Source: an uncultured Pontibacter sp.
Lineage (GTDB): Bacteria > Bacteroidota > Bacteroidia > Cytophagales > Hymenobacteraceae
Direction: 5' to 3'
Assembly: GCF_947499215.1 (NCBI RefSeq)
Contig: NZ_CANMNI010000001.1
Location: 1,755,523 to 1,819,522, forward strand
DNA length: 64,000 nucleotides
Numbering within the stretch: position 1 is the stretch's first letter; the number at the start of each line of letters is the position of its first letter. The notes below the pieces were generated by a model, which searched no databases, had not been told where the DNA came from, and saw nothing but the letters and a program-made list of their open reading frames with translations. Shown here in pieces: positions 1-64,000 of the stretch. The translations under genes were made by a program, and so were the position numbers.

Positions 1-245
1 TATCTGACACCAATGACTACATGCCTTTCCCGCTGCCTGAGGGTGAGGACTACGAAACCGTTGGTGGATTCGTGACGATGATCTACGGCCACATACCAGA
101 CGATGCAAACGAGATAGCCGAGTTCAATGAATATGAGATTCGGGTATTGGAGAAATCTGACCGCCGCGTGGAATGGGTACTCTTTACGATCAAAGAGGAT
201 TTCCAGTCGCAGATAGAGCCGCAAACAGAGGAGCCGACGCTTTAA
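1..245 (+). CDS. CorC/HlyC-family membrane protein, C-terminal end (partial)
   Basis: The gene enters from outside the window; the reading frame is already open at position 3. The visible roughly 80 residues match the CorC_HlyC (transporter-associated) domain that ends DUF21/CBS-pair membrane proteins of the hemolysin C, CorC and GldE type. The typical run is an acidic LPEGEDYETVGGFV strand, then IYGHIPD, and a closing strand with VLEKSDRRVEWV. In Bacteroidota such proteins include the gliding-associated GldE, but the tail alone cannot separate GldE from a generic magnesium/cobalt efflux homologue. It converges on the carbonic anhydrase gene with a hairpin between them. Confidence 0.8.
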   Translation, partial: SDTNDYMPFPLPEGEDYETVGGFVTMIYGHIPDDANEIAEFNEYEIRVLEKSDRRVEWVLFTIKEDFQSQIEPQTEEPTL

Positions 246-248
246 CTT

Positions 249-292
249 CCCGCTATACCTAGCCCTTCATGAGCGCAAGGTATAGCGGTGGG
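249..292. terminator. Inverted-repeat hairpin between convergent genes, built from AGGTATAG copies
   Basis: CCGCTATACCT (250-260) pairs with AGGTATAGCGG (278-288), an 11-bp perfect stem with a 17-nt loop. It lies between the stops of two convergent genes, so it probably serves as a bidirectional terminator, although no clear T-run follows. Both arms contain the over-represented octamer of this window. Confidence 0.55.
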
Positions 293-314
293 CTTATTTA
301 AATTTAACTTGTAG

Positions 315-836
315 CTATCCCTCCGGATTGGTGAACCAGCCGCTGTACATCACATAATTGTTGGCTACTTTGTCCAGCCCGTCAATTTGCTCTTGGCTGA
401 GTTGTTTTACTTTGCGGGCAGGTATACCGGCGTAGATGTAGCCCGACTCGCACACGGTATTCTCCAGCACAATGGCTCCTGCTGCCACAATGCAGTTCTT
501 CTGCACCAAGGCATTGTCCATCACAATAGCTCCCATCCCGATCAGCACATTGTCCTCCACGGTGCAGCCATGCACAATGGCATTATGCCCGATCGACACG
601 TTGCTGCCGATAGTAGTAGCGGCTTTCTGGTAAGTGCAGTGGATCACGGCGCCATCCTGAATGTTGGTCTTGTCACCTATCCGGATCGCGTTCACATCAC
701 CCCGAATCACGGCATTGAACCACACCGAGCATTCACGGCCCATCAACACATCACCCACGATCGTGGCGTTCTCGGCAATAAAACAATCATCGCCCATTTG
801 CGGCATGACACCTTTCACTGGCAGTATTATAGGCAT
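315..836 (-). CDS. Gamma carbonic anhydrase family protein
   Basis: A 173-residue left-handed beta-helix protein of the gamma-carbonic anhydrase/YrdA/PaaY group. Hexapeptide repeats such as IVGDVL, IGDKTN, IGSNVS and VLIGMG run through residues 20-125. Three histidines placed like the zinc ligands of the family are visible (about H66, H84, H89), and the early arginine and aspartate (IRGDVN) are kept. The product is cytosolic and could hydrate CO2, though many homologues have no proven activity. The start ATG is preceded by an A/C-rich tract that belongs to the intergenic repeat also found before ridA. Confidence 0.9.
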   Translation of the reverse strand: MPIILPVKGVMPQMGDDCFIAENATIVGDVLMGRECSVWFNAVIRGDVNAIRIGDKTNIQDGAVIHCTYQKAATTIGSNVSIGHNAIVHGCTVEDNVLIGMGAIVMDNALVQKNCIVAAGAIVLENTVCESGYIYAGIPARKVKQLSQEQIDGLDKVANNYVMYSGWFTNPEG

Positions 837-981
837 AGTTTGAGTTTAGGAGTTTGAGATTTTAAGAGTTAAGGGGTTTAAGAAATTGATATTTAGCGAC
901 GTTACCCTGTAAGGTCGTGGAGCTACGAAGCATTTCCGTTTCCTTGTGGGGACAAGTTGCGACCTGTCCGAATCGTGCACC
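837..981 (-). repeat. Dispersed intergenic repeat, left copy (upstream of the carbonic anhydrase gene)
   Basis: It contains two palindromic modules: GCGACGTTAC cct GTAAGGTCG (896-917) and GACAAGTTGCGACCTGTC (951-968), the second followed by CGAATCGTGCACC (969-981). On the minus strand a CT-poor, A-rich tail runs straight into the ATG at 836. The same modules occur in mirrored order at 2236-2370. It is probably a genome-wide intergenic element, or a shared leader. Confidence 0.6.
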
Positions 982-987
982 GGAATT

Positions 988-1003
988 CCCCTCTTTGGAG
1001 GGG
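988..1003. repeat. Small perfect hairpin CCCCTC-tttg-GAGGGG
   Basis: A 6-bp GC-rich stem with a 4-nt loop in the gap downstream of the radical SAM gene, next to the left intergenic repeat. It may act as a weak terminator or be part of the repeat mosaic. No T-run follows on either strand. Confidence 0.4.
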
Positions 1004-1084
1004 CTGGTGTGGGTTAATCATGCGCCATACAATTAGCAATTTAACTGTTCAACCAATTAACAATTAACAATCAGCCATCAAAAA

Positions 1085-2113
1085 TTAAATTAACCTTTTC
1101 CAAGTCCCTTTGCTCAGGTTGTACTTAAGCGTACTGGGCAGGGCTTTCCAGAAGTACTTGTTTATTTCTACGGCGAAGCTGGGTTGCATGTAACAGTTGA
1201 TCGTGCAGCCTTCGCAGGCCGGCAGCCGTCCCTCCTGCTCTTTCAGCGCTTTCACCTCTTGGCTCAGGTATAGTGCCCGCAAGTTGCCCTGTATCGGAAA
1301 GCTCTTAGTTCCGAGGTGGTAACAGGGTAGCACCAGTTCGTTTTCCGGGGAAATAACCAGTGTGGTGCTGGCGGCTTTGCACACCGGGTCCGACACCTTG
1401 TTGCCGCCGTCGCGCCGCAACTGCACGAAGCCCTCGTTCAGGTATACCCCCTTGCGTTTTCCGAAGGCGGTTAGGTAATCTAACTCCTCCTCGGACAACT
1501 GCTCTCCCACGGCCACATCATTGTACTCAAAGGCCGGATTGATGATGAGCATGAGTTTGTTGGGCTGTGTGATGCTACGGTACACCTCCTCCAGTTGATC
1601 CAGATTGTGCCGGAACACGGTGAAGAGAATATCCGGCCGCTCGCCTAGCCGCTCCGCCACTTGGATCGACTCCATCACGAAATCAAAACACGCCACGCCA
1701 CGTCCGGTGTCATGCTCTTCTTTGTGGGCAGAGTCCAGCGAGAAGTGCAGCATGTCTACCTTGCCTTTCAGCCGCTCGGCTAGCTTAGGGTATAGGAGTC
1801 CGTTGGTGGTTAGAGTGGTGATGAAGCCCATGTTGTGCGCCATACCTAGAAACTGGTCGATTTGACGGTGCAGCAAGGGCTCTCCTCCCGTAAAATCAAT
1901 CACCTGCACACCCAAACGTTTCAGGTCACGCAGGTTCTGCGCCACGTCTTCTAAGGTAATGTAGGGCGAAGGCTTTTCCCAGATGTCGCAGAACGAGCAC
2001 TTTGCGTTACAGCGGTAGGTAACGTAGTAGTTGCAAAGCACAGGTTTGGAAGTTAGGCGCATCTTGTCTGAGTGTCTGTCCAAAATTAAGGATAATGTAC
2101 GAGTATAGGCCAT
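1085..2113 (-). CDS. Radical SAM protein with C-terminal cysteine cluster
   Basis: A cytosolic enzyme of 342 residues. The SAM-cluster motif CNAKCSFC (C35, C39, C42) is followed by FTGGEPLL, the SAM-contacting GGE motif. The last 100 residues carry further cysteines (DPVCKA, LPCYH, CEGCTINC), as in SPASM or twitch domains that bind auxiliary Fe-S clusters. I place the start at the ATG (2113); a GTG four codons upstream is possible. No peptide precursor or partner enzyme lies next to it, so the substrate is unknown. It sits alone between two inverted copies of an intergenic repeat. Confidence 0.85.
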   Translation of the reverse strand: MAYTRTLSLILDRHSDKMRLTSKPVLCNYYVTYRCNAKCSFCDIWEKPSPYITLEDVAQNLRDLKRLGVQVIDFTGGEPLLHRQIDQFLGMAHNMGFITTLTTNGLLYPKLAERLKGKVDMLHFSLDSAHKEEHDTGRGVACFDFVMESIQVAERLGERPDILFTVFRHNLDQLEEVYRSITQPNKLMLIINPAFEYNDVAVGEQLSEEELDYLTAFGKRKGVYLNEGFVQLRRDGGNKVSDPVCKAASTTLVISPENELVLPCYHLGTKSFPIQGNLRALYLSQEVKALKEQEGRLPACEGCTINCYMQPSFAVEINKYFWKALPSTLKYNLSKGTWKRLI

Positions 2114-2235
2114 GATGCCGACCACGAATTTAGAGGCCTTCTAAAACACTTTCAGAAATTCTTATATTTATACCTGATGGTTGAAGGTTAATTGTTGAAT
2201 AGCTAAATGGTTAAATGGTTAGTCGTTTATTGCTT

Positions 2236-2370
2236 GGTGCACGATTCAGACAGGTCGCGACCTGTTCCTACGCGCTATACTTATTCCGACGTTACGGTGT
2301 AACGTCGCTACATTTCAACTTTTAAACTTTCTAACTTCCCAACTTTCTAACTTCTTAGACTTTCAACTCT
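2236..2370 (+). repeat. Dispersed intergenic repeat, right copy (upstream of ridA)
   Basis: It carries GGTGCACGATTCAG, then the palindrome ACAGGTCGCGACCTGT (2249-2264), then GACGTTAC ggt GTAACGTC (2288-2306), then a pyrimidine-rich tail ending at the ridA ATG. This is the same module order, read toward the gene, as the reverse complement of 837-981. The two copies therefore sit in the same place relative to the start codons of two different genes. Confidence 0.6.
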
Positions 2371-2802
2371 ATGCAAAGACAAAACATATCATCCGGCGCC
2401 GTATGGGAAGACACTATTGGGTATAGCCGAGCTGTGCGCATGGGCAACGTTATCGAAGTGGCTGGCACCACTGCCACCGATGGCGATCAGGTAATAGGTA
2501 TAGGTAATGTCTACGAACAAACAAGGTATATCCTTCAGAAAATAGAGAAAGCCCTGCAACAGGCGGGCGCTAGCTTGCAGGATGTGGTGCGCACTCGCAT
2601 TTACGTGACTGACATCAGCCAGTGGGAAGCCGTGGGGCGTGCGCATGGAGAGTATTTCCGAGATATAAAGCCCGCCTCAACTATGGTCGAAGTAAACAGG
2701 CTCATCAAGCCAGAGCAGCTGGTGGAGATAGAGGCTACTGCCATACTTAAAGCTGAAGATAAACTGATCAACCCCGCAGCTACCCCCTATGATGAAGTAT
2801 AA
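2371..2802 (+). CDS. RidA family reactive-intermediate deaminase
   Basis: A 143-residue YjgF/YER057c/UK114 protein. Members hydrolyse reactive enamine/imine intermediates made by PLP enzymes. Family marks are RTRIYVTD near residue 75, the segment VEVNRLIKPEQLVEIEATAI near the end, and an arginine (R110) where RidA enzymes carry their carboxylate-binding arginine. The length is slightly above the usual 125-130 because of a short C-terminal extension. The lipoprotein gene downstream overlaps its end by 14 bp in another frame, which suggests coupled translation. The start follows the intergenic repeat tail directly. Confidence 0.9.
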   Translation: MQRQNISSGAVWEDTIGYSRAVRMGNVIEVAGTTATDGDQVIGIGNVYEQTRYILQKIEKALQQAGASLQDVVRTRIYVTDISQWEAVGRAHGEYFRDIKPASTMVEVNRLIKPEQLVEIEATAILKAEDKLINPAATPYDEV

Positions 2803-3586
2803 ACTTTTACTCGCCTTATTGCTGCCGCTTTGTATCGCATGTTCCAGCACTGCCCCAGTTTCGCAAAGTACAACCGCTACCGAAGCAACAGCACCTACGC
2901 AGGTCATGCTGCTGGCCACTTTGCACGGCCTTCACAAAAGCAATCCGAACTATACCTACGACAAGGTATACGAACTCATTCGGAGGTATAACCCTGACGT
3001 GATCGGCGTTGAGATCAGGCCCGAAGACATAGGAAAGGACACTACATACCTGAAACAGATGTACCCCTTGGAGATGCGTCAGATCACAGTGCTTTTCCCA
3101 AAAGAGAAGGTATACGGCGTGGACTGGTATGGAGAAGAAGCTGCTGGACAGCTTCTGCCGGCAGATGCTTTTAAAGGAGGCAACAAGCAATTAACCGAGA
3201 TCAAGCAACTGGAGCGCGGACTTAACACCGATACCACGCTTAGCTCCCGCATGAAGCTGATTGCGGTGTTCCCGCAGAAAATGGTCGAGCTTGCCAGCAC
3301 CAGTACGCCCGCGCAGTTCAACAACTCGGGCCACTACGATTTGGTTGTAGAGCTCTTTTACAACCAAATGGATATCATGCTGCAGGGCACACCATACGAA
3401 GCCTATGCTCAGTTCAACCGCCGCCGCGATGAGCATATCGGCCGCAACATCGTCTCGCTGATCAAAGAAAACCCCGGCAAAAAACTCATATTCGTACTAG
3501 GCGCCAATCACCGCTTTGCAGCGGATAAGACTATTCGGGAGCAACTGGGGGAGCAGGTGCAGCTGGTGGAGGTACCTGAATTTTAA
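2789..3586 (+). CDS. TraB/GumN-like lipoprotein (DUF5694-type)
   Basis: A 265-residue predicted lipoprotein: signal LLLALLLPLCIAC with a lipobox cysteine near residue 18. The mature part looks like the TraB/PrgY/GumN (Tiki-like, erythromycin esterase-related) fold. It has an N-terminal strand VMLLATLHGLH, then PDVIGVEIRPED, and a C-terminal KLIFVLGANHRF, positions that in this superfamily hold putative metal ligands. The family resemblance is by pattern only and the activity is unknown. It probably sits in the periplasm or outer membrane. It overlaps ridA by 14 bp. Confidence 0.6.
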   Translation: MMKYKLLLALLLPLCIACSSTAPVSQSTTATEATAPTQVMLLATLHGLHKSNPNYTYDKVYELIRRYNPDVIGVEIRPEDIGKDTTYLKQMYPLEMRQITVLFPKEKVYGVDWYGEEAAGQLLPADAFKGGNKQLTEIKQLERGLNTDTTLSSRMKLIAVFPQKMVELASTSTPAQFNNSGHYDLVVELFYNQMDIMLQGTPYEAYAQFNRRRDEHIGRNIVSLIKENPGKKLIFVLGANHRFAADKTIREQLGEQVQLVEVPEF

Positions 3587-3678
3587 TTGCCCAGCCATGA
3601 TTTGATCGAGTATTTTACTATATTAGTTTGTCATTATATAGTAAATAAACTCTTTATCTTTTACAGGCAGTTTTGGCA

Positions 3679-4614
3679 ATGGAACAGCGCGAAATTGAAA
3701 ACGCGGAGAAGCACATCCGCAACGCATGGATTGTAGGCATTATCTCCACCGCTATGACCGTCGTGGTTTCGCTGGTAGGGGCTTATGATGAGGATTTCAG
3801 GTATAGCTCCGGTTTTGACACATGGACTCTGTTTGACGCAGCACTTATCGCGGCCCTTACTTACGGCATCTATAAGAAAAGCAGATTCAGCGCTTTGGGC
3901 CTGCTTATCTATTTTGTACTCTCCAAGTTTATCGCTGCAGCCTCCGACGGACAGTTTCCTTTTGGCTTAGGAGCACTCTTATTCGGCTATTTTTACCTGA
4001 TGGGCACCATCTCCGCTTTCAAACTGTACGCCCATAACAAGCGCCTTACTGAACAAGAAAGCGGTCCTAAGAAACGAAGCGTTGTATTTTATGCACTAAC
4101 CGGTTTTGGCGTGCTGGTAGTAGGGCTGTTTATCTGGGTGATCGTGATCAGCGCCGATGGTCCCGGCACCGAGGTAATTCCCGGCAGGCAGCTTAAAGCA
4201 AAATACGTGGAATTTGCCTTAAACGAAGGCCTGTTGGACCCGGAGGAGCGAATTCAATTCTGGTATTCCGATGCCTTCAGCGACTTCACAGACGGCTTCT
4301 ATTTCTTCACAGACAAAAAGGTGGTTGTTTACAACAAAACATGGGAGGAACCCGCGCTTCTCATGCCTTTCGACTCTATCCAGAACATCAGTTTTAGGGC
4401 AGATCCATCTTTTCTGGAAGATAGCCAACTGTTTCTGGAACTGACAGACGGCACCTACGTCAACTTCCCTGTATCAAGCGACAAGGGAGGCGATCAGCGC
4501 TTTCACAAGCGGTTGCGGACACTTTGGAAGAAGACACAGGCTGCGCAGCTAACCGATACACACCCAGAGCAGGAGGAGGAGCAAAGCGAAGTAACCGTTG
4601 TATCTTATGAATAA
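3679..4614 (+). CDS. Membrane protein with C-terminal PH-like domain
   Basis: A 311-residue protein I do not recognise by name. Four to five hydrophobic segments lie in residues 18-165 (for example around GIISTAMTVVVSLVG, LLIYFVLSKFIAAA and ALTGFGVLVVGLFIW). After the last, a soluble region of about 130 residues contains VVVYNKTWEEPALLMPFDSIQNISF, reminiscent of bacterial PH/YokE-like domains; it ends in a glutamate-rich tail. The ATG at 3679 is preferred over a TTG two codons upstream. A hairpin at 4733-4762 probably ends its transcript. Confidence 0.6.
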   Translation: MEQREIENAEKHIRNAWIVGIISTAMTVVVSLVGAYDEDFRYSSGFDTWTLFDAALIAALTYGIYKKSRFSALGLLIYFVLSKFIAAASDGQFPFGLGALLFGYFYLMGTISAFKLYAHNKRLTEQESGPKKRSVVFYALTGFGVLVVGLFIWVIVISADGPGTEVIPGRQLKAKYVEFALNEGLLDPEERIQFWYSDAFSDFTDGFYFFTDKKVVVYNKTWEEPALLMPFDSIQNISFRADPSFLEDSQLFLELTDGTYVNFPVSSDKGGDQRFHKRLRTLWKKTQAAQLTDTHPEQEEEQSEVTVVSYE

Positions 4615-4732
4615 CTAGGATTTTGAGTTAGCCCCACTTATTAAAACACCGAATCTTTGAATATTTCTATAAACACACTTATTATACCCTATATCTACAA
4701 GGTTACGTACTAAAAAGCTATTTGTAATTCGT

Positions 4733-4762
4733 TATACCCTTGCTTAAGCCCGCAAGGGTATA
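4733..4762 (+). terminator. Inverted-repeat hairpin TATACCCTTGC / GCAAGGGTATA
   Basis: A perfect 11-bp stem with an 8-nt loop, followed by GCTATTTT. It lies between the membrane protein gene and the outer-membrane protein gene. Both arms carry the TATACC/GGTATA core that is over-represented across this window. Confidence 0.6.
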
Positions 4763-4790
4763 GCTATTTTAGATTTAAACAAATAGAGAT

Positions 4791-5393
4791 ATGAAAAATT
4801 TAGTGCTAACCCTGTTTGCCCTGTTCGCCTTGAGTACCGCGGTGCAGGCGCAGTTTCTAACGGGTGGTGTGAAAGCCGGTGTCGGTTCCTCTAGTGTGGG
4901 GGTGCGCGATGCGGTTAACAACCCTTCTGAATACGCTAAGAAAGAATCCGTAACGAGTTATCATGCCGGTGCCTTTGCCCGCGTGAATGTACTGGGCCTG
5001 TTTATACAGCCCGAAGCCATATTTACCCAAACAGGAGGGCGACTGGAATCTAACCCTGATGCGACGTTGGCCAGCCGTGTGGCTGACATTAAGTTCAACC
5101 GATTGGACGTGCCCGTGATGGCAGGTATTAGCTTTGCCAACCTGATCCGCATCCAAGCCGGTCCGGTGGCCTCCACACTCCTGAGCGCACGCCAAGACGG
5201 ACAGAACATCAAAAGCTTTATGGAGAACTCCGACTGGGGTTATCAGGCCGGTGTGGGTCTCGACTTGCAACGCCTCACCGTTGACCTGCGCTACGAGCGC
5301 ATCAGCCGCAACTACGAAAACCCCGCTGACCAAAGCAATTACGATCTGGCTAACCAACAAATTCTGTTGAGCGTTGGTCTGAAGTTGTTTTAG
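4791..5393 (+). CDS. Outer membrane beta-barrel (PorT-like) protein
   Basis: A 200-residue secreted protein with a clean signal peptide (LVLTLFALFALSTAVQAQ, cleavage after AQA). The mature chain alternates short amphipathic strands, such as GGVKAGVG, FIQPEAIFTQTG and LTVDLRYERISRNY, and ends in LLSVGLKLF with a terminal aromatic residue. This is typical of small 8-stranded outer-membrane barrels of the PorT/OMP_b-brl_2 type in Bacteroidota. The substrate or role is unknown. A strong shared terminator separates it from the convergent abgT-type gene. Confidence 0.75.
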   Translation: MKNLVLTLFALFALSTAVQAQFLTGGVKAGVGSSSVGVRDAVNNPSEYAKKESVTSYHAGAFARVNVLGLFIQPEAIFTQTGGRLESNPDATLASRVADIKFNRLDVPVMAGISFANLIRIQAGPVASTLLSARQDGQNIKSFMENSDWGYQAGVGLDLQRLTVDLRYERISRNYENPADQSNYDLANQQILLSVGLKLF

Positions 5394-5447
5394 TAACAGG
5401 TATAGATCACCTGTCCCTGAAGAGGAGCTATACAAAACCACAGACAG

Positions 5448-5484
5448 AAAAGGCCGGTGTTGCTAAATGCGACACCGGCCTTTT
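5448..5484. terminator. Bidirectional Rho-independent terminator
   Basis: AAAAGGCCGGTGT pairs perfectly with ACACCGGCCTTTT around an 11-nt loop, with A-run and T-run on the two sides. It lies between the convergent outer-membrane barrel and AbgT genes. Confidence 0.95.
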
Positions 5485-5504
5485 CTATTTATAACTAAGC
5501 CTTA

Positions 5505-7034
5505 CTAAGGCTGCATATACATCTCGGCACCCGGGCCTATCGGCAGCCCGAGCAAAATCCAAACAATCAGCAGGATCACCCAGCCAATGAAGAACACGAT
5601 CGAGTAAGGCAGCATGGTCGAGATAACAGTGCCTATACCTGCGTTCTTGTCATAACGCTGGATAAAGGCCACGATCAGGGCGAAGTACGACATCATCGGC
5701 GAGATAATATTGGTCACGCTGTCACCGATGCGGTAGGCTACCTGTGTGAACTCCGGCGTATAGCCCAGCAGCATGAACATCGGGATGAAGACCGGTGCCA
5801 TGATCGCCCACTTGGCCGAAGCCGAGCCCATCACGAGATTGATCACAGCAGCCACCAAGATGAACATGATCATCAGCGGAATCTCGCTCAGGCCCATCGT
5901 CTGGAGCACATCAGCCCCGTTGATGGCCAAAATCAAACCAAGGTTTGTCCAGTTAAAGTAAGCCACAAACTGGGCCGCGAAGAATACGAGCACGATATAC
6001 GAGCCGAGTGTTTCCATGGACTTGGACATACCGCGCATCACGTCGCTGTCGTTTTTGATGGTTTTAGCGCCTATGCCATATGCGATACCGCCAATGGCAG
6101 AAAGCAGGAAGATGAAGGCTACAATGCCCGACATAAACGGCGAGTTCAGCACTTCGCCCGTCTCCGGGTTGCGCAGGTAGCCGTCTTCCGGCAACAAACC
6201 TCCCAATATGAAAGCGATAGAAGCCAGAATAGCCAAGGTAGCATACAATAGTCCGCGCTTCTCATCTCTGTTGAGGCGATCAATGCTCTGTGGTTTTTCG
6301 TCACCAGTGTACTCACCCAAGCGAGGTAGCACTATTTTCTCCGTCACCCAAGTACCCAGACCGGCTACTAGGAAGGTCGACACGAACATGAAGTAGTAAT
6401 TGGCCGCCGGATTCACAGTATAGTCTGCATCGATGATACGGGCTGCCTCCGTGGACAGACCAGCCAAAAGCGGGTCGATGGTACCCAAGAGCAGGTTGGC
6501 GCTGTAGCCACCTGACACACCGGCAAAAGCCGCCGCTAGGCCTGCCAGCGGATTACGGCCAGCCGCGAGGAAGATCACCGCCGCCAGTGGCACGAGTAGT
6601 ACGTAACCAACTTCAGAAGCCGTGTTGGAGATAACACCCGCAAACACGATCACAAAGGTGAGTAGTTTTTTTGGCGATGAAAGCACCACCAGACGCAGCA
6701 CCGCACCAATCAGGCCAGTGCCTTCGGCTATACCTATACCCAGCAATGAAACCAGCACCGTACCCAGTGGGGCGAAACTGGTGAAGTTGGTCACCATCTT
6801 AGTCAAGATCAGGTGCAGGCCTTCGGTGGAGAGCAGGTTAACCGGTGTTATGGTATCGCCTGTGCCCGGGTGTGTTACCGCCAGATCGAACAGACTGGCC
6901 ACCCACGACAGGATGATAACGAGCAGCGCAAAGCCTGCAAATAGCGTGGCAGGATGCGGCAGGGCATTGCCGATGCGCTCCACCACCGATAGGAATTTGT
7001 CAATTCCTGACTTTTTTTTCTTGATTTGCGTCAT
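5505..7034 (-). CDS. AbgT family transporter
   Basis: A 509-residue inner-membrane transporter, the same length class as E. coli AbgT (p-aminobenzoyl-glutamate importer). Family marks are an N-terminal [15 protein letters not shown], many hydrophobic segments, [18 protein letters not shown] in the middle, and the C-terminal [12 protein letters not shown] and [10 protein letters not shown]. Other AbgT-family members export sulfonamides, so the direction of transport is uncertain. The ATG at 7034 gives [10 protein letters not shown] and the expected length; a GTG ten codons upstream is less likely. It is divergent from the LD-carboxypeptidase gene. Confidence 0.93.
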
Positions 7035-7197
7035 AAAAAGTTTTTTTAAGGTTCCCGCTCGCACAGCGCTTGTTCAGATACAGGCGGCGGGCAAAGAGGC
7101 CATCGCAAACGGGTTCCGAAATTGCCCAAAATTTTGCAGCCTCGCAAATTTTAGCAAAAAGCCATACCTTCGTTTATCATCAAAAATTGCTTTCCCT

Positions 7198-8097
7198 ATG
7201 ATCACACCCCTCCAGCCCGGCGACAAAATCGCCATCATCGCCACCGCCCGACTCATCAGCCGCGAAGAAATTGCAGCCGCCATCGATATTCTGCAAGGCT
7301 GGGGACTGGAGGTTGAGGTTGGTCCTACAGTAGGCGCCCATTACGGTGTGTTTGCCGGCGACGATGCACTCCGCCTGCAGGACCTGCAGCAGGCCCTCGA
7401 CCGTCCAGACATCAAAGCCATAGTCTGTGCCCGCGGCGGCTACGGTACCACCCGCATCCTTGACCAAGTCGACTTCAGCCGCTTTGAGCGCAACCCTAAA
7501 TGGATAGTCGGTTTTAGCGACATCACTTCCCTCCTTTGCCACATCCACGGTTTAGGTATAGAAAGCGTGCACGGCATCATGCCTTTGCTCTTTCCGACAG
7601 GCACCGAAGCTGCGCTGGACAGCCTGCGCCGCGTGCTCTTCGGAGAGGAACTCAGCTACAGCACCGGCCCCCACGCTTTCAACCGCACAGGTATAGCCGA
7701 AGGCCAGCTTATAGGCGGTAACCTCGCGCTCCTGCACAATGTATCCGGCACCAGCTCTGACTTCACCACTAAGGGCAAGATCCTGTTTCTGGAAGACGTG
7801 GATGAGTACCTCTACAGTATCGACCGCATGATGGTGCACCTCGACCGCGCCGGTAAATTAAAGGATCTGGCAGGTCTCATCGTCGGCCATTTCAGTTTAA
7901 TGAAAGACAATGCCGTTCCTTTCGGCAAAGACGCATACGAGATCATAGCTGAGCACACTGGCAAGTACAACTACCCCGTTTGCTACAGCTTCCCGACCGG
8001 TCACGAACCGGATAATCTGGCCTTGGTTTGCGGGAGAAGAGCTAGGTTGGAAGTTGCAGAGAATGGGGTGAGGTTGGAGTACGTTTATTCCGCATAA
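7198..8097 (+). CDS. LD-carboxypeptidase (peptidase S66, LdcA/MccF type)
   Basis: A 299-residue cytosolic S66 serine peptidase. LdcA removes the terminal D-alanine from murein tetrapeptides during cell-wall recycling; MccF relatives cleave acyl-amidates. The catalytic set is visible: nucleophile S107 in VGFSDIT, E199 in FLEDVDEY and H269 in PTGHEPDN. The N-terminal LQPGDKIAIIATA and the ARGGYGTTR segment are typical. The start is the ATG at 7198; the open frame runs further upstream through the abgT promoter region, but that part has no family similarity. Which S66 activity it has cannot be told from sequence alone. Confidence 0.92.
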   Translation: MITPLQPGDKIAIIATARLISREEIAAAIDILQGWGLEVEVGPTVGAHYGVFAGDDALRLQDLQQALDRPDIKAIVCARGGYGTTRILDQVDFSRFERNPKWIVGFSDITSLLCHIHGLGIESVHGIMPLLFPTGTEAALDSLRRVLFGEELSYSTGPHAFNRTGIAEGQLIGGNLALLHNVSGTSSDFTTKGKILFLEDVDEYLYSIDRMMVHLDRAGKLKDLAGLIVGHFSLMKDNAVPFGKDAYEIIAEHTGKYNYPVCYSFPTGHEPDNLALVCGRRARLEVAENGVRLEYVYSA

Positions 8098-8157
8098 CAA
8101 GCTATATTGGATGTTATATGGAGTAGTTCCTTATATAATAAAGTTGTGTGGAATAAA

Positions 8158-8709
8158 ATGATGACAGAAAAGAGTAGGCAAGAAAGAATTAGTCATTTAA
8201 GACAGCACCAAGAACGGAAGCACTTTCTTGGTGAATTTTTATTGTCTTTGTCACAAATCGTAGGAAAAGAACTTACTGAAGAATCCGTGTTGACACTTGA
8301 AGAAACAAATACAGTTATAAACAGAATACATTACAGAGATTCTCAGGTACCGACTTTCAATTTCACTTTTCCATCATCACAAGCAGATAGTTTTAGGGAG
8401 ATTTTTTCCTGCCTTATTCCAGAAATTACAAATCCAAAGACCTATTTTACCACATCGAGAATTTATAGGTCATTCTTCCTTCAAATGAATTGTTCATTTG
8501 CGATTCCTAATTTTGAAAAGATTATCGAGTTAGATACGAATACATTTTATATATTTCATAAAGACTTAACGAATGGGCTGTGGGTTGACTACAATGAAGA
8601 AAATTGGTCAGAAAACGGAAAAACAGAATACGTGTGGACTTATGAATTACGGGTATGGGGTAAAGAATGGGTGAATAAGGTACATACAGCCTATAACAGC
8701 CGTACATAA
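8158..8709 (+). CDS. Hypothetical protein in an AT-rich insert
   Basis: A 183-residue protein that I do not recognise. It has no signal peptide or membrane segment. It begins with a charged helical stretch (KSRQERISHLRQHQERKHF), has a middle with many aromatic residues (FNFTFPSS, TSRIYRSFF), and ends with YVWTYELRVWGKEWV. The coding sequence is clearly richer in A/T than its neighbours, and codon choice (TTA, AAT, ATA) differs, which suggests horizontal acquisition. The ATG at 8158 is chosen; an upstream TTG at 8107 would add 17 residues. It is flanked by short inverted repeats that could be recombination sites. Confidence 0.55.
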   Translation: MMTEKSRQERISHLRQHQERKHFLGEFLLSLSQIVGKELTEESVLTLEETNTVINRIHYRDSQVPTFNFTFPSSQADSFREIFSCLIPEITNPKTYFTTSRIYRSFFLQMNCSFAIPNFEKIIELDTNTFYIFHKDLTNGLWVDYNEENWSENGKTEYVWTYELRVWGKEWVNKVHTAYNSRT

Positions 8710-8722
8710 AAACTACTTCACA

Positions 8723-8783
8723 CAACAAAGTTCAGCCTGTATGCTCTGCTACGCCTCGCCCATAGGCTGCACCAGTACGTTAG
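8723..8783. repeat. Bulged inverted repeat, possible attC-like site
   Basis: CAGCC-TG-TATG (8733-8743) pairs with CATA-GGCTG (8761-8769), leaving two unpaired bases in one arm. CAAC lies on the left (8723-8726) and GTTAG on the right (8779-8783). Integron attC sites have such imperfect palindromes with extrahelical bases between YAAC and GTTR boxes, but the right box does not fully match GTTRRRY. Confidence 0.25.
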
Positions 8784-8803
8784 TACCCACTTCGAAAAAC
8801 AGA

Positions 8804-9322
8804 ATGGATAACATCTCAATAAAAAGAGTTGCCCTCAACGACATAGACCAACTGCAAAAAATCAGCAGACATACTTTCTCTGAAACATTCTCAGCTGGCA
8901 ATACAGAGGAGAACATGCGGAAATATTTAGAGGAAGAGCTTTCTGTCGAAAAGCTGACTGCCGAACTCAGTGACAAAAACTCTACATTCTATTTCGCGAC
9001 AATCGATGATCAAGTAGTTGGTTACTTAAAACTAAACATTGGTCAAGCACAGACAGAGTTGAAAGACGGCAAGGGCCTTGAGATCGAGAGGATTTACGCG
9101 TTAAAAGCATACCACGGAAAAGGTGTAGGCCAGTTTCTTTATAAACACGCCATCCACGTTGCAAAGCAGTTAAGTGCCGATTTTGTTTGGTTAGGTGTTT
9201 GGGAAGAAAACCCAAGAGCGATCAACTTTTATAAGAAAAATGGGTTTGTCGAGTTTGACAAACATGTTTTCAAACTTGGTAGCGACGAGCAGACAGACAT
9301 CATGATGAAACTCCAACTTTAA
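8804..9322 (+). CDS. GNAT acetyltransferase, PaiA-like
   Basis: A 172-residue Gcn5-related N-acetyltransferase. The acetyl-CoA loop is in KAYHGKGVGQFL, preceded by the strand LEIERIYA, and the C-terminal WEENPRAINFYKKNGF is the usual motif B. The N-terminal HTFSETFSAGNTEENM resembles B. subtilis PaiA, which acetylates spermidine and spermine; that substrate is inference. The start is the ATG at 8804 (MDNISIKRV), because the upstream extension translates the intergenic repeat. It shares the AT-rich composition of the preceding gene and may have arrived with it. Confidence 0.85.
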   Translation: MDNISIKRVALNDIDQLQKISRHTFSETFSAGNTEENMRKYLEEELSVEKLTAELSDKNSTFYFATIDDQVVGYLKLNIGQAQTELKDGKGLEIERIYALKAYHGKGVGQFLYKHAIHVAKQLSADFVWLGVWEENPRAINFYKKNGFVEFDKHVFKLGSDEQTDIMMKLQL

Positions 9323-9327
9323 ACCCC

Positions 9328-10047
9328 TCACGCCGCCTTATCGATCCCTTTCGTCCGCACCTGATTAAAATAGTTACAGATCCCATTTAGCACACACTTC
9401 TCGCACCTCGGGTACGACCAAGTGCACACTTTCTGTCCATGCTTAAGCAAGTGTTTGTGAAAATTAAAGAGCACCAGCGCGTCTTTAGGCAGCATCTCCA
9501 GTAGAATGTCGTGGGCTTTGTTGGCCGTGACTTTCGCTCCGATCAGCCCTACCCGCTGGCTTATCCGGAATACGTGCGTATCGACGGGCAGCACCGGCTT
9601 CTTGAAGTTGAAGAGCAGCACCAGGGTAGCCGTTTTCAAACCCACTCCCGGAAGCTTGGTTAGCCAAGCGATGGCCTCCTCCTCTGGCAAGTCCTCCAAA
9701 AAATCGATATTGAACTCGCCCCGCTCTTCTTTGATCATGCTAAGCGCCTGCTGGATCTGCGGCACCTTCTGTTCGGGGTAGCGAGTCGTGCTGATGGCCT
9801 CGGCCAAATCATCAAAAGGGGCATTCATTACGCCTTCCCAGTCACCGAAACGCTCCATCATGGTATAGAAGGCCTGCTCCTCGTCCTTGTGATTGGTGCG
9901 GTGCGAAAGCATGGTGGAAATCAGCTCGTGCATGTGGCTGCGGCGCGGTTCCAGCTTCAGCGGCTTGTATTCTTGGTTCAGCAACTCGTGCGTAATCATC
10001 ACCTTTTCCTCGGCCGCCAGTTCGTGTCCTTCCATCACTTCAGTCAT
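9328..10047 (-). CDS. Endonuclease III-like DNA glycosylase (Nth family)
   Basis: A 239-residue HhH-GPD base-excision repair glycosylase. The helix-hairpin-helix LPGVGLKTA contains the catalytic lysine (K138), and VDTHVFR holds the catalytic aspartate (D156). Four cysteines, C208, C215, C218 and C224 (spacing 6-2-5), form the 4Fe-4S cluster loop of endonuclease III. The protein has about 25 more N-terminal residues than E. coli Nth (211). Relatives with this arrangement include EndoIII-like proteins of uncertain lesion range. The start ATG is clear, but a second ATG four codons in is possible. Confidence 0.88.
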   Translation of the reverse strand: MTEVMEGHELAAEEKVMITHELLNQEYKPLKLEPRRSHMHELISTMLSHRTNHKDEEQAFYTMMERFGDWEGVMNAPFDDLAEAISTTRYPEQKVPQIQQALSMIKEERGEFNIDFLEDLPEEEAIAWLTKLPGVGLKTATLVLLFNFKKPVLPVDTHVFRISQRVGLIGAKVTANKAHDILLEMLPKDALVLFNFHKHLLKHGQKVCTWSYPRCEKCVLNGICNYFNQVRTKGIDKAA

Positions 10048-10231
10048 TTAGTCTGTTTCTCCTTAACGTGAGTCCAGATGCCCGCGTTTCTACAGGTATA
10101 GTTAACAGCTGCATGACATAGCTTTAAGCTAAAACTTCACTAGAAAAATTATAACATATTACAACAATTTATTGCTTTTCCCGCTATACCTGTAATCTTA
10201 GCCCGAAAAGGTACTAATAACGATTACATCT

Positions 10232-10924
10232 ATGCAAATCAAATTCTTAGGAACGGGGGGCGCTTTTGATGTCGACTATCTGAACTCGGCAGCCATACTG
10301 ACGGTGCGGGAGAAGTGCATCCTGATTGACTGCGGCTTTACGGTATATCAAACCTTGGTACACAAAAACCTGATTCATCGGGTGGACTATATCTTGCTTA
10401 CGCACCTACACAACGACCACTGCGGCAGTCTGGCCAACATGTTGCTACATAAACATGTAGTGGACAAGGCTCCAAAGCCAACCATTCTATATTCTACCGA
10501 ACAGTTTAAGTCGCAGGTATATGAGTTTCTGAAAATACAGGTAAAAAATCCGGACAAGTATGTCGAGTTTATGCCACTGGAGGACTTCGAAGGCATACAG
10601 GCAATCGATACGTATGGGCTGCATTCGGAGGGTCTTCAATCTTATGCCTTCATATTTGAGGAGGAGGACAACCGTATTGTGTATTCGGGCGACCTCGGAA
10701 AGCCCGATGTCTTGTTTGACAAGTTGAGTCGCATCCCGAAGATGCATACCTGTGTGTATCACGACATCACTTTTAACCCTGAAAATACGGGCCATACATT
10801 TTACAAAAAACTGCTCCCTTACATGAATGGCGTGGAGATGTTCGGCTACCACTGTGACCCCACTGAGAATCCGGCTGACAACCCGATCAGACTGGTGTTT
10901 TATCAAAAAGACCTGCTGGTGTAA
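10232..10924 (+). CDS. MBL-fold metallo-hydrolase, ribonuclease Z-like
   Basis: A 230-residue metallo-beta-lactamase-fold protein. The metal motif is THLHNDHCG (H58, H60, D62, H63). A later strand YSGDLGKPD supplies the bridging aspartate, and GYHCD near the C-terminus a last histidine. The N-terminal MQIKFLGTGGAFD and overall layout recall RNase Z and PhnP-type enzymes, but the RNase Z exosite arm is not evident. The substrate is unknown. The gap before it has an 11-bp inverted pair of the window-wide motif (10091-10101 and 10184-10194). Confidence 0.85.
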   Translation: MQIKFLGTGGAFDVDYLNSAAILTVREKCILIDCGFTVYQTLVHKNLIHRVDYILLTHLHNDHCGSLANMLLHKHVVDKAPKPTILYSTEQFKSQVYEFLKIQVKNPDKYVEFMPLEDFEGIQAIDTYGLHSEGLQSYAFIFEEEDNRIVYSGDLGKPDVLFDKLSRIPKMHTCVYHDITFNPENTGHTFYKKLLPYMNGVEMFGYHCDPTENPADNPIRLVFYQKDLLV

Positions 10925-11011
10925 GTCTCACGTATTCCTGTATCCATTTGCACAAAACATGTGTATCACTTTTAGGTTATTGCTGCAACAGCATACTTAA
11001 TCCTATTGCAC

Positions 11012-11674
11012 ATGACGTTTATCATGACTATCCGCTCCGAAGACAAACTGCCATTTCTGCGCAGGCCACTGCACATGGTCTACACAGCCATATTCGTAGC
11101 TTTCTGGGCGTATACCGGCATCACTACGCCTGACCTGCTCAACTGGGTGCTCGAAAACTCGCTTACGCTTTCCATGGTCATTATCCTGGCGGCCTTTTAT
11201 AATATTTTCCGATTTACCGACACCAGCTATACTCTCATTTTCCTGTTTATGCTGCTGCACGTGTATGGCAGCTATTACCAGTACGCCGACAACCCTTTCG
11301 GGGAATGGATGAAAGGCCAGTTTAACTTCCAGCGCAACCACTACGACCGGATCGTGCACTTCGGGTTTGGGCTATTGCTCTCTTACCCGCTGTATGAGAT
11401 TGCAAGGCGCGGCTTCAGGCTGAGCTTGTTTCTGAGTAGCGTGCTCGTGCTGTCGCTTATCATGTCGCTGAGCGCGGTGTATGAGATCGTGGAATGGGTA
11501 GTGGCCGACCTCGTGTATGACGGCGATGAACAGGGAATGGCCTACTTAGGTATGCAGGGCGATATCTGGGATGCGCAAAAGGATTTGGCGATGGCCCTGT
11601 TTGGGGGAGTAATAGCCATTGGGCTGGCCATCCTGCTACGCAAGCAAGAAAAGCCAGCCCCGGCCAACTATTAG
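11012..11674 (+). CDS. DUF2238 (YjdF-like) inner membrane protein
   Basis: A 220-residue integral membrane protein with about six hydrophobic segments. It has the family landmarks NFQRNHYDRIVHFGFGLLLSYP and AVYEIVEWVVADLVYD, followed by YLGMQGDIWDAQKDL, which are conserved in DUF2238. Function is unknown for the family. ATGs at 11012 and 11024 both fit; a TTG two codons before 11012 is less likely. It converges with the next gene and their stops overlap by 4 bp. Confidence 0.82.
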   Translation: MTFIMTIRSEDKLPFLRRPLHMVYTAIFVAFWAYTGITTPDLLNWVLENSLTLSMVIILAAFYNIFRFTDTSYTLIFLFMLLHVYGSYYQYADNPFGEWMKGQFNFQRNHYDRIVHFGFGLLLSYPLYEIARRGFRLSLFLSSVLVLSLIMSLSAVYEIVEWVVADLVYDGDEQGMAYLGMQGDIWDAQKDLAMALFGGVIAIGLAILLRKQEKPAPANY

Positions 11675-12069
11675 TTCAGTTCTCTTTTCTTCTTGTAAGA
11701 GTCCGTCTTTATCTTCGACTCGTCCTCGTCAAACTTGGCTTTGCCTTCCGTCGTCTCAATTTTGAGTTCATCATCCTCCATTTTGATTTTCACGAAGTCG
11801 TCTTCGTACTTCACTTCCTCAAACTGCTGGTAGTAGGCTTGGCGGCCTCTCATGTGCTTACTGAACTGCTCCAGACTCATGGTGCGAGCCAAGCGGGCAT
11901 CTTCGCGCAGGGCATCCTGCACCGTTACCAGCTTGGGTTCTTCTTTTACCTGCTCTACTGGCTGGTTGGCTTCTAAGTCATTTTCTGTGTTTTGGTCCAT
12001 GCGCTCACAGGCGGTGGTACCAAATGCTATTAGGGCGCTGCAGGCCCCTATGTATAGTATCTTTTTCAT
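11671..12069 (-). CDS. Small predicted lipoprotein
   Basis: A 132-residue protein with a lipoprotein signal (YIGACSALIAFGTTAC, cysteine near residue 21). The mature chain is very hydrophilic and highly charged: it ends in alternating acidic and lysine segments (KIKMEDDELKIETTEG, then KKKRELN). I do not recognise a domain. The ATG at 12069 is preferred because it starts the signal peptide; an earlier in-frame start would run through the terminator of the next gene. Confidence 0.6.
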   Translation of the reverse strand: MKKILYIGACSALIAFGTTACERMDQNTENDLEANQPVEQVKEEPKLVTVQDALREDARLARTMSLEQFSKHMRGRQAYYQQFEEVKYEDDFVKIKMEDDELKIETTEGKAKFDEDESKIKTDSYKKKRELN

Positions 12070-12082
12070 AAGTCTATAAAAA

Positions 12083-12113
12083 AGCCAGCTGTACCCAATA
12101 GGCACAGCTGGCT
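12083..12113 (-). terminator. Rho-independent terminator of the OmpA lipoprotein gene
   Basis: AGCCAGCTGT pairs perfectly with ACAGCTGGCT around an 11-nt loop, with six adenines on the left that read as a T-run on the minus strand. Confidence 0.9.
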
Positions 12114-12132
12114 CTCTGTTTATGGTTTTAAA

Positions 12133-12798
12133 TTACAAATCGCCTCGCTCGGCGGCTTTCTTCATTTTCTCGTTGGCGAAAATAGCGATCTCCACACGAC
12201 GGTTCGCCTGACGGCCAGCAGCAGTTGAGTTATCGGCTACCGGGTGGTCAAAAGCCCAGCCCTGCGTTGTAATACGGTTGCGCGACACGCCCTGCATAGC
12301 AGCGTAGTTGGCCACAGACTCAGCACGGCGTTCAGACAGGCGCTGGTTCAAATCACGGCTACCGGTGTTATCGGTATGGCCTTCAATGATCACGTTGGTG
12401 TCTTCGTACTTCTTCAGTGTCTCTGCCAGACGCGCAATATCGGACTGTGCATTAGGGCGCAGGTCGGAAGAGTTCACATCGAAAAGGATGCCGGAGTCAA
12501 ATGTAATTTTGATACCTTCGCCTACACGCTCTACCTTCGCATTTTCGAGGTCACGGCGCAGCTCTTCGGCCTGCTTGTCCATGCGGCGTCCGATCAGGGC
12601 ACCGGCTGTACCACCCACGGCAGCACCTATAATGGCGCCTGCCGCCGTGTTTCCGGCCACTTTACCAATTACACCGCCTACTACGGCACCTGAGCCGGCA
12701 CCGATTGCACCGCCCTTAGCAGTACGGCTGGCATTACATGAAGTGAAAAGGAAGCCGAGCACGGCAAACATTAAAAGATAAATTCTAATATGCTTCAT
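12133..12798 (-). CDS. OmpA-family lipoprotein with glycine-zipper domain
   Basis: A 221-residue outer-membrane lipoprotein (YLLMFAVLGFLFTSC signal). Residues 28-70 form a glycine-zipper region (GAIGAGSGAVVGGVIG and GAIIGAAVGGTAGALIG). The C-terminal half is an OmpA-like peptidoglycan-binding domain with IIEGHTDNTGSRDLNQRLSERRA and RQANRRVEI, carrying the usual aspartate and arginine contacts. It probably ties the outer membrane to the wall. It is a clear paralogue of the next gene and has its own terminator. Confidence 0.9.
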   Translation of the reverse strand: MKHIRIYLLMFAVLGFLFTSCNASRTAKGGAIGAGSGAVVGGVIGKVAGNTAAGAIIGAAVGGTAGALIGRRMDKQAEELRRDLENAKVERVGEGIKITFDSGILFDVNSSDLRPNAQSDIARLAETLKKYEDTNVIIEGHTDNTGSRDLNQRLSERRAESVANYAAMQGVSRNRITTQGWAFDHPVADNSTAAGRQANRRVEIAIFANEKMKKAAERGDL

Positions 12799-13066
12799 AG
12801 TTCTAGTTTTTAAAATTTCAGATTATAGTTGTCAGATCAAGTGCTTAATACTTAAAATCAAATAAAATGTTTTATCAGTATATAGTGAGGCAACTCTACT
12901 TTGTTACAAAATTGTTTGCTTTGATCCGCTACAATTTATGTGACAGCGTTTTATGTCTGACAAGCTGTATACGCAAATGCGCTAAAGAATATTCAATTTC
13001 ATCTATAAATATGCTTTTATGTACCGTAAAGCCACTGTGCAGGTGCTTGAGATCGGCATAAGCAAA
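12799..13066. other. Gap between duplicated ompA-like genes
   Basis: About 270 bp, AT-rich, that should hold the promoter of the gene ending at 12133. I see no exact TANNTTTG element on the minus strand and no coding potential. The right end merges with the terminator at 13067-13096. Confidence 0.5.
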
Positions 13067-13096
13067 AGCGCCTGCCGGATGAATCCGACAGGCGCT
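13067..13096 (-). terminator. Rho-independent terminator of the second OmpA lipoprotein gene
   Basis: AGCGCCTG pairs with CAGGCGCT, with an inner CGGAT/ATCCG stem. Four adenines to the left read as TTTT on the minus strand. Confidence 0.85.
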
Positions 13097-13120
13097 CTGC
13101 ACATAGGTTTCTATACCTGA

Positions 13121-13885
13121 TTATTCCTTCAGTTCACCGCTTTCGGCGGCTTTCTTCATTTCATCGCTCGCGATAATAATCACCTCTACACGGCGGTTCT
13201 GCTGACGGCCTTCGGCTGTAGTGTTGTCCGCGATCGGCTGATCAAAGGCATAGCCTTTTGCCTGCATACGCGATGCGTCCACGCCACGGGTGCGGGCATA
13301 GTTGGCAACCGCCTGCGCACGGCGCTCTGACAGCCCTTGGTTTAATTGGCGGCTACCGGTGTTGTCGGTGTGGCCTTCAATGATGATGTTAGTACCTTGG
13401 TACTTTTGCAGTGTCTCAGCCAGTTTATCAATGTCTTTCTTAGCAGAGGCACTCAGTTCAGCAGAGTTCACAGCGAACAGGATACCGGAGTCAAAGTTCA
13501 CGCGAATGGCTTCACCCACACGCTCTACGTTGGCATTCTCCATGCTCTTCTCAAGCTCTTCGGCCTGCTTGTCCATGCGGCGTCCGATTACGGCACCTGT
13601 AGCGCCACCCACGGCAGCGCCTATAATGGCACCCGCAGCAGTGTTACCCATTCTGTTACCGATCACACCACCGATCACAGCACCGGAGCCAGCCCCGATG
13701 ATACCACCTTTTGTGGTTTTATTCATTCCCTGCTTTTCTTCGCCAGTGGTGCTGGTATCAGTTCTATTGCCTGTAGTGGTTGACGTATCGCCTGTACCAG
13801 AAGTGGTCTGACGCGTACCTTGGCAAGATGTGAATAGCATGGTTACGGCTAGCATCGATGTCAACGATAGTTTTACTAGTTTCAT
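13121..13885 (-). CDS. OmpA-family lipoprotein with glycine-zipper domain (paralogue)
   Basis: A 254-residue paralogue of the preceding OmpA lipoprotein. It has a lipobox in SMLAVTMLFTSC, then a Ser/Thr/Gly-rich linker of about 35 residues missing from the other copy. The glycine zipper (GIIGAGSGAVIGGVIGN) and the OmpA domain (IIEGHTDNTGSRQLNQGLSERRA, RQQNRRVEV) follow. Long stretches match the sister protein, so this is a local duplication in which each copy kept a separate terminator. Expected role: anchoring the outer membrane to peptidoglycan. Confidence 0.9.
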   Translation of the reverse strand: MKLVKLSLTSMLAVTMLFTSCQGTRQTTSGTGDTSTTTGNRTDTSTTGEEKQGMNKTTKGGIIGAGSGAVIGGVIGNRMGNTAAGAIIGAAVGGATGAVIGRRMDKQAEELEKSMENANVERVGEAIRVNFDSGILFAVNSAELSASAKKDIDKLAETLQKYQGTNIIIEGHTDNTGSRQLNQGLSERRAQAVANYARTRGVDASRMQAKGYAFDQPIADNTTAEGRQQNRRVEVIIIASDEMKKAAESGELKE

Positions 13886-14086
13886 AGTCTCGAATAAAAA
13901 TTTAAAATTGGTTTTTGGTTGTTAGTAAAATAGAAACGCGGAGTAAATGCCCCGCATTTTTGCCTTCGCAATACTAATGCCAAATAAGGGCACAATATTG
14001 TGCTCTACCCAAACTATTACTTCTCTCACGGTAAAAAGTTCGTTCGAAAGCAATCAGCAAATATTTTATCTGATGCCAATACCATC

Positions 14087-14122
14087 AAAAAAGCCTGTCA
14101 TCTTGGTGTGACAGGCTTTTTT
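14087..14122 (-). terminator. Rho-independent terminator after accD
   Basis: AAAAAAGCCTGTCA pairs perfectly with TGACAGGCTTTTTT around an 8-nt loop. A-run and T-run flank the stem, so it would work in both directions; accD is the gene that ends into it. Confidence 0.95.
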
Positions 14123-14143
14123 TGATTCATATTGATGCAATTT

Positions 14144-15046
14144 TTAAGACGACTTTGCTGTCTTACGCGTTTTAATGGCGCTTCCGTTTTCAGGTGAGGG
14201 AGCAGCCAGCATACCCAGCAGATCATTCAGTCGCTGCTTCAGTTCCTTACGGTCTACAATGAAGTCTAGGAAGCCGTGCTCCAGCACGAACTCTGCGCTT
14301 TGAAATCCTTTCGGCAGGTCTTTACCGATTGTCTCTTTGATTACACGTGGACCGGCAAAACCGATCAAGGCACCCGGCTCGGCAATGTTGAAGTCGCCCA
14401 ACATGGCGTATGACGCCGTTACACCACCTGTAGTTGGGTCGGTGAGCAATGATATATAAGGCAGTTTCTCTTCGGAAAGAAGCGCTAACTTGGCAGAAGT
14501 CTTGGCCATCTGCATCAGCGAGAAGCCTGCCTCCATCATACGGGCACCACCCGATTTTGAGATCATTAGGAATGGCGTGCGCGTTCTGCGGGCATGGTCG
14601 ATAGCACGGGCGATTTTCTCACCCACCACAGAACCCATAGAGCCGCCAATGTAAGCGAAGTCCATACAGGCGATGGTGATGTCAGAGCCACCTGACTTAC
14701 CGTAGGCTGTGCGCACCGCGTCTTTCAGACCGGTCTTGCGCTGCGTGGCTGCCGTGCGCTCCGGGTATGGCTTGGAGTCCACAAAGTTGAGCGGGTCGCC
14801 GGAGGTCATGTCCGCATCCATTTCCGTAAACTTATTGTCGTCGAACAGGAGGGCAAAATACTCTTTTGAACCGATGCGGTCGTGGTGATTGCATTTCACA
14901 CATGTGTTCAGGTGCTTGCGATGCTCCGTCATGCTGGTAACCGTCTTGCATTCAGGGCACTTGTACCACAAACCATCCGGAGTTTCTTTTTTCTCCTCTG
15001 TCGGCGTGATAATTCCTTTCTCTACTCGTTTAAACCAAGGCATCAT
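14144..15046 (-). CDS. accD: Acetyl-CoA carboxylase carboxyltransferase subunit beta
   Basis: A 300-residue AccD. With AccA it transfers the carboxyl group from biotin to acetyl-CoA, the first committed step of fatty acid synthesis. The N-terminal zinc ribbon is intact (C30, C33, C49, C52), and the carboxyltransferase core is present, with [21 protein letters not shown] and [14 protein letters not shown]. Length is normal for the family. accA is not in the window, so the subunits are encoded apart. A well-formed TTG/TANNTTTG promoter lies about 85 bp upstream. Confidence 0.97.
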
Positions 15047-15128
15047 ATTCGTATCGGTCGTGCTTGCCGCACATTAAATGGTTATTCTGCCAAACTCGTC
15101 ACATACCAACTCAAGGCAGATTTGGGCA

Positions 15129-15158
15129 CAAATATAGCCTGCTTCGGATTACTCACAA
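15129..15158 (-). promoter_or_regulatory. Bacteroidota-type promoter of accD
   Basis: On the minus strand TATATTTG (15129-15136) matches the -7 consensus TANNTTTG, with TTG (15156-15158) 19 nt upstream, the standard spacing for the primary sigma factor of this phylum. The predicted leader is about 75-80 nt before the accD ATG. Confidence 0.75.
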
Positions 15159-15216
15159 AAGAGTAAAGCCAAAGCAGGCCATAAAATTAGTTAATAATCA
15201 GCAGTTCTGCTACAGA

Positions 15217-16275
15217 TTACGCAAGTGTAATATCATTGGCAAGGTATACGTCCTGTATCGCGTTCAGCAATTCCACACCAACTTTCATGTCTTTCTGGAA
15301 CGCTTTACGGCCCGAAATCAAGCCCATACCGCCTGCACGCTTATTAATTACGGCTGTGCGCACGGCATCCGCTAGATCCGACTCACCTTTAGACTCACCA
15401 CCAGAATTGATCAGACCGGCACGGCCCATGTAGCAGTTCGCCACTTGGTAGCGGGCCAAGTCGATCGGGTTGTCTGAAGAAAGCTCAGAGTACATTTTCT
15501 CATGCGTCTTACCGAAACCGATCGCTTTGAAGCCGCCGTTGTTCTCAGGCAGCTTCTGCTTGATGATGTCAGCCTGAATTGTTACGCCCAAGTGGTTGGC
15601 CTGTGCTGTAAGGTCAGCGGCTACGTGGTAGTCCACGCCGTCTTTCTTAAAGGCGTTGTTGCGGGTATAGCACCACAGGATCGTGGCCATACCCAACTGG
15701 TGTGCTCTTTCAAACGCCTCTGCCACCTCAATGATTTGGCGGGAAGATTCCTCAGAACCAAAGTAAATGGTGGCACCCACAGCGGTGGCACCCAAGTTCC
15801 AAGCCTCATCCACAGAGCCGAACATGATCTGGTCATACTTGTTCGGGTAGGTCATCAATTCATTGTGATTGATTTTTACCACAAACGGAATCTTGTGCGC
15901 ATACTTTCTGGACATCATAGCGAGGTTACCGAAAGTTGTGGCCACTGCGTTACAGCCACCCTCCATCGCTAGTTTGATGATGTTCTCCGGGTCGAAGTAA
16001 ATCGGGTTCGGGGCAAAAGACGCACCTGCGGTGTGCTCTATACCTTGGTCAACAGGCAGGATGGACAGATAGCCAGTGCCAGCCAGACGGCCCGCGTTGA
16101 AAAGCTGCTGCAGGCTGCGCAATACCTGCGGGCTTCGGTTTGACTGGGAGAAAATACGGTCAACGAAGTCAGGACCCGGGGCGTGAATCAGGTCTTTGGA
16201 TATTGTTTTACTTTCATACTGAAGCAGGTTTTCTGCCTCAGAACCGAGTAAGGAAACGATGTTATCGTACGACAT
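15217..16275 (-). CDS. fbaB: Class I fructose-bisphosphate aldolase
   Basis: A 352-residue DeoC/FbaB-type class I aldolase, which cleaves fructose 1,6-bisphosphate to dihydroxyacetone phosphate and glyceraldehyde 3-phosphate. Typical segments are [36 protein letters not shown] and a phosphate-binding [20 protein letters not shown] near the C-terminus. It is unrelated to the class II zinc enzyme. It lies upstream of accD but each has its own promoter element. Confidence 0.93.
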
Positions 16276-16316
16276 TTTTTTAAATAGTTTATAAAGGGAA
16301 GTATGGAATTGTAGAA

Positions 16317-16324
16317 CAAATATA
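16317..16324 (-). promoter_or_regulatory. Probable -7 element of the aldolase gene
   Basis: TATATTTG on the minus strand, matching TANNTTTG, about 42 bp upstream of the start codon. No TTG is found at the expected -33 spacing, so the call rests on the -7 box and its position. Confidence 0.5.
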
Positions 16325-16485
16325 TAATGGAACGCTAAATACTTTGCATATTATGACCATTCATTTGGTAAACACCCCCATTTGCAGGGTAGCCGTTTTT
16401 CGTAGCCTGTTGTTAGTTTAATAACATCGCTCAGCCGCATGCAAATACTTATGCCCGACTCAAAAAGTTACCCGAAACCTCCCCT

Positions 16486-17706
16486 TTATTTACACTCTTC
16501 GCTTACTACCTTTCCATCTATAATAACGGCGCATACATGAGAGGTATACTCAAACGGATCTCCGTCGAAAAGCACGACGTCAGCATCCTTTCCTTTCTCA
16601 AGCGACCCGATGCGCTGCTCCTGCCCGATGATGCGGGCGGCATTGGTAGTAATAGTAGCCAAACCCTGTTCTACTGTCAGCCCATTGGCTACTGCCACCC
16701 CTGCCTCAAACAGGATTACCCGCGCTCTGGGTACGTAAGCTTCAAAGCCACTCTGTATAGCTACCGGTATACCTGCTTTGGTTAAGACAGCCGCCGTCTC
16801 AAAGGAGATGTTTTTATTCTCGCCATAAGCACGCGCCATCGTTGGGTGAAGGATTACAGGAACGCCTGCCGCTTTGATCTCATCTGCCACCAAGTGCGCT
16901 TCTGAAGCACCGTCTAATATGATGTTGAGATTAAACTCCTTCGCCAGTCGCAAGGCCGTCAGGATATCATTGGCTTTGTTAGCCGTTACCACCGCCTTAT
17001 ACCTGCCACTCAGCACTCCAGCCAAATATTCCGATTTCAGGTTGCGATCGGGCCTCTTGCTCACATCCTTGTTCGACATTTTGCGGGTATACTCCTGCGC
17101 CGCCTGCAACTCAGCGCGCAGCATCGCCACGCCCTTGGCCGATGTTTTAGGAGAGTTAAAGTTATCCCCTACGGTCGCGCCAATCGTGAAGGCGATCATT
17201 GTGGTGGTATCCAGTAAGGTGTGCTGGGCTATGTTTGACGACGTCTTGATCGTCATGGTCTGTCCGCTTACCAAAGCACCCGGCGCATGGCCTGTGTTGA
17301 TGGTCGTCACGCCGTGGTCTCGTACCCATTTCACGAGCTCTTCCTGTGGATTGTAGGCGTCCAAGGCCCGCAGTTCAGGCTGCACCGGCACTGTCTTCTC
17401 CAGTTGCTGCTGGTCGGCGGGCACGTTGTAGATGCCGGCTAGCCCAACAGAGGTACGGGCATCTACGAAACCGGGCGTAACGACTTTGGCGGTATAGCTC
17501 TTGTACCCAACGGGCACTTGCAGGCTATTGGCCGCGCCAACAGCTTCTATCTTGCCATCCTTTATCAGTACAAGTCCGTTTTTGATGGGCGTGCCTGCCA
17601 TAGTATAAACCGTTTCACCGCGAACGGCAATCTGGGCTTCGGCCTGCTTCAGGCCTAATATGGTACCGGCAAGTATAAGTCCTGCCAGTTTTATATTTCT
17701 TTTCAT
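16486..17706 (-). CDS. Secreted amidohydrolase-like protein lacking metal ligands
   Basis: A 406-residue exported protein (signal LAGLILAGTILGLKQAEAQ) with the amidohydrolase/imidazolonepropionase fold. N-terminal TPGFVDARTSVG stands where active enzymes have VDSHSHLG. The C-terminal RIGSLEKGKDADVVLFDGDPFEY is the usual beta-sandwich closure. Compared with its downstream neighbour, every visible metal ligand is replaced: HxH by AR, HTH by TAN, LHH by LDG, and HTDD by QSGF. It is therefore probably a pseudo-enzyme partner. The ATG at 17706 begins the signal peptide; a TTG four codons earlier is less likely. Confidence 0.85.
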   Translation of the reverse strand: MKRNIKLAGLILAGTILGLKQAEAQIAVRGETVYTMAGTPIKNGLVLIKDGKIEAVGAANSLQVPVGYKSYTAKVVTPGFVDARTSVGLAGIYNVPADQQQLEKTVPVQPELRALDAYNPQEELVKWVRDHGVTTINTGHAPGALVSGQTMTIKTSSNIAQHTLLDTTTMIAFTIGATVGDNFNSPKTSAKGVAMLRAELQAAQEYTRKMSNKDVSKRPDRNLKSEYLAGVLSGRYKAVVTANKANDILTALRLAKEFNLNIILDGASEAHLVADEIKAAGVPVILHPTMARAYGENKNISFETAAVLTKAGIPVAIQSGFEAYVPRARVILFEAGVAVANGLTVEQGLATITTNAARIIGQEQRIGSLEKGKDADVVLFDGDPFEYTSHVCAVIIDGKVVSEECK

Positions 17707-17796
17707 GATGCTGCTCAAAACATTTGACAGGTATAGGTAGAAGGTATAGCTATTCCCCTCTATCCCTATACTTTTAAATTTTAACTTTTAACTAAC

Positions 17797-19098
17797 CTAG
17801 TGTGCGTGGTAGTGCACTTCCGAATCGTAGGTGTTGTAGCCGCCCACGGCAAACTTTTTATCATCTGGGTTAGCCAAGTCGAAGCGTTTCAAGCCTTCTA
17901 CCCACGTCTGCTCTACCCGCGTGTACACGCTGAAAGGCTCCCCTGAGAGCACCACGAAATCGGCGTCTTTGCCTATTTCCAGAGAGCCTAACCTGTCCTG
18001 CAGTTCCAGCATTCTGGCGCCCACAATGGTCAGTCCCTCCAGCGCTTTTTCGGTGCTCATACCTGCGCGCACTGCGAAGGCAGCATTCCGGAAGAAAAGC
18101 CTTGAGTCCGTGATGCCGTCGTCTGTATGAAAGCCCACGATAGCGCCGGCCTTTTCCAGTGCCGCGCCGTTGCCGTTGCTCAACTCCACGGCCTCCGTCT
18201 TGCCTCCCGGCGAATCTAGCGTCAGGATAGAGGCTGGTATACCTGACTTGGCGATTTCATCGGCGGCTTTCCACGCTTCGCTCACGTGGTGCAGCACCAT
18301 CTTAAAGCCGAATTCCTTTTGCAGTCGAATTGCCGTCAGGATATCATCGTAGCGGTGCGTATGGAAATGCACCACCCTTTTGCCGTCCAGAATCTCCACG
18401 AGCGGCTCGAGGTGAGGCTTGCGCTCGGGCATTTTCTTCTCTTTCCCTTTTGCCGCCATTATTTTATTGTTGTAAGCCTGCGCGTCTAGAAACAACTGTC
18501 TCGCCATCGCTGCCGACTTGGCTCGCGTCCCCGGGAATGGTGCGGCCTTCATCGGGTTGGTGCCGTTGGCCATTTTCATACCGCCGCAAATCCCACTCTG
18601 AACATCATCACAAAATGTGAGGTCACCAATGGTTTTGCCCTCCCGCATTTTTAAGTATACCGTCTGCCCACTCATCAGGTGTCCGGATCCCGGCATCACG
18701 TTCACCGTGGTAATGCCTCCCGCCAAGGCCCGCTTAAAGGAATCGCTAATCGGGTTGATGCCGTCGATGATACGCACATCCGGATGCAGTGCCGCCGAGG
18801 CGTCGCCGCCCGAGCCTTCGCCCAAGTGTGAGTGCGAATCCACGAGGCCCGGCATCACGACTTTGCCGGTCACATCAAACGTTACAGCGCCTACCGGTAT
18901 GTTGACTTGACCTGCAGTGCCGATGGCTGTTATTTTTCCGTGCTGCACAACCAGTACGCCGTTCTCAATGGGCGAGCCGGTGATCGGTACTATCCGGGCA
19001 CCTGTGAACACATGCGGCTGGTCCTGCGCCAAGGCTGGCATGGCACTTACCAGCGAAGCGAGCCCCAGCGTTACCCAAAACTTGGATTTGATCTTCAT
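17797..19098 (-). CDS. Secreted amidohydrolase
   Basis: A 433-residue exported metallo-hydrolase (signal ending in AMPALAQ). It has the metal site HSH in VDSHSHLGEG, further histidines in HFHTHRYDD and VLHHVSEA, and the catalytic aspartate region FHTDDGI. The closing RLGSLEIGKDADFVVLSGEPF is typical of imidazolonepropionase-like amidohydrolases. Tandem with the gene at 16486, which has the same length and fold but has lost these residues; the two are probably co-transcribed and may form a heterodimer. The substrate could be a cyclic amide or a dipeptide; this is not determined. Confidence 0.88.
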   Translation of the reverse strand: MKIKSKFWVTLGLASLVSAMPALAQDQPHVFTGARIVPITGSPIENGVLVVQHGKITAIGTAGQVNIPVGAVTFDVTGKVVMPGLVDSHSHLGEGSGGDASAALHPDVRIIDGINPISDSFKRALAGGITTVNVMPGSGHLMSGQTVYLKMREGKTIGDLTFCDDVQSGICGGMKMANGTNPMKAAPFPGTRAKSAAMARQLFLDAQAYNNKIMAAKGKEKKMPERKPHLEPLVEILDGKRVVHFHTHRYDDILTAIRLQKEFGFKMVLHHVSEAWKAADEIAKSGIPASILTLDSPGGKTEAVELSNGNGAALEKAGAIVGFHTDDGITDSRLFFRNAAFAVRAGMSTEKALEGLTIVGARMLELQDRLGSLEIGKDADFVVLSGEPFSVYTRVEQTWVEGLKRFDLANPDDKKFAVGGYNTYDSEVHYHAH

Positions 19099-19277
19099 GA
19101 ATTGAATTAAGGTATAGGTGAAGCGTAGATTAATCCCTTAACTTAAAGAGTTTGAGCTTCAAAATAAAAGAATTGAATTTAAATATTGCTAAATAGGCTT
19201 TGCCAAACCTCCGTTGCCTTTTGCCACATCCTATACCCTCTAAAACCGTTATAAAGAATATACAAAAAGTTATAGCG

Positions 19278-19958
19278 ATGAGAATAACACTTTCTAAGGC
19301 TCAGACTAGCATCATGAACTTGGCGGCAATCATGGTGCTGAGCATAGTCCTCTCCGGCTGCGCTTCATCCACACAAATTCTAGGCTCTTGGAAAAGCCCG
19401 GAGATAGCCGCTCAAAATTATCAACGCATTGTAGTGGCAGCACTTACGGATAATGTACTGGCCCGGCAAGAGGTGGAGGATGACCTGCAGGCACAGTTGC
19501 GGCTTCGCGGCATTGAGGCCACCCGTAGCATCGACCTGTTCCCACCGTCCGCCGCGTCCAAAACTGGGCCCGATGTGAACCTGCTGCTAGATCGCATTAA
19601 AGAAAACGGGCATGATGCTATCCTAACAGCCGCTTTGGTGGATGAGCAGACGGAAACCCGCTATGTGCCCGGCAACATGGGTTACCGCCCCATGACACGC
19701 TTTGGGTGGTATGGCAACTTTAGGGGTTATTATAATTTCTGGTACCCTACCCTCTACCAGCCGGGCTACTATACCGAGGAAAAGATATACTATCTTGAAA
19801 CCAATCTGTATGATACGAACTCTGAACAGCTAGTATGGTCAGCCCAATCCAAGTCGTACAGTCCAAGCAGCCTGCGCAGGGCTGCAGCCAAGTTTGCGGA
19901 GATAACGGTGCAGAAAATGACAGAAGACAACGTGCTGCCCGCTCAGGCACGACAATAA
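19278..19958 (+). CDS. DUF4136-like lipoprotein
   Basis: A 226-residue lipoprotein with a signal ending in IVLSGC. The mature start TQILGSWKSPE and the later RIVVAALTDN suggest a periplasmic alpha/beta domain of the DUF4136 type, seen in envelope lipoproteins of unknown function. A tyrosine/tryptophan-rich insert (RFGWYGNFRGYYNFWYP) lies in the middle. The ATG at 19278 starts the signal; the open frame upstream is not typical of one. Confidence 0.65.
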   Translation: MRITLSKAQTSIMNLAAIMVLSIVLSGCASSTQILGSWKSPEIAAQNYQRIVVAALTDNVLARQEVEDDLQAQLRLRGIEATRSIDLFPPSAASKTGPDVNLLLDRIKENGHDAILTAALVDEQTETRYVPGNMGYRPMTRFGWYGNFRGYYNFWYPTLYQPGYYTEEKIYYLETNLYDTNSEQLVWSAQSKSYSPSSLRRAAAKFAEITVQKMTEDNVLPAQARQ

Positions 19959-19986
19959 AAAAAGGCGCTCCAAGGAGCGCCTTTTT
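19959..19986. terminator. Bidirectional Rho-independent terminator
   Basis: AAAAAGGCGCTCC pairs perfectly with GGAGCGCCTTTTT around a 2-nt spacer. It lies between two convergent genes and begins right after the lipoprotein stop. Confidence 0.95.
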
Positions 19987-20004
19987 GCTTTCTTCAGGTA
20001 TATC

Positions 20005-21018
20005 CTACTCGTTGTAAAGCACGTGCAGTACGGTCTGCCCCACTGCTTTCAACGTGTTTTTGCTGATAATGTCCATGGTGTCGGTATGACGGTGGTGATA
20101 CGGGCCGAAATAGTCATCCGGATCGGCCATGTTATACTCGATGATATCGATCATGCGGATACCGGCGACCGTGTTTACATAGTAGTGGTCATCCGTAATG
20201 GCGGGGGCATTGACATACTTGAAGTAGTCTGAATAACCGATCTTGTTGCCGGCGCGCCATACCTTGTCCACGATGTTGCGGGCATACTGCATGGAGGTAC
20301 CCTCGCGGGCAAACTTGGCATTTTCGGCGCCCACCATGTCAAGCAGAATGCCATACTGCGGTTTGTAGTTAGCCACATGCTTATTCTTACTCCAATACTG
20401 AGAACCCAAGCACCAAGTGTCGTTTTGGTAAGGGTACTCGCTTTCGTCAGGCTGCCCGTAGTCCTCGCCGTCAAATAACACGATATCCACACCTATACCC
20501 GGCTTCTGCTCCGTCGCCTGAATGACACGCGCTATTTCGAGCAGCACGCCTACTCCACTGCCACCGTCGTTGGCACCATCAATCGGTTTGTTCTGGTTCT
20601 CATCGTCTTTATCGGCAAAGGGGCGGGTATCCCAATGGGCCGCCAGCATCACGCGCTTGGTCGCATTCGGATTAATGCTAGCGATGATGTTGCGCAGGTT
20701 GAGCATCTTGCCATCGAAGGCCCGCATCTGAAAACTCTGCACCTGTACCTCAGCCCCATAAGAGCGCAACGTCTCGATCAGCCACTCTCCGGTTTTGTAA
20801 TGTTCTGCCGTGTTAGGCACCCGCGGCCCAAAAGCCACCTGTCGCTCTATAAAATAGTAAGCAGAGTCAGCATTGAACTCAGGCGCCTTCACAGTGGCCT
20901 CCTCTTCTTCCACGGCGGTTACAGTTTCGCTGCTACCATTTCGTTCGGATGAATCGCAGCTGTTAAGGCTTAAAGCACTGAGCAGCAGCATGGCCAAAAA
21001 CTTCATATTATTCTTCAT
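20005..21018 (-). CDS. M28-family peptidase / glutaminyl cyclotransferase-like lipoprotein
   Basis: A 337-residue predicted lipoprotein ([15 protein letters not shown] signal) with an M28 zinc domain. Visible ligand-bearing motifs are [22 protein letters not shown] and FDGEDYG, plus a late [15 protein letters not shown] and the overall order match animal and bacterial glutaminyl-peptide cyclotransferase-like members better than aminopeptidases, but both activities are possible. It overlaps the end of cysS by 11 bp if started at the ATG at 21018; the ATG at 21006 would avoid the overlap and still give a signal peptide. Confidence 0.85.
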
Positions 21019-22501
21019 AAGCCCAGTCAATTCCGGTTTTCAGATCCTTGATCACGATGCCTTGTCTTTTCAAGTCAGCACGGATGGCATCCACCTTGTC
21101 ATAAGCCTTGGTCTCCTTGGCTTCTTTGTAAAACCCGAGCACCAGCTCCAGCATTTCCTCCATGTCGCCGGCTGGTTCCTCTTTCAGCCCCAGCACATCT
21201 GTCACCAACTCGGTATAGGTGGTGCGCATATGGTCGAAAGTGCCACGGGTAAGCGAACCCATCTGCAACTGTCCAAGGTATAGGCTGTTAATCTTTTTGA
21301 GCAGGTTGAACAATGAGGCAATGGTACGCGCTGTGTTCAGGTCATCATTCATACCCCGGAAACAGTCTTCGGTCAGTTTCAGCAGCTCTTCGTTCAGTTT
21401 CTCATCCGGTGTGATTTCGACATCTTCCGGATAGGCCATTTTGTCGAGCACACGCAATCCGTTCATCAGTTTTCTATACCCTTTCTGTGCAGCCTGCAGT
21501 GCCTCGTTGCTAAAATCGAGGGTACTGCGGTAGTGTGCCTGCAGAATGAAGAAGCGGATGGTCATCGGGCTGTAAGCTTGCTCCAGCATCTTATGATTGC
21601 CGCTGAAAAGCTCGCTCAGGTTGATGAAATTGCCCAGTGATTTGCCCATCTTCTGGCCGTTCACCGTGATCATGTTGTTATGAACCCAGTAGCGGGCCGC
21701 ATCGCTGTGGCTGTGGCTGGCTTGGCTCTGCGCGATCTCGCACTCGTGGTGCGGGAACATCAGGTCGAGTCCGCCACCGTGTATATCAAAAGTCTCACCG
21801 AGGTACTTGCGGCTCATGGCCGAGCACTCGAGGTGCCAGCCCGGGAAGCCGTCGCTCCACGGCGAAGGCCAACGCATGATGTGCTGTGGCGATGCTTTTT
21901 TCCAGAGCGCGAAATCCAGCGGCGAACGCTTTTCGCCCTGCCCCTCTGTGTCGCGGGTATTGCTCAACAGGTCCTCGATAATGCGCCCCGACAGTTTGCC
22001 GTAGTTGTTGTTTTTGTGGTAGGCCGGCACGTCAAAGTATACCGATCCGTTCACTTCGTAAGCCATGCCGTTCTCGAGTATCTCCTGTATCATCTGGATC
22101 TGCTCGATGATGTGACCGGAAGCCCGTGGCTCAATATCCGGAGACTTCACATTAAGTGTGGCCATGTCCTTTTGATAGACATTGGTGTAGTGCTGCACCA
22201 CCTCCATCGGTTCGAGGTGTTCTAGCTTGGCTCTCTTCTGGATTTTATCTTCTCCTTCGTCAGCGTCGTTCTCCAGATGACCTACGTCTGTGATGTTGCG
22301 TACGTAACGCACTTTGTAACCCAAATACTTGAGGTAGCGGTACAGCACGTCAAACGTCACGGCGCTGCGGGCATGGCCTAAGTGCGGCTCACCGTATACT
22401 GTCGGACCGCAGACATACATCCCCACAAAGGGAGCATGCAGCGGTTCGAACAATTCTTTTTTGCGCGTAAGCGTGTTATACAGGTTCAGTTTATGTTGCA
22501 T
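21008..22501 (-). CDS. cysS: Cysteinyl-tRNA synthetase
   Basis: A 497-residue class I synthetase that charges tRNA-Cys. The HIGH-like motif is in EPHLGHARS, preceded by the zinc-ligand cysteine in VCGPTVY. Downstream HHECEIAQS supplies the other zinc ligands, and [11 protein letters not shown] is the KMSKS loop. The C-terminal anticodon-binding helices include [15 protein letters not shown] start at the ATG at 22501 (MQHKLNLYN), which matches family starts; an ATG at 22549 would add 16 residues with little similarity. Confidence 0.96.
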
Positions 22502-22588
22502 GGTTTGGCTATGCAAAGAACGCCTAAAAGCGCTCTCCATTTTATACATGATAAATTAATGACGCCTCCGCTGAGGCAAATCAATCTT

Positions 22589-22596
22589 CAAAGCTA
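22589..22596 (-). promoter_or_regulatory. Possible -7 element upstream of cysS
   Basis: TAGCTTTG on the minus strand matches TANNTTTG, 40 bp upstream of the first possible start. No TTG is seen at the right distance. A small GCCTC/GAGGC hairpin (22564-22577) would lie in the leader. Confidence 0.35.
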
Positions 22597-22617
22597 AAAA
22601 AATATCCCTTCCCCGGC

Positions 22618-23751
22618 CTACTCTTCCTCCTTTGACTTGATGATGTAAGTAGCGGATATAGGGAAGTGGTCTGACAGCGGCATCTCATGGTGGGTTCTGA
22701 AACTGTGCGCTTCAAGCCCCTCGCTGTAAAACTGATTATCAATACGCAGAAAAGGCAACGGCCCGTTGTAAGTGGCACCAACTCCTGTTCCTGCCTCCTC
22801 AAAGGAATTTTTCATCTTGCCCACTAATTGGCTATAGGTATAGCTGAAAGGAATGTCATTAAAATCGCCCGTTAGGATTACCGGGTAGGGAGAGCTTTCC
22901 ACATGATCGATCAGCTCCTGCACCTGCACCGCTCTTGACTTAAAACCCATGCGCAAACGACGAGCTAAGTTGCGACTCTCCTTCTTGAAGCTCTCCTCGT
23001 CCCCAATGGCCGAGTACGTGTTTTCGATATCCTCCGCTTTGATACTCATGGACTGCATGTGCACCGCGTATACCCTAACCGTGTCACCATTCACGTTTAA
23101 GTCAACCCAAGCGGCACGGTTAGCGCTGCGTTTCGACGTGTTTGAAAAGTGAATCGTATTCCCACTTACAATCGGATACTTGGAAAATATCACCACACCA
23201 ACGTCAGATACAATGCGATCACTCCTATAAGTTGAGGAGAAAACATGTCGGTTATACCTTTTCCCGATTCGATTAAAGTTATTGAATTCTGCTGAGTTGA
23301 CACGGCTGTAAAACTCCTGCAGACAGAACACATCGGCTGGATGCGTAGCTACCCAGTCGACCATTTCTTCCGACACGCGCGGCACGCCTTCCACTATCTT
23401 ATCGTAGGCGTTAAACACATGCACATTAAAGCTTAGCACCTCCAGTGTTTTGGCTCCCTGCGGCAGTTCCTTTTCCCAGCTAATAGACATGAGCCGACCA
23501 TAGTGGTTCCAACCCAAACCGATGACGGCGAGCGGTAGAAAAACATACCATGAGCGCTTAAAAAGCCAGTAAATAAAAAAAAGAAAGTTGAGCACCAAGG
23601 CACCCGGAAGGGAAAAGGCCATAAAGCCCGCTGGCCAAAACTCATAGGGAGGAACGCGCATGCTTAGCACACCCAGCAGCAGCCAAAGCACCACCAGTAT
23701 GTTCAGAATCAGCCAGACCCTTCGGCGTATTTTTTTGAATGTACCTGCCAC
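22618..23751 (-). CDS. Membrane-anchored endonuclease/exonuclease/phosphatase family protein
   Basis: A 377-residue protein: about three hydrophobic segments in residues 12-85 followed by an EEP domain of the AP endonuclease/sphingomyelinase fold. Catalytic marks are EVLSFNVHVFN, DVFCLQEFY, LTGDFNDIP and the final SDHFPISA with the catalytic histidine. The EEP domain probably faces the periplasm; the substrate (phosphoester of lipid, nucleotide or sugar) is not known. The best start is a GTG; no in-frame ATG precedes the first membrane segment. Confidence 0.85.
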   Translation of the reverse strand: MAGTFKKIRRRVWLILNILVVLWLLLGVLSMRVPPYEFWPAGFMAFSLPGALVLNFLFFIYWLFKRSWYVFLPLAVIGLGWNHYGRLMSISWEKELPQGAKTLEVLSFNVHVFNAYDKIVEGVPRVSEEMVDWVATHPADVFCLQEFYSRVNSAEFNNFNRIGKRYNRHVFSSTYRSDRIVSDVGVVIFSKYPIVSGNTIHFSNTSKRSANRAAWVDLNVNGDTVRVYAVHMQSMSIKAEDIENTYSAIGDEESFKKESRNLARRLRMGFKSRAVQVQELIDHVESSPYPVILTGDFNDIPFSYTYSQLVGKMKNSFEEAGTGVGATYNGPLPFLRIDNQFYSEGLEAHSFRTHHEMPLSDHFPISATYIIKSKEEE

Positions 23752-23963
23752 GGTGGCAAACTTACAAATTATGCGTGTAGGATTATCACGCCATCACATA
23801 GAATATCTTTCCTGTATGTATTGATTCCGCTCAAAAGCAGAACTTTTGACAACCCCGAGCTTGTTACAGATGCGACACCCCTCCAGTACCCTGCTATTGC
23901 TGCGCAAATGCTACTCGAATTCTCCTGAAACTATATATTTACATCGCTCTTAAACACATATTG

Positions 23964-23994
23964 TTGTTTATATAATGTTTTTATAGTAAATTTG
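23964..23994 (+). promoter_or_regulatory. Promoter of the rimP-nusA-infB operon
   Basis: TTG (23964-23966), a 20-nt AT-rich spacer and TAAATTTG (23987-23994) match the Bacteroidota consensus TTG-N19/20-TANNTTTG. Predicted transcription would start near 24000, giving a leader of about 60 nt. Confidence 0.8.
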
Positions 23995-24016
23995 TGACAT
24001 TATTTCCAGGGAGATG

Positions 24017-24035
24017 AGGGGACGCGAGGTCCCCT
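24017..24035 (+). promoter_or_regulatory. Leader hairpin before rimP
   Basis: AGGGGAC (24017-24023) pairs with GTCCCCT (24029-24035), loop GCGAG, followed by TTCTTTATTTT, a fair T-rich run. It sits inside the leader right after the promoter, so it could act as an attenuator of the operon. RimP leaders with hairpins are known in other phyla, but homology is not implied. Confidence 0.45.
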
Positions 24036-24058
24036 TCTTTATTTTCTTAAATTTGAAT

Positions 24059-24532
24059 ATGGCAATAACGGCACAAAGTATTCGCGCAATGGCGGAAGCT
24101 AGTCTTCCGGAAAATGACCTGTTCATCGTGGATGTGGCGGTATCTGATTCAGCTGTGCGCCCGAAAATAACGGTGCTGGCTGATGGCGAACAAGGCATCA
24201 CCATCGATCAATGTGCAAAGATCAGCCGTCGCGTTAATGCAGGCATTGCTGAAATGTATGGCGAGGAAGTGTCTTACGTGCTGGAGGTGAGTTCACCGGG
24301 CGTGGATTTCCCGCTTACGCAACCGCAGCAGTTCAAGCGCAATATCGGCCGCAACCTGAAACTGAAAATGCAGGACGGCACCGAAAAGATCGGCAAGCTG
24401 GAGGAAGTAACGGAAACAGGTATAAACCTGACAGAGGAAATTAAACAAAAAGGCAAGAAGGCAACGTATGAGCCTGTGCAAATACCTTTCGGGGATATTG
24501 TAAAAGCAAATGTTGTAATATCATTTAAATAA
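24059..24532 (+). CDS. rimP: Ribosome maturation factor RimP
   Basis: A 157-residue RimP, needed for maturation of the 30S subunit. The two-domain layout is visible: an N-terminal alpha/beta domain with ITIDQCAKISRRVNAG and YVLEVSSPGVDFPLTQ, which is the family signature, and a C-terminal SH3-like part. It heads the rimP-nusA-infB operon, the usual order in bacteria. The ATG at 24059 gives the typical start; an in-frame start upstream would run through the leader hairpin. Confidence 0.95.
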   Translation: MAITAQSIRAMAEASLPENDLFIVDVAVSDSAVRPKITVLADGEQGITIDQCAKISRRVNAGIAEMYGEEVSYVLEVSSPGVDFPLTQPQQFKRNIGRNLKLKMQDGTEKIGKLEEVTETGINLTEEIKQKGKKATYEPVQIPFGDIVKANVVISFK

Positions 24533-24539
24533 AAAGATA

Positions 24540-25793
24540 ATGAACAGTTCAGTTCTAATCGAGTCGTTCGCTGAATTTGCGAAATTCAAGAACATAGACC
24601 GCCCGACTATGATGCGCATCCTCGAGGATGTGTTCCGTACCATGATCCGCAAAAAGTGGGGTACCGACGAGAACTTTGACATCATCCTGAACGTGGAGAA
24701 AGGTGACCTCGAGATCTGGCGTAACCGCGAAATCGTGGACGACAACTCGGAGGACATCTGGGATCATGATAAGATTGCCTTATCGGAGGCACAGAAAATA
24801 GAGCCTGACTTTGAGGTGGGCGAAGAAGTATCGGAGGAAATCCAGTTGGAGGACTTCGGTCGCCGTGCCGTATTGACCGCTCGCCAGACCCTGATCCAGC
24901 GCATCAAGGATATGGAGAAGGAACTGCTGTTCCAGAAGTACAAGGACCTTGTGGGCGAGATTATCTCTGGTGAGGTATATCAGGTATGGAACCGTGAGGT
25001 GTTATTGCTTGACCAAGAAGAAAACGAACTGCTTATACCGAAAGGAGAGCAGATCCCGAAAGACCGCTACCGCAAAGGCGATGTGGTGCGTGCTGTGGTA
25101 CAGCGTGTTGAGATCGTAAACGGTAACCCAAAGATCATCCTTTCCCGTACATCTCCAGCGTTCTTGGAGCGTCTGTTTGAGAACGAGGTGCCGGAGATTT
25201 ACGATGGATTGATTGCGATCAAAAAAATTGTGCGTGAACCCGGCGAGCGTGCCAAAGTAGCCGTAGAATCGTTTGACGACCGTATTGACCCAGTAGGCGC
25301 CTGTGTGGGCATGAAAGGTTCTCGTATACACAGCATCGTGCGCGAGCTGGAGAACGAGAACATTGACGTGATTAACTACACCGATAACCTAGAGCTATAC
25401 ATTCAGCGTGCGCTTAGCCCTGCTAAGATCACCAGCATGAAGATAGACAATGAGAATGGCAGAGTATCCGTGTTCCTGAAGCCGGACCAAGTATCGCTTG
25501 CGATCGGTAAAGGCGGTCAGAACATTAAACTGGCCAGCAAACTGGTTGACATGGAAATCGACGTATTCCGCGAGTCCGAGGTATACGAAGAAGACATCAG
25601 CCTAGAGGAATTCACCGACGAGATCGAAGACTGGGTGATCGCAGAATTGCGCCGCATCGGTCTGGACACAGCCAAGAGCGTGCTGGCGATTTCTAAGGAA
25701 GACTTGCTTCGCAGAACAGAACTTGAAGAGGAGACGATTGAAAGCGTTCTCTCTATTCTGCGCGAAGAGTTGGAAGAAGAAGACAATCAATAG
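24540..25793 (+). CDS. nusA: Transcription termination/antitermination protein NusA
   Basis: A 417-residue NusA, which binds RNA polymerase and nascent RNA and modulates pausing, termination and antitermination. Order of domains: N-terminal polymerase-binding domain (residues 1-125), S1 domain (about 130-200, EIISGEVYQV), KH1 (with EPGERAKVAVES and GACVGMKGSRI) and KH2 (LAIGKGGQNIKLASK). After KH2 comes a short acidic C-terminal helical part; the duplicated acidic repeats of E. coli NusA are reduced, as usual for Bacteroidota. It starts 7 bp after rimP. Confidence 0.97.
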   Translation: MNSSVLIESFAEFAKFKNIDRPTMMRILEDVFRTMIRKKWGTDENFDIILNVEKGDLEIWRNREIVDDNSEDIWDHDKIALSEAQKIEPDFEVGEEVSEEIQLEDFGRRAVLTARQTLIQRIKDMEKELLFQKYKDLVGEIISGEVYQVWNREVLLLDQEENELLIPKGEQIPKDRYRKGDVVRAVVQRVEIVNGNPKIILSRTSPAFLERLFENEVPEIYDGLIAIKKIVREPGERAKVAVESFDDRIDPVGACVGMKGSRIHSIVRELENENIDVINYTDNLELYIQRALSPAKITSMKIDNENGRVSVFLKPDQVSLAIGKGGQNIKLASKLVDMEIDVFRESEVYEEDISLEEFTDEIEDWVIAELRRIGLDTAKSVLAISKEDLLRRTELEEETIESVLSILREELEEEDNQ

Positions 25794-25912
25794 TTGTGAG
25801 TTGCGCTCCGTTCCTATAATTTTGAAGGAAATTACGGACGGGGCTCTATTCCGTACCTCAGCGAGGAGACTATTACCATATTAAAAGAATAATAAAGACA
25901 GCATATTAGAAC

Positions 25913-28900
25913 ATGGCAGAAGACAAAATCAGGAGGCTCAAACAGGTTGCAACTACTTTAAACATTGGTACAGCTACCATTGTGGATTACCTCTCTGCTA
26001 AAGGCTTTGACGTGGAAAACAAACCCACTACCAAAATCACGGCAGAGCAGTTCAGTATGCTGGCTAAGGAATTCGCCTCTTCTATGCAGGATAAGATAGA
26101 GGCAGAAGAGCTCAACATCGGAAAGAAACCACAAGGCAACCAAATTGTGGAATCGGAGCCGCATCATGAGCCAAAGAAAACAACAGACCCTGAGCAGGAA
26201 ATCCTGATCAAGAGCGTGCACCAGCCGAAAGGCGAAGCCGCTGAGGCTAAACCAAAGGCGCCAACAATGCCAGAGCCGGCTCCTGTTGAGTCAAAACTTC
26301 CGGGCATCAAAGTGCTGGGCAAGATAGAGCTCGACTCGAAAGGCCGACCAGTACCTAAGGCGGCACCGAAGGCTGAAGAGCAAAAGGCGCCTGCAGCTGA
26401 GACACCAAAAGCCCCAGAAGCGAAAGCGCCTGAACAGCCTGCTGCAATGCCTCCTAAAGAAGAAAAACCTGCTGAAAAACCAGCCGCTCCAGCTCCTGTT
26501 CAAGAAGCTCCAGCGGCCCCTAAGGCTGAAACTCCGAAGACTGAGACTCCTAAGGTAGAAAGCCCTAAAGCAGAAACACCACAGCAACCGGCAACGCCTC
26601 CTGCCCCAGCTGCGGAACAAAAACCAGTACAAACAGATAAAGCTCCTGCGCAAGCAGCGGCACCAAAGGCCCCGGAAAACCCGGAAACACCTACTCCTGC
26701 AGAAAAAGGACCAGAACAAATAGAAACAATTACAGCAAAAGCCGACCAGCTGAAAGGCCTTACGGTGCTTGGCAAGATTGAACTGCCAGACAGCTCCCGT
26801 AGAAAAGGCACTAAGCCGGTAGCGTCTTCCGATGACAGGAAGGCCGGTAAGAAGAAAAAGCGCAAGCGCATTATTGTGGCCAGCCCAGAGCAGACTGCTC
26901 AGGACCAACAACAGGCCAACCGCCCTCACCAACCAGCACAACAGCATGGCAACCGTCCAGGTGGCGGTCCTCGTCCGGGTGGTGGACCGGGTGGCCGTGG
27001 CGGCCGTGGTGGACAGCATGCTCCACGCGTTGAGAAAGCAGAGGTTACCGACAAGGAAATCCAAGAGCAGATTAAGGCTACGCTGGCTAAACTCAGTGGC
27101 GGCAAAGGTGGCGGTGGAAACCGTGCCAAATACCGTCGTGAGAAACGTTCCGCTATAGCAGACGCAACCGAAGAGCGTCGTCTGATGGAGCAGGCAGAGT
27201 CTAAGACACTGCGTGTAACGGAGTTCGTATCAGCCAATGACTTGGCTTCTCTTATGAACGTAAGCGTGAACGAGGTGATTAAGGTGTGTATGCAGCTGGG
27301 TATGTTCGTATCCATCAACCAACGCCTCGACGCCGAAGCCATCACTGTTATCGCAGATGAGTTTGGCTATACCGTAGAGTTCATTACAACGGAAGAAGAG
27401 CAGGCACTCGAAGAAACAGTTGAAGAAAACGAGGCAGACCTAGAGGACCGCGCTCCAATCGTGACCATCATGGGTCACGTTGACCACGGTAAAACCTCTC
27501 TTCTGGACTACATACGCGATGCAAACGTAACAGCCGGCGAGGCCGGTGGTATTACGCAGCACATCGGTGCCTACAAGGTAAAAACCGAAAGCGGCCGTAC
27601 CGTTACTTTCCTCGATACGCCGGGTCACGAAGCCTTTACGGCCATGCGTGCTCGTGGTGCAAAAGTAACAGACGTTGTAATTATCGTGGTAGCAGCCGAC
27701 GACTCGGTGATGCCACAGACAAAAGAAGCGATTAACCACGCACAGGCAGCTGGTGTTCCAATCATCATCGCCCTGAACAAAATAGACAAGCCTACTGCCA
27801 ACCCGGACAAGGTTCGCGAAGAACTCGCCCAGATGAATATTCTGGTTGAAGAATGGGGTGGTAAGTATCAGTCGCAGGAAGTATCTGCCAAAACTGGTCT
27901 CGGTGTGAATGACCTGTTGGAGAAAGTATTGCTCGAAGCAGAACTCCTAGAATTGAAGGCCAACCCAGACAGAAACGCGGTAGGTACCGTAATCGAAGCG
28001 TCTCTTGACAAAGGCCGTGGCTACGTAGCCACTGTACTGGTGCAAACGGGTACACTTAAAATCGGTGACGTGGTATTGGCAGGCTCTCACTACGGTAGAG
28101 TAAAAGCCATGACCGACCACCGTGGCCGCAAAATGAAAGAGTCAGGCCCATCTACTCCGGTGCAGTTGCTCGGTCTTGACGGAGCACCACAGGCGGGCGA
28201 TAAATTCCAAGTGATGGAATCTGAGCGCGAAGCCCGTGAGATTGCAACGAACCGCGCACAGGTACAGCGTGAGCAAAGCCTGCGCACCCGTAAGCATATT
28301 ACACTGGATGAAATCGGCCGTCGTTTGGCAATCGGTACGTTCAAGGAGCTTAACGTTATTGTGAAAGGTGACGTGGACGGTTCCGTAGAGGCACTTTCTG
28401 ACTCCTTGCTAAAGCTTTCTACAGCCGAGGTGCAGGTAAACATCATCAGCAAAGGTGTAGGTGCTATCTCTGAATCAGACGTACTGCTAGCTTCGGCTTC
28501 GGATGCCATTATCATCGGCTTCCAAGTACGCCCATCGCAGAATGCGCGTAAACTGGCAGAGCAAGAGCAGATTGACGTACGCCTGTACTCTATCATCTAC
28601 GACGCCATCAACGAGGTGAAGGATGCGATGGAAGGTATGCTTGCCCCTACCATGAAGGAGGAGATCATAGGCAACGCCGAAGTACGCGATGTGTTCAGGA
28701 TATCAAAAGTGGGTACCATTGCAGGCTGTATGGTAACAGACGGCAATATCCAGCGTAACTCTAGAGTACGCTTGGTGCGTGACGGTATCGTGGTGCATGA
28801 TGGTTCAATTCTGGCTCTTAAACGCTTCAAAGACGATGTGTCTGAAGTGAGACAGGGCTACGAGTGTGGTATCAGTCTGAAAGGATACAACGAGATCGAG

Positions 28901-28954
28901 ATAGGCGATATCATTGAAGCATACGAAGAGAAAGAAGTGAAGCGTAAACTGTAA
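25913..28954 (+). CDS. infB: Translation initiation factor IF-2
   Basis: A 1013-residue IF-2, the GTPase that places fMet-tRNA on the 30S subunit. An IF2_N helix bundle (residues 1-60) is followed by a very long linker (about 70-400) rich in Pro, Ala, Lys and Glu and ending in a Gly/Arg-rich stretch. A second N-terminal-type helical domain follows ([17 protein letters not shown]). The G domain starts near residue 520 with GHVDHGKTS, then [21 protein letters not shown] and SAKTG. Domains II to IV are intact. The linker is disordered and typical for Cytophagales. A 120-bp gap separates it from nusA. Confidence 0.97.
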
Positions 28955-28970
28955 CGGTTGCGGCTACATA

Positions 28971-29012
28971 AAACAACAAATGCCCTTGCGAAAGCGAGGG
29001 CATTTGTTGTTT
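28971..29012 (+). terminator. Rho-independent terminator of the rimP-nusA-infB operon
   Basis: AAACAACAAATGCCCT pairs perfectly with AGGGCATTTGTTGTTT; the inner part closes on a GAAA tetraloop. A T-run follows. Confidence 0.95.
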
Positions 29013-29051
29013 TATGTATGCGGACATGATGTAGCAAATTTAGAGGTCCTT

Positions 29052-29094
29052 AAACACAAAGCCCCGTCTAGTGAATTAGACGAGGCTTTGTGTT
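29052..29094. terminator. Second long terminator hairpin, probably for the convergent small gene
   Basis: AAACACAAAGCC and CGTCTA (29053-29070) pair with TAGACG and GGCTTTGTGTTT (29077-29094) with one mismatch. It follows the infB terminator by 40 bp and lies just past the stop of the minus-strand gene at 29119. Confidence 0.85.
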
Positions 29095-29118
29095 TGTATC
29101 TAGCTAGAGCTAATACAA

Positions 29119-29460
29119 TTAAAGTGACATACGGGCTAACCGGCGTTTATCGCGCTTGTGCTTTTTATGCATTTGCTTTTCTTTCTTCAGGATAGCCTGC
29201 ATACGCTTGCTGCCCTTGACACGGTCTTTTGTGAAGCGGCTGCGATTGGTATTCTCATAGGCATTCCAACGTGTATCCAAGCCAGAAGCACGAGCACCTA
29301 CTGCATCAGTTGTGCTTCCTTTTTCCTGCGCTCTGGTTGTTCCCCAATATTCATCTTTACCTGCGTTCAGCGTAGAACTCGAACTAGAGGTCTGTGCCAT
29401 GGCATCTGAAATAAACAGGATAAAACCGAGGCAAAATATAGCTGATATGATTTTCTTCAT
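29119..29460 (-). CDS. Small secreted basic protein, function unknown
   Basis: A 113-residue protein with a signal peptide (IISAIFCLGFILFISDAMA). The mature part starts with a serine run (TSSSSSTLN), has a mid-region without recognisable motifs, and ends in a strongly basic tail (KKEKQMHKKHKRDKRRLARM). I do not recognise the family. The basic tail could bind nucleic acid or the cell envelope; that is a guess. It is flanked by its own terminator. Confidence 0.6.
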   Translation of the reverse strand: MKKIISAIFCLGFILFISDAMAQTSSSSSTLNAGKDEYWGTTRAQEKGSTTDAVGARASGLDTRWNAYENTNRSRFTKDRVKGSKRMQAILKKEKQMHKKHKRDKRRLARMSL

Positions 29461-29553
29461 GAATCCAGTTTAATTGATGTATCTATACAACGTACATCGG
29501 TCACTAAAGTATACATTTTTAGCGAATAACAAGAAATTCAGTCCAAAAGTTTA

Positions 29554-30513
29554 CTACTCAAATTTATAAGAAAGTCCTATTCCCAGTGTTTCCTTCAACT
29601 GCAAGCGGGGGCCTTTTCCATCCATAGTACCATCACCACTGCGGTCCACGTCAATCAGAATATCATCGTCGTAGATCATATGCACAAATATGCTGGCCGA
29701 CACGAATTTGTTCACTTTAAAGTCCACCAAGTTCTCCCAGTTCAAGTCTACATTCTGGGGATTCTTTAGGTAATTGGAGAACAAATCCGCTTTCGACTGT
29801 AGGGTAACATTTTTGAAGATCTCATGCCTGAAGCGTACGTTGACAAAGCCGCCAAACTCCTCACGCAGGCGCTCCCCGGTTCCCCGGATCAGATTTCCCT
29901 CGCCATCCCGCTCAGCTCGGCGCACGCCAAAGGCCCCTTGGTCAGCCATAGCTTGATCCAAAACGGCTGTGAACTTGCCCGTGAAAGGGGAAATAAACAC
30001 GGAAAGTTTCGGGTTAGGCTTATAGTCCATGCCCAGAGAGGCGAGGATAAAAGCCGGCGACATAAAATTAGAGAGTATGGAGTCGCGGGTGGGTGTGTAG
30101 GTTGGGGTAAGCTGAGTGCGGGTGTTAAGCTGTCCGGTATAAAACCACTTACTGGACGCCTGCCGACCATACTTCAGGTTCAGCTCCAAGCGGTCATCAC
30201 TTTTCCGCAAGCGCTGCCCCTGTAGTTTCACACTTCCATAAGTCAAGTCTAGTGTGTTGTTCCAAGTGTTTTTGCCCTGCTTGTAGTTTCCGTACAGATT
30301 CAGAATGCCTAAGGCGGACAGTGAGTTTTGTCCGCCAGCAGCCCAATTATTGAGGCTTACTTGACTGAAATTAACCGTGCCTGTACCTCCAAAGTCCCAG
30401 ATATTGCGTACAGCCACCGTGTCTACTAATGTATCTTGGGCCATAGCGGTAAGAAGGCTAAATTTCAGGATAAGAAAAGAGACTAACGAGAAGCGTAAGA
30501 AAGCAATGAACAT
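29554..30513 (-). CDS. DUF3078 outer-membrane protein
   Basis: A 319-residue exported protein (signal LVSFLILKFSLLTAMA). The segment TVNFSQVSLNNWAAGGQNSLSALG is the hallmark of DUF3078, found across Bacteroidota. The rest is made of beta strands such as LELNLKYGRQ and FVNVRFRHEIF and ends GIGLSYKFE with a terminal aromatic-glutamate, as for outer-membrane barrels. Function is unknown. The ATG at 30513 starts the signal; a longer frame upstream crosses the promoter. Confidence 0.82.
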   Translation of the reverse strand: MFIAFLRFSLVSFLILKFSLLTAMAQDTLVDTVAVRNIWDFGGTGTVNFSQVSLNNWAAGGQNSLSALGILNLYGNYKQGKNTWNNTLDLTYGSVKLQGQRLRKSDDRLELNLKYGRQASSKWFYTGQLNTRTQLTPTYTPTRDSILSNFMSPAFILASLGMDYKPNPKLSVFISPFTGKFTAVLDQAMADQGAFGVRRAERDGEGNLIRGTGERLREEFGGFVNVRFRHEIFKNVTLQSKADLFSNYLKNPQNVDLNWENLVDFKVNKFVSASIFVHMIYDDDILIDVDRSGDGTMDGKGPRLQLKETLGIGLSYKFE

Positions 30514-30554
30514 GAAAATAAGGTATGTGTAAGTTAAAATCCCTAAATAAACCG

Positions 30555-30562
30555 CAAATATA
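30555..30562 (-). promoter_or_regulatory. Probable -7 element of the DUF3078 gene
   Basis: TATATTTG on the minus strand matches TANNTTTG, 42 bp before the ATG at 30513. This supports that start, since longer versions of the gene would cover the element. Confidence 0.5.
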
Positions 30563-30662
30563 GCAAAACACTGACGCAAGGCAGATGTAATACGGGAGCA
30601 GCCTAAGAGATTGAACAGGACCACTGCTGGATTGCACTTTAGGGATTTAACTAAATCAAGCT

Positions 30663-30670
30663 TATATTTG
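30663..30670 (+). promoter_or_regulatory. Probable -7 element of the enoyl-CoA hydratase gene
   Basis: TATATTTG 39 bp before the ATG at 30709. A TTG lies too far upstream (30632) to be a standard -33 box. Confidence 0.45.
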
Positions 30671-30708
30671 CTGCTGAAAATGTACGTTTACAAAGAGCTC
30701 AATAAACT

Positions 30709-31491
30709 ATGTCAATATTCGAAAATCTGCTGCTGCAACTCGAGAATGGAATCCTTGTTATTACCATTAACCGTGCTGATAAGCTCAATGCACTAAACAT
30801 CGATACCATAAAGGAGATCAAAGCCGCTATACAGCAAGTCTATGACGATCCCGCAGTTCGTGGTGCCATTTTCACGGGCGCAGGCGACAAAGCTTTTGTG
30901 GCTGGTGCAGACATCTCGGAGATCGCAGAGCTAAGTGAGGTGAACGCCCGCAGTTTTGCAGAGCGCGGACAGGAGGTTTTCAGCATGATTGAGCGTTGCA
31001 CCAAGCCAGTGCTTGCAGCCGTGAACGGCTTCGCATTAGGAGGCGGTTGCGAACTGGCCATGGCTTGCCATATGCGTGTAGCCAGCGAAGGCGCACGCTT
31101 CGGTCAGCCGGAAGTGAACCTCGGGCTTATACCGGGTTACGGTGGCACACAGCGCCTGACGCAATTGATCGGCAAAGGAAAGGCCATGGAACTGATGATG
31201 ACGGCTGACATGATTGGTGCCGGTGAGGCGAAGGCCCTAGGTCTGGTAAACCACGTAGTGCCTGCCGTGGAGTTAATGCGAAAGTCAATGGAGATCATGA
31301 ACAAGATCCTATCCAAAGCCCCACTGGCGATTGGCTTGGTGATCGATTGCGTGAACGCCGTGTATGACAAAGACGAGGACGGCTACCAGACGGAGGCGAA
31401 CTCCTTTGCTCGCTGCTGCTCTTCACAGGATTTTGTAGAAGGCACCAACGCATTTCTAGAGAAGCGCAAGCCTGCATTCAAAGGCGCTTAA
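30709..31491 (+). CDS. Enoyl-CoA hydratase/isomerase family protein
   Basis: A 260-residue crotonase-fold enzyme. The oxyanion-hole regions are AFVAGADISE and FALGGGCELAMAC, the latter with the first catalytic glutamate; the second lies in FGQPEVNLGLIPGYGGTQRL. Both glutamates are present, as needed for hydratase activity. It could act as 3-hydroxybutyryl-CoA dehydratase or in fatty-acid beta-oxidation. No beta-oxidation partner gene is nearby. Confidence 0.9.
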   Translation: MSIFENLLLQLENGILVITINRADKLNALNIDTIKEIKAAIQQVYDDPAVRGAIFTGAGDKAFVAGADISEIAELSEVNARSFAERGQEVFSMIERCTKPVLAAVNGFALGGGCELAMACHMRVASEGARFGQPEVNLGLIPGYGGTQRLTQLIGKGKAMELMMTADMIGAGEAKALGLVNHVVPAVELMRKSMEIMNKILSKAPLAIGLVIDCVNAVYDKDEDGYQTEANSFARCCSSQDFVEGTNAFLEKRKPAFKGA

Positions 31492-31506
31492 TTTTATACC
31501 TGCAAC

Positions 31507-31546
31507 AACGCGCTATACCTATCATAAAAGGCAGGTATAGCGCGTT
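31507..31546 (+). terminator. Perfect 14-bp inverted repeat carrying two AGGTATAG copies
   Basis: AACGCGCTATACCT (31507-31520) pairs with AGGTATAGCGCGTT (31533-31546) around a 12-nt loop, followed by CTGTGTTTTT. It lies just after the hydratase gene, with a further TATACCT copy at 31495. Probably the terminator of that gene. Confidence 0.7.
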
Positions 31547-31594
31547 CTGTGTTTTTCTGCTGACACCTATACCTTCCTGCCCCAAAACAAACGC

Positions 31595-33094
31595 ATGAGC
31601 ATAGCCAAAAAACTGGTCGGGCAAACGGCTGCCTACGGACTGAGCAGCATTGTGGGCCGTGCGCTCAACTACCTGCTTGTGCCGGTCTATACCTCTGTCT
31701 TTTTACCGGCTGAGTATGGGGTGGTGTCTTATCTGTATGCCTTTGTGGGCTTCTTCAACATCCTCTATACCTATGGTATGGAAACGGCCTTCTTCCGGTT
31801 TGCAAACAAACCCGGGGCAGACCAGCACAAGCTTTACAACCAAGTACTTACTCTAATTCTGGGTTCCAGCATCGTATTTACAGCATTGCTTATACTTGCT
31901 TCAGGAGCTTTAGCTGATTATAAGGACTATACCCCGCAACAGCAGAACTACATCATCTGGCTAGCAATTATATTGGCTATCGATGCCATTGTAGCCATAC
32001 CTTTTGCTTGGCTCCGACTGCAGAACAAGGCTATTAAATTTGCCTCGATTAAGCTGGCAAACATCCTCATCACCGTGGGCGCCAACCTGATTTTTTTAGT
32101 TGTTTTCCAAAACATCTATGAGGGGGAATACCTACAGGGTCTCAGGCCGCTAGTGGCGCAGATCTATAACCCCGACCTAGGTATAGGCTACATCTTCCTG
32201 ATTAACCTAGTGGCCAATGCTATGCTCATACCTATGCTTTGGCGCGAATTCAGCATCTTCCGTTATGAGTTTAACAAGGAGCTAATTGGCCCGATGTTTA
32301 CTTATGCTTACCCCCTCCTATTTATGGGGCTGGCAGGCGTGGTAAACGAGGTCGTAGACCGTATACTATTGGAGGAGTGGCTACCAGAGAGCTTCTACCC
32401 GCAGCATAGCAACGAGGCAGTGGTTGGTATCTACAGTGCCTGCTACAAACTTGCCATTTTCATGACACTGGCCATACAGGCTTTCCGCTATGCCGCCGAG
32501 CCCTTCTTCTTCTCCCAAGCTGATAACAAAGACTCGCCGCAAGCCTTTGCCCTCATCATGAAGTGGTTCGTCATCACCTGTGCCTTTATCTTCCTCTTCA
32601 TATCGGCTAACCTAGAGGACTTTGCCTTATTCCTGCGAAATCCAGCGTACCGAGAGGGCATTATGATTGTGCCCGTGCTACTGCTGGCCAACCTGTTCTT
32701 AGGCGTATACTATAATCTATCGGTGTGGTATAAGCTGACCGACAAAACAAAGTACGGCACCTACATCAGCTTTGGCGGTGCGGCCATTACCATTGTTTTC
32801 AACCTGCTGCTTATACCTGTGCTCGGGTATATGGGCTCGGCCATTGCCACGTTTGTCTGCTACTTCAGCATGGCGCTTGCCTCTTACATTTTGGGCAATG
32901 TGCATTACCCGATTCCCTACCCTGTCAAGACCATTATGGGCTATATAGTTTTTGCCGCTGCGCTTGTCATAGCGGCGCTCTTCGTACCCATCGAAGACTT
33001 CTGGCTGCGCCATGTATACCATTTGGCAATATGCGCCGTTTTCCTGCTGGTGGTCTGGTTCAGGGAGCGGGCCTACTTCCTATCTAAAAAATAA
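31595..33094 (+). CDS. Polysaccharide biosynthesis flippase (Wzx/MOP family)
   Basis: A 499-residue inner-membrane protein with about 12-14 hydrophobic segments. The N-terminal VGQTAAYGLSSIVGRALNYLLVPVYTSVF is typical of O-antigen or lipid-linked sugar flippases of the MATE-like MOP superfamily. It probably moves an undecaprenyl-linked glycan across the membrane. The substrate is unknown, but a sugar nucleotidyltransferase gene lies 2 kb downstream. It runs into dut with a 16-bp gap. Confidence 0.88.
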   Translation: MSIAKKLVGQTAAYGLSSIVGRALNYLLVPVYTSVFLPAEYGVVSYLYAFVGFFNILYTYGMETAFFRFANKPGADQHKLYNQVLTLILGSSIVFTALLILASGALADYKDYTPQQQNYIIWLAIILAIDAIVAIPFAWLRLQNKAIKFASIKLANILITVGANLIFLVVFQNIYEGEYLQGLRPLVAQIYNPDLGIGYIFLINLVANAMLIPMLWREFSIFRYEFNKELIGPMFTYAYPLLFMGLAGVVNEVVDRILLEEWLPESFYPQHSNEAVVGIYSACYKLAIFMTLAIQAFRYAAEPFFFSQADNKDSPQAFALIMKWFVITCAFIFLFISANLEDFALFLRNPAYREGIMIVPVLLLANLFLGVYYNLSVWYKLTDKTKYGTYISFGGAAITIVFNLLLIPVLGYMGSAIATFVCYFSMALASYILGNVHYPIPYPVKTIMGYIVFAAALVIAALFVPIEDFWLRHVYHLAICAVFLLVVWFRERAYFLSKK

Positions 33095-33110
33095 TCTTTA
33101 TCTTTAATAG

Positions 33111-33560
33111 ATGAACAACTCGACTTTACCGGTTAATGTGATTAACCAATCCAAGCATGCGCTTCCGTCATACCAAACCGAGCACTCGGCAGGTATGGAT
33201 TTGCGCGCAAACCTAGAGGCACCTGTTACGCTGAAGCCACTACAGCGCGCCCTTATACCTACCGGGCTTTTTATTGCCCTTCCTGAAGGCCACGAAGCGC
33301 AGATCAGACCCCGCAGCGGACTGGCCTACAAGTACGGCATTTCCATCGTGAACAGCCCGGGCACCATCGACGCCGATTACCGCGGCGAGATCAAAGTGCT
33401 GCTGGTGAACTTGTCGGACCAAGACTTTGTGGTGGAGGATGGCGAGCGCGTGGCCCAGATGGTAGTGGCCCGCTATGAGCGCGTGGAGTGGTCAGAGGCG
33501 GAAGCGCTAACCGACACCGAGCGCGGAGCTGGCGGCTACGGCAGCACAGGCACCAAATAG
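33111..33560 (+). CDS. dut: dUTP diphosphatase
   Basis: A 149-residue trimeric dUTPase, which converts dUTP to dUMP and keeps uracil out of DNA. All five motifs are visible: [30 protein letters not shown] with the catalytic aspartate, RVAQMVV and the C-terminal [10 protein letters not shown]. The length is standard. It lies between the flippase and a nucleotidyltransferase, a common Bacteroidota arrangement. Confidence 0.97.
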
Positions 33561-33703
33561 CCTCTTGTCTGTCAGGTATAGCCTGTGCTTTCCTTCTTTT
33601 TTCAAGGGGCTAAAACCAAACATTCAAAATCCAGTATTAAACAAAACCAATTTTGCCGGGCAGCATGTCCGCGCAATATTTTTCAATCAATAAACAAATA
33701 GCT

Positions 33704-34711
33704 ATGAGGATTATCGTACCTATGGCAGGTATGGGCAAGCGTATGCGCCCGCACACACTCACTGTTCCTAAACCACTTATACCTATCGCAGGCAAGCCAA
33801 TCGTGCAGCGTTTAGTCGAAGACATCGCCAAAGTATGCCACGAGCCGATCGAAGAGGTGGCTTTCATTATCGGTCACTTCGGTGAAGCCGTTGAGCGCGA
33901 CTTAAAGGCCATCGCCGAGTCAGTAGGCGCCAAGGGCAGCATTTACTATCAGGAAGAAGCACTGGGAACGGCACATGCCATTATGTGCGCACAGGACTCC
34001 TTGGAGGGTAAAGTAGTAGTCGCTTTCGCTGACACGCTTTTCAAAGCCGACTTCCAGCTCGACACCAACGCTGACGGTACCATCTGGGTGCAGCGTGTGG
34101 AAGACCCGCGTCCGTTTGGCGTGGTTAAGCTTAACGACAACGGCGAAATCACCGACTTTGTGGAGAAACCACAGGAGTTTGTTTCAGACATGGCGATCAT
34201 CGGCATTTACTACTTTAAAGACGGCGCCTACCTGCGCAGCGAACTGCAGTACCTGCTCGACAACGACATCAAAGACAAGGGCGAGTACCAGTTGACGAAC
34301 GCGCTGGAGAACATGAAAAACAAAGGCACGAAATTTATTCCTGCCGTTATCTCAGAATGGCTCGATTGTGGCAACAAAAACGCAACTGTTTTCACCAATC
34401 AACGCTATTTAGAGTATATAAAAGATGAGAAGGATCTGGTAGCCGCTTCAGCCAATATCCAGAACTCTGTTATCATTCCGCCGGTGTATATCGGAGAGAA
34501 TGCTGTTATCCACAATTCGGTAGTAGGACCGCACGTTTCCATTGGAGACAACACAAGCGTAAACGACTCTATTTTGAGCAATTCCATCGTTCAGAAGGAC
34601 TCGGCCATTAAAAACGGGAACATAGCAAACTCAATGATAGGTAATTTTGTTTCCTATGAAGGACGCCAGTCGGACCTGAGCCTTGGCGACTACAATACGC
34701 TTACAGAATAG
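33704..34711 (+). CDS. Sugar nucleotidyltransferase with C-terminal hexapeptide repeats
   Basis: A 335-residue NTP-transferase. The N-terminal IVPMAGMGKRMRPHTLTVPKPLIPIAGKP is the pyrophosphorylase signature of glucose-1-phosphate thymidylyltransferase/GlmU-type enzymes. After about residue 245 a left-handed beta-helix is seen (IGENAVIHNSVVGPHVSIGDN). It activates a hexose-1-phosphate, probably for envelope glycans; the nucleotide and sugar cannot be told from sequence. The ATG at 33704 gives the canonical start. Confidence 0.9.
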   Translation: MRIIVPMAGMGKRMRPHTLTVPKPLIPIAGKPIVQRLVEDIAKVCHEPIEEVAFIIGHFGEAVERDLKAIAESVGAKGSIYYQEEALGTAHAIMCAQDSLEGKVVVAFADTLFKADFQLDTNADGTIWVQRVEDPRPFGVVKLNDNGEITDFVEKPQEFVSDMAIIGIYYFKDGAYLRSELQYLLDNDIKDKGEYQLTNALENMKNKGTKFIPAVISEWLDCGNKNATVFTNQRYLEYIKDEKDLVAASANIQNSVIIPPVYIGENAVIHNSVVGPHVSIGDNTSVNDSILSNSIVQKDSAIKNGNIANSMIGNFVSYEGRQSDLSLGDYNTLTE

Positions 34712-34724
34712 CATACCCCATTTT

Positions 34725-36491
34725 ATGACCCGATTCAGAAACATTGTTCTCGCCACCTGCTGCCTTGCCTTGGTTGCCACCGGCGAAAGCCAAGCGCAGT
34801 CTAAGAAAAAGAAGGCCAAGGCTAAGAGTGAGGCGGCGCAGGTAGCGGCACCCACTCCGCAGCCCGAGCCTACCGAGCAGGAAAAGCAGTTGAGCGAAGC
34901 ATTGTTTCTGGACGGCATGAAATATTTTATGTTGGAAGACTACAAGCAAGCGCTCAGTCAGTTCCAGAAGGCATATACCGTTACCCCTAACAATGCAGCG
35001 CTGAATTTTAAGCTGGCCGAAACCCACCTGCTGCTTGAAAATCCACAGGCAGGGCTTTCTTTTGCCAAGGCCGCCATCGCACAGGATCCAAAGAACGCTT
35101 ACTATTATCTGATACTGGCGCAACTGCATACTGAACAAAAGCAGTATACCGAAGCAGCTCAGGTATATAACGACCTGATGCGCAACGTGCCGGACACGGA
35201 GCAGTACCTGTTCAATTTGGCGGATCTATACCTTTCGCAGTCCAAGTACGATGATGCGCTCAAAACTTATGACCGCATCGAGAAAAAATACGGGGTGCTG
35301 GAGCAACTCTCCATGAACCGGCAGCAGATATACCTGCGCCAGAAGAACATCGGCAAAGCCATAGCCGAAGGAGAGAAACTGATCGCCACCAATCCAACTG
35401 AGATTCGCTATCTGCTAGCGCAGGCCGAGCTGTACAACGCCAGCAAGAAGCCTGATACGGCGATTGAAACCATCAACCGTGCGCTGCGCATAGAGCCGAA
35501 CAATCCATTTGCACGCCTGATGCTCTCCGATCTGCATCGTCAGAAAGGTGAACTGACTGAATCTGAAGAACAGGTAAAAATTGCTTTCGCCAGTACCGAT
35601 CTGGACATCGACACCAAGGTGCGCATACTAGTGGACTTCATCCGCCAGATGCCCAACCCGGCTATAGAGGATATAGCACTGGAACTGGCTGACCTGACTA
35701 TAGCGTCGCACCCTGAGGAGGCCAAGGCCTACGCAGTAGCCGGCGACCTGCAAACCATAACAGGCAAAAAGGAAACAGCCCGAGGCAACTACCTGAAAGC
35801 CGTAAAATTAGATGATTCGCATTTTAAGATCTGGCAGCAGATTGTGCTGCTTGACGCCGAACTGGGAGAGTCTGCCGATTTGGTTAAACATTCAGAGGAG
35901 GCACTGGAGCTATTCCCGAACCAAGCAGTGTTTTGGTTCTACAACGGAACCGGCCACTTAATTGAGAAAAACTTCGACAGGGCCGTGAAATCATTGGAGC
36001 ATGGCAAGCGCCTATCGGCCAGTGAGCCGGAACTGATTGCGCAGTTCAATGCCCAGTTGGGTGATGGGTACAACTCTCTGAAAGAATACAAAAAGTCAGA
36101 CGAAGCCTACGAAGAGGTACTGACGCATGACCCTGATAATGAGCATGTGCTCAACAACTACAGCTACTTTCTGTCGTTGCGCGGGGAACAGCTGCCTAAA
36201 GCAAAAGCCATGGCCAAACGCCTAGTAGATCGTCACCCGGACAATCCAACTTATCTAGATACCTACGCTTGGGTTCTCTACAAGATGGAAGACTACAACG
36301 GGGCGCTAACTTATTTGGAGCGGGCTATTGCCTTTTCAGAGGAAGCCACCATTGTAGAGCACTATGGCGATGTCTTGTTTAAGCTAGGAAAACGTGATGA
36401 GGCTGTCAGACAGTGGCAAAAGGCGAAGCTCAAAGGTGAGGCTTCCGCTTTTATCGACAGAAAAATAAAAGAACAAAAACTTTATGAATAA
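34725..36491 (+). CDS. Secreted TPR-repeat protein
   Basis: A 588-residue exported protein (signal IVLATCCLALVATGESQAQ), with a lysine-rich stretch and a Pro-rich linker, then about ten tetratricopeptide repeats from residue 60 to the end (for example ALNFKLAETHLLLENPQAG and YLDTYAWVLYKMEDYNGAL). Such proteins act as periplasmic scaffolds. It starts 14 bp after the nucleotidyltransferase and overlaps the next lipoprotein gene by 8 bp, so the three genes are likely co-transcribed. Confidence 0.85.
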   Translation: MTRFRNIVLATCCLALVATGESQAQSKKKKAKAKSEAAQVAAPTPQPEPTEQEKQLSEALFLDGMKYFMLEDYKQALSQFQKAYTVTPNNAALNFKLAETHLLLENPQAGLSFAKAAIAQDPKNAYYYLILAQLHTEQKQYTEAAQVYNDLMRNVPDTEQYLFNLADLYLSQSKYDDALKTYDRIEKKYGVLEQLSMNRQQIYLRQKNIGKAIAEGEKLIATNPTEIRYLLAQAELYNASKKPDTAIETINRALRIEPNNPFARLMLSDLHRQKGELTESEEQVKIAFASTDLDIDTKVRILVDFIRQMPNPAIEDIALELADLTIASHPEEAKAYAVAGDLQTITGKKETARGNYLKAVKLDDSHFKIWQQIVLLDAELGESADLVKHSEEALELFPNQAVFWFYNGTGHLIEKNFDRAVKSLEHGKRLSASEPELIAQFNAQLGDGYNSLKEYKKSDEAYEEVLTHDPDNEHVLNNYSYFLSLRGEQLPKAKAMAKRLVDRHPDNPTYLDTYAWVLYKMEDYNGALTYLERAIAFSEEATIVEHYGDVLFKLGKRDEAVRQWQKAKLKGEASAFIDRKIKEQKLYE

Positions 36492-37227
36492 ACAGCTCCT
36501 GCTTTGCCTGCTGGGCATGCTCCTGTTTTCTGCGTGTAAAAAAGAAACCATCCCTTCTGCCGCCTCCACTACTAACGAAACTGTCGGCAACGTTACTGTC
36601 CAAAATCTGGAATTTACTTACCTGAATGCTCGAGGCCAACTCAAGCTGGAGGACAAAGGCGAAACTACCTCGTCCGGATATGCCCTGCGTATGAAAAAAG
36701 ACAGCATCATCTGGGTATCAGTTCTGCCTGGGCTAGGCATAGAGGCCGCCCGTTTCAAGATGACGCCGGACTCCGTGTATGTGATGAACCGTATTCACAA
36801 AGAATACACCGCTACCACTTACGAATTCCTGAGCAGTCGTTTTAACGTAGACCTTAATTTCGAAGTGGTGCAGGCCATCCTGCTCGGCAACTACCAAGCC
36901 AATGGTTCTGAAAAGGCCACCACCCAAGGTCAGATGCAGCATGTGCAACAGCTTCGCGAAAATCTGCTGTTCGACTACTTCATCAGCGACCAAAACCTTA
37001 AGCTGCAGCAACTCAACGTAAAAGACCAAGGCAGCGGCAATAGCATTACGGTGCAGTACAACAGTTTTCAGCCAATCGGAAAAGTGCCTTTCGCGCACGA
37101 ACTGGTTGCTCAAGTGCTACAGGCCGGCCAAGTTTCCGACTTCAGTCTGAACCATAGCAAAGTGGTTGTTTCTGATGAGGTGCTGGAGTTTCCTTTCGGC
37201 ATTCCTTCTGGTTACAAGCGCCTTTAG
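36484..37227 (+). CDS. DUF4292 lipoprotein
   Basis: A 247-residue lipoprotein (LLCLLGMLLFSAC signal). The mature part matches the DUF4292 type: FTYLNARGQLKLED, then RMKKDSIIWVSVLPGLGIEAARFKMTPDSVYVMNR and a C-terminal LNHSKVVVSDEVLEFPFGIPSGYKRL. The fold is thought to be LolA/LolB-like, so a lipid or lipoprotein carrier role is plausible but unproven. The TPR-DUF4292-EnvC order is conserved in Bacteroidota. Confidence 0.88.
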   Translation: MNKQLLLCLLGMLLFSACKKETIPSAASTTNETVGNVTVQNLEFTYLNARGQLKLEDKGETTSSGYALRMKKDSIIWVSVLPGLGIEAARFKMTPDSVYVMNRIHKEYTATTYEFLSSRFNVDLNFEVVQAILLGNYQANGSEKATTQGQMQHVQQLRENLLFDYFISDQNLKLQQLNVKDQGSGNSITVQYNSFQPIGKVPFAHELVAQVLQAGQVSDFSLNHSKVVVSDEVLEFPFGIPSGYKRL

Positions 37228-37312
37228 CCGAATAAAATCCACGGGGTTCTGGTTCCGGCCATTTAGTTTTGCCATATTTGTAGGCTAAGAAGTGTAGTAG
37301 AACCCGTTACTG

Positions 37313-38548
37313 ATGAAGGCCCTTTACAAATCCGCCTTTTTCTTTCTTATCCTGATACTGCCGCTGGCAACGCTCGCCCAAAAACAAAAGTCTAAGGCGC
37401 AGCTCGAGAAGGAAAAAAAGGAAAACCTGAACCGTATTAAAGAAGCAAACCGCATTCTGCAACAGACCAAGGTGCAGAAGGAGGCTTCTATTGGCCAACT
37501 TAACGCTATACAGGAAAAAATAGCAGTACAGAAAGGTGTTATCAATACCATTTCGCGCGAAATACAGCTACTCGAGTCGGGTATGAAGGAGACCGAGGGT
37601 ATAGTGGGTGAACTGCAGTCCGACCTCGAGAACCTGAAAGCAGAGTATGCTACTATGGTATACGCCGCCTCTAAAACCGCCAACAGCTACAACAAACTCA
37701 TGTTCGTGTTTGCGGCCGACTCTTTTAACCAGATGGTGCGCCGCTTGCGCTACCTGCAGCAGTACTCCGAAGCCCGCAAAAAGCAGGTAGAGCAGATCAA
37801 CAAAGTACAGGTTGCTCTCACCGGCCAGTTGCGCACGCTCGAGTCGCAGCGTGAAGAGAAAAGAAGCCTGCTAGACAAACAGGTGCTCGAGAACAAGAAC
37901 CTGCTTTCGCTACGTTCGCAGCAGGATAGCATGATCCAGAAACTGAGCAAGCAGGAGCAAACACTGAAAAAAGAGGTGGCCCAGCGCCAGCAGGCGATTA
38001 AAAAACTCGACAACCTGATTGCCGACATTGTAAAAGAAGAAATGGCTCGCGCGGCCCGTGAGGCACGTAAAGCAGGCCGAGCCACCAGTGGAAGCGCCAA
38101 TAAGATCACCCTCACCCCAGAGGCGGCGCTCATTTCATCATCGTTTGCCGGTAACCGGGGCCGCTTGGCGTGGCCAGTGGACCGCGGCTTTATCTCACAG
38201 AAGTTCGGCCGACACAACCACCCGGTACTGAAAGGCGTTGTGATCGAGAACCGCGGTATAGACATACAGACGAGCCAAGGGGAGGCAGCCCGAGCTATTT
38301 TTGAAGGCAAGGTGCTTACCGTAGCCAGCGTGCCGGGTATGAACAACATTGTGATGGTTCAGCATGGTGAGTACTTTGTGGTATACGCCAAGCTGCGTAC
38401 GGTCAATGTTAAAGAGGGACAGGATGTGAAGCAGAAGGACGTGATCGGGACGGTGTATACAGATGCGAATGGCACTACAGAGCTTCAGTTCCAAATCTGG
38501 AAAAACAACAACAACCTCAACCCGGAAAGCTGGATCAGGCCAAAGTAA
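37313..38548 (+). CDS. EnvC-like murein hydrolase activator
   Basis: A 411-residue exported protein (signal ending in TLAQ), with long coiled coils in residues 25-245 and a LytM/M23 domain after about residue 280. In the LytM domain the zinc-site histidine before GIDI is replaced (ENRGIDI), and the HxH motif is ELQFQIW, so the peptidase is probably dead, as in E. coli EnvC, which activates amidases at the division site. Expected role: activation of peptidoglycan hydrolases during cell separation. Confidence 0.88.
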   Translation: MKALYKSAFFFLILILPLATLAQKQKSKAQLEKEKKENLNRIKEANRILQQTKVQKEASIGQLNAIQEKIAVQKGVINTISREIQLLESGMKETEGIVGELQSDLENLKAEYATMVYAASKTANSYNKLMFVFAADSFNQMVRRLRYLQQYSEARKKQVEQINKVQVALTGQLRTLESQREEKRSLLDKQVLENKNLLSLRSQQDSMIQKLSKQEQTLKKEVAQRQQAIKKLDNLIADIVKEEMARAAREARKAGRATSGSANKITLTPEAALISSSFAGNRGRLAWPVDRGFISQKFGRHNHPVLKGVVIENRGIDIQTSQGEAARAIFEGKVLTVASVPGMNNIVMVQHGEYFVVYAKLRTVNVKEGQDVKQKDVIGTVYTDANGTTELQFQIWKNNNNLNPESWIRPK

Positions 38549-38570
38549 GTCTCTTGTTATTTCGGTTATC

Positions 38571-38612
38571 AAAAAGAGCAGGCTGCACCTTACGACGCAG
38601 CCTGCTCTTTTT
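38571..38612 (+). terminator. Rho-independent terminator of the EnvC-like gene
   Basis: AAAAAGAGCAGGCTGC pairs perfectly with GCAGCCTGCTCTTTTT around a 10-nt loop. Confidence 0.95.
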
Positions 38613-38683
38613 GATTAATGCCTCTGCCTTAGCTGTTCCCATACCCACTTAGGGCCCATACAGAACCTAAACCCCTATAAAAG

Positions 38684-38708
38684 AAAAAACACCCTACAAA
38701 GCAGGGTG
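38684..38708 (-). terminator. Rho-independent terminator pointing left
   Basis: On the minus strand CACCCT and AGGGTG pair around GCTTTGT, followed by six T. No annotated minus-strand gene ends here, so it suggests an unannotated leftward transcript. Confidence 0.55.
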
Positions 38709-38858
38709 CCTTTCCAAGCTATGAAAACAAACTTAAAATTATATTTATACACTTGCTCCGGTGTAGGAGTGCTGTGTTAAATTTCTAGGATTAAATTACA
38801 ACGTTTTAATGAGACTTGCAAATAGAAGATTAAAAAAACTGAATATTTATTTTATCTC

Positions 38859-38866
38859 TATCTTTG
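38859..38866 (+). promoter_or_regulatory. Possible -7 element inside the gene-free region
   Basis: TATCTTTG followed by CGATT matches TANNTTTG. No TTG at -33. A transcript from here would carry a 440-nt leader to tatA or be a small RNA. Confidence 0.35.
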
Positions 38867-39276
38867 CGATTTGCCTGACAAATCTCTCAGGCTTCTTAGC
38901 CTCATTCGGCTGTATATGGCATATTACAAGTAGCTTGCCAAAAATATAGAAAGAACCAACACACTGATTATCAATACAAAAATCAACAAGAGGTACATGT
39001 ATTTTTCCCTATATTGGAAACTTTTTTTCCATTTTGGGAAAACATCAAAAAAAATCAGTTATTCAATCGCTAACCTACTTAGCTCGCGGCTCAAGTACTA
39101 AAGGGGGGCCTTTGCGCTACTATACGCCACCCATACTACGAAGTTACACCCCATGCGTGCCAATTCAAGAGCCTAGCGACTAAGTTTGTCCTTTTGGTCT
39201 GGAACTGCTTTGCGAACATAATATTCACCCATTAAACTAAAGTGACCAAATGTGGGTTTTATTAAAATATAAGCTT

Positions 39277-39284
39277 TATTTTTG
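39277..39284 (+). promoter_or_regulatory. Probable -7 element of the tatA-tatA2-gatA cluster
   Basis: TATTTTTG matches TANNTTTG and lies 29 bp before the tatA ATG. The upstream spacer is AT-rich but has no clear TTG. Confidence 0.5.
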
Positions 39285-39312
39285 CAGCAATTCATCTTAA
39301 AATTTTAAGACT

Positions 39313-39522
39313 ATGGTACTTACCAACACACTAGCATTTATCCAGAACATTGGGGGCGGTTCGCTTATCCTAATCCTTGTGGTAATTCTGCTTCTTTTTG
39401 GAGCGAAGCGCATTCCAGAGCTTGCAAGAGGTCTGGGCCGTGGTATTCGTGAATTCAAAGATGCCACCAACGAGATCAAAGACGATCTGGAAAAGTCAAC
39501 AAAGGATACTCCTGTAAAGTAA
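39313..39522 (+). CDS. tatA: Twin-arginine translocase TatA-type subunit
   Basis: A 69-residue single-span protein. An N-terminal membrane segment (LILILVVILLLFG) leads through the FGAKRIPELARGLGRGIREFKDA hinge and amphipathic helix into a short charged tail. TatA forms the variable pore that lets folded proteins cross the inner membrane. It is the first of two similar genes in tandem; tatC is not in the window. Confidence 0.93.
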   Translation: MVLTNTLAFIQNIGGGSLILILVVILLLFGAKRIPELARGLGRGIREFKDATNEIKDDLEKSTKDTPVK

Positions 39523-39540
39523 TTCCCGGCATAACGTTCT

Positions 39541-39753
39541 ATGATACTTAGTGCAATTCTCCTCTTCCTGGCAGACCTGGGAGGAGGAGAAATTCTTGTT
39601 GTACTAACCGCAGTACTCCTGCTTTTTGGTGCCGATAAACTCCCTAGCATGGCACGTTCTGCCGGCCGAGGCCTCCGTAGCTTTAACGATGCCAAAAACG
39701 AAATCCAGAACGAGCTTGAGCGTTCCATCAAGGACATAAAAAAGCCTGAATAG
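39541..39753 (+). CDS. Second TatA/TatB-type subunit
   Basis: A 70-residue paralogue of the preceding TatA. It has a membrane segment (ILVVLTAVLLLFG), the hinge FGADKLPSMARSAGRGLRSFNDA and a charged tail. It may serve as TatB or as a second TatA; Bacteroidota often lack a classical long TatB. It starts 18 bp after tatA and ends one base before the start of gatA. Confidence 0.9.
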   Translation: MILSAILLFLADLGGGEILVVLTAVLLLFGADKLPSMARSAGRGLRSFNDAKNEIQNELERSIKDIKKPE

Positions 39754-39754
39754 T

Positions 39755-41191
39755 TTGAAACCATACCATTCGCTTCGTGACATTCGAGCCGACATCGCCT
39801 CCGGGCAGTTGTCGTGCAGACAATTGGTAGAGCACTACCTGTATAATATTAAGCAAAAGCCTGAGTTGAACGCTTTCTTGGAAACGTTTGACAAGGAAGC
39901 GCTGGCCCAAGCCGAAGCCGTTGATAAAAAACTGGCTTCTGGCCATGCTGGCAAACTAGCAGGCATGGTGATCGGTTTGAAAGATGTGCTGGCTTATGAG
40001 GGGCATCACCTGCAGGCGTCGAGCCAAATCCTAAATGGCTTTGAGTCACTTTACACGGCCACTGCCGTGCAGCGCCTGCTTGCTGAGGATGCCATTATCA
40101 TCGGCCGTCAGAACTGTGACGAATTTGCGATGGGAGCTTCCAATGAAAACTCCTCCATGGGTCCTGTACTCAACGCAGATGACTCTACCCGCGTACCGGG
40201 TGGTTCTTCCGGCGGATCGGCGGTAGCCGTGCAGGCTGACCTGTGCCTTGCCTCTATCGGCTCCGATACGGGCGGCTCTGTGCGCCAGCCAGCCTCTTTC
40301 TGCGGCGTGGTGGGACTCAAGCCAACTTATTCGCGCATTTCCCGCTACGGCCTTATCGCCTATGCCTCTTCATTTGACCAAATCGGTGTTCTCTCTAAAA
40401 GCGTAGAAGATGCGGCCCTCTTGTTAGAGGTAATGGCCGGCAGCGACGAGTACGACAGCACCGTGAGCCATCGACCTGTGCCGGCTTACAGCCAGATGCT
40501 GCAGACCGATAAAAAGTACAAAATTGGCTATATCCGCGACTGCTTTGAGAGCGAAGGCTTGGATTCTGAGGTGAAAGAAAGCATCCTCGGTGTAAAAGAC
40601 ATGCTTAAATCTGCCGGCCATGAGGTGGAAGCTGTGGAGTTCCCATATCTGGACTACATGGTGCCTACCTATTATATCCTCACCACGGCGGAGGCTAGTT
40701 CCAACTTGGGCCGCTTTGATGGCGTGAAATACGGTTTCCGCAGCGAAAACGCTACCGACCTGACCTCGCTTTACAAAAAAACGCGTGCTGAGGGCTTTGG
40801 TCCGGAAGTGCAGCGCCGCATTATGCTGGGCACCTTCGTGCTGAGCGCCGACTACTACGACGCCTACTATACTAAGGCACAGCGCGTTCGCCGTCTCATA
40901 AAAGAGAAGACAGATGAGTTGCTACAACATTATGATTTTCTTATATTGCCTACCGCTCCCACTACAGCCTTTAAGCTAGGGGAGAATACGGCGAATCCGT
41001 TGGCCATGTATTTGGCCGACATCTTTACGGTTCAGGCCTCGCTTGCAGGTGTTCCAGCTATTTCTATTCCGGTTGGGCGTGATGCGAACGGCCTTTCCAT
41101 CGGGTTACAGTTAATGACCCGCTCATTTGAGGAGCCGCAATTGCTCGCTTTCTCGAATTACATACTGGACAAGCTAACCGTTGAAGCATAA
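39755..41191 (+). CDS. gatA: Aspartyl/glutamyl-tRNA amidotransferase subunit A
   Basis: A 478-residue amidase-signature enzyme, the glutaminase of GatCAB, which converts Glu-tRNA-Gln (and Asp-tRNA-Asn) to the amidated form. The Ser-cisSer-Lys triad is visible: K76 in IGLKDVL, S151 in PGGSSGG and S175 in TGGSVR. RNCDEFAMGASNENS-type sequence (residues 119-133) is diagnostic for GatA rather than a generic amidase. The start is a TTG at 39755, one base after the tatA2 stop; the next in-frame ATG is too far inside. Confidence 0.94.
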   Translation: MKPYHSLRDIRADIASGQLSCRQLVEHYLYNIKQKPELNAFLETFDKEALAQAEAVDKKLASGHAGKLAGMVIGLKDVLAYEGHHLQASSQILNGFESLYTATAVQRLLAEDAIIIGRQNCDEFAMGASNENSSMGPVLNADDSTRVPGGSSGGSAVAVQADLCLASIGSDTGGSVRQPASFCGVVGLKPTYSRISRYGLIAYASSFDQIGVLSKSVEDAALLLEVMAGSDEYDSTVSHRPVPAYSQMLQTDKKYKIGYIRDCFESEGLDSEVKESILGVKDMLKSAGHEVEAVEFPYLDYMVPTYYILTTAEASSNLGRFDGVKYGFRSENATDLTSLYKKTRAEGFGPEVQRRIMLGTFVLSADYYDAYYTKAQRVRRLIKEKTDELLQHYDFLILPTAPTTAFKLGENTANPLAMYLADIFTVQASLAGVPAISIPVGRDANGLSIGLQLMTRSFEEPQLLAFSNYILDKLTVEA

Positions 41192-41197
41192 ATTATA

Positions 41198-42706
41198 ATG
41201 ACGCACTTTAGACTCTTTACAGTACTTGCAGCACTGGTTGGAAGTATATGGGCAATCCACGCCCAAGCTTCTGACTTTAGTTTCTCGCTCGACAGACTGG
41301 CAACACTGGAGGACTCCCTTAAAAAACCGAAGGCAGACACTACTTTTCTTTCAGAAGAGGAGCTTGCCTTAATGGTGGAGTACATCCCTTACGAGCCGGA
41401 CGAGGTGATCCAAGACAGACTGAGCTGTATAGAGGCCGACATTCCGCTTGTGTTCAACAAGTTTGTGCGCAATCACATCGACTATTTCACGGTTCGTAAC
41501 AGGAAGTACACTCGTACAATGATTTCCCGTGAGAACGTATACTTCCCCATTTATGAGAAGTATCTGAAGAAGTATAACATGCCGCAGGACATTAAGTACC
41601 TCTCCATTGTGGAGTCAGGGCTTAATCCGAAGGCAGCCTCGTGGGCGGGCGCTGTTGGTCCTTGGCAGTTCATCAAGTCAACCGGTAAGGAGTATGGCTT
41701 GAGCCAAGACAACTACATTGATGAGCGCATGGACGTAGAAAAGTCGACAGACGCCGCTATGCGATTCCTAAGTCGTTTGTACCGCTCTTATGGCGACTGG
41801 GAACTGGCAATGGCTGCCTACAACTGCGGCCCGGGCAATGTGAACAAGGCGATCAGAAGAGCAGGTGGTGGCAAAAAGACTTTCTGGGAGATTTACCCCT
41901 ACCTGCCAAGGGAAACCCGCAACTACATACCTTCTATGACGGCAGTAATCTACGCCATGAAGTATGCTCCGGATCACAACATTTTCTCTGACTCGATCCT
42001 ATACGCAGCTGATTATACCCACTTGGAGGTTAACCAAGCGCTGGATCTAAACAAACTAGCCGCCGAGCTGCATGTGGACACACTGGCCCTTTTGGCACTT
42101 AACCCGGAGATCAAACAGGCCAAGCTGCCAGAAAGCACCCGAAATTATAAACTGCGTGTACCTGCGCGCACGGCTGGCCTGCTAGCTGTAGACCAAAGCT
42201 GCATTTTATTGGCAGCCGCCCCTACACTGCCACCTGCCAAACAACCTATACCTACCGAGTCTCCTGTTATGCTGGCTGCTAACACCACTGTTACCAAAGA
42301 CAGCCTGACGCAAAAAACTTACATCGTGCAGCGTGGTGACAACCTGTTTGGCATTGCTCGCAAGTTCGGAGTAAGCGTTGATGATATAAAGGAATGGAAC
42401 CAACTGGCAAGTTCTGATATCAGAATACAGGACAAACTTCTTGTCTGGCAGGCTGCTCCGGAGGCGGCTCCAGTTCTGTTGGCATCTGCTCAAAGCACTA
42501 CTTCTAAGGCTGGCGGCACGCCAACTAAAAAAACTACGCCTGTTCAAAGCAAGATTCAGCAGGAAAAGGTGTACCATGTACAACCGGGCGACACGCTCTG
42601 GACAATTTCCCAACGCCACGAAGGGATGACGGTTGAAAAGATAAAGAAGCTGAACAAACTCAAGAACAGCGCAATTAAGCCGGGCCAGCAGCTCATCCTT
42701 GGATAA
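41198..42706 (+). CDS. MltD-like lytic transglycosylase with two LysM domains
   Basis: A 502-residue exported enzyme (signal ending in IHAQA). The SLT domain spans about residues 115-250: catalytic glutamate in IVESGLNPKA, then GAVGPWQFIKSTG and MAAYNCGPGNV. Two LysM domains follow, about 372-415 (VQRGDNLFGIARKFGV) and 457-501 (VQPGDTLWTISQRHEG), joined by a Ser/Thr/Pro-rich linker. It cleaves murein glycan strands to 1,6-anhydro products. It starts 7 bp after gatA. Confidence 0.93.
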   Translation: MTHFRLFTVLAALVGSIWAIHAQASDFSFSLDRLATLEDSLKKPKADTTFLSEEELALMVEYIPYEPDEVIQDRLSCIEADIPLVFNKFVRNHIDYFTVRNRKYTRTMISRENVYFPIYEKYLKKYNMPQDIKYLSIVESGLNPKAASWAGAVGPWQFIKSTGKEYGLSQDNYIDERMDVEKSTDAAMRFLSRLYRSYGDWELAMAAYNCGPGNVNKAIRRAGGGKKTFWEIYPYLPRETRNYIPSMTAVIYAMKYAPDHNIFSDSILYAADYTHLEVNQALDLNKLAAELHVDTLALLALNPEIKQAKLPESTRNYKLRVPARTAGLLAVDQSCILLAAAPTLPPAKQPIPTESPVMLAANTTVTKDSLTQKTYIVQRGDNLFGIARKFGVSVDDIKEWNQLASSDIRIQDKLLVWQAAPEAAPVLLASAQSTTSKAGGTPTKKTTPVQSKIQQEKVYHVQPGDTLWTISQRHEGMTVEKIKKLNKLKNSAIKPGQQLILG

Positions 42707-42718
42707 GTTGCAGCCAAC

Positions 42719-42760
42719 AAACAACGAAGCACTCTTTCCTCAAGGAGTGCTTCGTTGTTT
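42719..42760 (+). terminator. Rho-independent terminator after mltD
   Basis: AAACAACGAAGCACTC pairs perfectly with GAGTGCTTCGTTGTTT around a 10-nt loop. Confidence 0.93.
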
Positions 42761-42872
42761 TAGATGAAATTGATTTATATGATTATTACTATACTTTACC
42801 GCTTCAAGTGCATCCATCTTCCCTGCCAAATAAAAAACGGAATATTCTGTCACAACTAGAATTACATGCGTG

Positions 42873-42880
42873 TATCTTTG
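42873..42880 (+). promoter_or_regulatory. Probable -7 element of the maeB-ruvA-sprA cluster
   Basis: TATCTTTG matches TANNTTTG, 122 bp before the maeB ATG. No exact TTG at -33. Nothing else in the 295-bp gap stands out. Confidence 0.5.
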
Positions 42881-43001
42881 TCGGTTACGACTTTGATAAA
42901 CCATAAAATCTTATCAAATTGGCTTTTATCTTCATGAGGCAACACATATTGACAAAAGCGTAGCGAAACACTACACCTGATTTAACACAACATCGCATAC
43001 A

Positions 43002-45275
43002 ATGATTAAAGTAAACAAAGAAGACGCACTTAACTATCACATGCAGGGGCAGCCCGGCAAGATTGAAGTAGTGCCGACTAAAATGCTGAGCACACAGCAT
43101 GACTTGGCCTTGGCTTACTCTCCTGGAGTGGCCGAACCCTGCAAAGAAATAGCCGCTGACAAAGAGAACGTATATAAATACACTGCCAAAGGAAACCTCG
43201 TAGGTGTTATCTCAAACGGAACTGCCGTACTCGGCCTTGGCAATATCGGGCCGGATGCATCTAAGCCTGTAATGGAAGGGAAAGGCGTCCTTTTCAAGAA
43301 ATTCGCAGGTATAGACGTATTCGACATTGAGATCGACTGCACCGACCCAGAGGAATTCATCCGCATCGTAAAATCACTGGAGCCTACCTTTGGTGGCATC
43401 AACCTAGAAGACATCAAAGCCCCGGAGAGCTTCAAGATTGAGAATGCACTGAAAGAGCAGATGAATATTCCACTCATGCACGACGACCAGCATGGCACGG
43501 CTATCATTTCGGCTGCCGCGCTGCTCAATGCACTGGAGTTAGCTCATAAGAGAATTGACGAAGTAAAAATTGTGATGAACGGTGCTGGTGCCGCCGCCAT
43601 TGCCTGTGCTAAGCTTTATGTGGCATTAGGTGCCAAGATGGACAACATCGTCATGTTTGACAAGGAGGGCATCATTCGCCCGGAGCGCAACGATTTGGAT
43701 ATCTACAGAGCTCAGTTCGTGACCTTGCGCAAAATCAACACACTGGCCGAGGCCATGGAAGGTGCTGATGTGTTCATCGGCCTATCTGCAGGCAATGTGC
43801 TTAATCCTGATTTTGTGAAGCTCATGGCGGCAGACCCGATTATTTTCGCGTTGGCCAATCCGGATCCGGAAATCCCTTATGCCGTGGCGATGGAAACGCG
43901 CGAAGACCTGATCATGGCAACCGGCCGCTCAGATCATCCTAACCAAGTAAACAATGTGCTTGGTTTCCCTTACATTTTCAGAGGAGCACTTGACGTGCGT
44001 GCCACGGAGATAAACGAAGCCATGAAGCTAGCCGCGGTGCATGCATTGGCTAAACTTGCGAAAGACACAGTGCCGGATATTGTGCACAAAGCCTATGGCG
44101 ATAACACCATTACTTTCGGCCGTACCTACCTCATTCCGAAGCCGCTTGACCCACGTTTGATCACAACAATATCACCGGCCGTGGCGAAGGCTGCCATGGA
44201 GAGTGGCGTAGCCAAATACCCGATCACCAATTGGGAGGCATATGAGCAAGAGCTGCAGGAGCGCATCGGCATCGACCAAAAGTTGATGACTCGTATCACG
44301 AACCAAGCGAAGAAGAATCCGAAAACGGTAGTGTTTGCTGAGGCAGACCATTACAAGATTCTGAAAGCAGCCCAGATCGTAAAAGAGCAGCGTATCGCGA
44401 ACCCTATCCTGTTGGGTAACAAAGCACGCATCGCCGCCATCATCGAAGAGACCAACCTCGATTTGCAGGACTGTGTGATCATTGACCCATACGAGGAGGA
44501 TGCCAAGCGCGAGGAGTTTGCCCAGTTGCTGTATAAGAAACGTCAGCGCAAAGGCCTTACCTTGTTTGATAGTCGCCGACAGATGCGCGACCGCAACTAC
44601 TTCGGCAGCATGATGCTCGAAACCGGCGAAGCGGATGCATTAATCTCCGGCCTGACCCGCGACTACTCTAAAACCATTCTACCTTCGCTCCAGATAATCG
44701 GTGTGGAAGAAGGCATCAACAAGGTGGCGGGTATGTACATCATTCTGAACAAAAAAGAACCTTATTTCTTTGCTGACACGACTGTTAACGTAAATCCGAC
44801 CGCCGACGAATTGGTGGATATCATTGGCCTGACCGCCCGTGCCGTTCGCTTCTTCGACACAGAGCCACGTATGGCAGTGCTCTCCTACTCCAACTTCGGT
44901 TCGGTGCAGGGCGATATACCTAACAAGGGAGCCGAGGCAGTGCGCAAAGCCAAGGAGCGTTATCCTAACTTATTGATAGACGGCGAGATGCAGGCCAACA
45001 CCGCCATGAACCGCCACCTACTGCGTGAGCATTACCCATTTAGCGAGTTGGCGGACAAAGGGGCGAACACGCTCATATTCCCTACCCTGACCTCCGGTAA
45101 CATCGCCTATAAGCTGCTGCAGGAGATAGGCGGAGCCGAGGCAATCGGTCCGGTACTGATGGGTATGCGCAAGCCAGTGCATATCCTGCAGTTGGGTAGC
45201 TCTATTCGAGAAATTGTTAACATGGTAGCCATTGCTGTCGTAGATGCACAAAACTATAACAATCAACATATATAG
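43002..45275 (+). CDS. maeB: NADP-dependent malic enzyme with phosphotransacetylase-like domain
   Basis: A 757-residue MaeB-type enzyme, oxidising malate to pyruvate and CO2 with NADP. The malic domain (residues 1-160) includes [14 protein letters not shown] and [10 protein letters not shown]. The nucleotide-binding domain has [15 protein letters not shown], and [10 protein letters not shown] is typical. The C-terminal half (from about 430) is a phosphate acetyltransferase-like domain that regulates rather than catalyses in this family. ruvA starts at the next base. Confidence 0.96.
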
Positions 45276-45869
45276 ATGATCGCATACATTGACGGTAAGC
45301 TGGCCGTGAAGGATCCGACCTATGTCATTGTAGACGTCAATGGCATAGGTTACCAGATCAGGATATCGCTGAGCACGTATTCGACGCTGCCCGACGGGGA
45401 GCGCTGTAAGCTGCATACCTACCTGCACATCAAGGAAGATGCCCATACTTTGTATGGCTTCACAACGGCGGCTGAGAAAGAGACTTTCCTGCACTTGATC
45501 TCTATTTCGGGGGTTGGACCTAATACCGGGCTCATGATTTTGTCGTCGCTTTCAGTGGACGAGATTCAACAGGCTATTGTGCGGGAGGATGTGCGCACAA
45601 TACAGCATGTGAAAGGTATAGGAGCCAAAACCGCCCAGCGCATCATATTGGAATTAAAAGATAAAATAAAGAAAGAAACAATGCTTGCTGGTAGCACCGC
45701 AGTTCCTGTTTCTGCGCACAATACGGCACGTGCAGAAGCGTTATCAGCATTAGTTACACTAGGCTTTGCCAAGAATGTGGCAGAGAAAACGCTTGATGCC
45801 ATCATTAAGCGGGAGGACAGAAGCCTTAGCGTAGAGGAACTTATAAAATTTGCCTTAAAGTCTTCTTAA
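45276..45869 (+). CDS. ruvA: Holliday junction branch migration protein RuvA
   Basis: A 197-residue RuvA, which binds Holliday junctions as a tetramer and recruits the RuvB motor. An OB-fold N-terminal domain (MIAYIDGKLAVKDPTYVIVDVNG) is followed by two HhH motifs (SGVGPNTGLMIL, IKGIGAKTAQRII-type at HVKGIGAKTA) and a C-terminal RuvB-binding domain (LGFAKNVAEKTLDAI). ruvB is not in the window. It starts directly after maeB without a spacer. Confidence 0.96.
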   Translation: MIAYIDGKLAVKDPTYVIVDVNGIGYQIRISLSTYSTLPDGERCKLHTYLHIKEDAHTLYGFTTAAEKETFLHLISISGVGPNTGLMILSSLSVDEIQQAIVREDVRTIQHVKGIGAKTAQRIILELKDKIKKETMLAGSTAVPVSAHNTARAEALSALVTLGFAKNVAEKTLDAIIKREDRSLSVEELIKFALKSS

Positions 45870-45884
45870 TCGGTAGAGCCCAAC

Positions 45885-48800
45885 TTGATCTGGAAAAGTA
45901 AAAAAAACAGCCTGCTGTTTGCAACGGTTGCTGCTATCACTATGCTGGCATGGTGGTCGCAAGCTGCAGCATTGCGCTCGGGCGGCAGATTTTACCAGAT
46001 CATCCTTCCGGGGCTTCTGGCGCAGGATACCATTCCGCAGGACACTGCCAAACTGCAGCCTTATATTCCTAGCCGACGTCCCACTTTCACGCCAAGCGAT
46101 AGGCTCGGAAGCCCTTTTGGCACCCGTTCCAGTTCATCCCCGCTCCTGTTAGGCCAGCCATCGAATGTCGAGCTGGAAATACAGCTCGACGACAGCCTGC
46201 AACAGTACAATATCAATGAGCGCATCGGTGGCATCGACTACCGCTTGCCTTCGACTATGTCGTGGGAAGAGTACTCCCGCTACCAACGCCAAGAAGCCAT
46301 ACGCGATTACTGGCGAAGCAAGTCTGCCGGGTTAGATGGCGAGAGTGTGGTGAGCGGCCGCCGCTTGGTGCCTAAAATCTACATCAGTCCGATGTTCGAC
46401 CGCGTATTCGGCGGCAACTTCGTAGACATCCAGCCAAACGGCAATGTCAACTTGAAATTCGGAGCACGCTTCAACCGAAACGAAAACCCCTCTATACCGC
46501 TTCGTCAGCAGCGTACCGGCGACTTCGACTTTGACCAGAACATCTCCCTCAACCTAGTGGGCAAGATCGGAGAGAAAATGCGCCTGAACTTTAACTGGGA
46601 CAACAACGCCAACTTCGAGTTCGAGAACAACATGAAGCTGGACTATACCGGCTTTGAGGAGGAAATCATCCGTAAGATAGAGGCCGGTAATGTGAGCCTG
46701 CCGCTCAACAACTCCCTTATCACTGGTGCCCAGAACCTGTTTGGCGTGAAAACCCAGCTGCAGTTCGGCCGACTGGGTGTTACGACTATTGCCGCCAACG
46801 TGCGCGGCCGCAACGATGAGGTAGTGATTCAGAATGGTGCGCAGAACAAGCCTTTTGAGATCCGGGTAGACAACTACGACCGCGACCGTCACTTCTTCCT
46901 GTCACAGTTCTTCCGGGGCCGCTATGACCGTACGCTCCAGAACCTGCCGTTGGTAAACTCTGGCATCGTAATCCGTCGACTGGAGCTATACGTGACCAAC
47001 AATAACCGCGACACCGAGAACCTGCGCAACATGGTGGCCTACATGGACTTGGGTGAGGCCGACCCGTATAGAGACCAGTTTGAGCGCAACCCGCTGGCTC
47101 CTGCCGCTAATAATGCAAACGCACTCTACAGCCTGATTTCCAGTAACCCTCAAGCCCGTAACAACGACCAAGTAGACTCCTATCTCAGAAGTCTGGGTCT
47201 GCAGAAGGCTATTGACTTTGAGCATGTGCGTGCCCGCCGACTGGACCCGCGCGAGTATAAGTTCAACCCGCAACTGGGCTATATATCCCTCACCACGGCC
47301 CTGTTGCCGGACCAAGTGCTGGGTGTGGCTTTTGAGTATACCTACAATGGCCAGACTTACAAGGTAGGTGAGCTAATGGAGGACTACCAGAACCTGCGCG
47401 ACGATCAGGTAATCCACATGAAGTTGCTAAAGGCAACCAACCCGGCACTTGAATACCCGACGTGGGACCTGATGATGAAAAACGTGTATAGCTTGGATGC
47501 GACGCAGGTGAATCGTCAGAATTTCCAGATGCAGATCGTTTACAAAGACGATGAAACAGGCGTCGACATCACGAGCTTAAAAGAGCCTAGTCCGATCCAG
47601 AACATTCCGCTGATCGAGGTATTCAACCTCGACAACGTAAACACCAACAACGACAAACCGCGCGACGGCAACTTTGACTTCTTAGAGGGCCTCACCATCG
47701 ACCCGGAGACGGGGCGCATCATCTTCCCGGTGGTGGAACCATTCGGCTCCTACCTAGCCGACAAATTTGAGGGCCGACAGGATTTGATCGAGCGCTATGT
47801 GTTCCAAGAGCTCTACGAACAGACCCAAACCGACGCACAGCAAAACACACTGAAGGCCAAGTTCTACCTGAAAGGGCGTTTTCAAGCCAGTTCGACGGAC
47901 GAGATTATGCTACCGGGCTTCCGGATTGCGGAAGGCTCTGTAGCGGTATATTCGGGTGGCACCCGTTTGGAAGAGGGCACGGACTACCAAGTGTTCTATG
48001 ACTTGGGCCGCATCAAAATACTAAACCCAAGCTACATCGCCTCGGCAAGCGACCTGCGCGTGACTTATGAAAAGGCCGAGCTTCTCAACATACAGCCCCG
48101 CTCCCTGTTAGGCGCCCGCTTCGACTACCAAGTGAACAACGACCTTGTCCTCGGAGGTACAGTGCTGCACCTGAACGAGCGACCGTACATCAACCGCGTG
48201 AGCATCGGCGACGAACCTACCAACAACACCATCTACGGTCTGGACGTGAACTTTAACCGTGAGTCGCGCTTCCTGACCAAAATGACGGACATGATTCCGT
48301 TCATCCAGACTAAAGTACCTTCCAGCGTTACCTTCAATGGCGAGTTTGCGCACCTAGTGCCAGCCAATTCCAAATCGCCGGTGAATGAGGATGGCACCTC
48401 TTACCTCGATGACTTTGAGGGAGCTGAGACACCATTCAGTCTGGGTGGCTTTAACAACACGACGTGGCGCTTAGCGGCCACTCCTGCCCCACTGGCTCAA
48501 GGTGATGACCTGAGCTACGGCTACAACCGCGCTCGGGTGGCATGGTACACCATTGATCAAATCTTCTACCGCGACAGCGAGGGGCTTCGACCGAGCAATA
48601 TCACCAGCGAGGAACTAGAGAACCACTATGTGCGGCCTGTCCCAAGGTATGAGGTGTTTCCGGGACGTGATCGCGAGATCGCCAACGCTTTTGAGTATAC
48701 CTTCGACATGGCTTACTACCCGCGTGATCGTGGGCAGTACAACTACAATACGAACCTCGATACAGAAGGCAAATTGCAGGGCGACCCGCGTAAGAACTGG

Positions 48801-51800
48801 GGCGGTATTAGCCGAGAAATCACGTTTGACACAGACTTTGACAATGCTAACGTAGAGTATGTGGAGTTCTGGCTGATGGACCCATTCCTGCCCGGTCCCA
48901 ACGGTCGCAAGGACGAGTTCGGCAACCAGATCGTGAGCAATGAGGGCGGTGAACTGGTGATTAACCTAGGTAACGTGTCAGAGGACCTCCTGAAGGACAA
49001 CCGTTACTCTTTTGAGAATGGCTTGCCCACATCGGCCACCGACAACCAGAACCTACAGACAACTGAGTGGGGGCGCGTAACAACCCAGCAATTTCTGACC
49101 GATGCCTTCTCGGCGGTACCGGGAGCCCGTGCTTTCCAAGACATTGGCTTGGATGGGTTGGGGGATGCAGCCGAGCGGGAATTTTTCCAGCGCGATTTTC
49201 TGAGCCGCATACCCGGCGGTGCGCCGCAGACTGTACTGTCCGACCCATCGGCTGACAACTTCCTGCACCACCTAGATGAGTCATACGATCAACAAAGTGC
49301 AGGTATACTGGCCCGCTACAAGCGTTTCAACGGCATGGAGAATAACTCTCCTGAGCAAAGCCGCTTCTCTAACTATGCCTTCCCGGACAAAGAAGACCTG
49401 AACCGCGACAACGTGATCAGCGATCTGGAGCAATACTACGAGTACAAGATCAAGCTGGAGCCGGACATGGGCGTGGGCCAGAACTACATCGTGGACAAGA
49501 TTGTGGACAACAGAACCGGCGAGAACGTGACGTGGTACCAGTTCCGGGTGCCGGTTCGCCAGCCGACGGGTAATGTGGGCAACATCAACGGTTTCAAGTC
49601 TATCCGTTTCATGCGTATGTACATGACCGAGTTCGCCGATCCGGTCGTGCTCCGTTTCGTACAGTTCCAGTTTGTGGCCAACCAGTGGCGCACCTTCCTG
49701 CAGCCGCTCACCGACGGCAACCCTTGCCTGAACTGTACCGACGACGCCCGCGCCTTTACCGTATCTACGGTGAACGTGGAGGAGAACGGCGAGACTGGTG
49801 ATGACGAAACGATTATACCTTATGTGATGCCGCCGGGCATTGAGCGTCTTCGTGACTACGCCGCCACCAACAACCGCCGCCAGAACGAGCAAGCGCTGCA
49901 GCTGTGCGTGGACGATCTGAAAGATTCCTTCTCGAAGGCCGTCTATAAGAACCTGTCCATTGACATGCTCATTTACAAGCGTCTGAAGCTCTTCCTGCAC
50001 GCGCAGTCCCGCGACCCGAATACCCGTGATGACGATGTGCAGGCCTTCATCCGCATTGGCACCGACTATACCCAGAACTACTACGAGTACGTGGTGCCCC
50101 TCAAACTCACGCCACTGGGCACGACCAGCCAAGATGGTATATGGCTGGCCGAAAACCAAGTGGACGTGGCGCTCGAAGACTTTGTGAATGCCAAGGTGGC
50201 GCGTAACAAAATCGTGGGCTATGACAACCGCCGTCCTTTCGAGATGATGGTGGAGGGCGGCAAAATGATACGCGTGGTCGGAAACCCCGATTTCAGTGAG
50301 GTGCAGAGTGTGATGATCGGTCTGCGCAACCCTTCGGTGCCGGGCGAAGACGCCAGACCGCAATCTGTCTGCGTGTGGGTGAATGAATTGCGCGTAACCG
50401 ACTTCCGGAACAGCTCCGGTTGGGCCGGCAACGCCCGCCTGAACACCAAACTCGCTGACTTTGCCAACATCACGGCTACGGGTAGCTATGCCACCATTGG
50501 TTTCGGAGCGCTACAACAGAAGATCGCGCAGCGAGCCCGTGAGAACACCGCTGTGTTCGACGTGAGCGCCAACATCGTGGCTGACAAATTCCTGCCCGAG
50601 AAGCTAGGTATAAAAGTGCCGGTGTCGGTGCAGTATGGCACCATGAACAGTGCCCCGCAATTTGATCCGCTTGACAAAGACGTACCGTTGGAACAGTCGA
50701 TCACAAGGTATGAGACCAACGATGCGCAGCGGGAGTACCGAAATGAAGTGAGTACCCGGGAAACCCGGAAGAGTGTGAGCTTGCTCAATGTACGCAAAGA
50801 ACGGACGAACCCGGAGGCCAAGGTGCGCCCTTACGATGTGGAGAACCTATCCTTCTCCTATTCCTATGCTGAGCGCCTGTTCACTAACATCGAAACCGAC
50901 CGCGACTTTACCCGCTCCTATACCGGGGCTGTGGCCTATACCTATAACACCACGCCGCGCAACTACGAGTTCTTCGCCAAAAGCGAGCGACTCAAGTCGC
51001 CGTACATGCGTCTGATCAAAGACCTGAACGTGACACCGCTCCCAAGCCGCTTTGCTTTCCGCGCCGACTTGGACCGCAGGTATAACGAGACCTTCCTGCA
51101 GCGCCGTGATCCGGGTTCGGGGCTTATCACCTCCAGAGGTATAGAGCCTGTGTTCCAAAAGTATTTCTTCTTTAACCGCATCTACGACCTCAAGTGGGAC
51201 ATCAGCAAGAGTCTTTCGCTGGATTACACCGCCACCAACCGCGCCGTGGTGGACGAGCCTGACTACCGTATCAACCGCGATATCGACTCCTTGCGCTACA
51301 AAAACGAGGTAATCTGGAACAACCTGCGTCGATTCGGCCGAAACACTAACTTCAATCAGCTGATTGCCGCCAACTACAAAGTGCCGTTCGACAAGTTTCC
51401 GATCACCGACTGGCTGGGTGCCGAAACCCGCTATGCAGTCACCTACATCTGGACGGCCGGCTCCACCGCTTTGAACCAAGACGCTACCTTCAGGCTAGGT
51501 AACACCGCCGAGAACAGCACCGAGTTCAGCGTGAACGGCCGCGTGGACATGGTGAAGCTCTACAATAAGGTGAAGTTCCTGAAAGACGTGAACAGCCCGG
51601 CTGCACCACAGGGTAGACCACCCGTACCAGCCCCGGGAGACACTGTTGTACAGAAGCGTTCGGAGATGAAAGTGGCCAAAGGGATTGCCCGCTTCCTGAT
51701 GATGACGCGTTCGGTTAACTTCACATACCTGCAAAACCGGGGCACCATGATGCCGGGTTACCTGCCGCGCACCAAGATGTTTGGCTTCGATGACGGCTTC

Positions 51801-53066
51801 GATGCGCCGGGTCTGCCGTTTATCATGGGCCGCCAGTATGATTTGGACAACCTGTATAACCGTGCCTTTACTAACGGCTGGTATACCGACAGTAGCCAGT
51901 ATCTGAATACGCCTTTCAGCGGCATCGAAACAGAGACATTCACGGCGCGGGCCAACTTGGAGCCGTTCCGAAACTTCAATTTGCAGTTGGATGCGCGCCG
52001 CAATATGTCGGAGATCGAGGAAGTGTTCTACCGCAAACAGTTCGATGACTTCGGCAACATCGGTACTATAAACGAGCGGCAAAACCCGATCAACACCGGT
52101 TCGTTCAGCACCTCGTTCTTCGCGCTGGGCACCATGTTCGAGTCGACGTCTCGCGGTACTTCAGCCGCCTTCAACGACTTTATCCGTAACCGCTATGAGA
52201 TACGCGACCGACTGACCAACGCCAATGCCGCCGCCAGCGACTCGGGCTATACCCTGAACTCGCAGGACGTACTGTTGAAGTCCTTCCTGTACGCCTATCA
52301 AGGTCGGGATGCCAGCGGTTTCCAAGCCAAGGGCGGCAATCCGTTTAAGCGCCTGCCTATACCTAACTGGCGCGTGGACTACAACGGTCTGTCGCAGCTC
52401 GCGTTCTTTAAGCGCTGGTTCAGCCAAGTAAACCTGACCCACTCCTACAACGCAACTTACAATGTGACGAGCTTCACAACCTCGCTGGCCTACGAAAACT
52501 ATCCGGGAGACTTCCCAACACAAACCAATGAGTTTGGGCAGCTGATCCCATACTACATCGTAAACCAGTTGACGGTATCAGAGCGATTAGAGCTACTGGG
52601 TATAAACTTCCGGACCAACACCAATCTGACCGGACGACTGGGCTATAAGTTGGAGCGAAACCTGTCGCTGAACCTGACCAACGCGCAGGTGACCGAGACG
52701 AATGTGAAGGACTATACCTTCGGTTTCGGGTACAGCACCACCAACTTCCGCATACCTTTCCGGATAGCCGGGGAGAGACGCACGCTGGAGAATGAGCTGA
52801 CCATGCGCATGGACATGTCGCTGCGTGACAATCAGACTGTGCAGCGGGCCATCGCGCAGGATGAGCAAGGCAATGAGATCAGCCAGAACCAGATTACGAA
52901 CGGCACTATGCAAATGCAGCTGCGCCCGACCGTGGACTACGTGCTGAGCCAGCGCGTGAACATCCAGTTCTACCTGCTGCGCACCGTGTCTGATCCGAAA
53001 ATTTCTACCTCATTCCGTAACAGTGTGTCGGAAGGTGGAGTACAGTTACGAGTTAGTTTGCAATAA
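45885..53066 (+). CDS. sprA: Cell surface protein SprA (type IX secretion translocon)
   Basis: A 2393-residue SprA, about the length of F. johnsoniae SprA. It forms the giant outer-membrane barrel of the type IX secretion system, through which adhesins and enzymes with T9SS tails leave the cell, and is needed for gliding. Family landmarks: SPMFDRVFGGNFVDIQPNGNVNLKFG near residue 170, GNVSLPLNNSLITGAQNLFG, and a terminal EGGVQLRVSLQ. A TTG at 45885 is used as start because it precedes a signal-like hydrophobic stretch (LLFATVAAITMLAWWSQAAA). It follows ruvA by 15 bp. Confidence 0.96.
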   Translation: MIWKSKKNSLLFATVAAITMLAWWSQAAALRSGGRFYQIILPGLLAQDTIPQDTAKLQPYIPSRRPTFTPSDRLGSPFGTRSSSSPLLLGQPSNVELEIQLDDSLQQYNINERIGGIDYRLPSTMSWEEYSRYQRQEAIRDYWRSKSAGLDGESVVSGRRLVPKIYISPMFDRVFGGNFVDIQPNGNVNLKFGARFNRNENPSIPLRQQRTGDFDFDQNISLNLVGKIGEKMRLNFNWDNNANFEFENNMKLDYTGFEEEIIRKIEAGNVSLPLNNSLITGAQNLFGVKTQLQFGRLGVTTIAANVRGRNDEVVIQNGAQNKPFEIRVDNYDRDRHFFLSQFFRGRYDRTLQNLPLVNSGIVIRRLELYVTNNNRDTENLRNMVAYMDLGEADPYRDQFERNPLAPAANNANALYSLISSNPQARNNDQVDSYLRSLGLQKAIDFEHVRARRLDPREYKFNPQLGYISLTTALLPDQVLGVAFEYTYNGQTYKVGELMEDYQNLRDDQVIHMKLLKATNPALEYPTWDLMMKNVYSLDATQVNRQNFQMQIVYKDDETGVDITSLKEPSPIQNIPLIEVFNLDNVNTNNDKPRDGNFDFLEGLTIDPETGRIIFPVVEPFGSYLADKFEGRQDLIERYVFQELYEQTQTDAQQNTLKAKFYLKGRFQASSTDEIMLPGFRIAEGSVAVYSGGTRLEEGTDYQVFYDLGRIKILNPSYIASASDLRVTYEKAELLNIQPRSLLGARFDYQVNNDLVLGGTVLHLNERPYINRVSIGDEPTNNTIYGLDVNFNRESRFLTKMTDMIPFIQTKVPSSVTFNGEFAHLVPANSKSPVNEDGTSYLDDFEGAETPFSLGGFNNTTWRLAATPAPLAQGDDLSYGYNRARVAWYTIDQIFYRDSEGLRPSNITSEELENHYVRPVPRYEVFPGRDREIANAFEYTFDMAYYPRDRGQYNYNTNLDTEGKLQGDPRKNWGGISREITFDTDFDNANVEYVEFWLMDPFLPGPNGRKDEFGNQIVSNEGGELVINLGNVSEDLLKDNRYSFENGLPTSATDNQNLQTTEWGRVTTQQFLTDAFSAVPGARAFQDIGLDGLGDAAEREFFQRDFLSRIPGGAPQTVLSDPSADNFLHHLDESYDQQSAGILARYKRFNGMENNSPEQSRFSNYAFPDKEDLNRDNVISDLEQYYEYKIKLEPDMGVGQNYIVDKIVDNRTGENVTWYQFRVPVRQPTGNVGNINGFKSIRFMRMYMTEFADPVVLRFVQFQFVANQWRTFLQPLTDGNPCLNCTDDARAFTVSTVNVEENGETGDDETIIPYVMPPGIERLRDYAATNNRRQNEQALQLCVDDLKDSFSKAVYKNLSIDMLIYKRLKLFLHAQSRDPNTRDDDVQAFIRIGTDYTQNYYEYVVPLKLTPLGTTSQDGIWLAENQVDVALEDFVNAKVARNKIVGYDNRRPFEMMVEGGKMIRVVGNPDFSEVQSVMIGLRNPSVPGEDARPQSVCVWVNELRVTDFRNSSGWAGNARLNTKLADFANITATGSYATIGFGALQQKIAQRARENTAVFDVSANIVADKFLPEKLGIKVPVSVQYGTMNSAPQFDPLDKDVPLEQSITRYETNDAQREYRNEVSTRETRKSVSLLNVRKERTNPEAKVRPYDVENLSFSYSYAERLFTNIETDRDFTRSYTGAVAYTYNTTPRNYEFFAKSERLKSPYMRLIKDLNVTPLPSRFAFRADLDRRYNETFLQRRDPGSGLITSRGIEPVFQKYFFFNRIYDLKWDISKSLSLDYTATNRAVVDEPDYRINRDIDSLRYKNEVIWNNLRRFGRNTNFNQLIAANYKVPFDKFPITDWLGAETRYAVTYIWTAGSTALNQDATFRLGNTAENSTEFSVNGRVDMVKLYNKVKFLKDVNSPAAPQGRPPVPAPGDTVVQKRSEMKVAKGIARFLMMTRSVNFTYLQNRGTMMPGYLPRTKMFGFDDGFDAPGLPFIMGRQYDLDNLYNRAFTNGWYTDSSQYLNTPFSGIETETFTARANLEPFRNFNLQLDARRNMSEIEEVFYRKQFDDFGNIGTINERQNPINTGSFSTSFFALGTMFESTSRGTSAAFNDFIRNRYEIRDRLTNANAAASDSGYTLNSQDVLLKSFLYAYQGRDASGFQAKGGNPFKRLPIPNWRVDYNGLSQLAFFKRWFSQVNLTHSYNATYNVTSFTTSLAYENYPGDFPTQTNEFGQLIPYYIVNQLTVSERLELLGINFRTNTNLTGRLGYKLERNLSLNLTNAQVTETNVKDYTFGFGYSTTNFRIPFRIAGERRTLENELTMRMDMSLRDNQTVQRAIAQDEQGNEISQNQITNGTMQMQLRPTVDYVLSQRVNIQFYLLRTVSDPKISTSFRNSVSEGGVQLRVSLQ

Positions 53067-53070
53067 TATT

Positions 53071-53099
53071 TTGGCATTGCGAAAAAGGCCGTATTTTTG
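53071..53099 (+). promoter_or_regulatory. Promoter of gcvH
   Basis: TTG (53071-53073), an 18-nt spacer and TATTTTTG (53092-53099) match the Bacteroidota promoter pattern. It starts five bases after the sprA stop and predicts a leader of about 20 nt. Confidence 0.65.
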
Positions 53100-53123
53100 G
53101 ACTCCATTAAAAACAAGCAAGAA

Positions 53124-53504
53124 ATGAATTTACCTGAGAACCTAAAGTATACGAAAGACCACGAGTGGGTGCGCGTGGAAGGCGATGTAGCCTTTGTAGG
53201 AATTACTGACTTCGCGCAGAGCGAGCTAGGTGACATTGTGTATGTTGACATCGACACAGTGGACAAGCAGGTTGGCCAGAACGACGTGTTCGGAACGGTA
53301 GAGGCTGTGAAGACAGTGTCTGACCTGTTCAGCCCATTGAGCGGCACAGTGCAGGAGTTCAACGAAAAGCTGGACGGCAGCCCGGAGCTGGTAAACTCTG
53401 ATCCTTACGGCGACGGCTGGATCATCAAAATGTCTATCGACGACCAGAGCGAAGTAGAAGGCTTGCTTTCTGCTGAGGCTTACCGCGAACTAATCGGTCA
53501 GTAA
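53124..53504 (+). CDS. gcvH: Glycine cleavage system H protein
   Basis: A 126-residue lipoyl carrier of the glycine cleavage system; it shuttles the aminomethyl group between the P, T and L proteins. The lipoylated lysine is K63 in [15 protein letters not shown], and the start [14 protein letters not shown] is classical. Other gcv genes are not nearby. The ATG at 53124 is used; a frame open upstream overlaps the promoter box. Confidence 0.96.
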
Positions 53505-53525
53505 TCTGAACGTGTAGAAGCAGGT

Positions 53526-53900
53526 TTGATAATAAGGTATAACTTCTTTACCATATTGTGGGCAGTAGTGATCATGGTCTTGACACTACTGCCCTCCGCT
53601 TCTATGCCGGCACTCTCGATCTGGGAGCTCTTCTCGTTCGATTCGTTTGCGCATGCCTTTATGTTTGCGGTGCTCACCTATCTGATGGTGGTGGGGCTTA
53701 AAAAACAGTACACTTTCCCTCAGCTGCAACATTACGCCATCCGCACCTCGCTTTTTGTCAGCACCCTGTTCGGCATTGGCATTGAGTTGATGCAGCACTT
53801 TTTCATTCCCGGCCGCCAAGGCGACATCATCGACGTACTCAGCAATACCATTGGTTGTATGCTAGGCGTCCTGATTTTTAAGTGGATTTATAAGCAATAG
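53526..53900 (+). CDS. VanZ-like membrane protein
   Basis: A 124-residue integral membrane protein with four hydrophobic segments. VanZ-family marks are the early LLPSASMPALS, then DSFAHAFMFAVLTYL, and GIGIELMQHFFIPGRQGDIIDVLSNTIG. VanZ proteins raise teicoplanin resistance in enterococci, but in Bacteroidota the role is unknown. The start is a TTG at 53526, 21 bp after gcvH. Sitting after sprA-gcvH is a common arrangement in this phylum. Confidence 0.85.
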   Translation: MIIRYNFFTILWAVVIMVLTLLPSASMPALSIWELFSFDSFAHAFMFAVLTYLMVVGLKKQYTFPQLQHYAIRTSLFVSTLFGIGIELMQHFFIPGRQGDIIDVLSNTIGCMLGVLIFKWIYKQ

Positions 53901-54060
53901 GGTATAGCTGTACCCGCCCCCTGTTCTGCTTTTAGATATTCCCGTTATACCTTCCGGATCTTCAGTAAATCCTCATTCCCAACCTATTGCCATAATGGCG
54001 GCAATTGCTTAGCTTTAATGCTATTTTCTGTGTAAGCTTTTACCCTTAAAGCTGCGTTCT

Positions 54061-56712
54061 ATGCCGCCTCTCTACAAACTTAAACATGCGCACTGGGTAT
54101 CCCTGCTCTGGCTCATAGCCCTCGCCCTACCTTGCCGTCTGCAAGCGCAACAGCCGGGAAAATCCGAAGCACAGCAACTACAGGCCCGAAAGTTGGCCCC
54201 GCACCTACAGCATGTCACGCGAGTGGCCCTCGAGGCCGCTTACCGGGTACAGGTGCGGGACAAACAGGCGTTCTATACTTGGCTAAAACAGCAAAAGCTG
54301 CAAGTGAAAGTAAAGGTCACGCCCCACGATAGAAACACCCTGCTTCTGTCAGGTATAAACGCCACACAACTTCAATTGCTGCTCTCCTCCCCTGCAGTGC
54401 TTTACATTGATAAACCCAACCGCAGGGCCATAGAGGAACTGGAACTGAAAGACGCAGACTTTGTAGCCAACAATATTTACGCGGCACAGGCGGCCTTCCT
54501 CGGGCTCGCAGGGCAAGGCATGGGGGTGTCTGTCAAGGAAAATGCGTTCAACGCAACTGATATCGACTTGTTGGGCCGTGTGCTCTCTCCTGAATCGATT
54601 GGTGATAACCGCAGCCAGCATGCGACCACCATGGCTACCCTGATAGCCGGTGCCGGCAACTCCGGCCCAAACGGCAAAGGCGTAACGCAGCACACGCTTA
54701 TCGCCCACTCCAGTTTTGAAGAGCTGTACCCAGACAACAGTCAAAATCTCCTAAGCCAAGGTATAAGTGTACAGAACCATTCCTATGGTGTGGGGGTGGA
54801 AAACTACTACGGACTGGAAGCGCAGGCCTACGACCGGCAAAGTCACCAGCATCCTGAGATGCTCCACGTGTTCTCTTCCGGTAATAGCGGTGACAAGGCC
54901 GAAACCACTGGTGCCTATGCCAACCTGTTAGGTATAGCCAACCTGACCGGGCAATTCAAGACCTCTAAAAACTCGATTAGTGTAGGTGCGCTGGAGCCTA
55001 GCGGCGAAGTAGGTATACGCAGCTCCAGAGGCCCTGCCTATGATGGCCGCATCAAGCCCGAACTGGTGGCACATGGCACCGGAGGCACCTCTGAAGCCGC
55101 TGCTGTGGTGTCAGGTATAGCACTGCTGGTACAACAGGCTTACAAAGAAAGTTATGACAAGCTACCCCCCGCTTCTTTGGTGAAGGCGGCCATGATCAAC
55201 AGTGCTGAGGATGTTGGCCGCCCCGGCCCCGATTTTGAGTCCGGCTACGGAAGCACGGATGCACTCGGTGCCATCAGCACGATAGAAAACCAGCGTTTTG
55301 TGTTGAGCTCCCTATTGCAAGGCGAAACGCAAACCATTCAACTGAGTGTTCCTACCGGCACACATTTACTCAAAGCTACCCTTGTATGGCACGACCTGGA
55401 AGCGGAACCCAATGCAGAAAAAGCCCTCCTCAACGACCTTGACCTGAAGCTGCAGCGTAATGCTTCCGCCCAAAGTTGGCTGCCTTGGGTGCTTAGCACC
55501 TATCCGCACGCCGATTCGCTGAGGCTGCCCGCCCGCCGTGGCACAGACCGCCTCAATAACATTGAACAGATAACCGTTGCACAGCCATCTGCTGGCAGCT
55601 ATACCTTGACCGTAAGCGGCCACAGGGTGCAGCAAGGTCCGCAGGCTTTTAGTCTGGTGTATGAGTTGGAGCGAGGCATGCAGTGGCTATACCCGACCGC
55701 TGGCGCTACACTGCTAAGCGGCCAGCCTGCTCTGCTCAGCTGGCAAGGTATTCTCCCGAATGGAACAGGTCGTCTGGAGTACCGTTTGGCTGGAAGTGAG
55801 GGATGGCAGACAATTTCAGAAAACCTGACACTGCGTGAGCAGCGCTATACCTGGGCAATACCCGACACGGTAGCCGTGGCGCAACTGCGACTAAGCAGCG
55901 GGACCACGGAAATCGTATCAGAAGAATTTATGCTGAGTTGCCCAATAAGTCCGCAGGTAGGCTTTAATTGCGACAATCAGGTGATGCTGCATTGGCCAAG
56001 CCTACCCAACGTGCAACAGTTCCAGCTATACCGCTTAGGCGAAACACACCTCGAGCCGTTGCTTACAACCATGGACACCTTGGCCCTCCTCGATAAAAGC
56101 ATGTTACAAGGTGGGTATATAGCCCTTGCTCCGGTCCTGCAGGGCAGGCAGGCGCAATACGGCCGTTCCATACAGCTTCAGGAAGGAGGTTTAGGTTGTT
56201 ATGTTACCAGCTTTTTGCCACGGCAGTTCGTGATGGACACAGTAAGGCTAGACCTTGAAATCAGTACGCTCTACCAACTCGCCTCCCTCAGTTTGGAACG
56301 GCTGGAAAGCGGCGGATTTAAAACGGTGAATACCCTCTTTCCCGTCACTCAGCGGCAGCTCACATTCTCGGACAGCCGGCCACAGCCGGGCAGGAACATC
56401 TATCGTGTGAAAGTTGAGACAACCACGGGCAAAACGTTTTATAGCCAGCAAGAGGACGTAATCTATGCTTCTCAGGATTTTATGCAGGTATACCCAAGCC
56501 CTGTGGCAGCTGGGCAACCTTTTTTTGTAGCTATCAATGGAGATGCCGCCCATATTCAACTTTACGATCAGGTAGGCAGACTGAAATTGGAAACATCTGT
56601 GACCGGCGTGCTAAAAGAAGTCCAAACCAAAGGCCTGACTAAAGGCCTTTACATCATCCGGGCAAAGACTGAAACGGGTTATCTCCTCTCAGGAAAAGTA
56701 CTGCTTTTGTAG
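54061..56712 (+). CDS. Subtilisin-family (S8) peptidase with type IX sorting domain
   Basis: An 883-residue secreted protein. Signal (LLWLIALALPCRLQAQ), a pro-region to about residue 150, an S8 domain (about 155-420), beta-rich domains and a C-terminal T9SS type A tail (QVYPSPVAAGQPFFV, GLYIIRAKTETG). The S8 motifs are unusual: VSVKENAF stands where VxVIDTG is normal, HATTMATLIAG for the histidine motif and GTSEAAAVVSG for the serine motif. His, Asn (SSGNSG) and Ser are kept, but the aspartate appears to be glutamate. It is probably exported through SprA, encoded just upstream. Confidence 0.88.
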   Translation: MPPLYKLKHAHWVSLLWLIALALPCRLQAQQPGKSEAQQLQARKLAPHLQHVTRVALEAAYRVQVRDKQAFYTWLKQQKLQVKVKVTPHDRNTLLLSGINATQLQLLLSSPAVLYIDKPNRRAIEELELKDADFVANNIYAAQAAFLGLAGQGMGVSVKENAFNATDIDLLGRVLSPESIGDNRSQHATTMATLIAGAGNSGPNGKGVTQHTLIAHSSFEELYPDNSQNLLSQGISVQNHSYGVGVENYYGLEAQAYDRQSHQHPEMLHVFSSGNSGDKAETTGAYANLLGIANLTGQFKTSKNSISVGALEPSGEVGIRSSRGPAYDGRIKPELVAHGTGGTSEAAAVVSGIALLVQQAYKESYDKLPPASLVKAAMINSAEDVGRPGPDFESGYGSTDALGAISTIENQRFVLSSLLQGETQTIQLSVPTGTHLLKATLVWHDLEAEPNAEKALLNDLDLKLQRNASAQSWLPWVLSTYPHADSLRLPARRGTDRLNNIEQITVAQPSAGSYTLTVSGHRVQQGPQAFSLVYELERGMQWLYPTAGATLLSGQPALLSWQGILPNGTGRLEYRLAGSEGWQTISENLTLREQRYTWAIPDTVAVAQLRLSSGTTEIVSEEFMLSCPISPQVGFNCDNQVMLHWPSLPNVQQFQLYRLGETHLEPLLTTMDTLALLDKSMLQGGYIALAPVLQGRQAQYGRSIQLQEGGLGCYVTSFLPRQFVMDTVRLDLEISTLYQLASLSLERLESGGFKTVNTLFPVTQRQLTFSDSRPQPGRNIYRVKVETTTGKTFYSQQEDVIYASQDFMQVYPSPVAAGQPFFVAINGDAAHIQLYDQVGRLKLETSVTGVLKEVQTKGLTKGLYIIRAKTETGYLLSGKVLLL

Positions 56713-56836
56713 GCTTATTCATCATGTTGCCGATGTACGCCCTATCAACAAGTTGTAATTCATCTGTTTACCTTGCTCCGCTACGAATAGGTGTTTATAC
56801 TCTTATCAAGCCTAGGCTTTCCTGTCTGCCAGAAAT

Positions 56837-56875
56837 AAAAAAAGCACAGCTTCCTTTGGGAAGCTGTGCTTTTTT
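56837..56875. terminator. Bidirectional Rho-independent terminator
   Basis: AAAAAAGCACAGCTTCC pairs with GGAAGCTGTGCTTTTTT around a 4-nt loop, between the convergent subtilase and HEIGH protease genes. Confidence 0.95.
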
Positions 56876-56897
56876 GAAGGCTTTGCGACTCCTGATG

Positions 56898-57701
56898 TTA
56901 GTACAGGTATCTTAAAGCAGTTTTGTCGTTTGAGTTAAAGTAGCGGTTCACACCCGTACCGATACAAGCCAGCATCCAAGAGTTAGGATCGGCACCTGTT
57001 GGCGTGCCCGGGATGTGCACGGCACCTACAGTAGAGGCACCCTCGTTGTAGTAAGAACCACCGCAGCTGTACGCTCTGTTCATGTAGTCTGTGTGGCGGA
57101 AACCGATGGTGTGGCCAATCTCATGGGCCAAGATAGTGGCCAAGTAGTTGGTACCCGGGTTAGAGCCAAGGTAATCGGAGTTCACCTTAACACTATTGTA
57201 AGGGTTACCACCAGATGGGAAACCAGCGGAAGCCAAGTAGCTTGATCCGCTTGGCGCCTTTGACACGAGGATGTTATACCCCGAAGACACACGACGGAAC
57301 TTCAAAAGCAGGTTCTCGGCATTGAAGCGGCGGATCGCCTCGTCCAATGCGGATACATAAGAAGAAGGTAGGCTGGTAGTGATCGCCACGTTGATGGTGC
57401 GACCGGAGCCTACGCTTACCAAGTTGTTAGTGCGGTACTGCTCCTCTTCACCAACACGAAGCGCCGTAGTTTCCGCTGACACATTCAAGTCGCTGTCAGA
57501 GAAGAAGATGTCACCTTCCACAATGTAACCGCCTTCGGTGCGCTGCACATTGTCAGTGTTAAAGCCCATTTCTGAGATCTTTGCCATAGTAAGGGGTGAA
57601 ATCTCATTGGCAGTTACTTCTCCTTCTGCATCTTTCTGGCATGAGGAAAAGCCGAACATAGCTACCATAGCTATGAGGGTGAGTAAACGTGTTGTTTTCA
57701 T
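56898..57701 (-). CDS. HEIGH-type zinc metalloprotease lipoprotein (M57-like)
   Basis: A 267-residue predicted lipoprotein (LIAMVAMFGFSSC signal). The zinc site is HEIGHTIGFRH, the metzincin pattern HExxHxxGxxH, followed by a later methionine in the C-terminal half, as in dual-action HEIGH/M57 metallopeptidases. The region before it (VSSGYNILVSKA, YNSVKVNSDYLGSNP) is of the same family. The serine/glycine-rich sequence suggests secretion to the cell surface. The target is not known. Confidence 0.88.
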   Translation of the reverse strand: MKTTRLLTLIAMVAMFGFSSCQKDAEGEVTANEISPLTMAKISEMGFNTDNVQRTEGGYIVEGDIFFSDSDLNVSAETTALRVGEEEQYRTNNLVSVGSGRTINVAITTSLPSSYVSALDEAIRRFNAENLLLKFRRVSSGYNILVSKAPSGSSYLASAGFPSGGNPYNSVKVNSDYLGSNPGTNYLATILAHEIGHTIGFRHTDYMNRAYSCGGSYYNEGASTVGAVHIPGTPTGADPNSWMLACIGTGVNRYFNSNDKTALRYLY

Positions 57702-57993
57702 TAATTTTATTATTTATAGTTAAACATGACGAAATATAGATGAATAACATATACCGCGCAATAGGCTATATATAACTATAAATCAGTGTTTTAACCACAA
57801 ACAACACACCTAGATAAAGTTGCGTAAATAAGAAATATAAACTATAACTAATATAAGAAAATTTGCATACTATCGCCATAAGGTTGCATAAACACGACCA
57901 CAACAAGGCGAAAAAAAATTAAAAAAATTTTACTCCCCTACCCGATTCCAGAGCAAGACAACCTAATTAGGGAGAGCGAATAGGTCCATAAAA
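57702..57993. other. AT-rich gap upstream of the metalloprotease gene
   Basis: About 290 bp between the metalloprotease start and the yicC terminator. It is very AT-rich, with homopolymer runs near 57910, and should hold the metalloprotease promoter. I see no exact TANNTTTG on the minus strand and no coding frame. Confidence 0.5.
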
Positions 57994-58019
57994 AAAGGCA
58001 GCTCCAGAGAGCTGCCTTT
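57994..58019 (-). terminator. Rho-independent terminator of yicC
   Basis: AAAGGCAGCTC pairs perfectly with GAGCTGCCTTT, with further adenines on the left that read as a T-run on the minus strand. Confidence 0.9.
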
Positions 58020-58047
58020 AAGTTTTAGAATCAATAAGTTGGGATAA

Positions 58048-58929
58048 CTATAGAATATTGTTAATCTGCTCTTTTATTTTCTCCAATTCTTCTTTCATTT
58101 CCACTACATGGTGCTGTATAGTCGCATCATTGGCTTTAGAACCGATCGTGTTGATTTCGCGGCCAATCTCCTGAGAGATAAAGCCGAGCTTCTTGCCTGT
58201 CGGCTCTGGCAGGTATACCGTTTCGGTGAAATAGTGCAGGTGGTTAACTAAACGCACCTTTTCCTCAGCTATGTCAAGTTTCTCCATATAATAGATCATC
58301 TCCTGCTCGAAGCGGTTCTCATCGTAGTGATCAGCACCTGATATCTCCGCAATGTGGCCTCTAATACGATTACGGATATGTTCCATACGCACGGGGTCTT
58401 GTTTCTCTACTTCGGCCAACAGTATGCGGATGCGATCGATGTAAGCCATGATCTCAGCTGTAAGGGCCTTTCCCTCGTCGGCCCGGAAAGAATTGATGCT
58501 ATCTAGCGCTTCCTGTACGAGCGGCTGCACCACTTCCCAGTCTGCCTCCCCTGATTCTTCTTCACCCTGCTCCTGCTGCAGCACGTCAGGCATGTGTAGT
58601 GCCAAACGGAACAGATCGGTCTTAGAGCCTCCCACCAAATCAGCTGCGGCGTTCAGTTCCTCATAATAGGCTTTGAGCAACTCCTTGTTGATATTGCTTT
58701 TGGCCTTTTGGGCTTTATTTTTAGAATAGTCGATGCAGATGCTCACCTTGCCGCGCACGAGGGCCTTCGTCAGCATAGTCCGTACTTCATACTCCCGGTC
58801 GGATAAGAAGCGGGGAAGGCGTACGGTCAGATCCATCCCTTTGGAGTTGAGTGATCGTATTTCGACGTTAATAGAATACTGGTCAGTATCGAGGCGGGCA
58901 CTGCCATAGCCTGTCATGGACTGCAACAT
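58048..58929 (-). CDS. YicC family endoribonuclease
   Basis: A 293-residue protein of the YicC/YloC family. The start MLQSMTGYGSA and ALVRGKVSICIDY belong to the N-terminal domain, and the C-terminal DUF1732 part has ENRFEQEMIYYMEKLDIAEE, GKKLGFISQEIGREINTIGSKAND. YicC in E. coli is an RNase linked to small-RNA turnover. The ATG at 58929 gives the canonical start; a GTG two codons upstream is less likely. Confidence 0.93.
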   Translation of the reverse strand: MLQSMTGYGSARLDTDQYSINVEIRSLNSKGMDLTVRLPRFLSDREYEVRTMLTKALVRGKVSICIDYSKNKAQKAKSNINKELLKAYYEELNAAADLVGGSKTDLFRLALHMPDVLQQEQGEEESGEADWEVVQPLVQEALDSINSFRADEGKALTAEIMAYIDRIRILLAEVEKQDPVRMEHIRNRIRGHIAEISGADHYDENRFEQEMIYYMEKLDIAEEKVRLVNHLHYFTETVYLPEPTGKKLGFISQEIGREINTIGSKANDATIQHHVVEMKEELEKIKEQINNIL

Positions 58930-59016
58930 AGGCACTATAATGTATGATGGTTTGGCAAATTAGGCAAATTTCCTCACTATTACGAAGTTGTAGACTCAAA
59001 AGCTGCTTTTAACACA

Positions 59017-59046
59017 AATCGCCCGACATGCTCATGCCGGGCGATT
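59017..59046 (-). terminator. Hairpin between the serine hydrolase gene and yicC
   Basis: AATCGCCCG pairs with CGGGCGATT; an inner CATG/CATG extends the stem. T-rich sequence lies on both sides. Probably ends the minus-strand operon that starts beyond 64000. Confidence 0.8.
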
Positions 59047-59108
59047 CCGCTTTTTGGCTAATATGAATTACGCCTAGGAGTTGCGTGATATCAGGCTCTG
59101 CCTATACC

Positions 59109-60260
59109 TTACGGCACTATCTTATTTACCGCATCAATCATCGCCATGACTTCGCTTGGATGATTGTTGATGCGCTCTCCCCGCTTCTTGCCCAGCCGCA
59201 CAATCACGAGCTCCTTCTCAGGTATAACAATGATATATTGCCCCAGTATACCGCGGGCATAGAAGACATACTGTTTTTTGTAATCAGGAAGCAGCCACCA
59301 CTGGTAACCATAGTGGTCAGAGGTTTCGTTTGTCAGAGCGTCGGTAAGGCCGTTAGGTGTAATCGAGGCCTGCACATATTCCGGCGACACAAGTGTGTCA
59401 CCCTGCCATACTCCCTGCTGCAGGTATAGCTGCCCGATGCGGGCGAAGTCGCGGGCGTTGGAGAAGAAACAGCAGTATGCCTTTTCACTGCCTCGGGGAC
59501 GGTCTATACTCCACTCGGCTTTGCGCTCAGCACCCAAAGGCCGCCACAGTTTCTCTTCTGCATAGTCAGCCAAGTTTTTTCCGGTAGCAGCTTCCAACAC
59601 GAAACCCAGCACCTGCGTATCGCCGCTTTTGTACTCGAACTTCTGCCCCGGCTCCTCCACCGCCTCCAACCGCTTGATAATTTTTTTTAAGTTAGAGCCG
59701 TAGTAGGCCTCGGTTGTCATGGAAAGCGGGTTGCTGTACGATTCGTCCCAGTTCAGCCCGGAACTCATCCAGAGTAGGTGCCTGAGTGTGATGTTGGCTT
59801 TACGCCCTTCTTTAAACTCCGGCAGAAAATCTCCCACCGGCTGGTCTATACTTTGAATGGCCCCTTCCTGCAGGGCTACACCCAGCAACACGCTCACGAT
59901 GCTTTTGGCCATCGAAAACGAATTGCTCAGCGACTCTTCGGAATAACCATCCCAGTACTGCTCATACAGCAGCGAGTCCTGATGTATGACAACAAACGCA
60001 ATTGACTCTAAATCTTGGTGCAGGCGCTGCAGATCGGTGGGTAGCCGTAGGTTATTATATTCGGAAGCCAAGGGCCAAGGCTGCGCACTTTCGGGCGCCT
60101 CTATTTTTCGCTGATGGAAAATGAGGTGATCGTCTATGTCAGCAAAGTTGTGATACAGTGCTTTGTACACATAGTTCTTGTCAGCCATGTGCAGCCATGC
60201 GGCTGCAAGCCCCAGTACCAGTATAGCGCCAAGACCGAATCGTTTGGTTTTCCGGTTCAT
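59109..60260 (-). CDS. Beta-lactamase-fold serine hydrolase
   Basis: A 383-residue protein with an N-terminal membrane/signal segment (LGAILVLGLAAAWLH) and a class C beta-lactamase/DD-peptidase-like domain. The SxxK motif is FSMAKSIVS, the YxN-like tyrosine is in EYKSGDTQ, and LLWMSSGLNWDESYSN is typical of the esterase/EstB-like members. Substrate unknown. Its start lies 8 bp after the stop of the propeller/barrel gene, so they are co-transcribed. Confidence 0.87.
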   Translation of the reverse strand: MNRKTKRFGLGAILVLGLAAAWLHMADKNYVYKALYHNFADIDDHLIFHQRKIEAPESAQPWPLASEYNNLRLPTDLQRLHQDLESIAFVVIHQDSLLYEQYWDGYSEESLSNSFSMAKSIVSVLLGVALQEGAIQSIDQPVGDFLPEFKEGRKANITLRHLLWMSSGLNWDESYSNPLSMTTEAYYGSNLKKIIKRLEAVEEPGQKFEYKSGDTQVLGFVLEAATGKNLADYAEEKLWRPLGAERKAEWSIDRPRGSEKAYCCFFSNARDFARIGQLYLQQGVWQGDTLVSPEYVQASITPNGLTDALTNETSDHYGYQWWLLPDYKKQYVFYARGILGQYIIVIPEKELVIVRLGKKRGERINNHPSEVMAMIDAVNKIVP

Positions 60261-60268
60261 CCAAAAGT

Positions 60269-63200
60269 TTAGAAGTCGTAGCCCAGTGTGACGTAAAACT
60301 TAGGCCCTTTGCGTGCATCATCCTCTTCACTCCAAGCCATGTCCAGTTTCCCGTACACTCCAAATAAAGTGGTACGTGCACCCACGCCATAGCCTAGCAG
60401 GAAAGGATTGCGGTAATTGATTACAGTGATCTCGAAAGGACTGACATTCGTTTGGTCGATGCGGCCGCCTATCACACGCGTGTTGATAGAGTTATTTCCT
60501 GTAAAAGGGTTGGTACCGTTATAGGCAGAGCCGGCGTCAGCGAAAGCCGTGAACTGCAGGTTGCGGAAGAAGCCTGATGGGATAGGCGCATCATAAAGAT
60601 ACTGCACGATTGGAACACGTAGCTCGACATTGGCTAGCAGGTACTTAGATCCGCGTCGCGCATTAAAATTAAAGCCTCGCAGTGGTGTCACGTAGTCCAA
60701 GTAGAACAAATCGGCTGGTGCGCGCACGGTAATGGCATTGGGGTCTCCCGGTTCATCCTCCGATGCAAAAAGCCAGTTGTCCATGCCGCCTATCAGGAAA
60801 TTTTTAGGGGCGTTTCCAAAGAAAGCGCCATACCCGATGCGGGCTGCCAAGATAATCTGCCGGTGCACCTTCTGGTAATGGCGCACATCCAAGTAAAACT
60901 TGTTGAAGTTACCGGCACCGTCCCCGAAGCTTTTGAGCGTGAGTAAGCCCGCCTTCATGCGCGTGCCCTCCAACATGTTCACGCCACGCACAACGGAGTT
61001 ATCGAACACAAGCTCTACATTGCCGCCACCGAAATTAGCGACACTATCGGGTGTGATAAAGCTGTTGACATACGTAAAGCGGGTGTTGACAAACTTAGGC
61101 TGCACGCGAATGCTAGTGCTGTAGGTGAGCGGATACACTAAGGTAGGTGAAAACTCATGCTTACCAAATCGTGCGACATGCCCCGGCAATTCGGGAATCT
61201 GTCCTACTATCACATCACGCCGGTACTGCATACCAATGTCAAAGCGGTTTTTCAGGTTCATGTACTCGGCGAACATGCGGCTCGTTTTGAGATCGGTTCG
61301 CAGAAAAGCACTGCCTCTGATGTGGTGGTTTTCGAAGAGGTCGCTCATATTAACCCCGCCCACAAGGCCAAATCCTAACTGAGGATCTGCATACACGGAT
61401 GTGATAACCTCGTGCACACTAAAGCGCAGGTCATAATCGATCGGGCCGGCGATGGGGATACCTCCCTCGGTGGTGCGGGCGCGCGGTGCGGCTGCCTGTG
61501 CCTTGGCCTGAGCCTCCTGCTGCTGTTGCTCCTTCAGGTCACTTTCAAACTGGTAGTTTTCAATGTCAACTTCCCCCTGTCGCTGTGGTTTCTTGCGTGT
61601 GCTGCTCTCTAGGAGCTTACGGGTTGTAGCCGCCACGCTGGCAGAGCTGCGCGCCCGAGTCTCCAGTATGATCTGGCGAGAGGATTTTGGCAGCGAGTCT
61701 GGTGCCGTTGAACTGTACTCCGGGAACAGGTATACGAAACTGCGGGCATTGTCGAAGGCTGTTAGAGCAAGCAAGTTTGTGCCGCTCTTATAGTCATAGC
61801 TCTCAATGTCCTGCACAAAGTTGCTGATCGGTCTTTTTCTGCCTGTCGCCACCTCATAGCGATAGAGGCTCCGCACGCCCGACTCCTCACTTAGGTATAC
61901 AAAGTTACCGTCTTCGGTAGCGCGGGGCATTATTTCGCTGGAAATGGAGAAAGTAACCTGACGAGCGTTGGCTCCCGTACCGTCACGAGGCATCAGAAAA
62001 ATATCGTAGTTGTTCACCACACTCGAAAAGGTGCCCGAGGCAGTCTCTCCGGTTGTGTCAACAAAGCGGTTGGAGCTAAAGGCGATCGTGTTGTTCCCAG
62101 CAAGGAATACGGGCTGTATATCGTCGTAAATATCGTTGGTGAGCTGCTGCTGCACACGCCCACCGCTCGAGAGCAGGTATAGGTCTGTCTGCCCATCGCG
62201 CACGGCACTCATCACAATCGTGCTGCCGTCGTCGGAGTAGCTCATATCACGTACCTGCGAAAACTGTTTAAGTGCGACTGCCGGTGTCCTGACGTCGTCA
62301 AAAACCGGGACGCGTGAGCGTCGACGGGTCGAATTTATCTGTCGCAACACCATCTCTCCGCGTCGCGCCTCTACAAAGCCCAACTGGGTATTAGTGCGCC
62401 ACGCTAGCACCGGCAGTCTGTAATCAATGCGCTGGTCCACTGTTCTATAGCCGCCTTTCCATACCACACGGCTGCGGTTGCTACGCACATCCTTCACTAT
62501 AATCTGGTAACTGCCATTCTCGTTTTCGGCATAGGCCAGCAAAGTGCCCGCCGGGTTAAGCACTGGTTCTGTATAGCGGATGTCTTTTTTATTCTTCTCG
62601 AACAGTTTATTATTAACAGGGAGCCCCACCAGCGGGTTGTCTGTGCGGGTGTTGATTTGGAGGTAGTAATTATGGCAGTCCTGCAGGAAACGCTTGTATG
62701 GGATGTTGAGACTGCTCGTGATGCCTATTTCCGTGTCACGGGTAATACGGGTAAGATTGAGAATGTTTTGAATGGAGGTATAGCCATAGCGCTCAGCTAT
62801 GTAATTCCAGATGGCCTGTCCGGCAAGTTCCTGATTGCGGGCCAACAAATCCTCCATACGGGCTTTATTGTTCACCAGCAGCATGTCGCGCATGTAGTTG
62901 TCCATGCGCAGGCTCCAGCCCTCGGCGGTATAGGCCGCCACACCGCTGATAAACCAGTCTGGCAGGCGCAGCAGGTAGCTGCTCTGCAGCGCCTCCTTCA
63001 AACTGCCGCCATACATCATGTCATTGAGCAGTAGCTCGGTCAATTGGTAGCTCAGGTCACGCTTGAAGTCGGTTTGGGTACCGTCGTAGGCCAGTTCCAG
63101 CTTGTTTTTGAGGAAGAGCGTTTCGCCGCCTGTCTGGAACTGATCGCGCTGCTGTCCAATGTTACTCTGCTTCAGGTCCGTCATCGAGTTATAGACGATG

Positions 63201-63469
63201 AGCGTGATTTTGGAGTAAGGATAGTAACCGATGAAACTGGTGATGCGCTTGAGCTCACGCTCCGCGTACTCGGCGGCGTTGCGGGCCGCTTGGTCACCGC
63301 CGGCGTAGAAGTATATGTTGAAGTTCTGGGTGCTGTAGAGCTTCCAATCGAAGTTCTTATACTGTATCCTGCTGCGGCCGAATGTCTGCACATTGGGCTG
63401 GGCAAAAGCCTCTTGGCCTGCCGTGACACAGAGCAGAAACAGCAACAATAACCTTATAGTAAAACGCAT
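60269..63469 (-). CDS. Large exported protein: gluzincin-like domain, beta-propeller and outer-membrane barrel
   Basis: A 1066-residue protein with a signal (LLLLFLLCVTAGQEAFA). Residues 35-280 resemble the peptidase MA/gluzincin domain but the HExxH helix is replaced by YQLTE (141-145) while LPDWFISGVAAY (169-180) is kept, so peptidase activity is unlikely. Residues 290-620 contain WD40/TolB-like (PD40) blades such as MSYSDDGSTIVMSA and SSEIMPRATEDGNFVYLS. A charged linker (610-670) precedes a C-terminal surface-antigen/BamA-type barrel ending FYVTLGYDF. Probably an outer-membrane protein with a periplasmic propeller; the role is unknown. Confidence 0.82.
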   Translation of the reverse strand: MRFTIRLLLLFLLCVTAGQEAFAQPNVQTFGRSRIQYKNFDWKLYSTQNFNIYFYAGGDQAARNAAEYAERELKRITSFIGYYPYSKITLIVYNSMTDLKQSNIGQQRDQFQTGGETLFLKNKLELAYDGTQTDFKRDLSYQLTELLLNDMMYGGSLKEALQSSYLLRLPDWFISGVAAYTAEGWSLRMDNYMRDMLLVNNKARMEDLLARNQELAGQAIWNYIAERYGYTSIQNILNLTRITRDTEIGITSSLNIPYKRFLQDCHNYYLQINTRTDNPLVGLPVNNKLFEKNKKDIRYTEPVLNPAGTLLAYAENENGSYQIIVKDVRSNRSRVVWKGGYRTVDQRIDYRLPVLAWRTNTQLGFVEARRGEMVLRQINSTRRRSRVPVFDDVRTPAVALKQFSQVRDMSYSDDGSTIVMSAVRDGQTDLYLLSSGGRVQQQLTNDIYDDIQPVFLAGNNTIAFSSNRFVDTTGETASGTFSSVVNNYDIFLMPRDGTGANARQVTFSISSEIMPRATEDGNFVYLSEESGVRSLYRYEVATGRKRPISNFVQDIESYDYKSGTNLLALTAFDNARSFVYLFPEYSSTAPDSLPKSSRQIILETRARSSASVAATTRKLLESSTRKKPQRQGEVDIENYQFESDLKEQQQQEAQAKAQAAAPRARTTEGGIPIAGPIDYDLRFSVHEVITSVYADPQLGFGLVGGVNMSDLFENHHIRGSAFLRTDLKTSRMFAEYMNLKNRFDIGMQYRRDVIVGQIPELPGHVARFGKHEFSPTLVYPLTYSTSIRVQPKFVNTRFTYVNSFITPDSVANFGGGNVELVFDNSVVRGVNMLEGTRMKAGLLTLKSFGDGAGNFNKFYLDVRHYQKVHRQIILAARIGYGAFFGNAPKNFLIGGMDNWLFASEDEPGDPNAITVRAPADLFYLDYVTPLRGFNFNARRGSKYLLANVELRVPIVQYLYDAPIPSGFFRNLQFTAFADAGSAYNGTNPFTGNNSINTRVIGGRIDQTNVSPFEITVINYRNPFLLGYGVGARTTLFGVYGKLDMAWSEEDDARKGPKFYVTLGYDF

Positions 63470-63473
63470 GCGC

Positions 63474-64000
63474 TTAGAGTTCTTGGTTATGGTGTTTTAT
63501 GTAGTCGTAATATAACGAAAAATATCTCGAAATCTGTACGTCGGGTAGTATTTCCGCATCTGCTTTTACCAGTGCCTTCGCAAACATATCGGCTAGGTAT
63601 GGCGCCATCAACACCCCTTTAGAGCCCATGCCGTTGAACACACTCAGCTGCGCATGCTCCGGATGCCGCCCTATGAGTGGGCGACGGTCGCGCACGGCAG
63701 GCCGTATGCCGGCCCAGTGGTTTCTGAGTTGGTATGGTATAGCGGTAATTTGCTCGAACCGCTCGCTCAGTTCCGCCTTTCCCTCTGCTGTTGGCAGTTC
63801 GTCTGCCTCCCGCCAGTTGTAGGTAGCCCCAATCTTAAAGCGGCCCTCACCTACCGGAACAACGTAAACGGCTTTATTATAGATACACTCCGGGTTAAAA
63901 TCCTCCGTTTTCACCTCCAGCACCTCGCCTTTTGTAGGCTGCAGCGGCAGCCACTTAAAATAAGGATTGTGCACGGCCTGCCATCCTTCACAGAAAACCA
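63474..64000 (-). CDS. FAD-dependent oxidoreductase (DAO family), C-terminal part
   Basis: The gene runs off the right edge; the reading frame stays open through 64000. The visible 175 residues match the C-terminal region of glycine/D-amino-acid oxidase-like flavoproteins: VVPVGEGRFKIGATYNW, HWAGIRPAVRDRRPLIGRHPEH and the FAD-closing NGMGSKGVLMAPYLADMFA. The substrate cannot be read from this part. It lies 4 bp upstream of the large barrel gene, so the three genes down to 59109 probably form one operon. Confidence 0.85.
   Translation of the reverse strand, partial: VFCEGWQAVHNPYFKWLPLQPTKGEVLEVKTEDFNPECIYNKAVYVVPVGEGRFKIGATYNWREADELPTAEGKAELSERFEQITAIPYQLRNHWAGIRPAVRDRRPLIGRHPEHAQLSVFNGMGSKGVLMAPYLADMFAKALVKADAEILPDVQISRYFSLYYDYIKHHNQEL

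Follow-up and report, generated by a model that had tools for sequence, protein, structure and literature searches.

The octamer AGGTATAG, over-represented in a 64,000-nt stretch of a Pontibacter genome (hereafter the window), is the dialect of a single clade of 12 species and belongs to a genome-wide word set, A-nn-TATA-r. Other members of the set are AAGTATAA and AACTATAG/A, and possibly ATATATA, found in one genome. The words occur on both strands, mostly within genes, and are better conserved than control octamers; their spelling changes along the tree, sometimes in place. The observation made in a preliminary description of the window was confirmed and is larger than first described. That the word is one dialect among several, and that the type IV pilus families searched for were not found in the genus, are both new. 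The words may be recognised by a DNA-binding protein whose specificity drifts and which most probably serves self-DNA uptake in natural transformation, as with the DUS dialects of Neisseria, a reading with close to an even chance of being correct.

Abundance and Shape of the Word

Exact counting in the window gave 24 copies of AGGTATAG and 19 of CTATACCT, where roughly 40 (about 24 against 19) had been described. The total of 43 compares with 1.9 expected from base composition, a ~22-fold excess in line with the earlier ~20-fold over an expectation of about two, and AGGTATAG is the top 8-mer by the same measure. The wider core GGTATA, also said to be in excess, is the window's top 6-mer (144 copies against 30.9 expected from base composition). 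All 18 positions given as examples proved to be real sites, at most 4 bases off (7552, 7692, 17726, 52361, and 55109 correspond to 7554, 7689, 17729, 52357, and 55113, respectively). The whole genome holds 2,823 copies (1,397 + 1,426) and 123 copies (52 + 71) of the reversed word, used as a control. In 464 kb of it, 290 copies were found against 29.4 under a third-order Markov model, an expectation itself inflated by the word; the excess is 9.9-fold, far above the Markov level that would have made the word unremarkable.

The motif is (c)AGGTATAG(c), with a preference spanning ~10 bases, and no position outside -1 to +9 exceeds ~0.05 bit. Because there are no conserved flanks beyond ~2 bases, the words do not represent inserted copies of a repeat. 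Another drive based on DNA transfer was also considered, in which gene transfer agent packaging or the target preference of a mobile element would spread the word. Any transfer favouring word-bearing DNA would be expected to yield the same pattern, but the short flanks speak against these routes, which are very unlikely.

Mutation or repair bias of the very-short-patch type could create words without function. At occupied sites, however, mismatches affect all 8 positions with no single substitution dominant, and the neighbours of the word stand at 0.4 to 3.5 of Markov expectation with no class that stands out as emptied. Such bias, or codon usage alone, was already disfavoured and is extremely improbable.

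Word Sites in the Window

The exact matches in the window are given below, with gap or ORF placement from the ORF-based gene model used for genes throughout; 15 of the 43 copies lie in gaps.

253..260, minus, word in gap; inverted pair with 278
278..285, plus, word in gap; inverted pair with 253
1266..1273, plus, word in ORF 1085-2125(-)
2496..2503, plus, word in ORF 2371-2802(+)
2950..2957, minus, word in ORF 2789-3586(+)
3799..3806, plus, word in ORF 3673-4614(+)
5398..5405, plus, word in gap
5633..5640, minus, word in ORF 5505-7064(-)
6728..6735, minus, word in ORF 5505-7064(-)
7554..7561, plus, word in gap
7689..7696, plus, word in gap
10094..10101, plus, word in gap
10184..10191, minus, word in gap
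13111..13118, minus, word in gap
16038..16045, minus, word in ORF 15217-16275(-)
17729..17736, plus, word in gap; direct pair with 17742
17742..17749, plus, word in gap; direct pair with 17729
19110..19117, plus, word in gap
21276..21283, plus, word in ORF 21008-22549(-)
22836..22843, plus, word in ORF 22618-23751(-); AGGTATAG in 12/12 clade species
31507..31546, plus, terminator-like hairpin; stem holds inverted pair 31513/31533, then TTTTT
31513..31520, minus, word in gap; arm of conserved hairpin
31533..31540, plus, word in gap; arm of conserved hairpin
31567..31574, minus, word in gap
31687..31694, minus, word in ORF 31595-33094(+)
31765..31772, minus, word in ORF 31595-33094(+)
32179..32186, plus, word in ORF 31595-33094(+)
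33574..33581, plus, word in gap
35226..35233, minus, word in ORF 34683-36491(+)
42246..42253, minus, word in ORF 41198-42706(+)
43307..43314, plus, word in malic enzyme-like ORF 43002-45275(+)
45614..45621, plus, word in ORF 45276-45869(+)
50936..50943, minus, word in ORF 45885-53066(+)
51137..51144, plus, word in ORF 45885-53066(+)
52357..52364, minus, word in ORF 45885-53066(+)
52712..52719, minus, word in ORF 45885-53066(+)
54930..54937, plus, word in ORF 54061-56712(+)
55113..55120, plus, word in ORF 54061-56712(+)
55599..55606, minus, word in ORF 54061-56712(+)
55845..55852, minus, word in ORF 54061-56712(+)
59102..59109, minus, word touching edge of ORF 59109-60260(-)
59422..59429, plus, word in ORF 59109-60260(-)
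62175..62182, plus, word in ORF 60269-63469(-)
62776..62783, plus, word in ORF 60269-63469(-)

At the column of site 22836..22843, AAGTATA[AG] is found in 8/8 aligned clade A species. The hairpin at 31507..31546 (fold -25 kcal/mol, z -5.67) went unreported by a simple terminator scan; its inverted word pair is present in 11/12 clade species. A few inverted word pairs form terminator-like hairpins. The protein of ORF 54061-56712 gave no match as a query against the genome contigs.

Placement Relative to Genes

Codon usage was rejected as an explanation because synonymous shuffles yield far fewer coding copies. Within-gene shuffling of 1.264 Mb gave ~44 copies against 570 observed, and in 464 kb 227 coding copies compare with 17.4 (13-fold); the enrichment is thus not fully explained by codon usage. 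In the 1.264 Mb, copies in the same sense as the gene number 224 against 11.4 shuffled (19.6-fold), and copies opposed to the gene 346 against 32.7 (10.6-fold). An excess of gene-opposed copies is a feature reported for uptake words. As evidence of uptake it was withdrawn here, since the shuffles are more biased still.

The claim that copies are concentrated in gene gaps stood in part: over the 1.264 Mb, gaps are denser (0.99 per kb against 0.53 in genes), but most copies (570/779) lie inside genes. Copies do occur in all reading frames, with one phase dominant. Orientation is balanced, as described, in most blocks (each up to 100 kb long), the exceptions being 2/13 (19/37 and 13/41). With 11/13 blocks balanced (origin and terminus not located), polarity of the Chi/KOPS type was rejected, and the argument already made against a replication-polarised word holds.

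Spacing was no more even than random (CV 1.0-1.67). Across the sampled 29% of the genome, 10-kb windows hold a mean of 6.2 words with a variance of 8.2, and no single region holds them. A 48-kb stretch of GC 0.42 contains 4 words, but in some word-poor stretches GC is ordinary. The thousands of sites, present on both strands and better kept than controls, could also reflect a chromosome-organising or repair site, to which a nucleoid, segregation, or recombination protein would bind, with selection maintaining the spread of words over the chromosome. However, there is no consistent replication polarity, as Chi or KOPS would require, the sampled 29% of the genome has no single word-holding region, and spelling change and loss in whole lineages would be unexpected for an essential site. 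This origin is considered quite unlikely.

Dialects Across Pontibacter

Further genomic analysis revealed that AGGTATAG is abundant in 12/50 Pontibacter genomes (2,823-5,222 copies), which form one clade with support 1.0. The other 38 hold 173-833 copies, and 154 genomes elsewhere in the family hold at most 212. Another 28/50 genomes are rich in AASTATAR, with an excess of 3.6-22-fold over control. Its spelling AAGTATAA is probably ancestral, and its spelling AACTATAG occurs in one derived clade. AASTATA, in G032 and G026, may be a relaxed intermediate. The dialect of each genome was read from 20-kb infB regions in 41/50 genomes, and the tree comprises those 41. Some calls were too thin to count, namely GGTATA in G036 (weak), a AATTATTC-like spelling in G025 and G068, and GAGGTAGAG in G027, which has informative flanks and is possibly a repeat.

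Conservation at syntenic positions, proposed as a check in the preliminary description, was found to exceed that of controls. Identical-word rates within clades were 0.68, 0.43, and 0.61 against 0.31, 0.33, and 0.30 for octamers matched for AT and not for codon phase, 1.3-2.2 times better; for AAGTATAA the margin is modest (0.43 against 0.33-0.34). The main alignment covered 28/41 genomes, with gapped sites dropped. At 5/44 AGGTATAG sites, relatives have AAGTATA[AG] in the identical column and on the same strand (0.20 expected), and 7/73 clade A sites are common to clade D against 0.16 expected. A literature text search for the octamer returned, among the matches listed, papers on other subjects.

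Methylation as a Possible Origin

The main rival explanation, though a somewhat unlikely one, is an origin linked to a methyltransferase, as for the cyanobacterial HIPs. A resident orphan methyltransferase would modify the whole word or just its core, and nearby sequences would be ratcheted towards the word by methyl-directed repair or some other process linked to methylation; dialects would then be changes of methyltransferase specificity. Such dialects are compatible with this origin because alternate HIPs exist in cyanobacteria, where they are described as paired with a matching methyltransferase and as deviating by one base at their ends (PMC4390886). The Pontibacter words likewise have lineage-specific alternatives, a density of the order of HIP1 (about 0.65 per kb in the source genome, against about one site per kb), and deviations mostly at positions 1, 7, and 8. 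Moreover, a motif search of the 29% of the genome that was sampled gave 9 ORFs, a few of them methyltransferase-like, and nine family genomes outside Pontibacter carry a palindromic word, CCTAGG, at 5,325-8,806 sites.

However, HIPs are palindromic and methyltransferase-matched, whereas AGGTATAG and AAGTATAA are non-palindromic, AACTATAG having only a weak palindromic extension. Usual methyltransferase sites are also shorter than the ~10 bases preferred here. Dialects that differ stepwise by one or two bases while TATA stays constant do not resemble wholesale swaps, and the mismatch spectrum is not limited to the ends. Of the classes proposed in the preliminary description, the uptake signal fits best; the HIP1-type word fits in density and edge deviations and fails on the palindrome. 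If the words are instead linked to methylation, they would form a class of non-palindromic HIPs that are replaced in place, and would help decide how HIPs arise.

The two models would be united if uptake required the word and the word were also methylated, as is reportedly the case in Campylobacter jejuni. This combination has a small chance of being right.

Proposed Self-DNA Uptake and Its Machinery

The uptake-signal class was judged the best fit because the words occur in both orientations, form clade dialects with a shared core, are maintained at syntenic positions, are sparse in a low-GC stretch, and include some terminator-like inverted pairs. Under this reading, a single protein would bind all the words, its specificity changing step by step while TATA, perhaps the stretch that has to bend or open, stays fixed. 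With roughly equal chances for and against, that protein would pick out self DNA as it is taken up for natural transformation. Word-bearing fragments would be imported more often and recombine into the chromosome, so that words spread and are preserved by a molecular drive that acts without replication polarity. Import would proceed through the ComEC channel and an outer-membrane receptor that is no type IV pilus and may resemble the one used for natural transformation in Riemerella. The fuller proposal is that sequence-specific, pilus-independent uptake of self DNA extends across Pontibacter, and that receptor shifts over 2-3 bases beside the fixed TATA produced clade dialects with relaxed intermediates and a barrier to gene exchange between clades; it is plausible but falls short of an even chance.

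If such a dialect system is real, it would offer a genetic handle on transformation in a phylum whose machinery is largely unknown, as well as a natural archive of how a receptor evolved, intermediates included, and a way of testing whether such words act as species barriers. The 50 genomes cover ancestral, derived, mixed, and lost states, which makes the question directly testable either way.

Uptake words have been described in Neisseriaceae and Pasteurellaceae (PMC1939737). The DUS of Neisseriaceae has spelling variants that follow phylogeny around a short invariant core (PMC3630211), and inverted pairs of uptake words have been proposed as terminators (PMC2346458). The Pontibacter word resembles DUS in its thousands of copies, phylogeny-consistent spellings, short shared core, and inverted terminator-like pairs. 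It differs in being an 8-mer rather than a 10-12-mer, in sequence and phylum, in its absence from some lineages, and in that its uptake role is putative. The USS of Pasteurellaceae is similarly a short over-represented word with a different motif in a subclade (PMC2346458); again phylum and sequence differ, and the uptake role proposed here is inferred.

The uptake-word systems known so far rely on type IV pili (PMC7965970). In contrast to the DUS and USS bearers, the type IV pilin family PF07963 and the platform family PF00482 were found in 0/50 Pontibacter genomes (8/14 and 13/14 control genomes, respectively), although a very divergent pilus system could escape these profiles. A type IV pilin receptor was therefore rejected, no ComP-type receptor having been seen, and the known receptor type seems unavailable.

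Riemerella, also of the Bacteroidota, offers another comparison. R. columbina shows a preference for its own DNA (PMC7965970). Transformation of R. anatipestifer involves ComEC, DprA, ComF, and RecA together with four unfamiliar proteins, and the eight genes given as essential include no named type IV pilus gene (PMC8459023). The candidate-word k-mers given for Riemerella are A/T-rich (PMC7965970), unlike the Pontibacter words. In the literature searched, no report of natural transformation in Pontibacter was found, the two terms being co-mentioned, once each, in a single paper, on LexA.

ComEC is shared with Riemerella and present in 50/50 Pontibacter genomes, with stops inside the frame in G009 and G021, the former being word-rich (5,041 copies). 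ComEC presence is not diagnostic because word-less genomes also carry it, and its loss from those genomes was not seen. In the ComEC neighbourhood of 20 genomes, no gene was found to track the word across dialects; four downstream ORFs occur in the 6 sampled AGGTATAG genomes and were not found in the remaining 14 regions, a pattern that may reflect no more than synteny within the clade.

From the Riemerella screen, a DUF5689 protein was chosen as a receptor candidate. The PF18942 (DUF5689) profile matches 22/50 Pontibacter genomes. A search with the protein itself gave matches in 19/50, full-length in 8/50 (G000 and 7 others at 52-56% identity), with weaker relatives (33%) in 4 additional word-rich genomes (G059, G010, G063, and G005) and partial matches in the rest. 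No relative was found in G015, though it is word-rich and the closest by whole-region identity. The Riemerella protein thus has no consistent counterpart in Pontibacter, and this patchy occurrence led to its rejection as the word receptor. The DUF5689 gene adjoins a SusD-like gene.

Excess of the Word over Composition and Codon Usage

In the window, 24 copies of AGGTATAG and 19 of CTATACCT were counted, which makes the copy numbers of the preliminary description (about 24 against 19) exact, and the places cited there are right to within 4 bases. By excess over composition, the word ranks first among the octamers of the window (43 against 1.9 expected). The window is C1:1755523-1819522 of a 4.31-Mb genome whose infB assigns it to Pontibacter (Hymenobacteraceae, Bacteroidota), with Pontibacter sp. 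BT731 (88%) and FD36 (85%) as best named matches. This genome carries 1,397+1,426 copies; for the reversed word, used as control, the figure is 52+71. Gene context was examined in 1.264 Mb of this genome (400 kb, 800 kb and the window), where 779 copies fell into genes (570), gaps (194), and edges (15). The word goes beyond codon usage, since within-gene synonymous shuffles left 11.4 same-sense and 32.7 opposed copies where 224 and 346 are found. The concentration in gene gaps described earlier holds as an approximately twofold enrichment (0.99 per kb in gaps, 0.53 in genes); most copies are nevertheless coding (570/779).

Forward and reverse copies are about equally frequent in 11 of 13 blocks, the other two having 19/37 and 13/41. 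Because of this the word is not of the Chi or KOPS type, a candidate that the preliminary description had already argued against and that is rejected here. Genic copies are oftener opposed to the reading sense than not (346 versus 224). Such a bias is also reported for uptake words (PMC2346458); it was discounted as evidence for uptake because the shuffled genes show a stronger one (32.7 to 11.4). In 464 kb, flank preference covers one base before the word (C 0.44, A 0.29) and about two bases after it (C 0.49, next C 0.38), and every position farther out stays at or below about 0.05 bit. Within the word, positions 1, 7, and 8 tolerate change and changes in GGTAT are rare.

Word density correlates weakly with GC overall (rho 0.16, P 0.07). 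A 48-kb stretch of GC 0.42 on contig C1 of the same genome (C1:801,262-848,939), probably of foreign origin, holds 4 words against about 30 expected, and a few 10-kb windows with ordinary GC are also word-poor. Across the nusA and infB genes, 8.7 kb of the window (22844-31512) is without the word. The spacer downstream of infB (window 29017-29107) has no word in 102 bases; it is long in several sister species, with up to 6 words (511 bases in G063), and in the 12 word-rich species 29 of its 31 words share one orientation. Eleven inverted pairs lie within 45 bases and at least partly outside genes; in five of them a TTTT stands no farther than 20 bases away on one or both sides. The pair at 31513/31533, kept in 11 of 12 species, is predicted to form a hairpin of -25 kcal/mol (z -5.67) followed by a T run, which a simple terminator scan did not report.

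Distribution and Dialects

Among 50 Pontibacter genomes, 12 carry 2,823-5,222 copies of the word and 38 carry 173-833; none of the 154 other genomes of the family exceeds 212. In a tree built from the nusA-infB block (41 genomes and four outgroups) the 12 word-rich genomes form one clade (support 1.0), and on this tree AGGTATAG has a single origin. When word-rich and word-poor species were compared over the same syntenic 20-kb region, many word-poor species proved rich in AAGTATAA or AACTATAG; pooling clades (7 and 6 genomes) gave 144 versus 3.6 and 153 versus 3.1 expected. The frame common to these dialects is A-nn-TATA-r. In whole-genome counts the degenerate pattern AASTATAR stands at 3.6-22 times its reversed control in 28 of 50 genomes (13,794 copies in G065), at 1.4-1.8 in the 12 AGGTATAG genomes, and at 0.9-2.1 in 10 others.

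AAGTATAA is probably the ancestral dialect, because the basal pair of the tree has it, as do several other lineages (16/41 genomes). A clade of 7 species (support 1.0) is characterised by AACTATA; two of its members, G032 and G026, contain AAGTATA alongside AACTATA, at 15-21 per 10 kb. Another clade (G023, G024, G064, G069, and G036, the five sampled) is practically without AAGTATAA excess; in G069, ATATATA/CTATATA is over-represented (104 and 78 in 80 kb; L142, L206-L208) and may be another dialect. By species, AAGTATAA occurs 33 times in 23 kb of P. mucosus, AACTATAG 35 times in P. populi and 38 in strain Tf4, and AGGTATAG 26 times in BT731 and 15 in FD36; P. vulgaris has mixed dialects and P. 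beigongshangensis none of the dialect words in excess. The forward count of G019 is inflated by an array of AGGTATAG with about 66-base spacing (C1:1944098-1946633), CRISPR-like or a tandem repeat.

Conservation and Replacement in Place

When words of the window's genome are followed into other AGGTATAG species, the same octamer stands at the aligned position in 45-73% of cases (9-12 sites per comparison); the corresponding figures are 19-25% among all octamers and 20-26% among those of the same composition. Over all within-clade pairs, identical-word rates exceed those of control octamers, clearly for AGGTATAG and AACTATAG and modestly for AAGTATAA.

Identical-word rates over all within-clade pairs
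Word, rate, AT-matched octamers, same-composition octamers
AGGTATAG, 0.68, 0.31, 0.29
AAGTATAA, 0.43, 0.33, 0.34
AACTATAG, 0.61, 0.30, 0.29

Some places are kept while the spelling changes, because dialect words coincide at aligned columns across clades. Clade A has AAGTATA[AG] in the same column and strand at 5 of 44 AGGTATAG sites, where shifted positions give 0.20 (maximum 2), and clades A and D share 7 sites (of 73 and 89) against 0.16; AGGTATAG and clade D have 0 of 44 in common. At window position 22836, AGGTATAG stands in 12/12 species and AAGTATA[AG] in 8/8 aligned clade A species.

These data show that the word is maintained across the genome and has dialects that follow the phylogeny, which suggests that a sequence-specific protein of drifting specificity lies behind the words. 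Ranked second among explanations is a methyltransferase-linked origin like that of HIP, the iterated word of cyanobacteria (PMC4390886, in part). One-base deviations at occupied sites number 17, 3, 2, 5, 3, 6, 13, and 23 at positions 1-8; as they occur at all eight, one repair pathway does not suit them.

Uptake as a Possible Function

Of the processes known to produce such words, self-DNA uptake with dialects, the Neisseriaceae model as excerpts of PMC3630211 present it, fits most features in Pontibacter, a reading tentatively put at slightly below an even chance. In the same phylum, Riemerella columbina favours its own DNA (PMC7965970, in part). The word may function like a DUS, the DNA uptake sequence of Neisseriaceae, but fails the type IV pilus feature of that class: the pilin family PF07963 and the platform family PF00482 were found in 0/50 genomes, whereas 8/14 and 13/14 control genomes were positive. 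ComEC is present in 50/50 genomes. Two ComEC frames have an internal stop (G009:C76:160505-161305 and G021:C1:2771217-2771876), and G009 has 5,041 words despite it.

Transformation of R. anatipestifer requires ComEC, DprA, ComF, RecA, and four unfamiliar proteins, one of them a DUF5689 protein (PMC8459023, in part). The prediction that a DUF5689 protein would be the word receptor failed because it is not consistently present, and no other receptor was identified. At locus L149 (967-2283 and 2284-3582) a DUF5689 gene with a lipoprotein-like N-terminus adjoins a SusD-like gene, and relatives in the AACTATA clade adjoin a similar upstream ORF.

In the open PubMed Central literature, among the matches listed, no description was found of the word and its dialects, of uptake words, competence or methylome in Pontibacter/Hymenobacter (these matches named neither genus), or of uptake or iterated words in Bacteroidetes. 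Pontibacter and natural transformation occur together in one paper of that literature, which is on LexA.

Other Words and Observations

The palindrome CCTAGG has 5,325-8,806 sites in 9 of the 154 family genomes outside Pontibacter (G152, G168, G136, G094, G100, G187; G221, G222, G225), 2,027-2,331 in three more, 1,209 in one, and about 50-900 in the rest. CCCTAGG and ACCTAGG are in excess at Hymenobacter loci L040 and L034. These may be additional genome words of a different type. The control GGATCC is nearly absent (0-10 sites) from many g25 genomes, as if avoided. Finally, the protein encoded at window 54061-56712 shows a weak match to the subtilisin type (mycosin) and also has a T9SS type A sorting domain.
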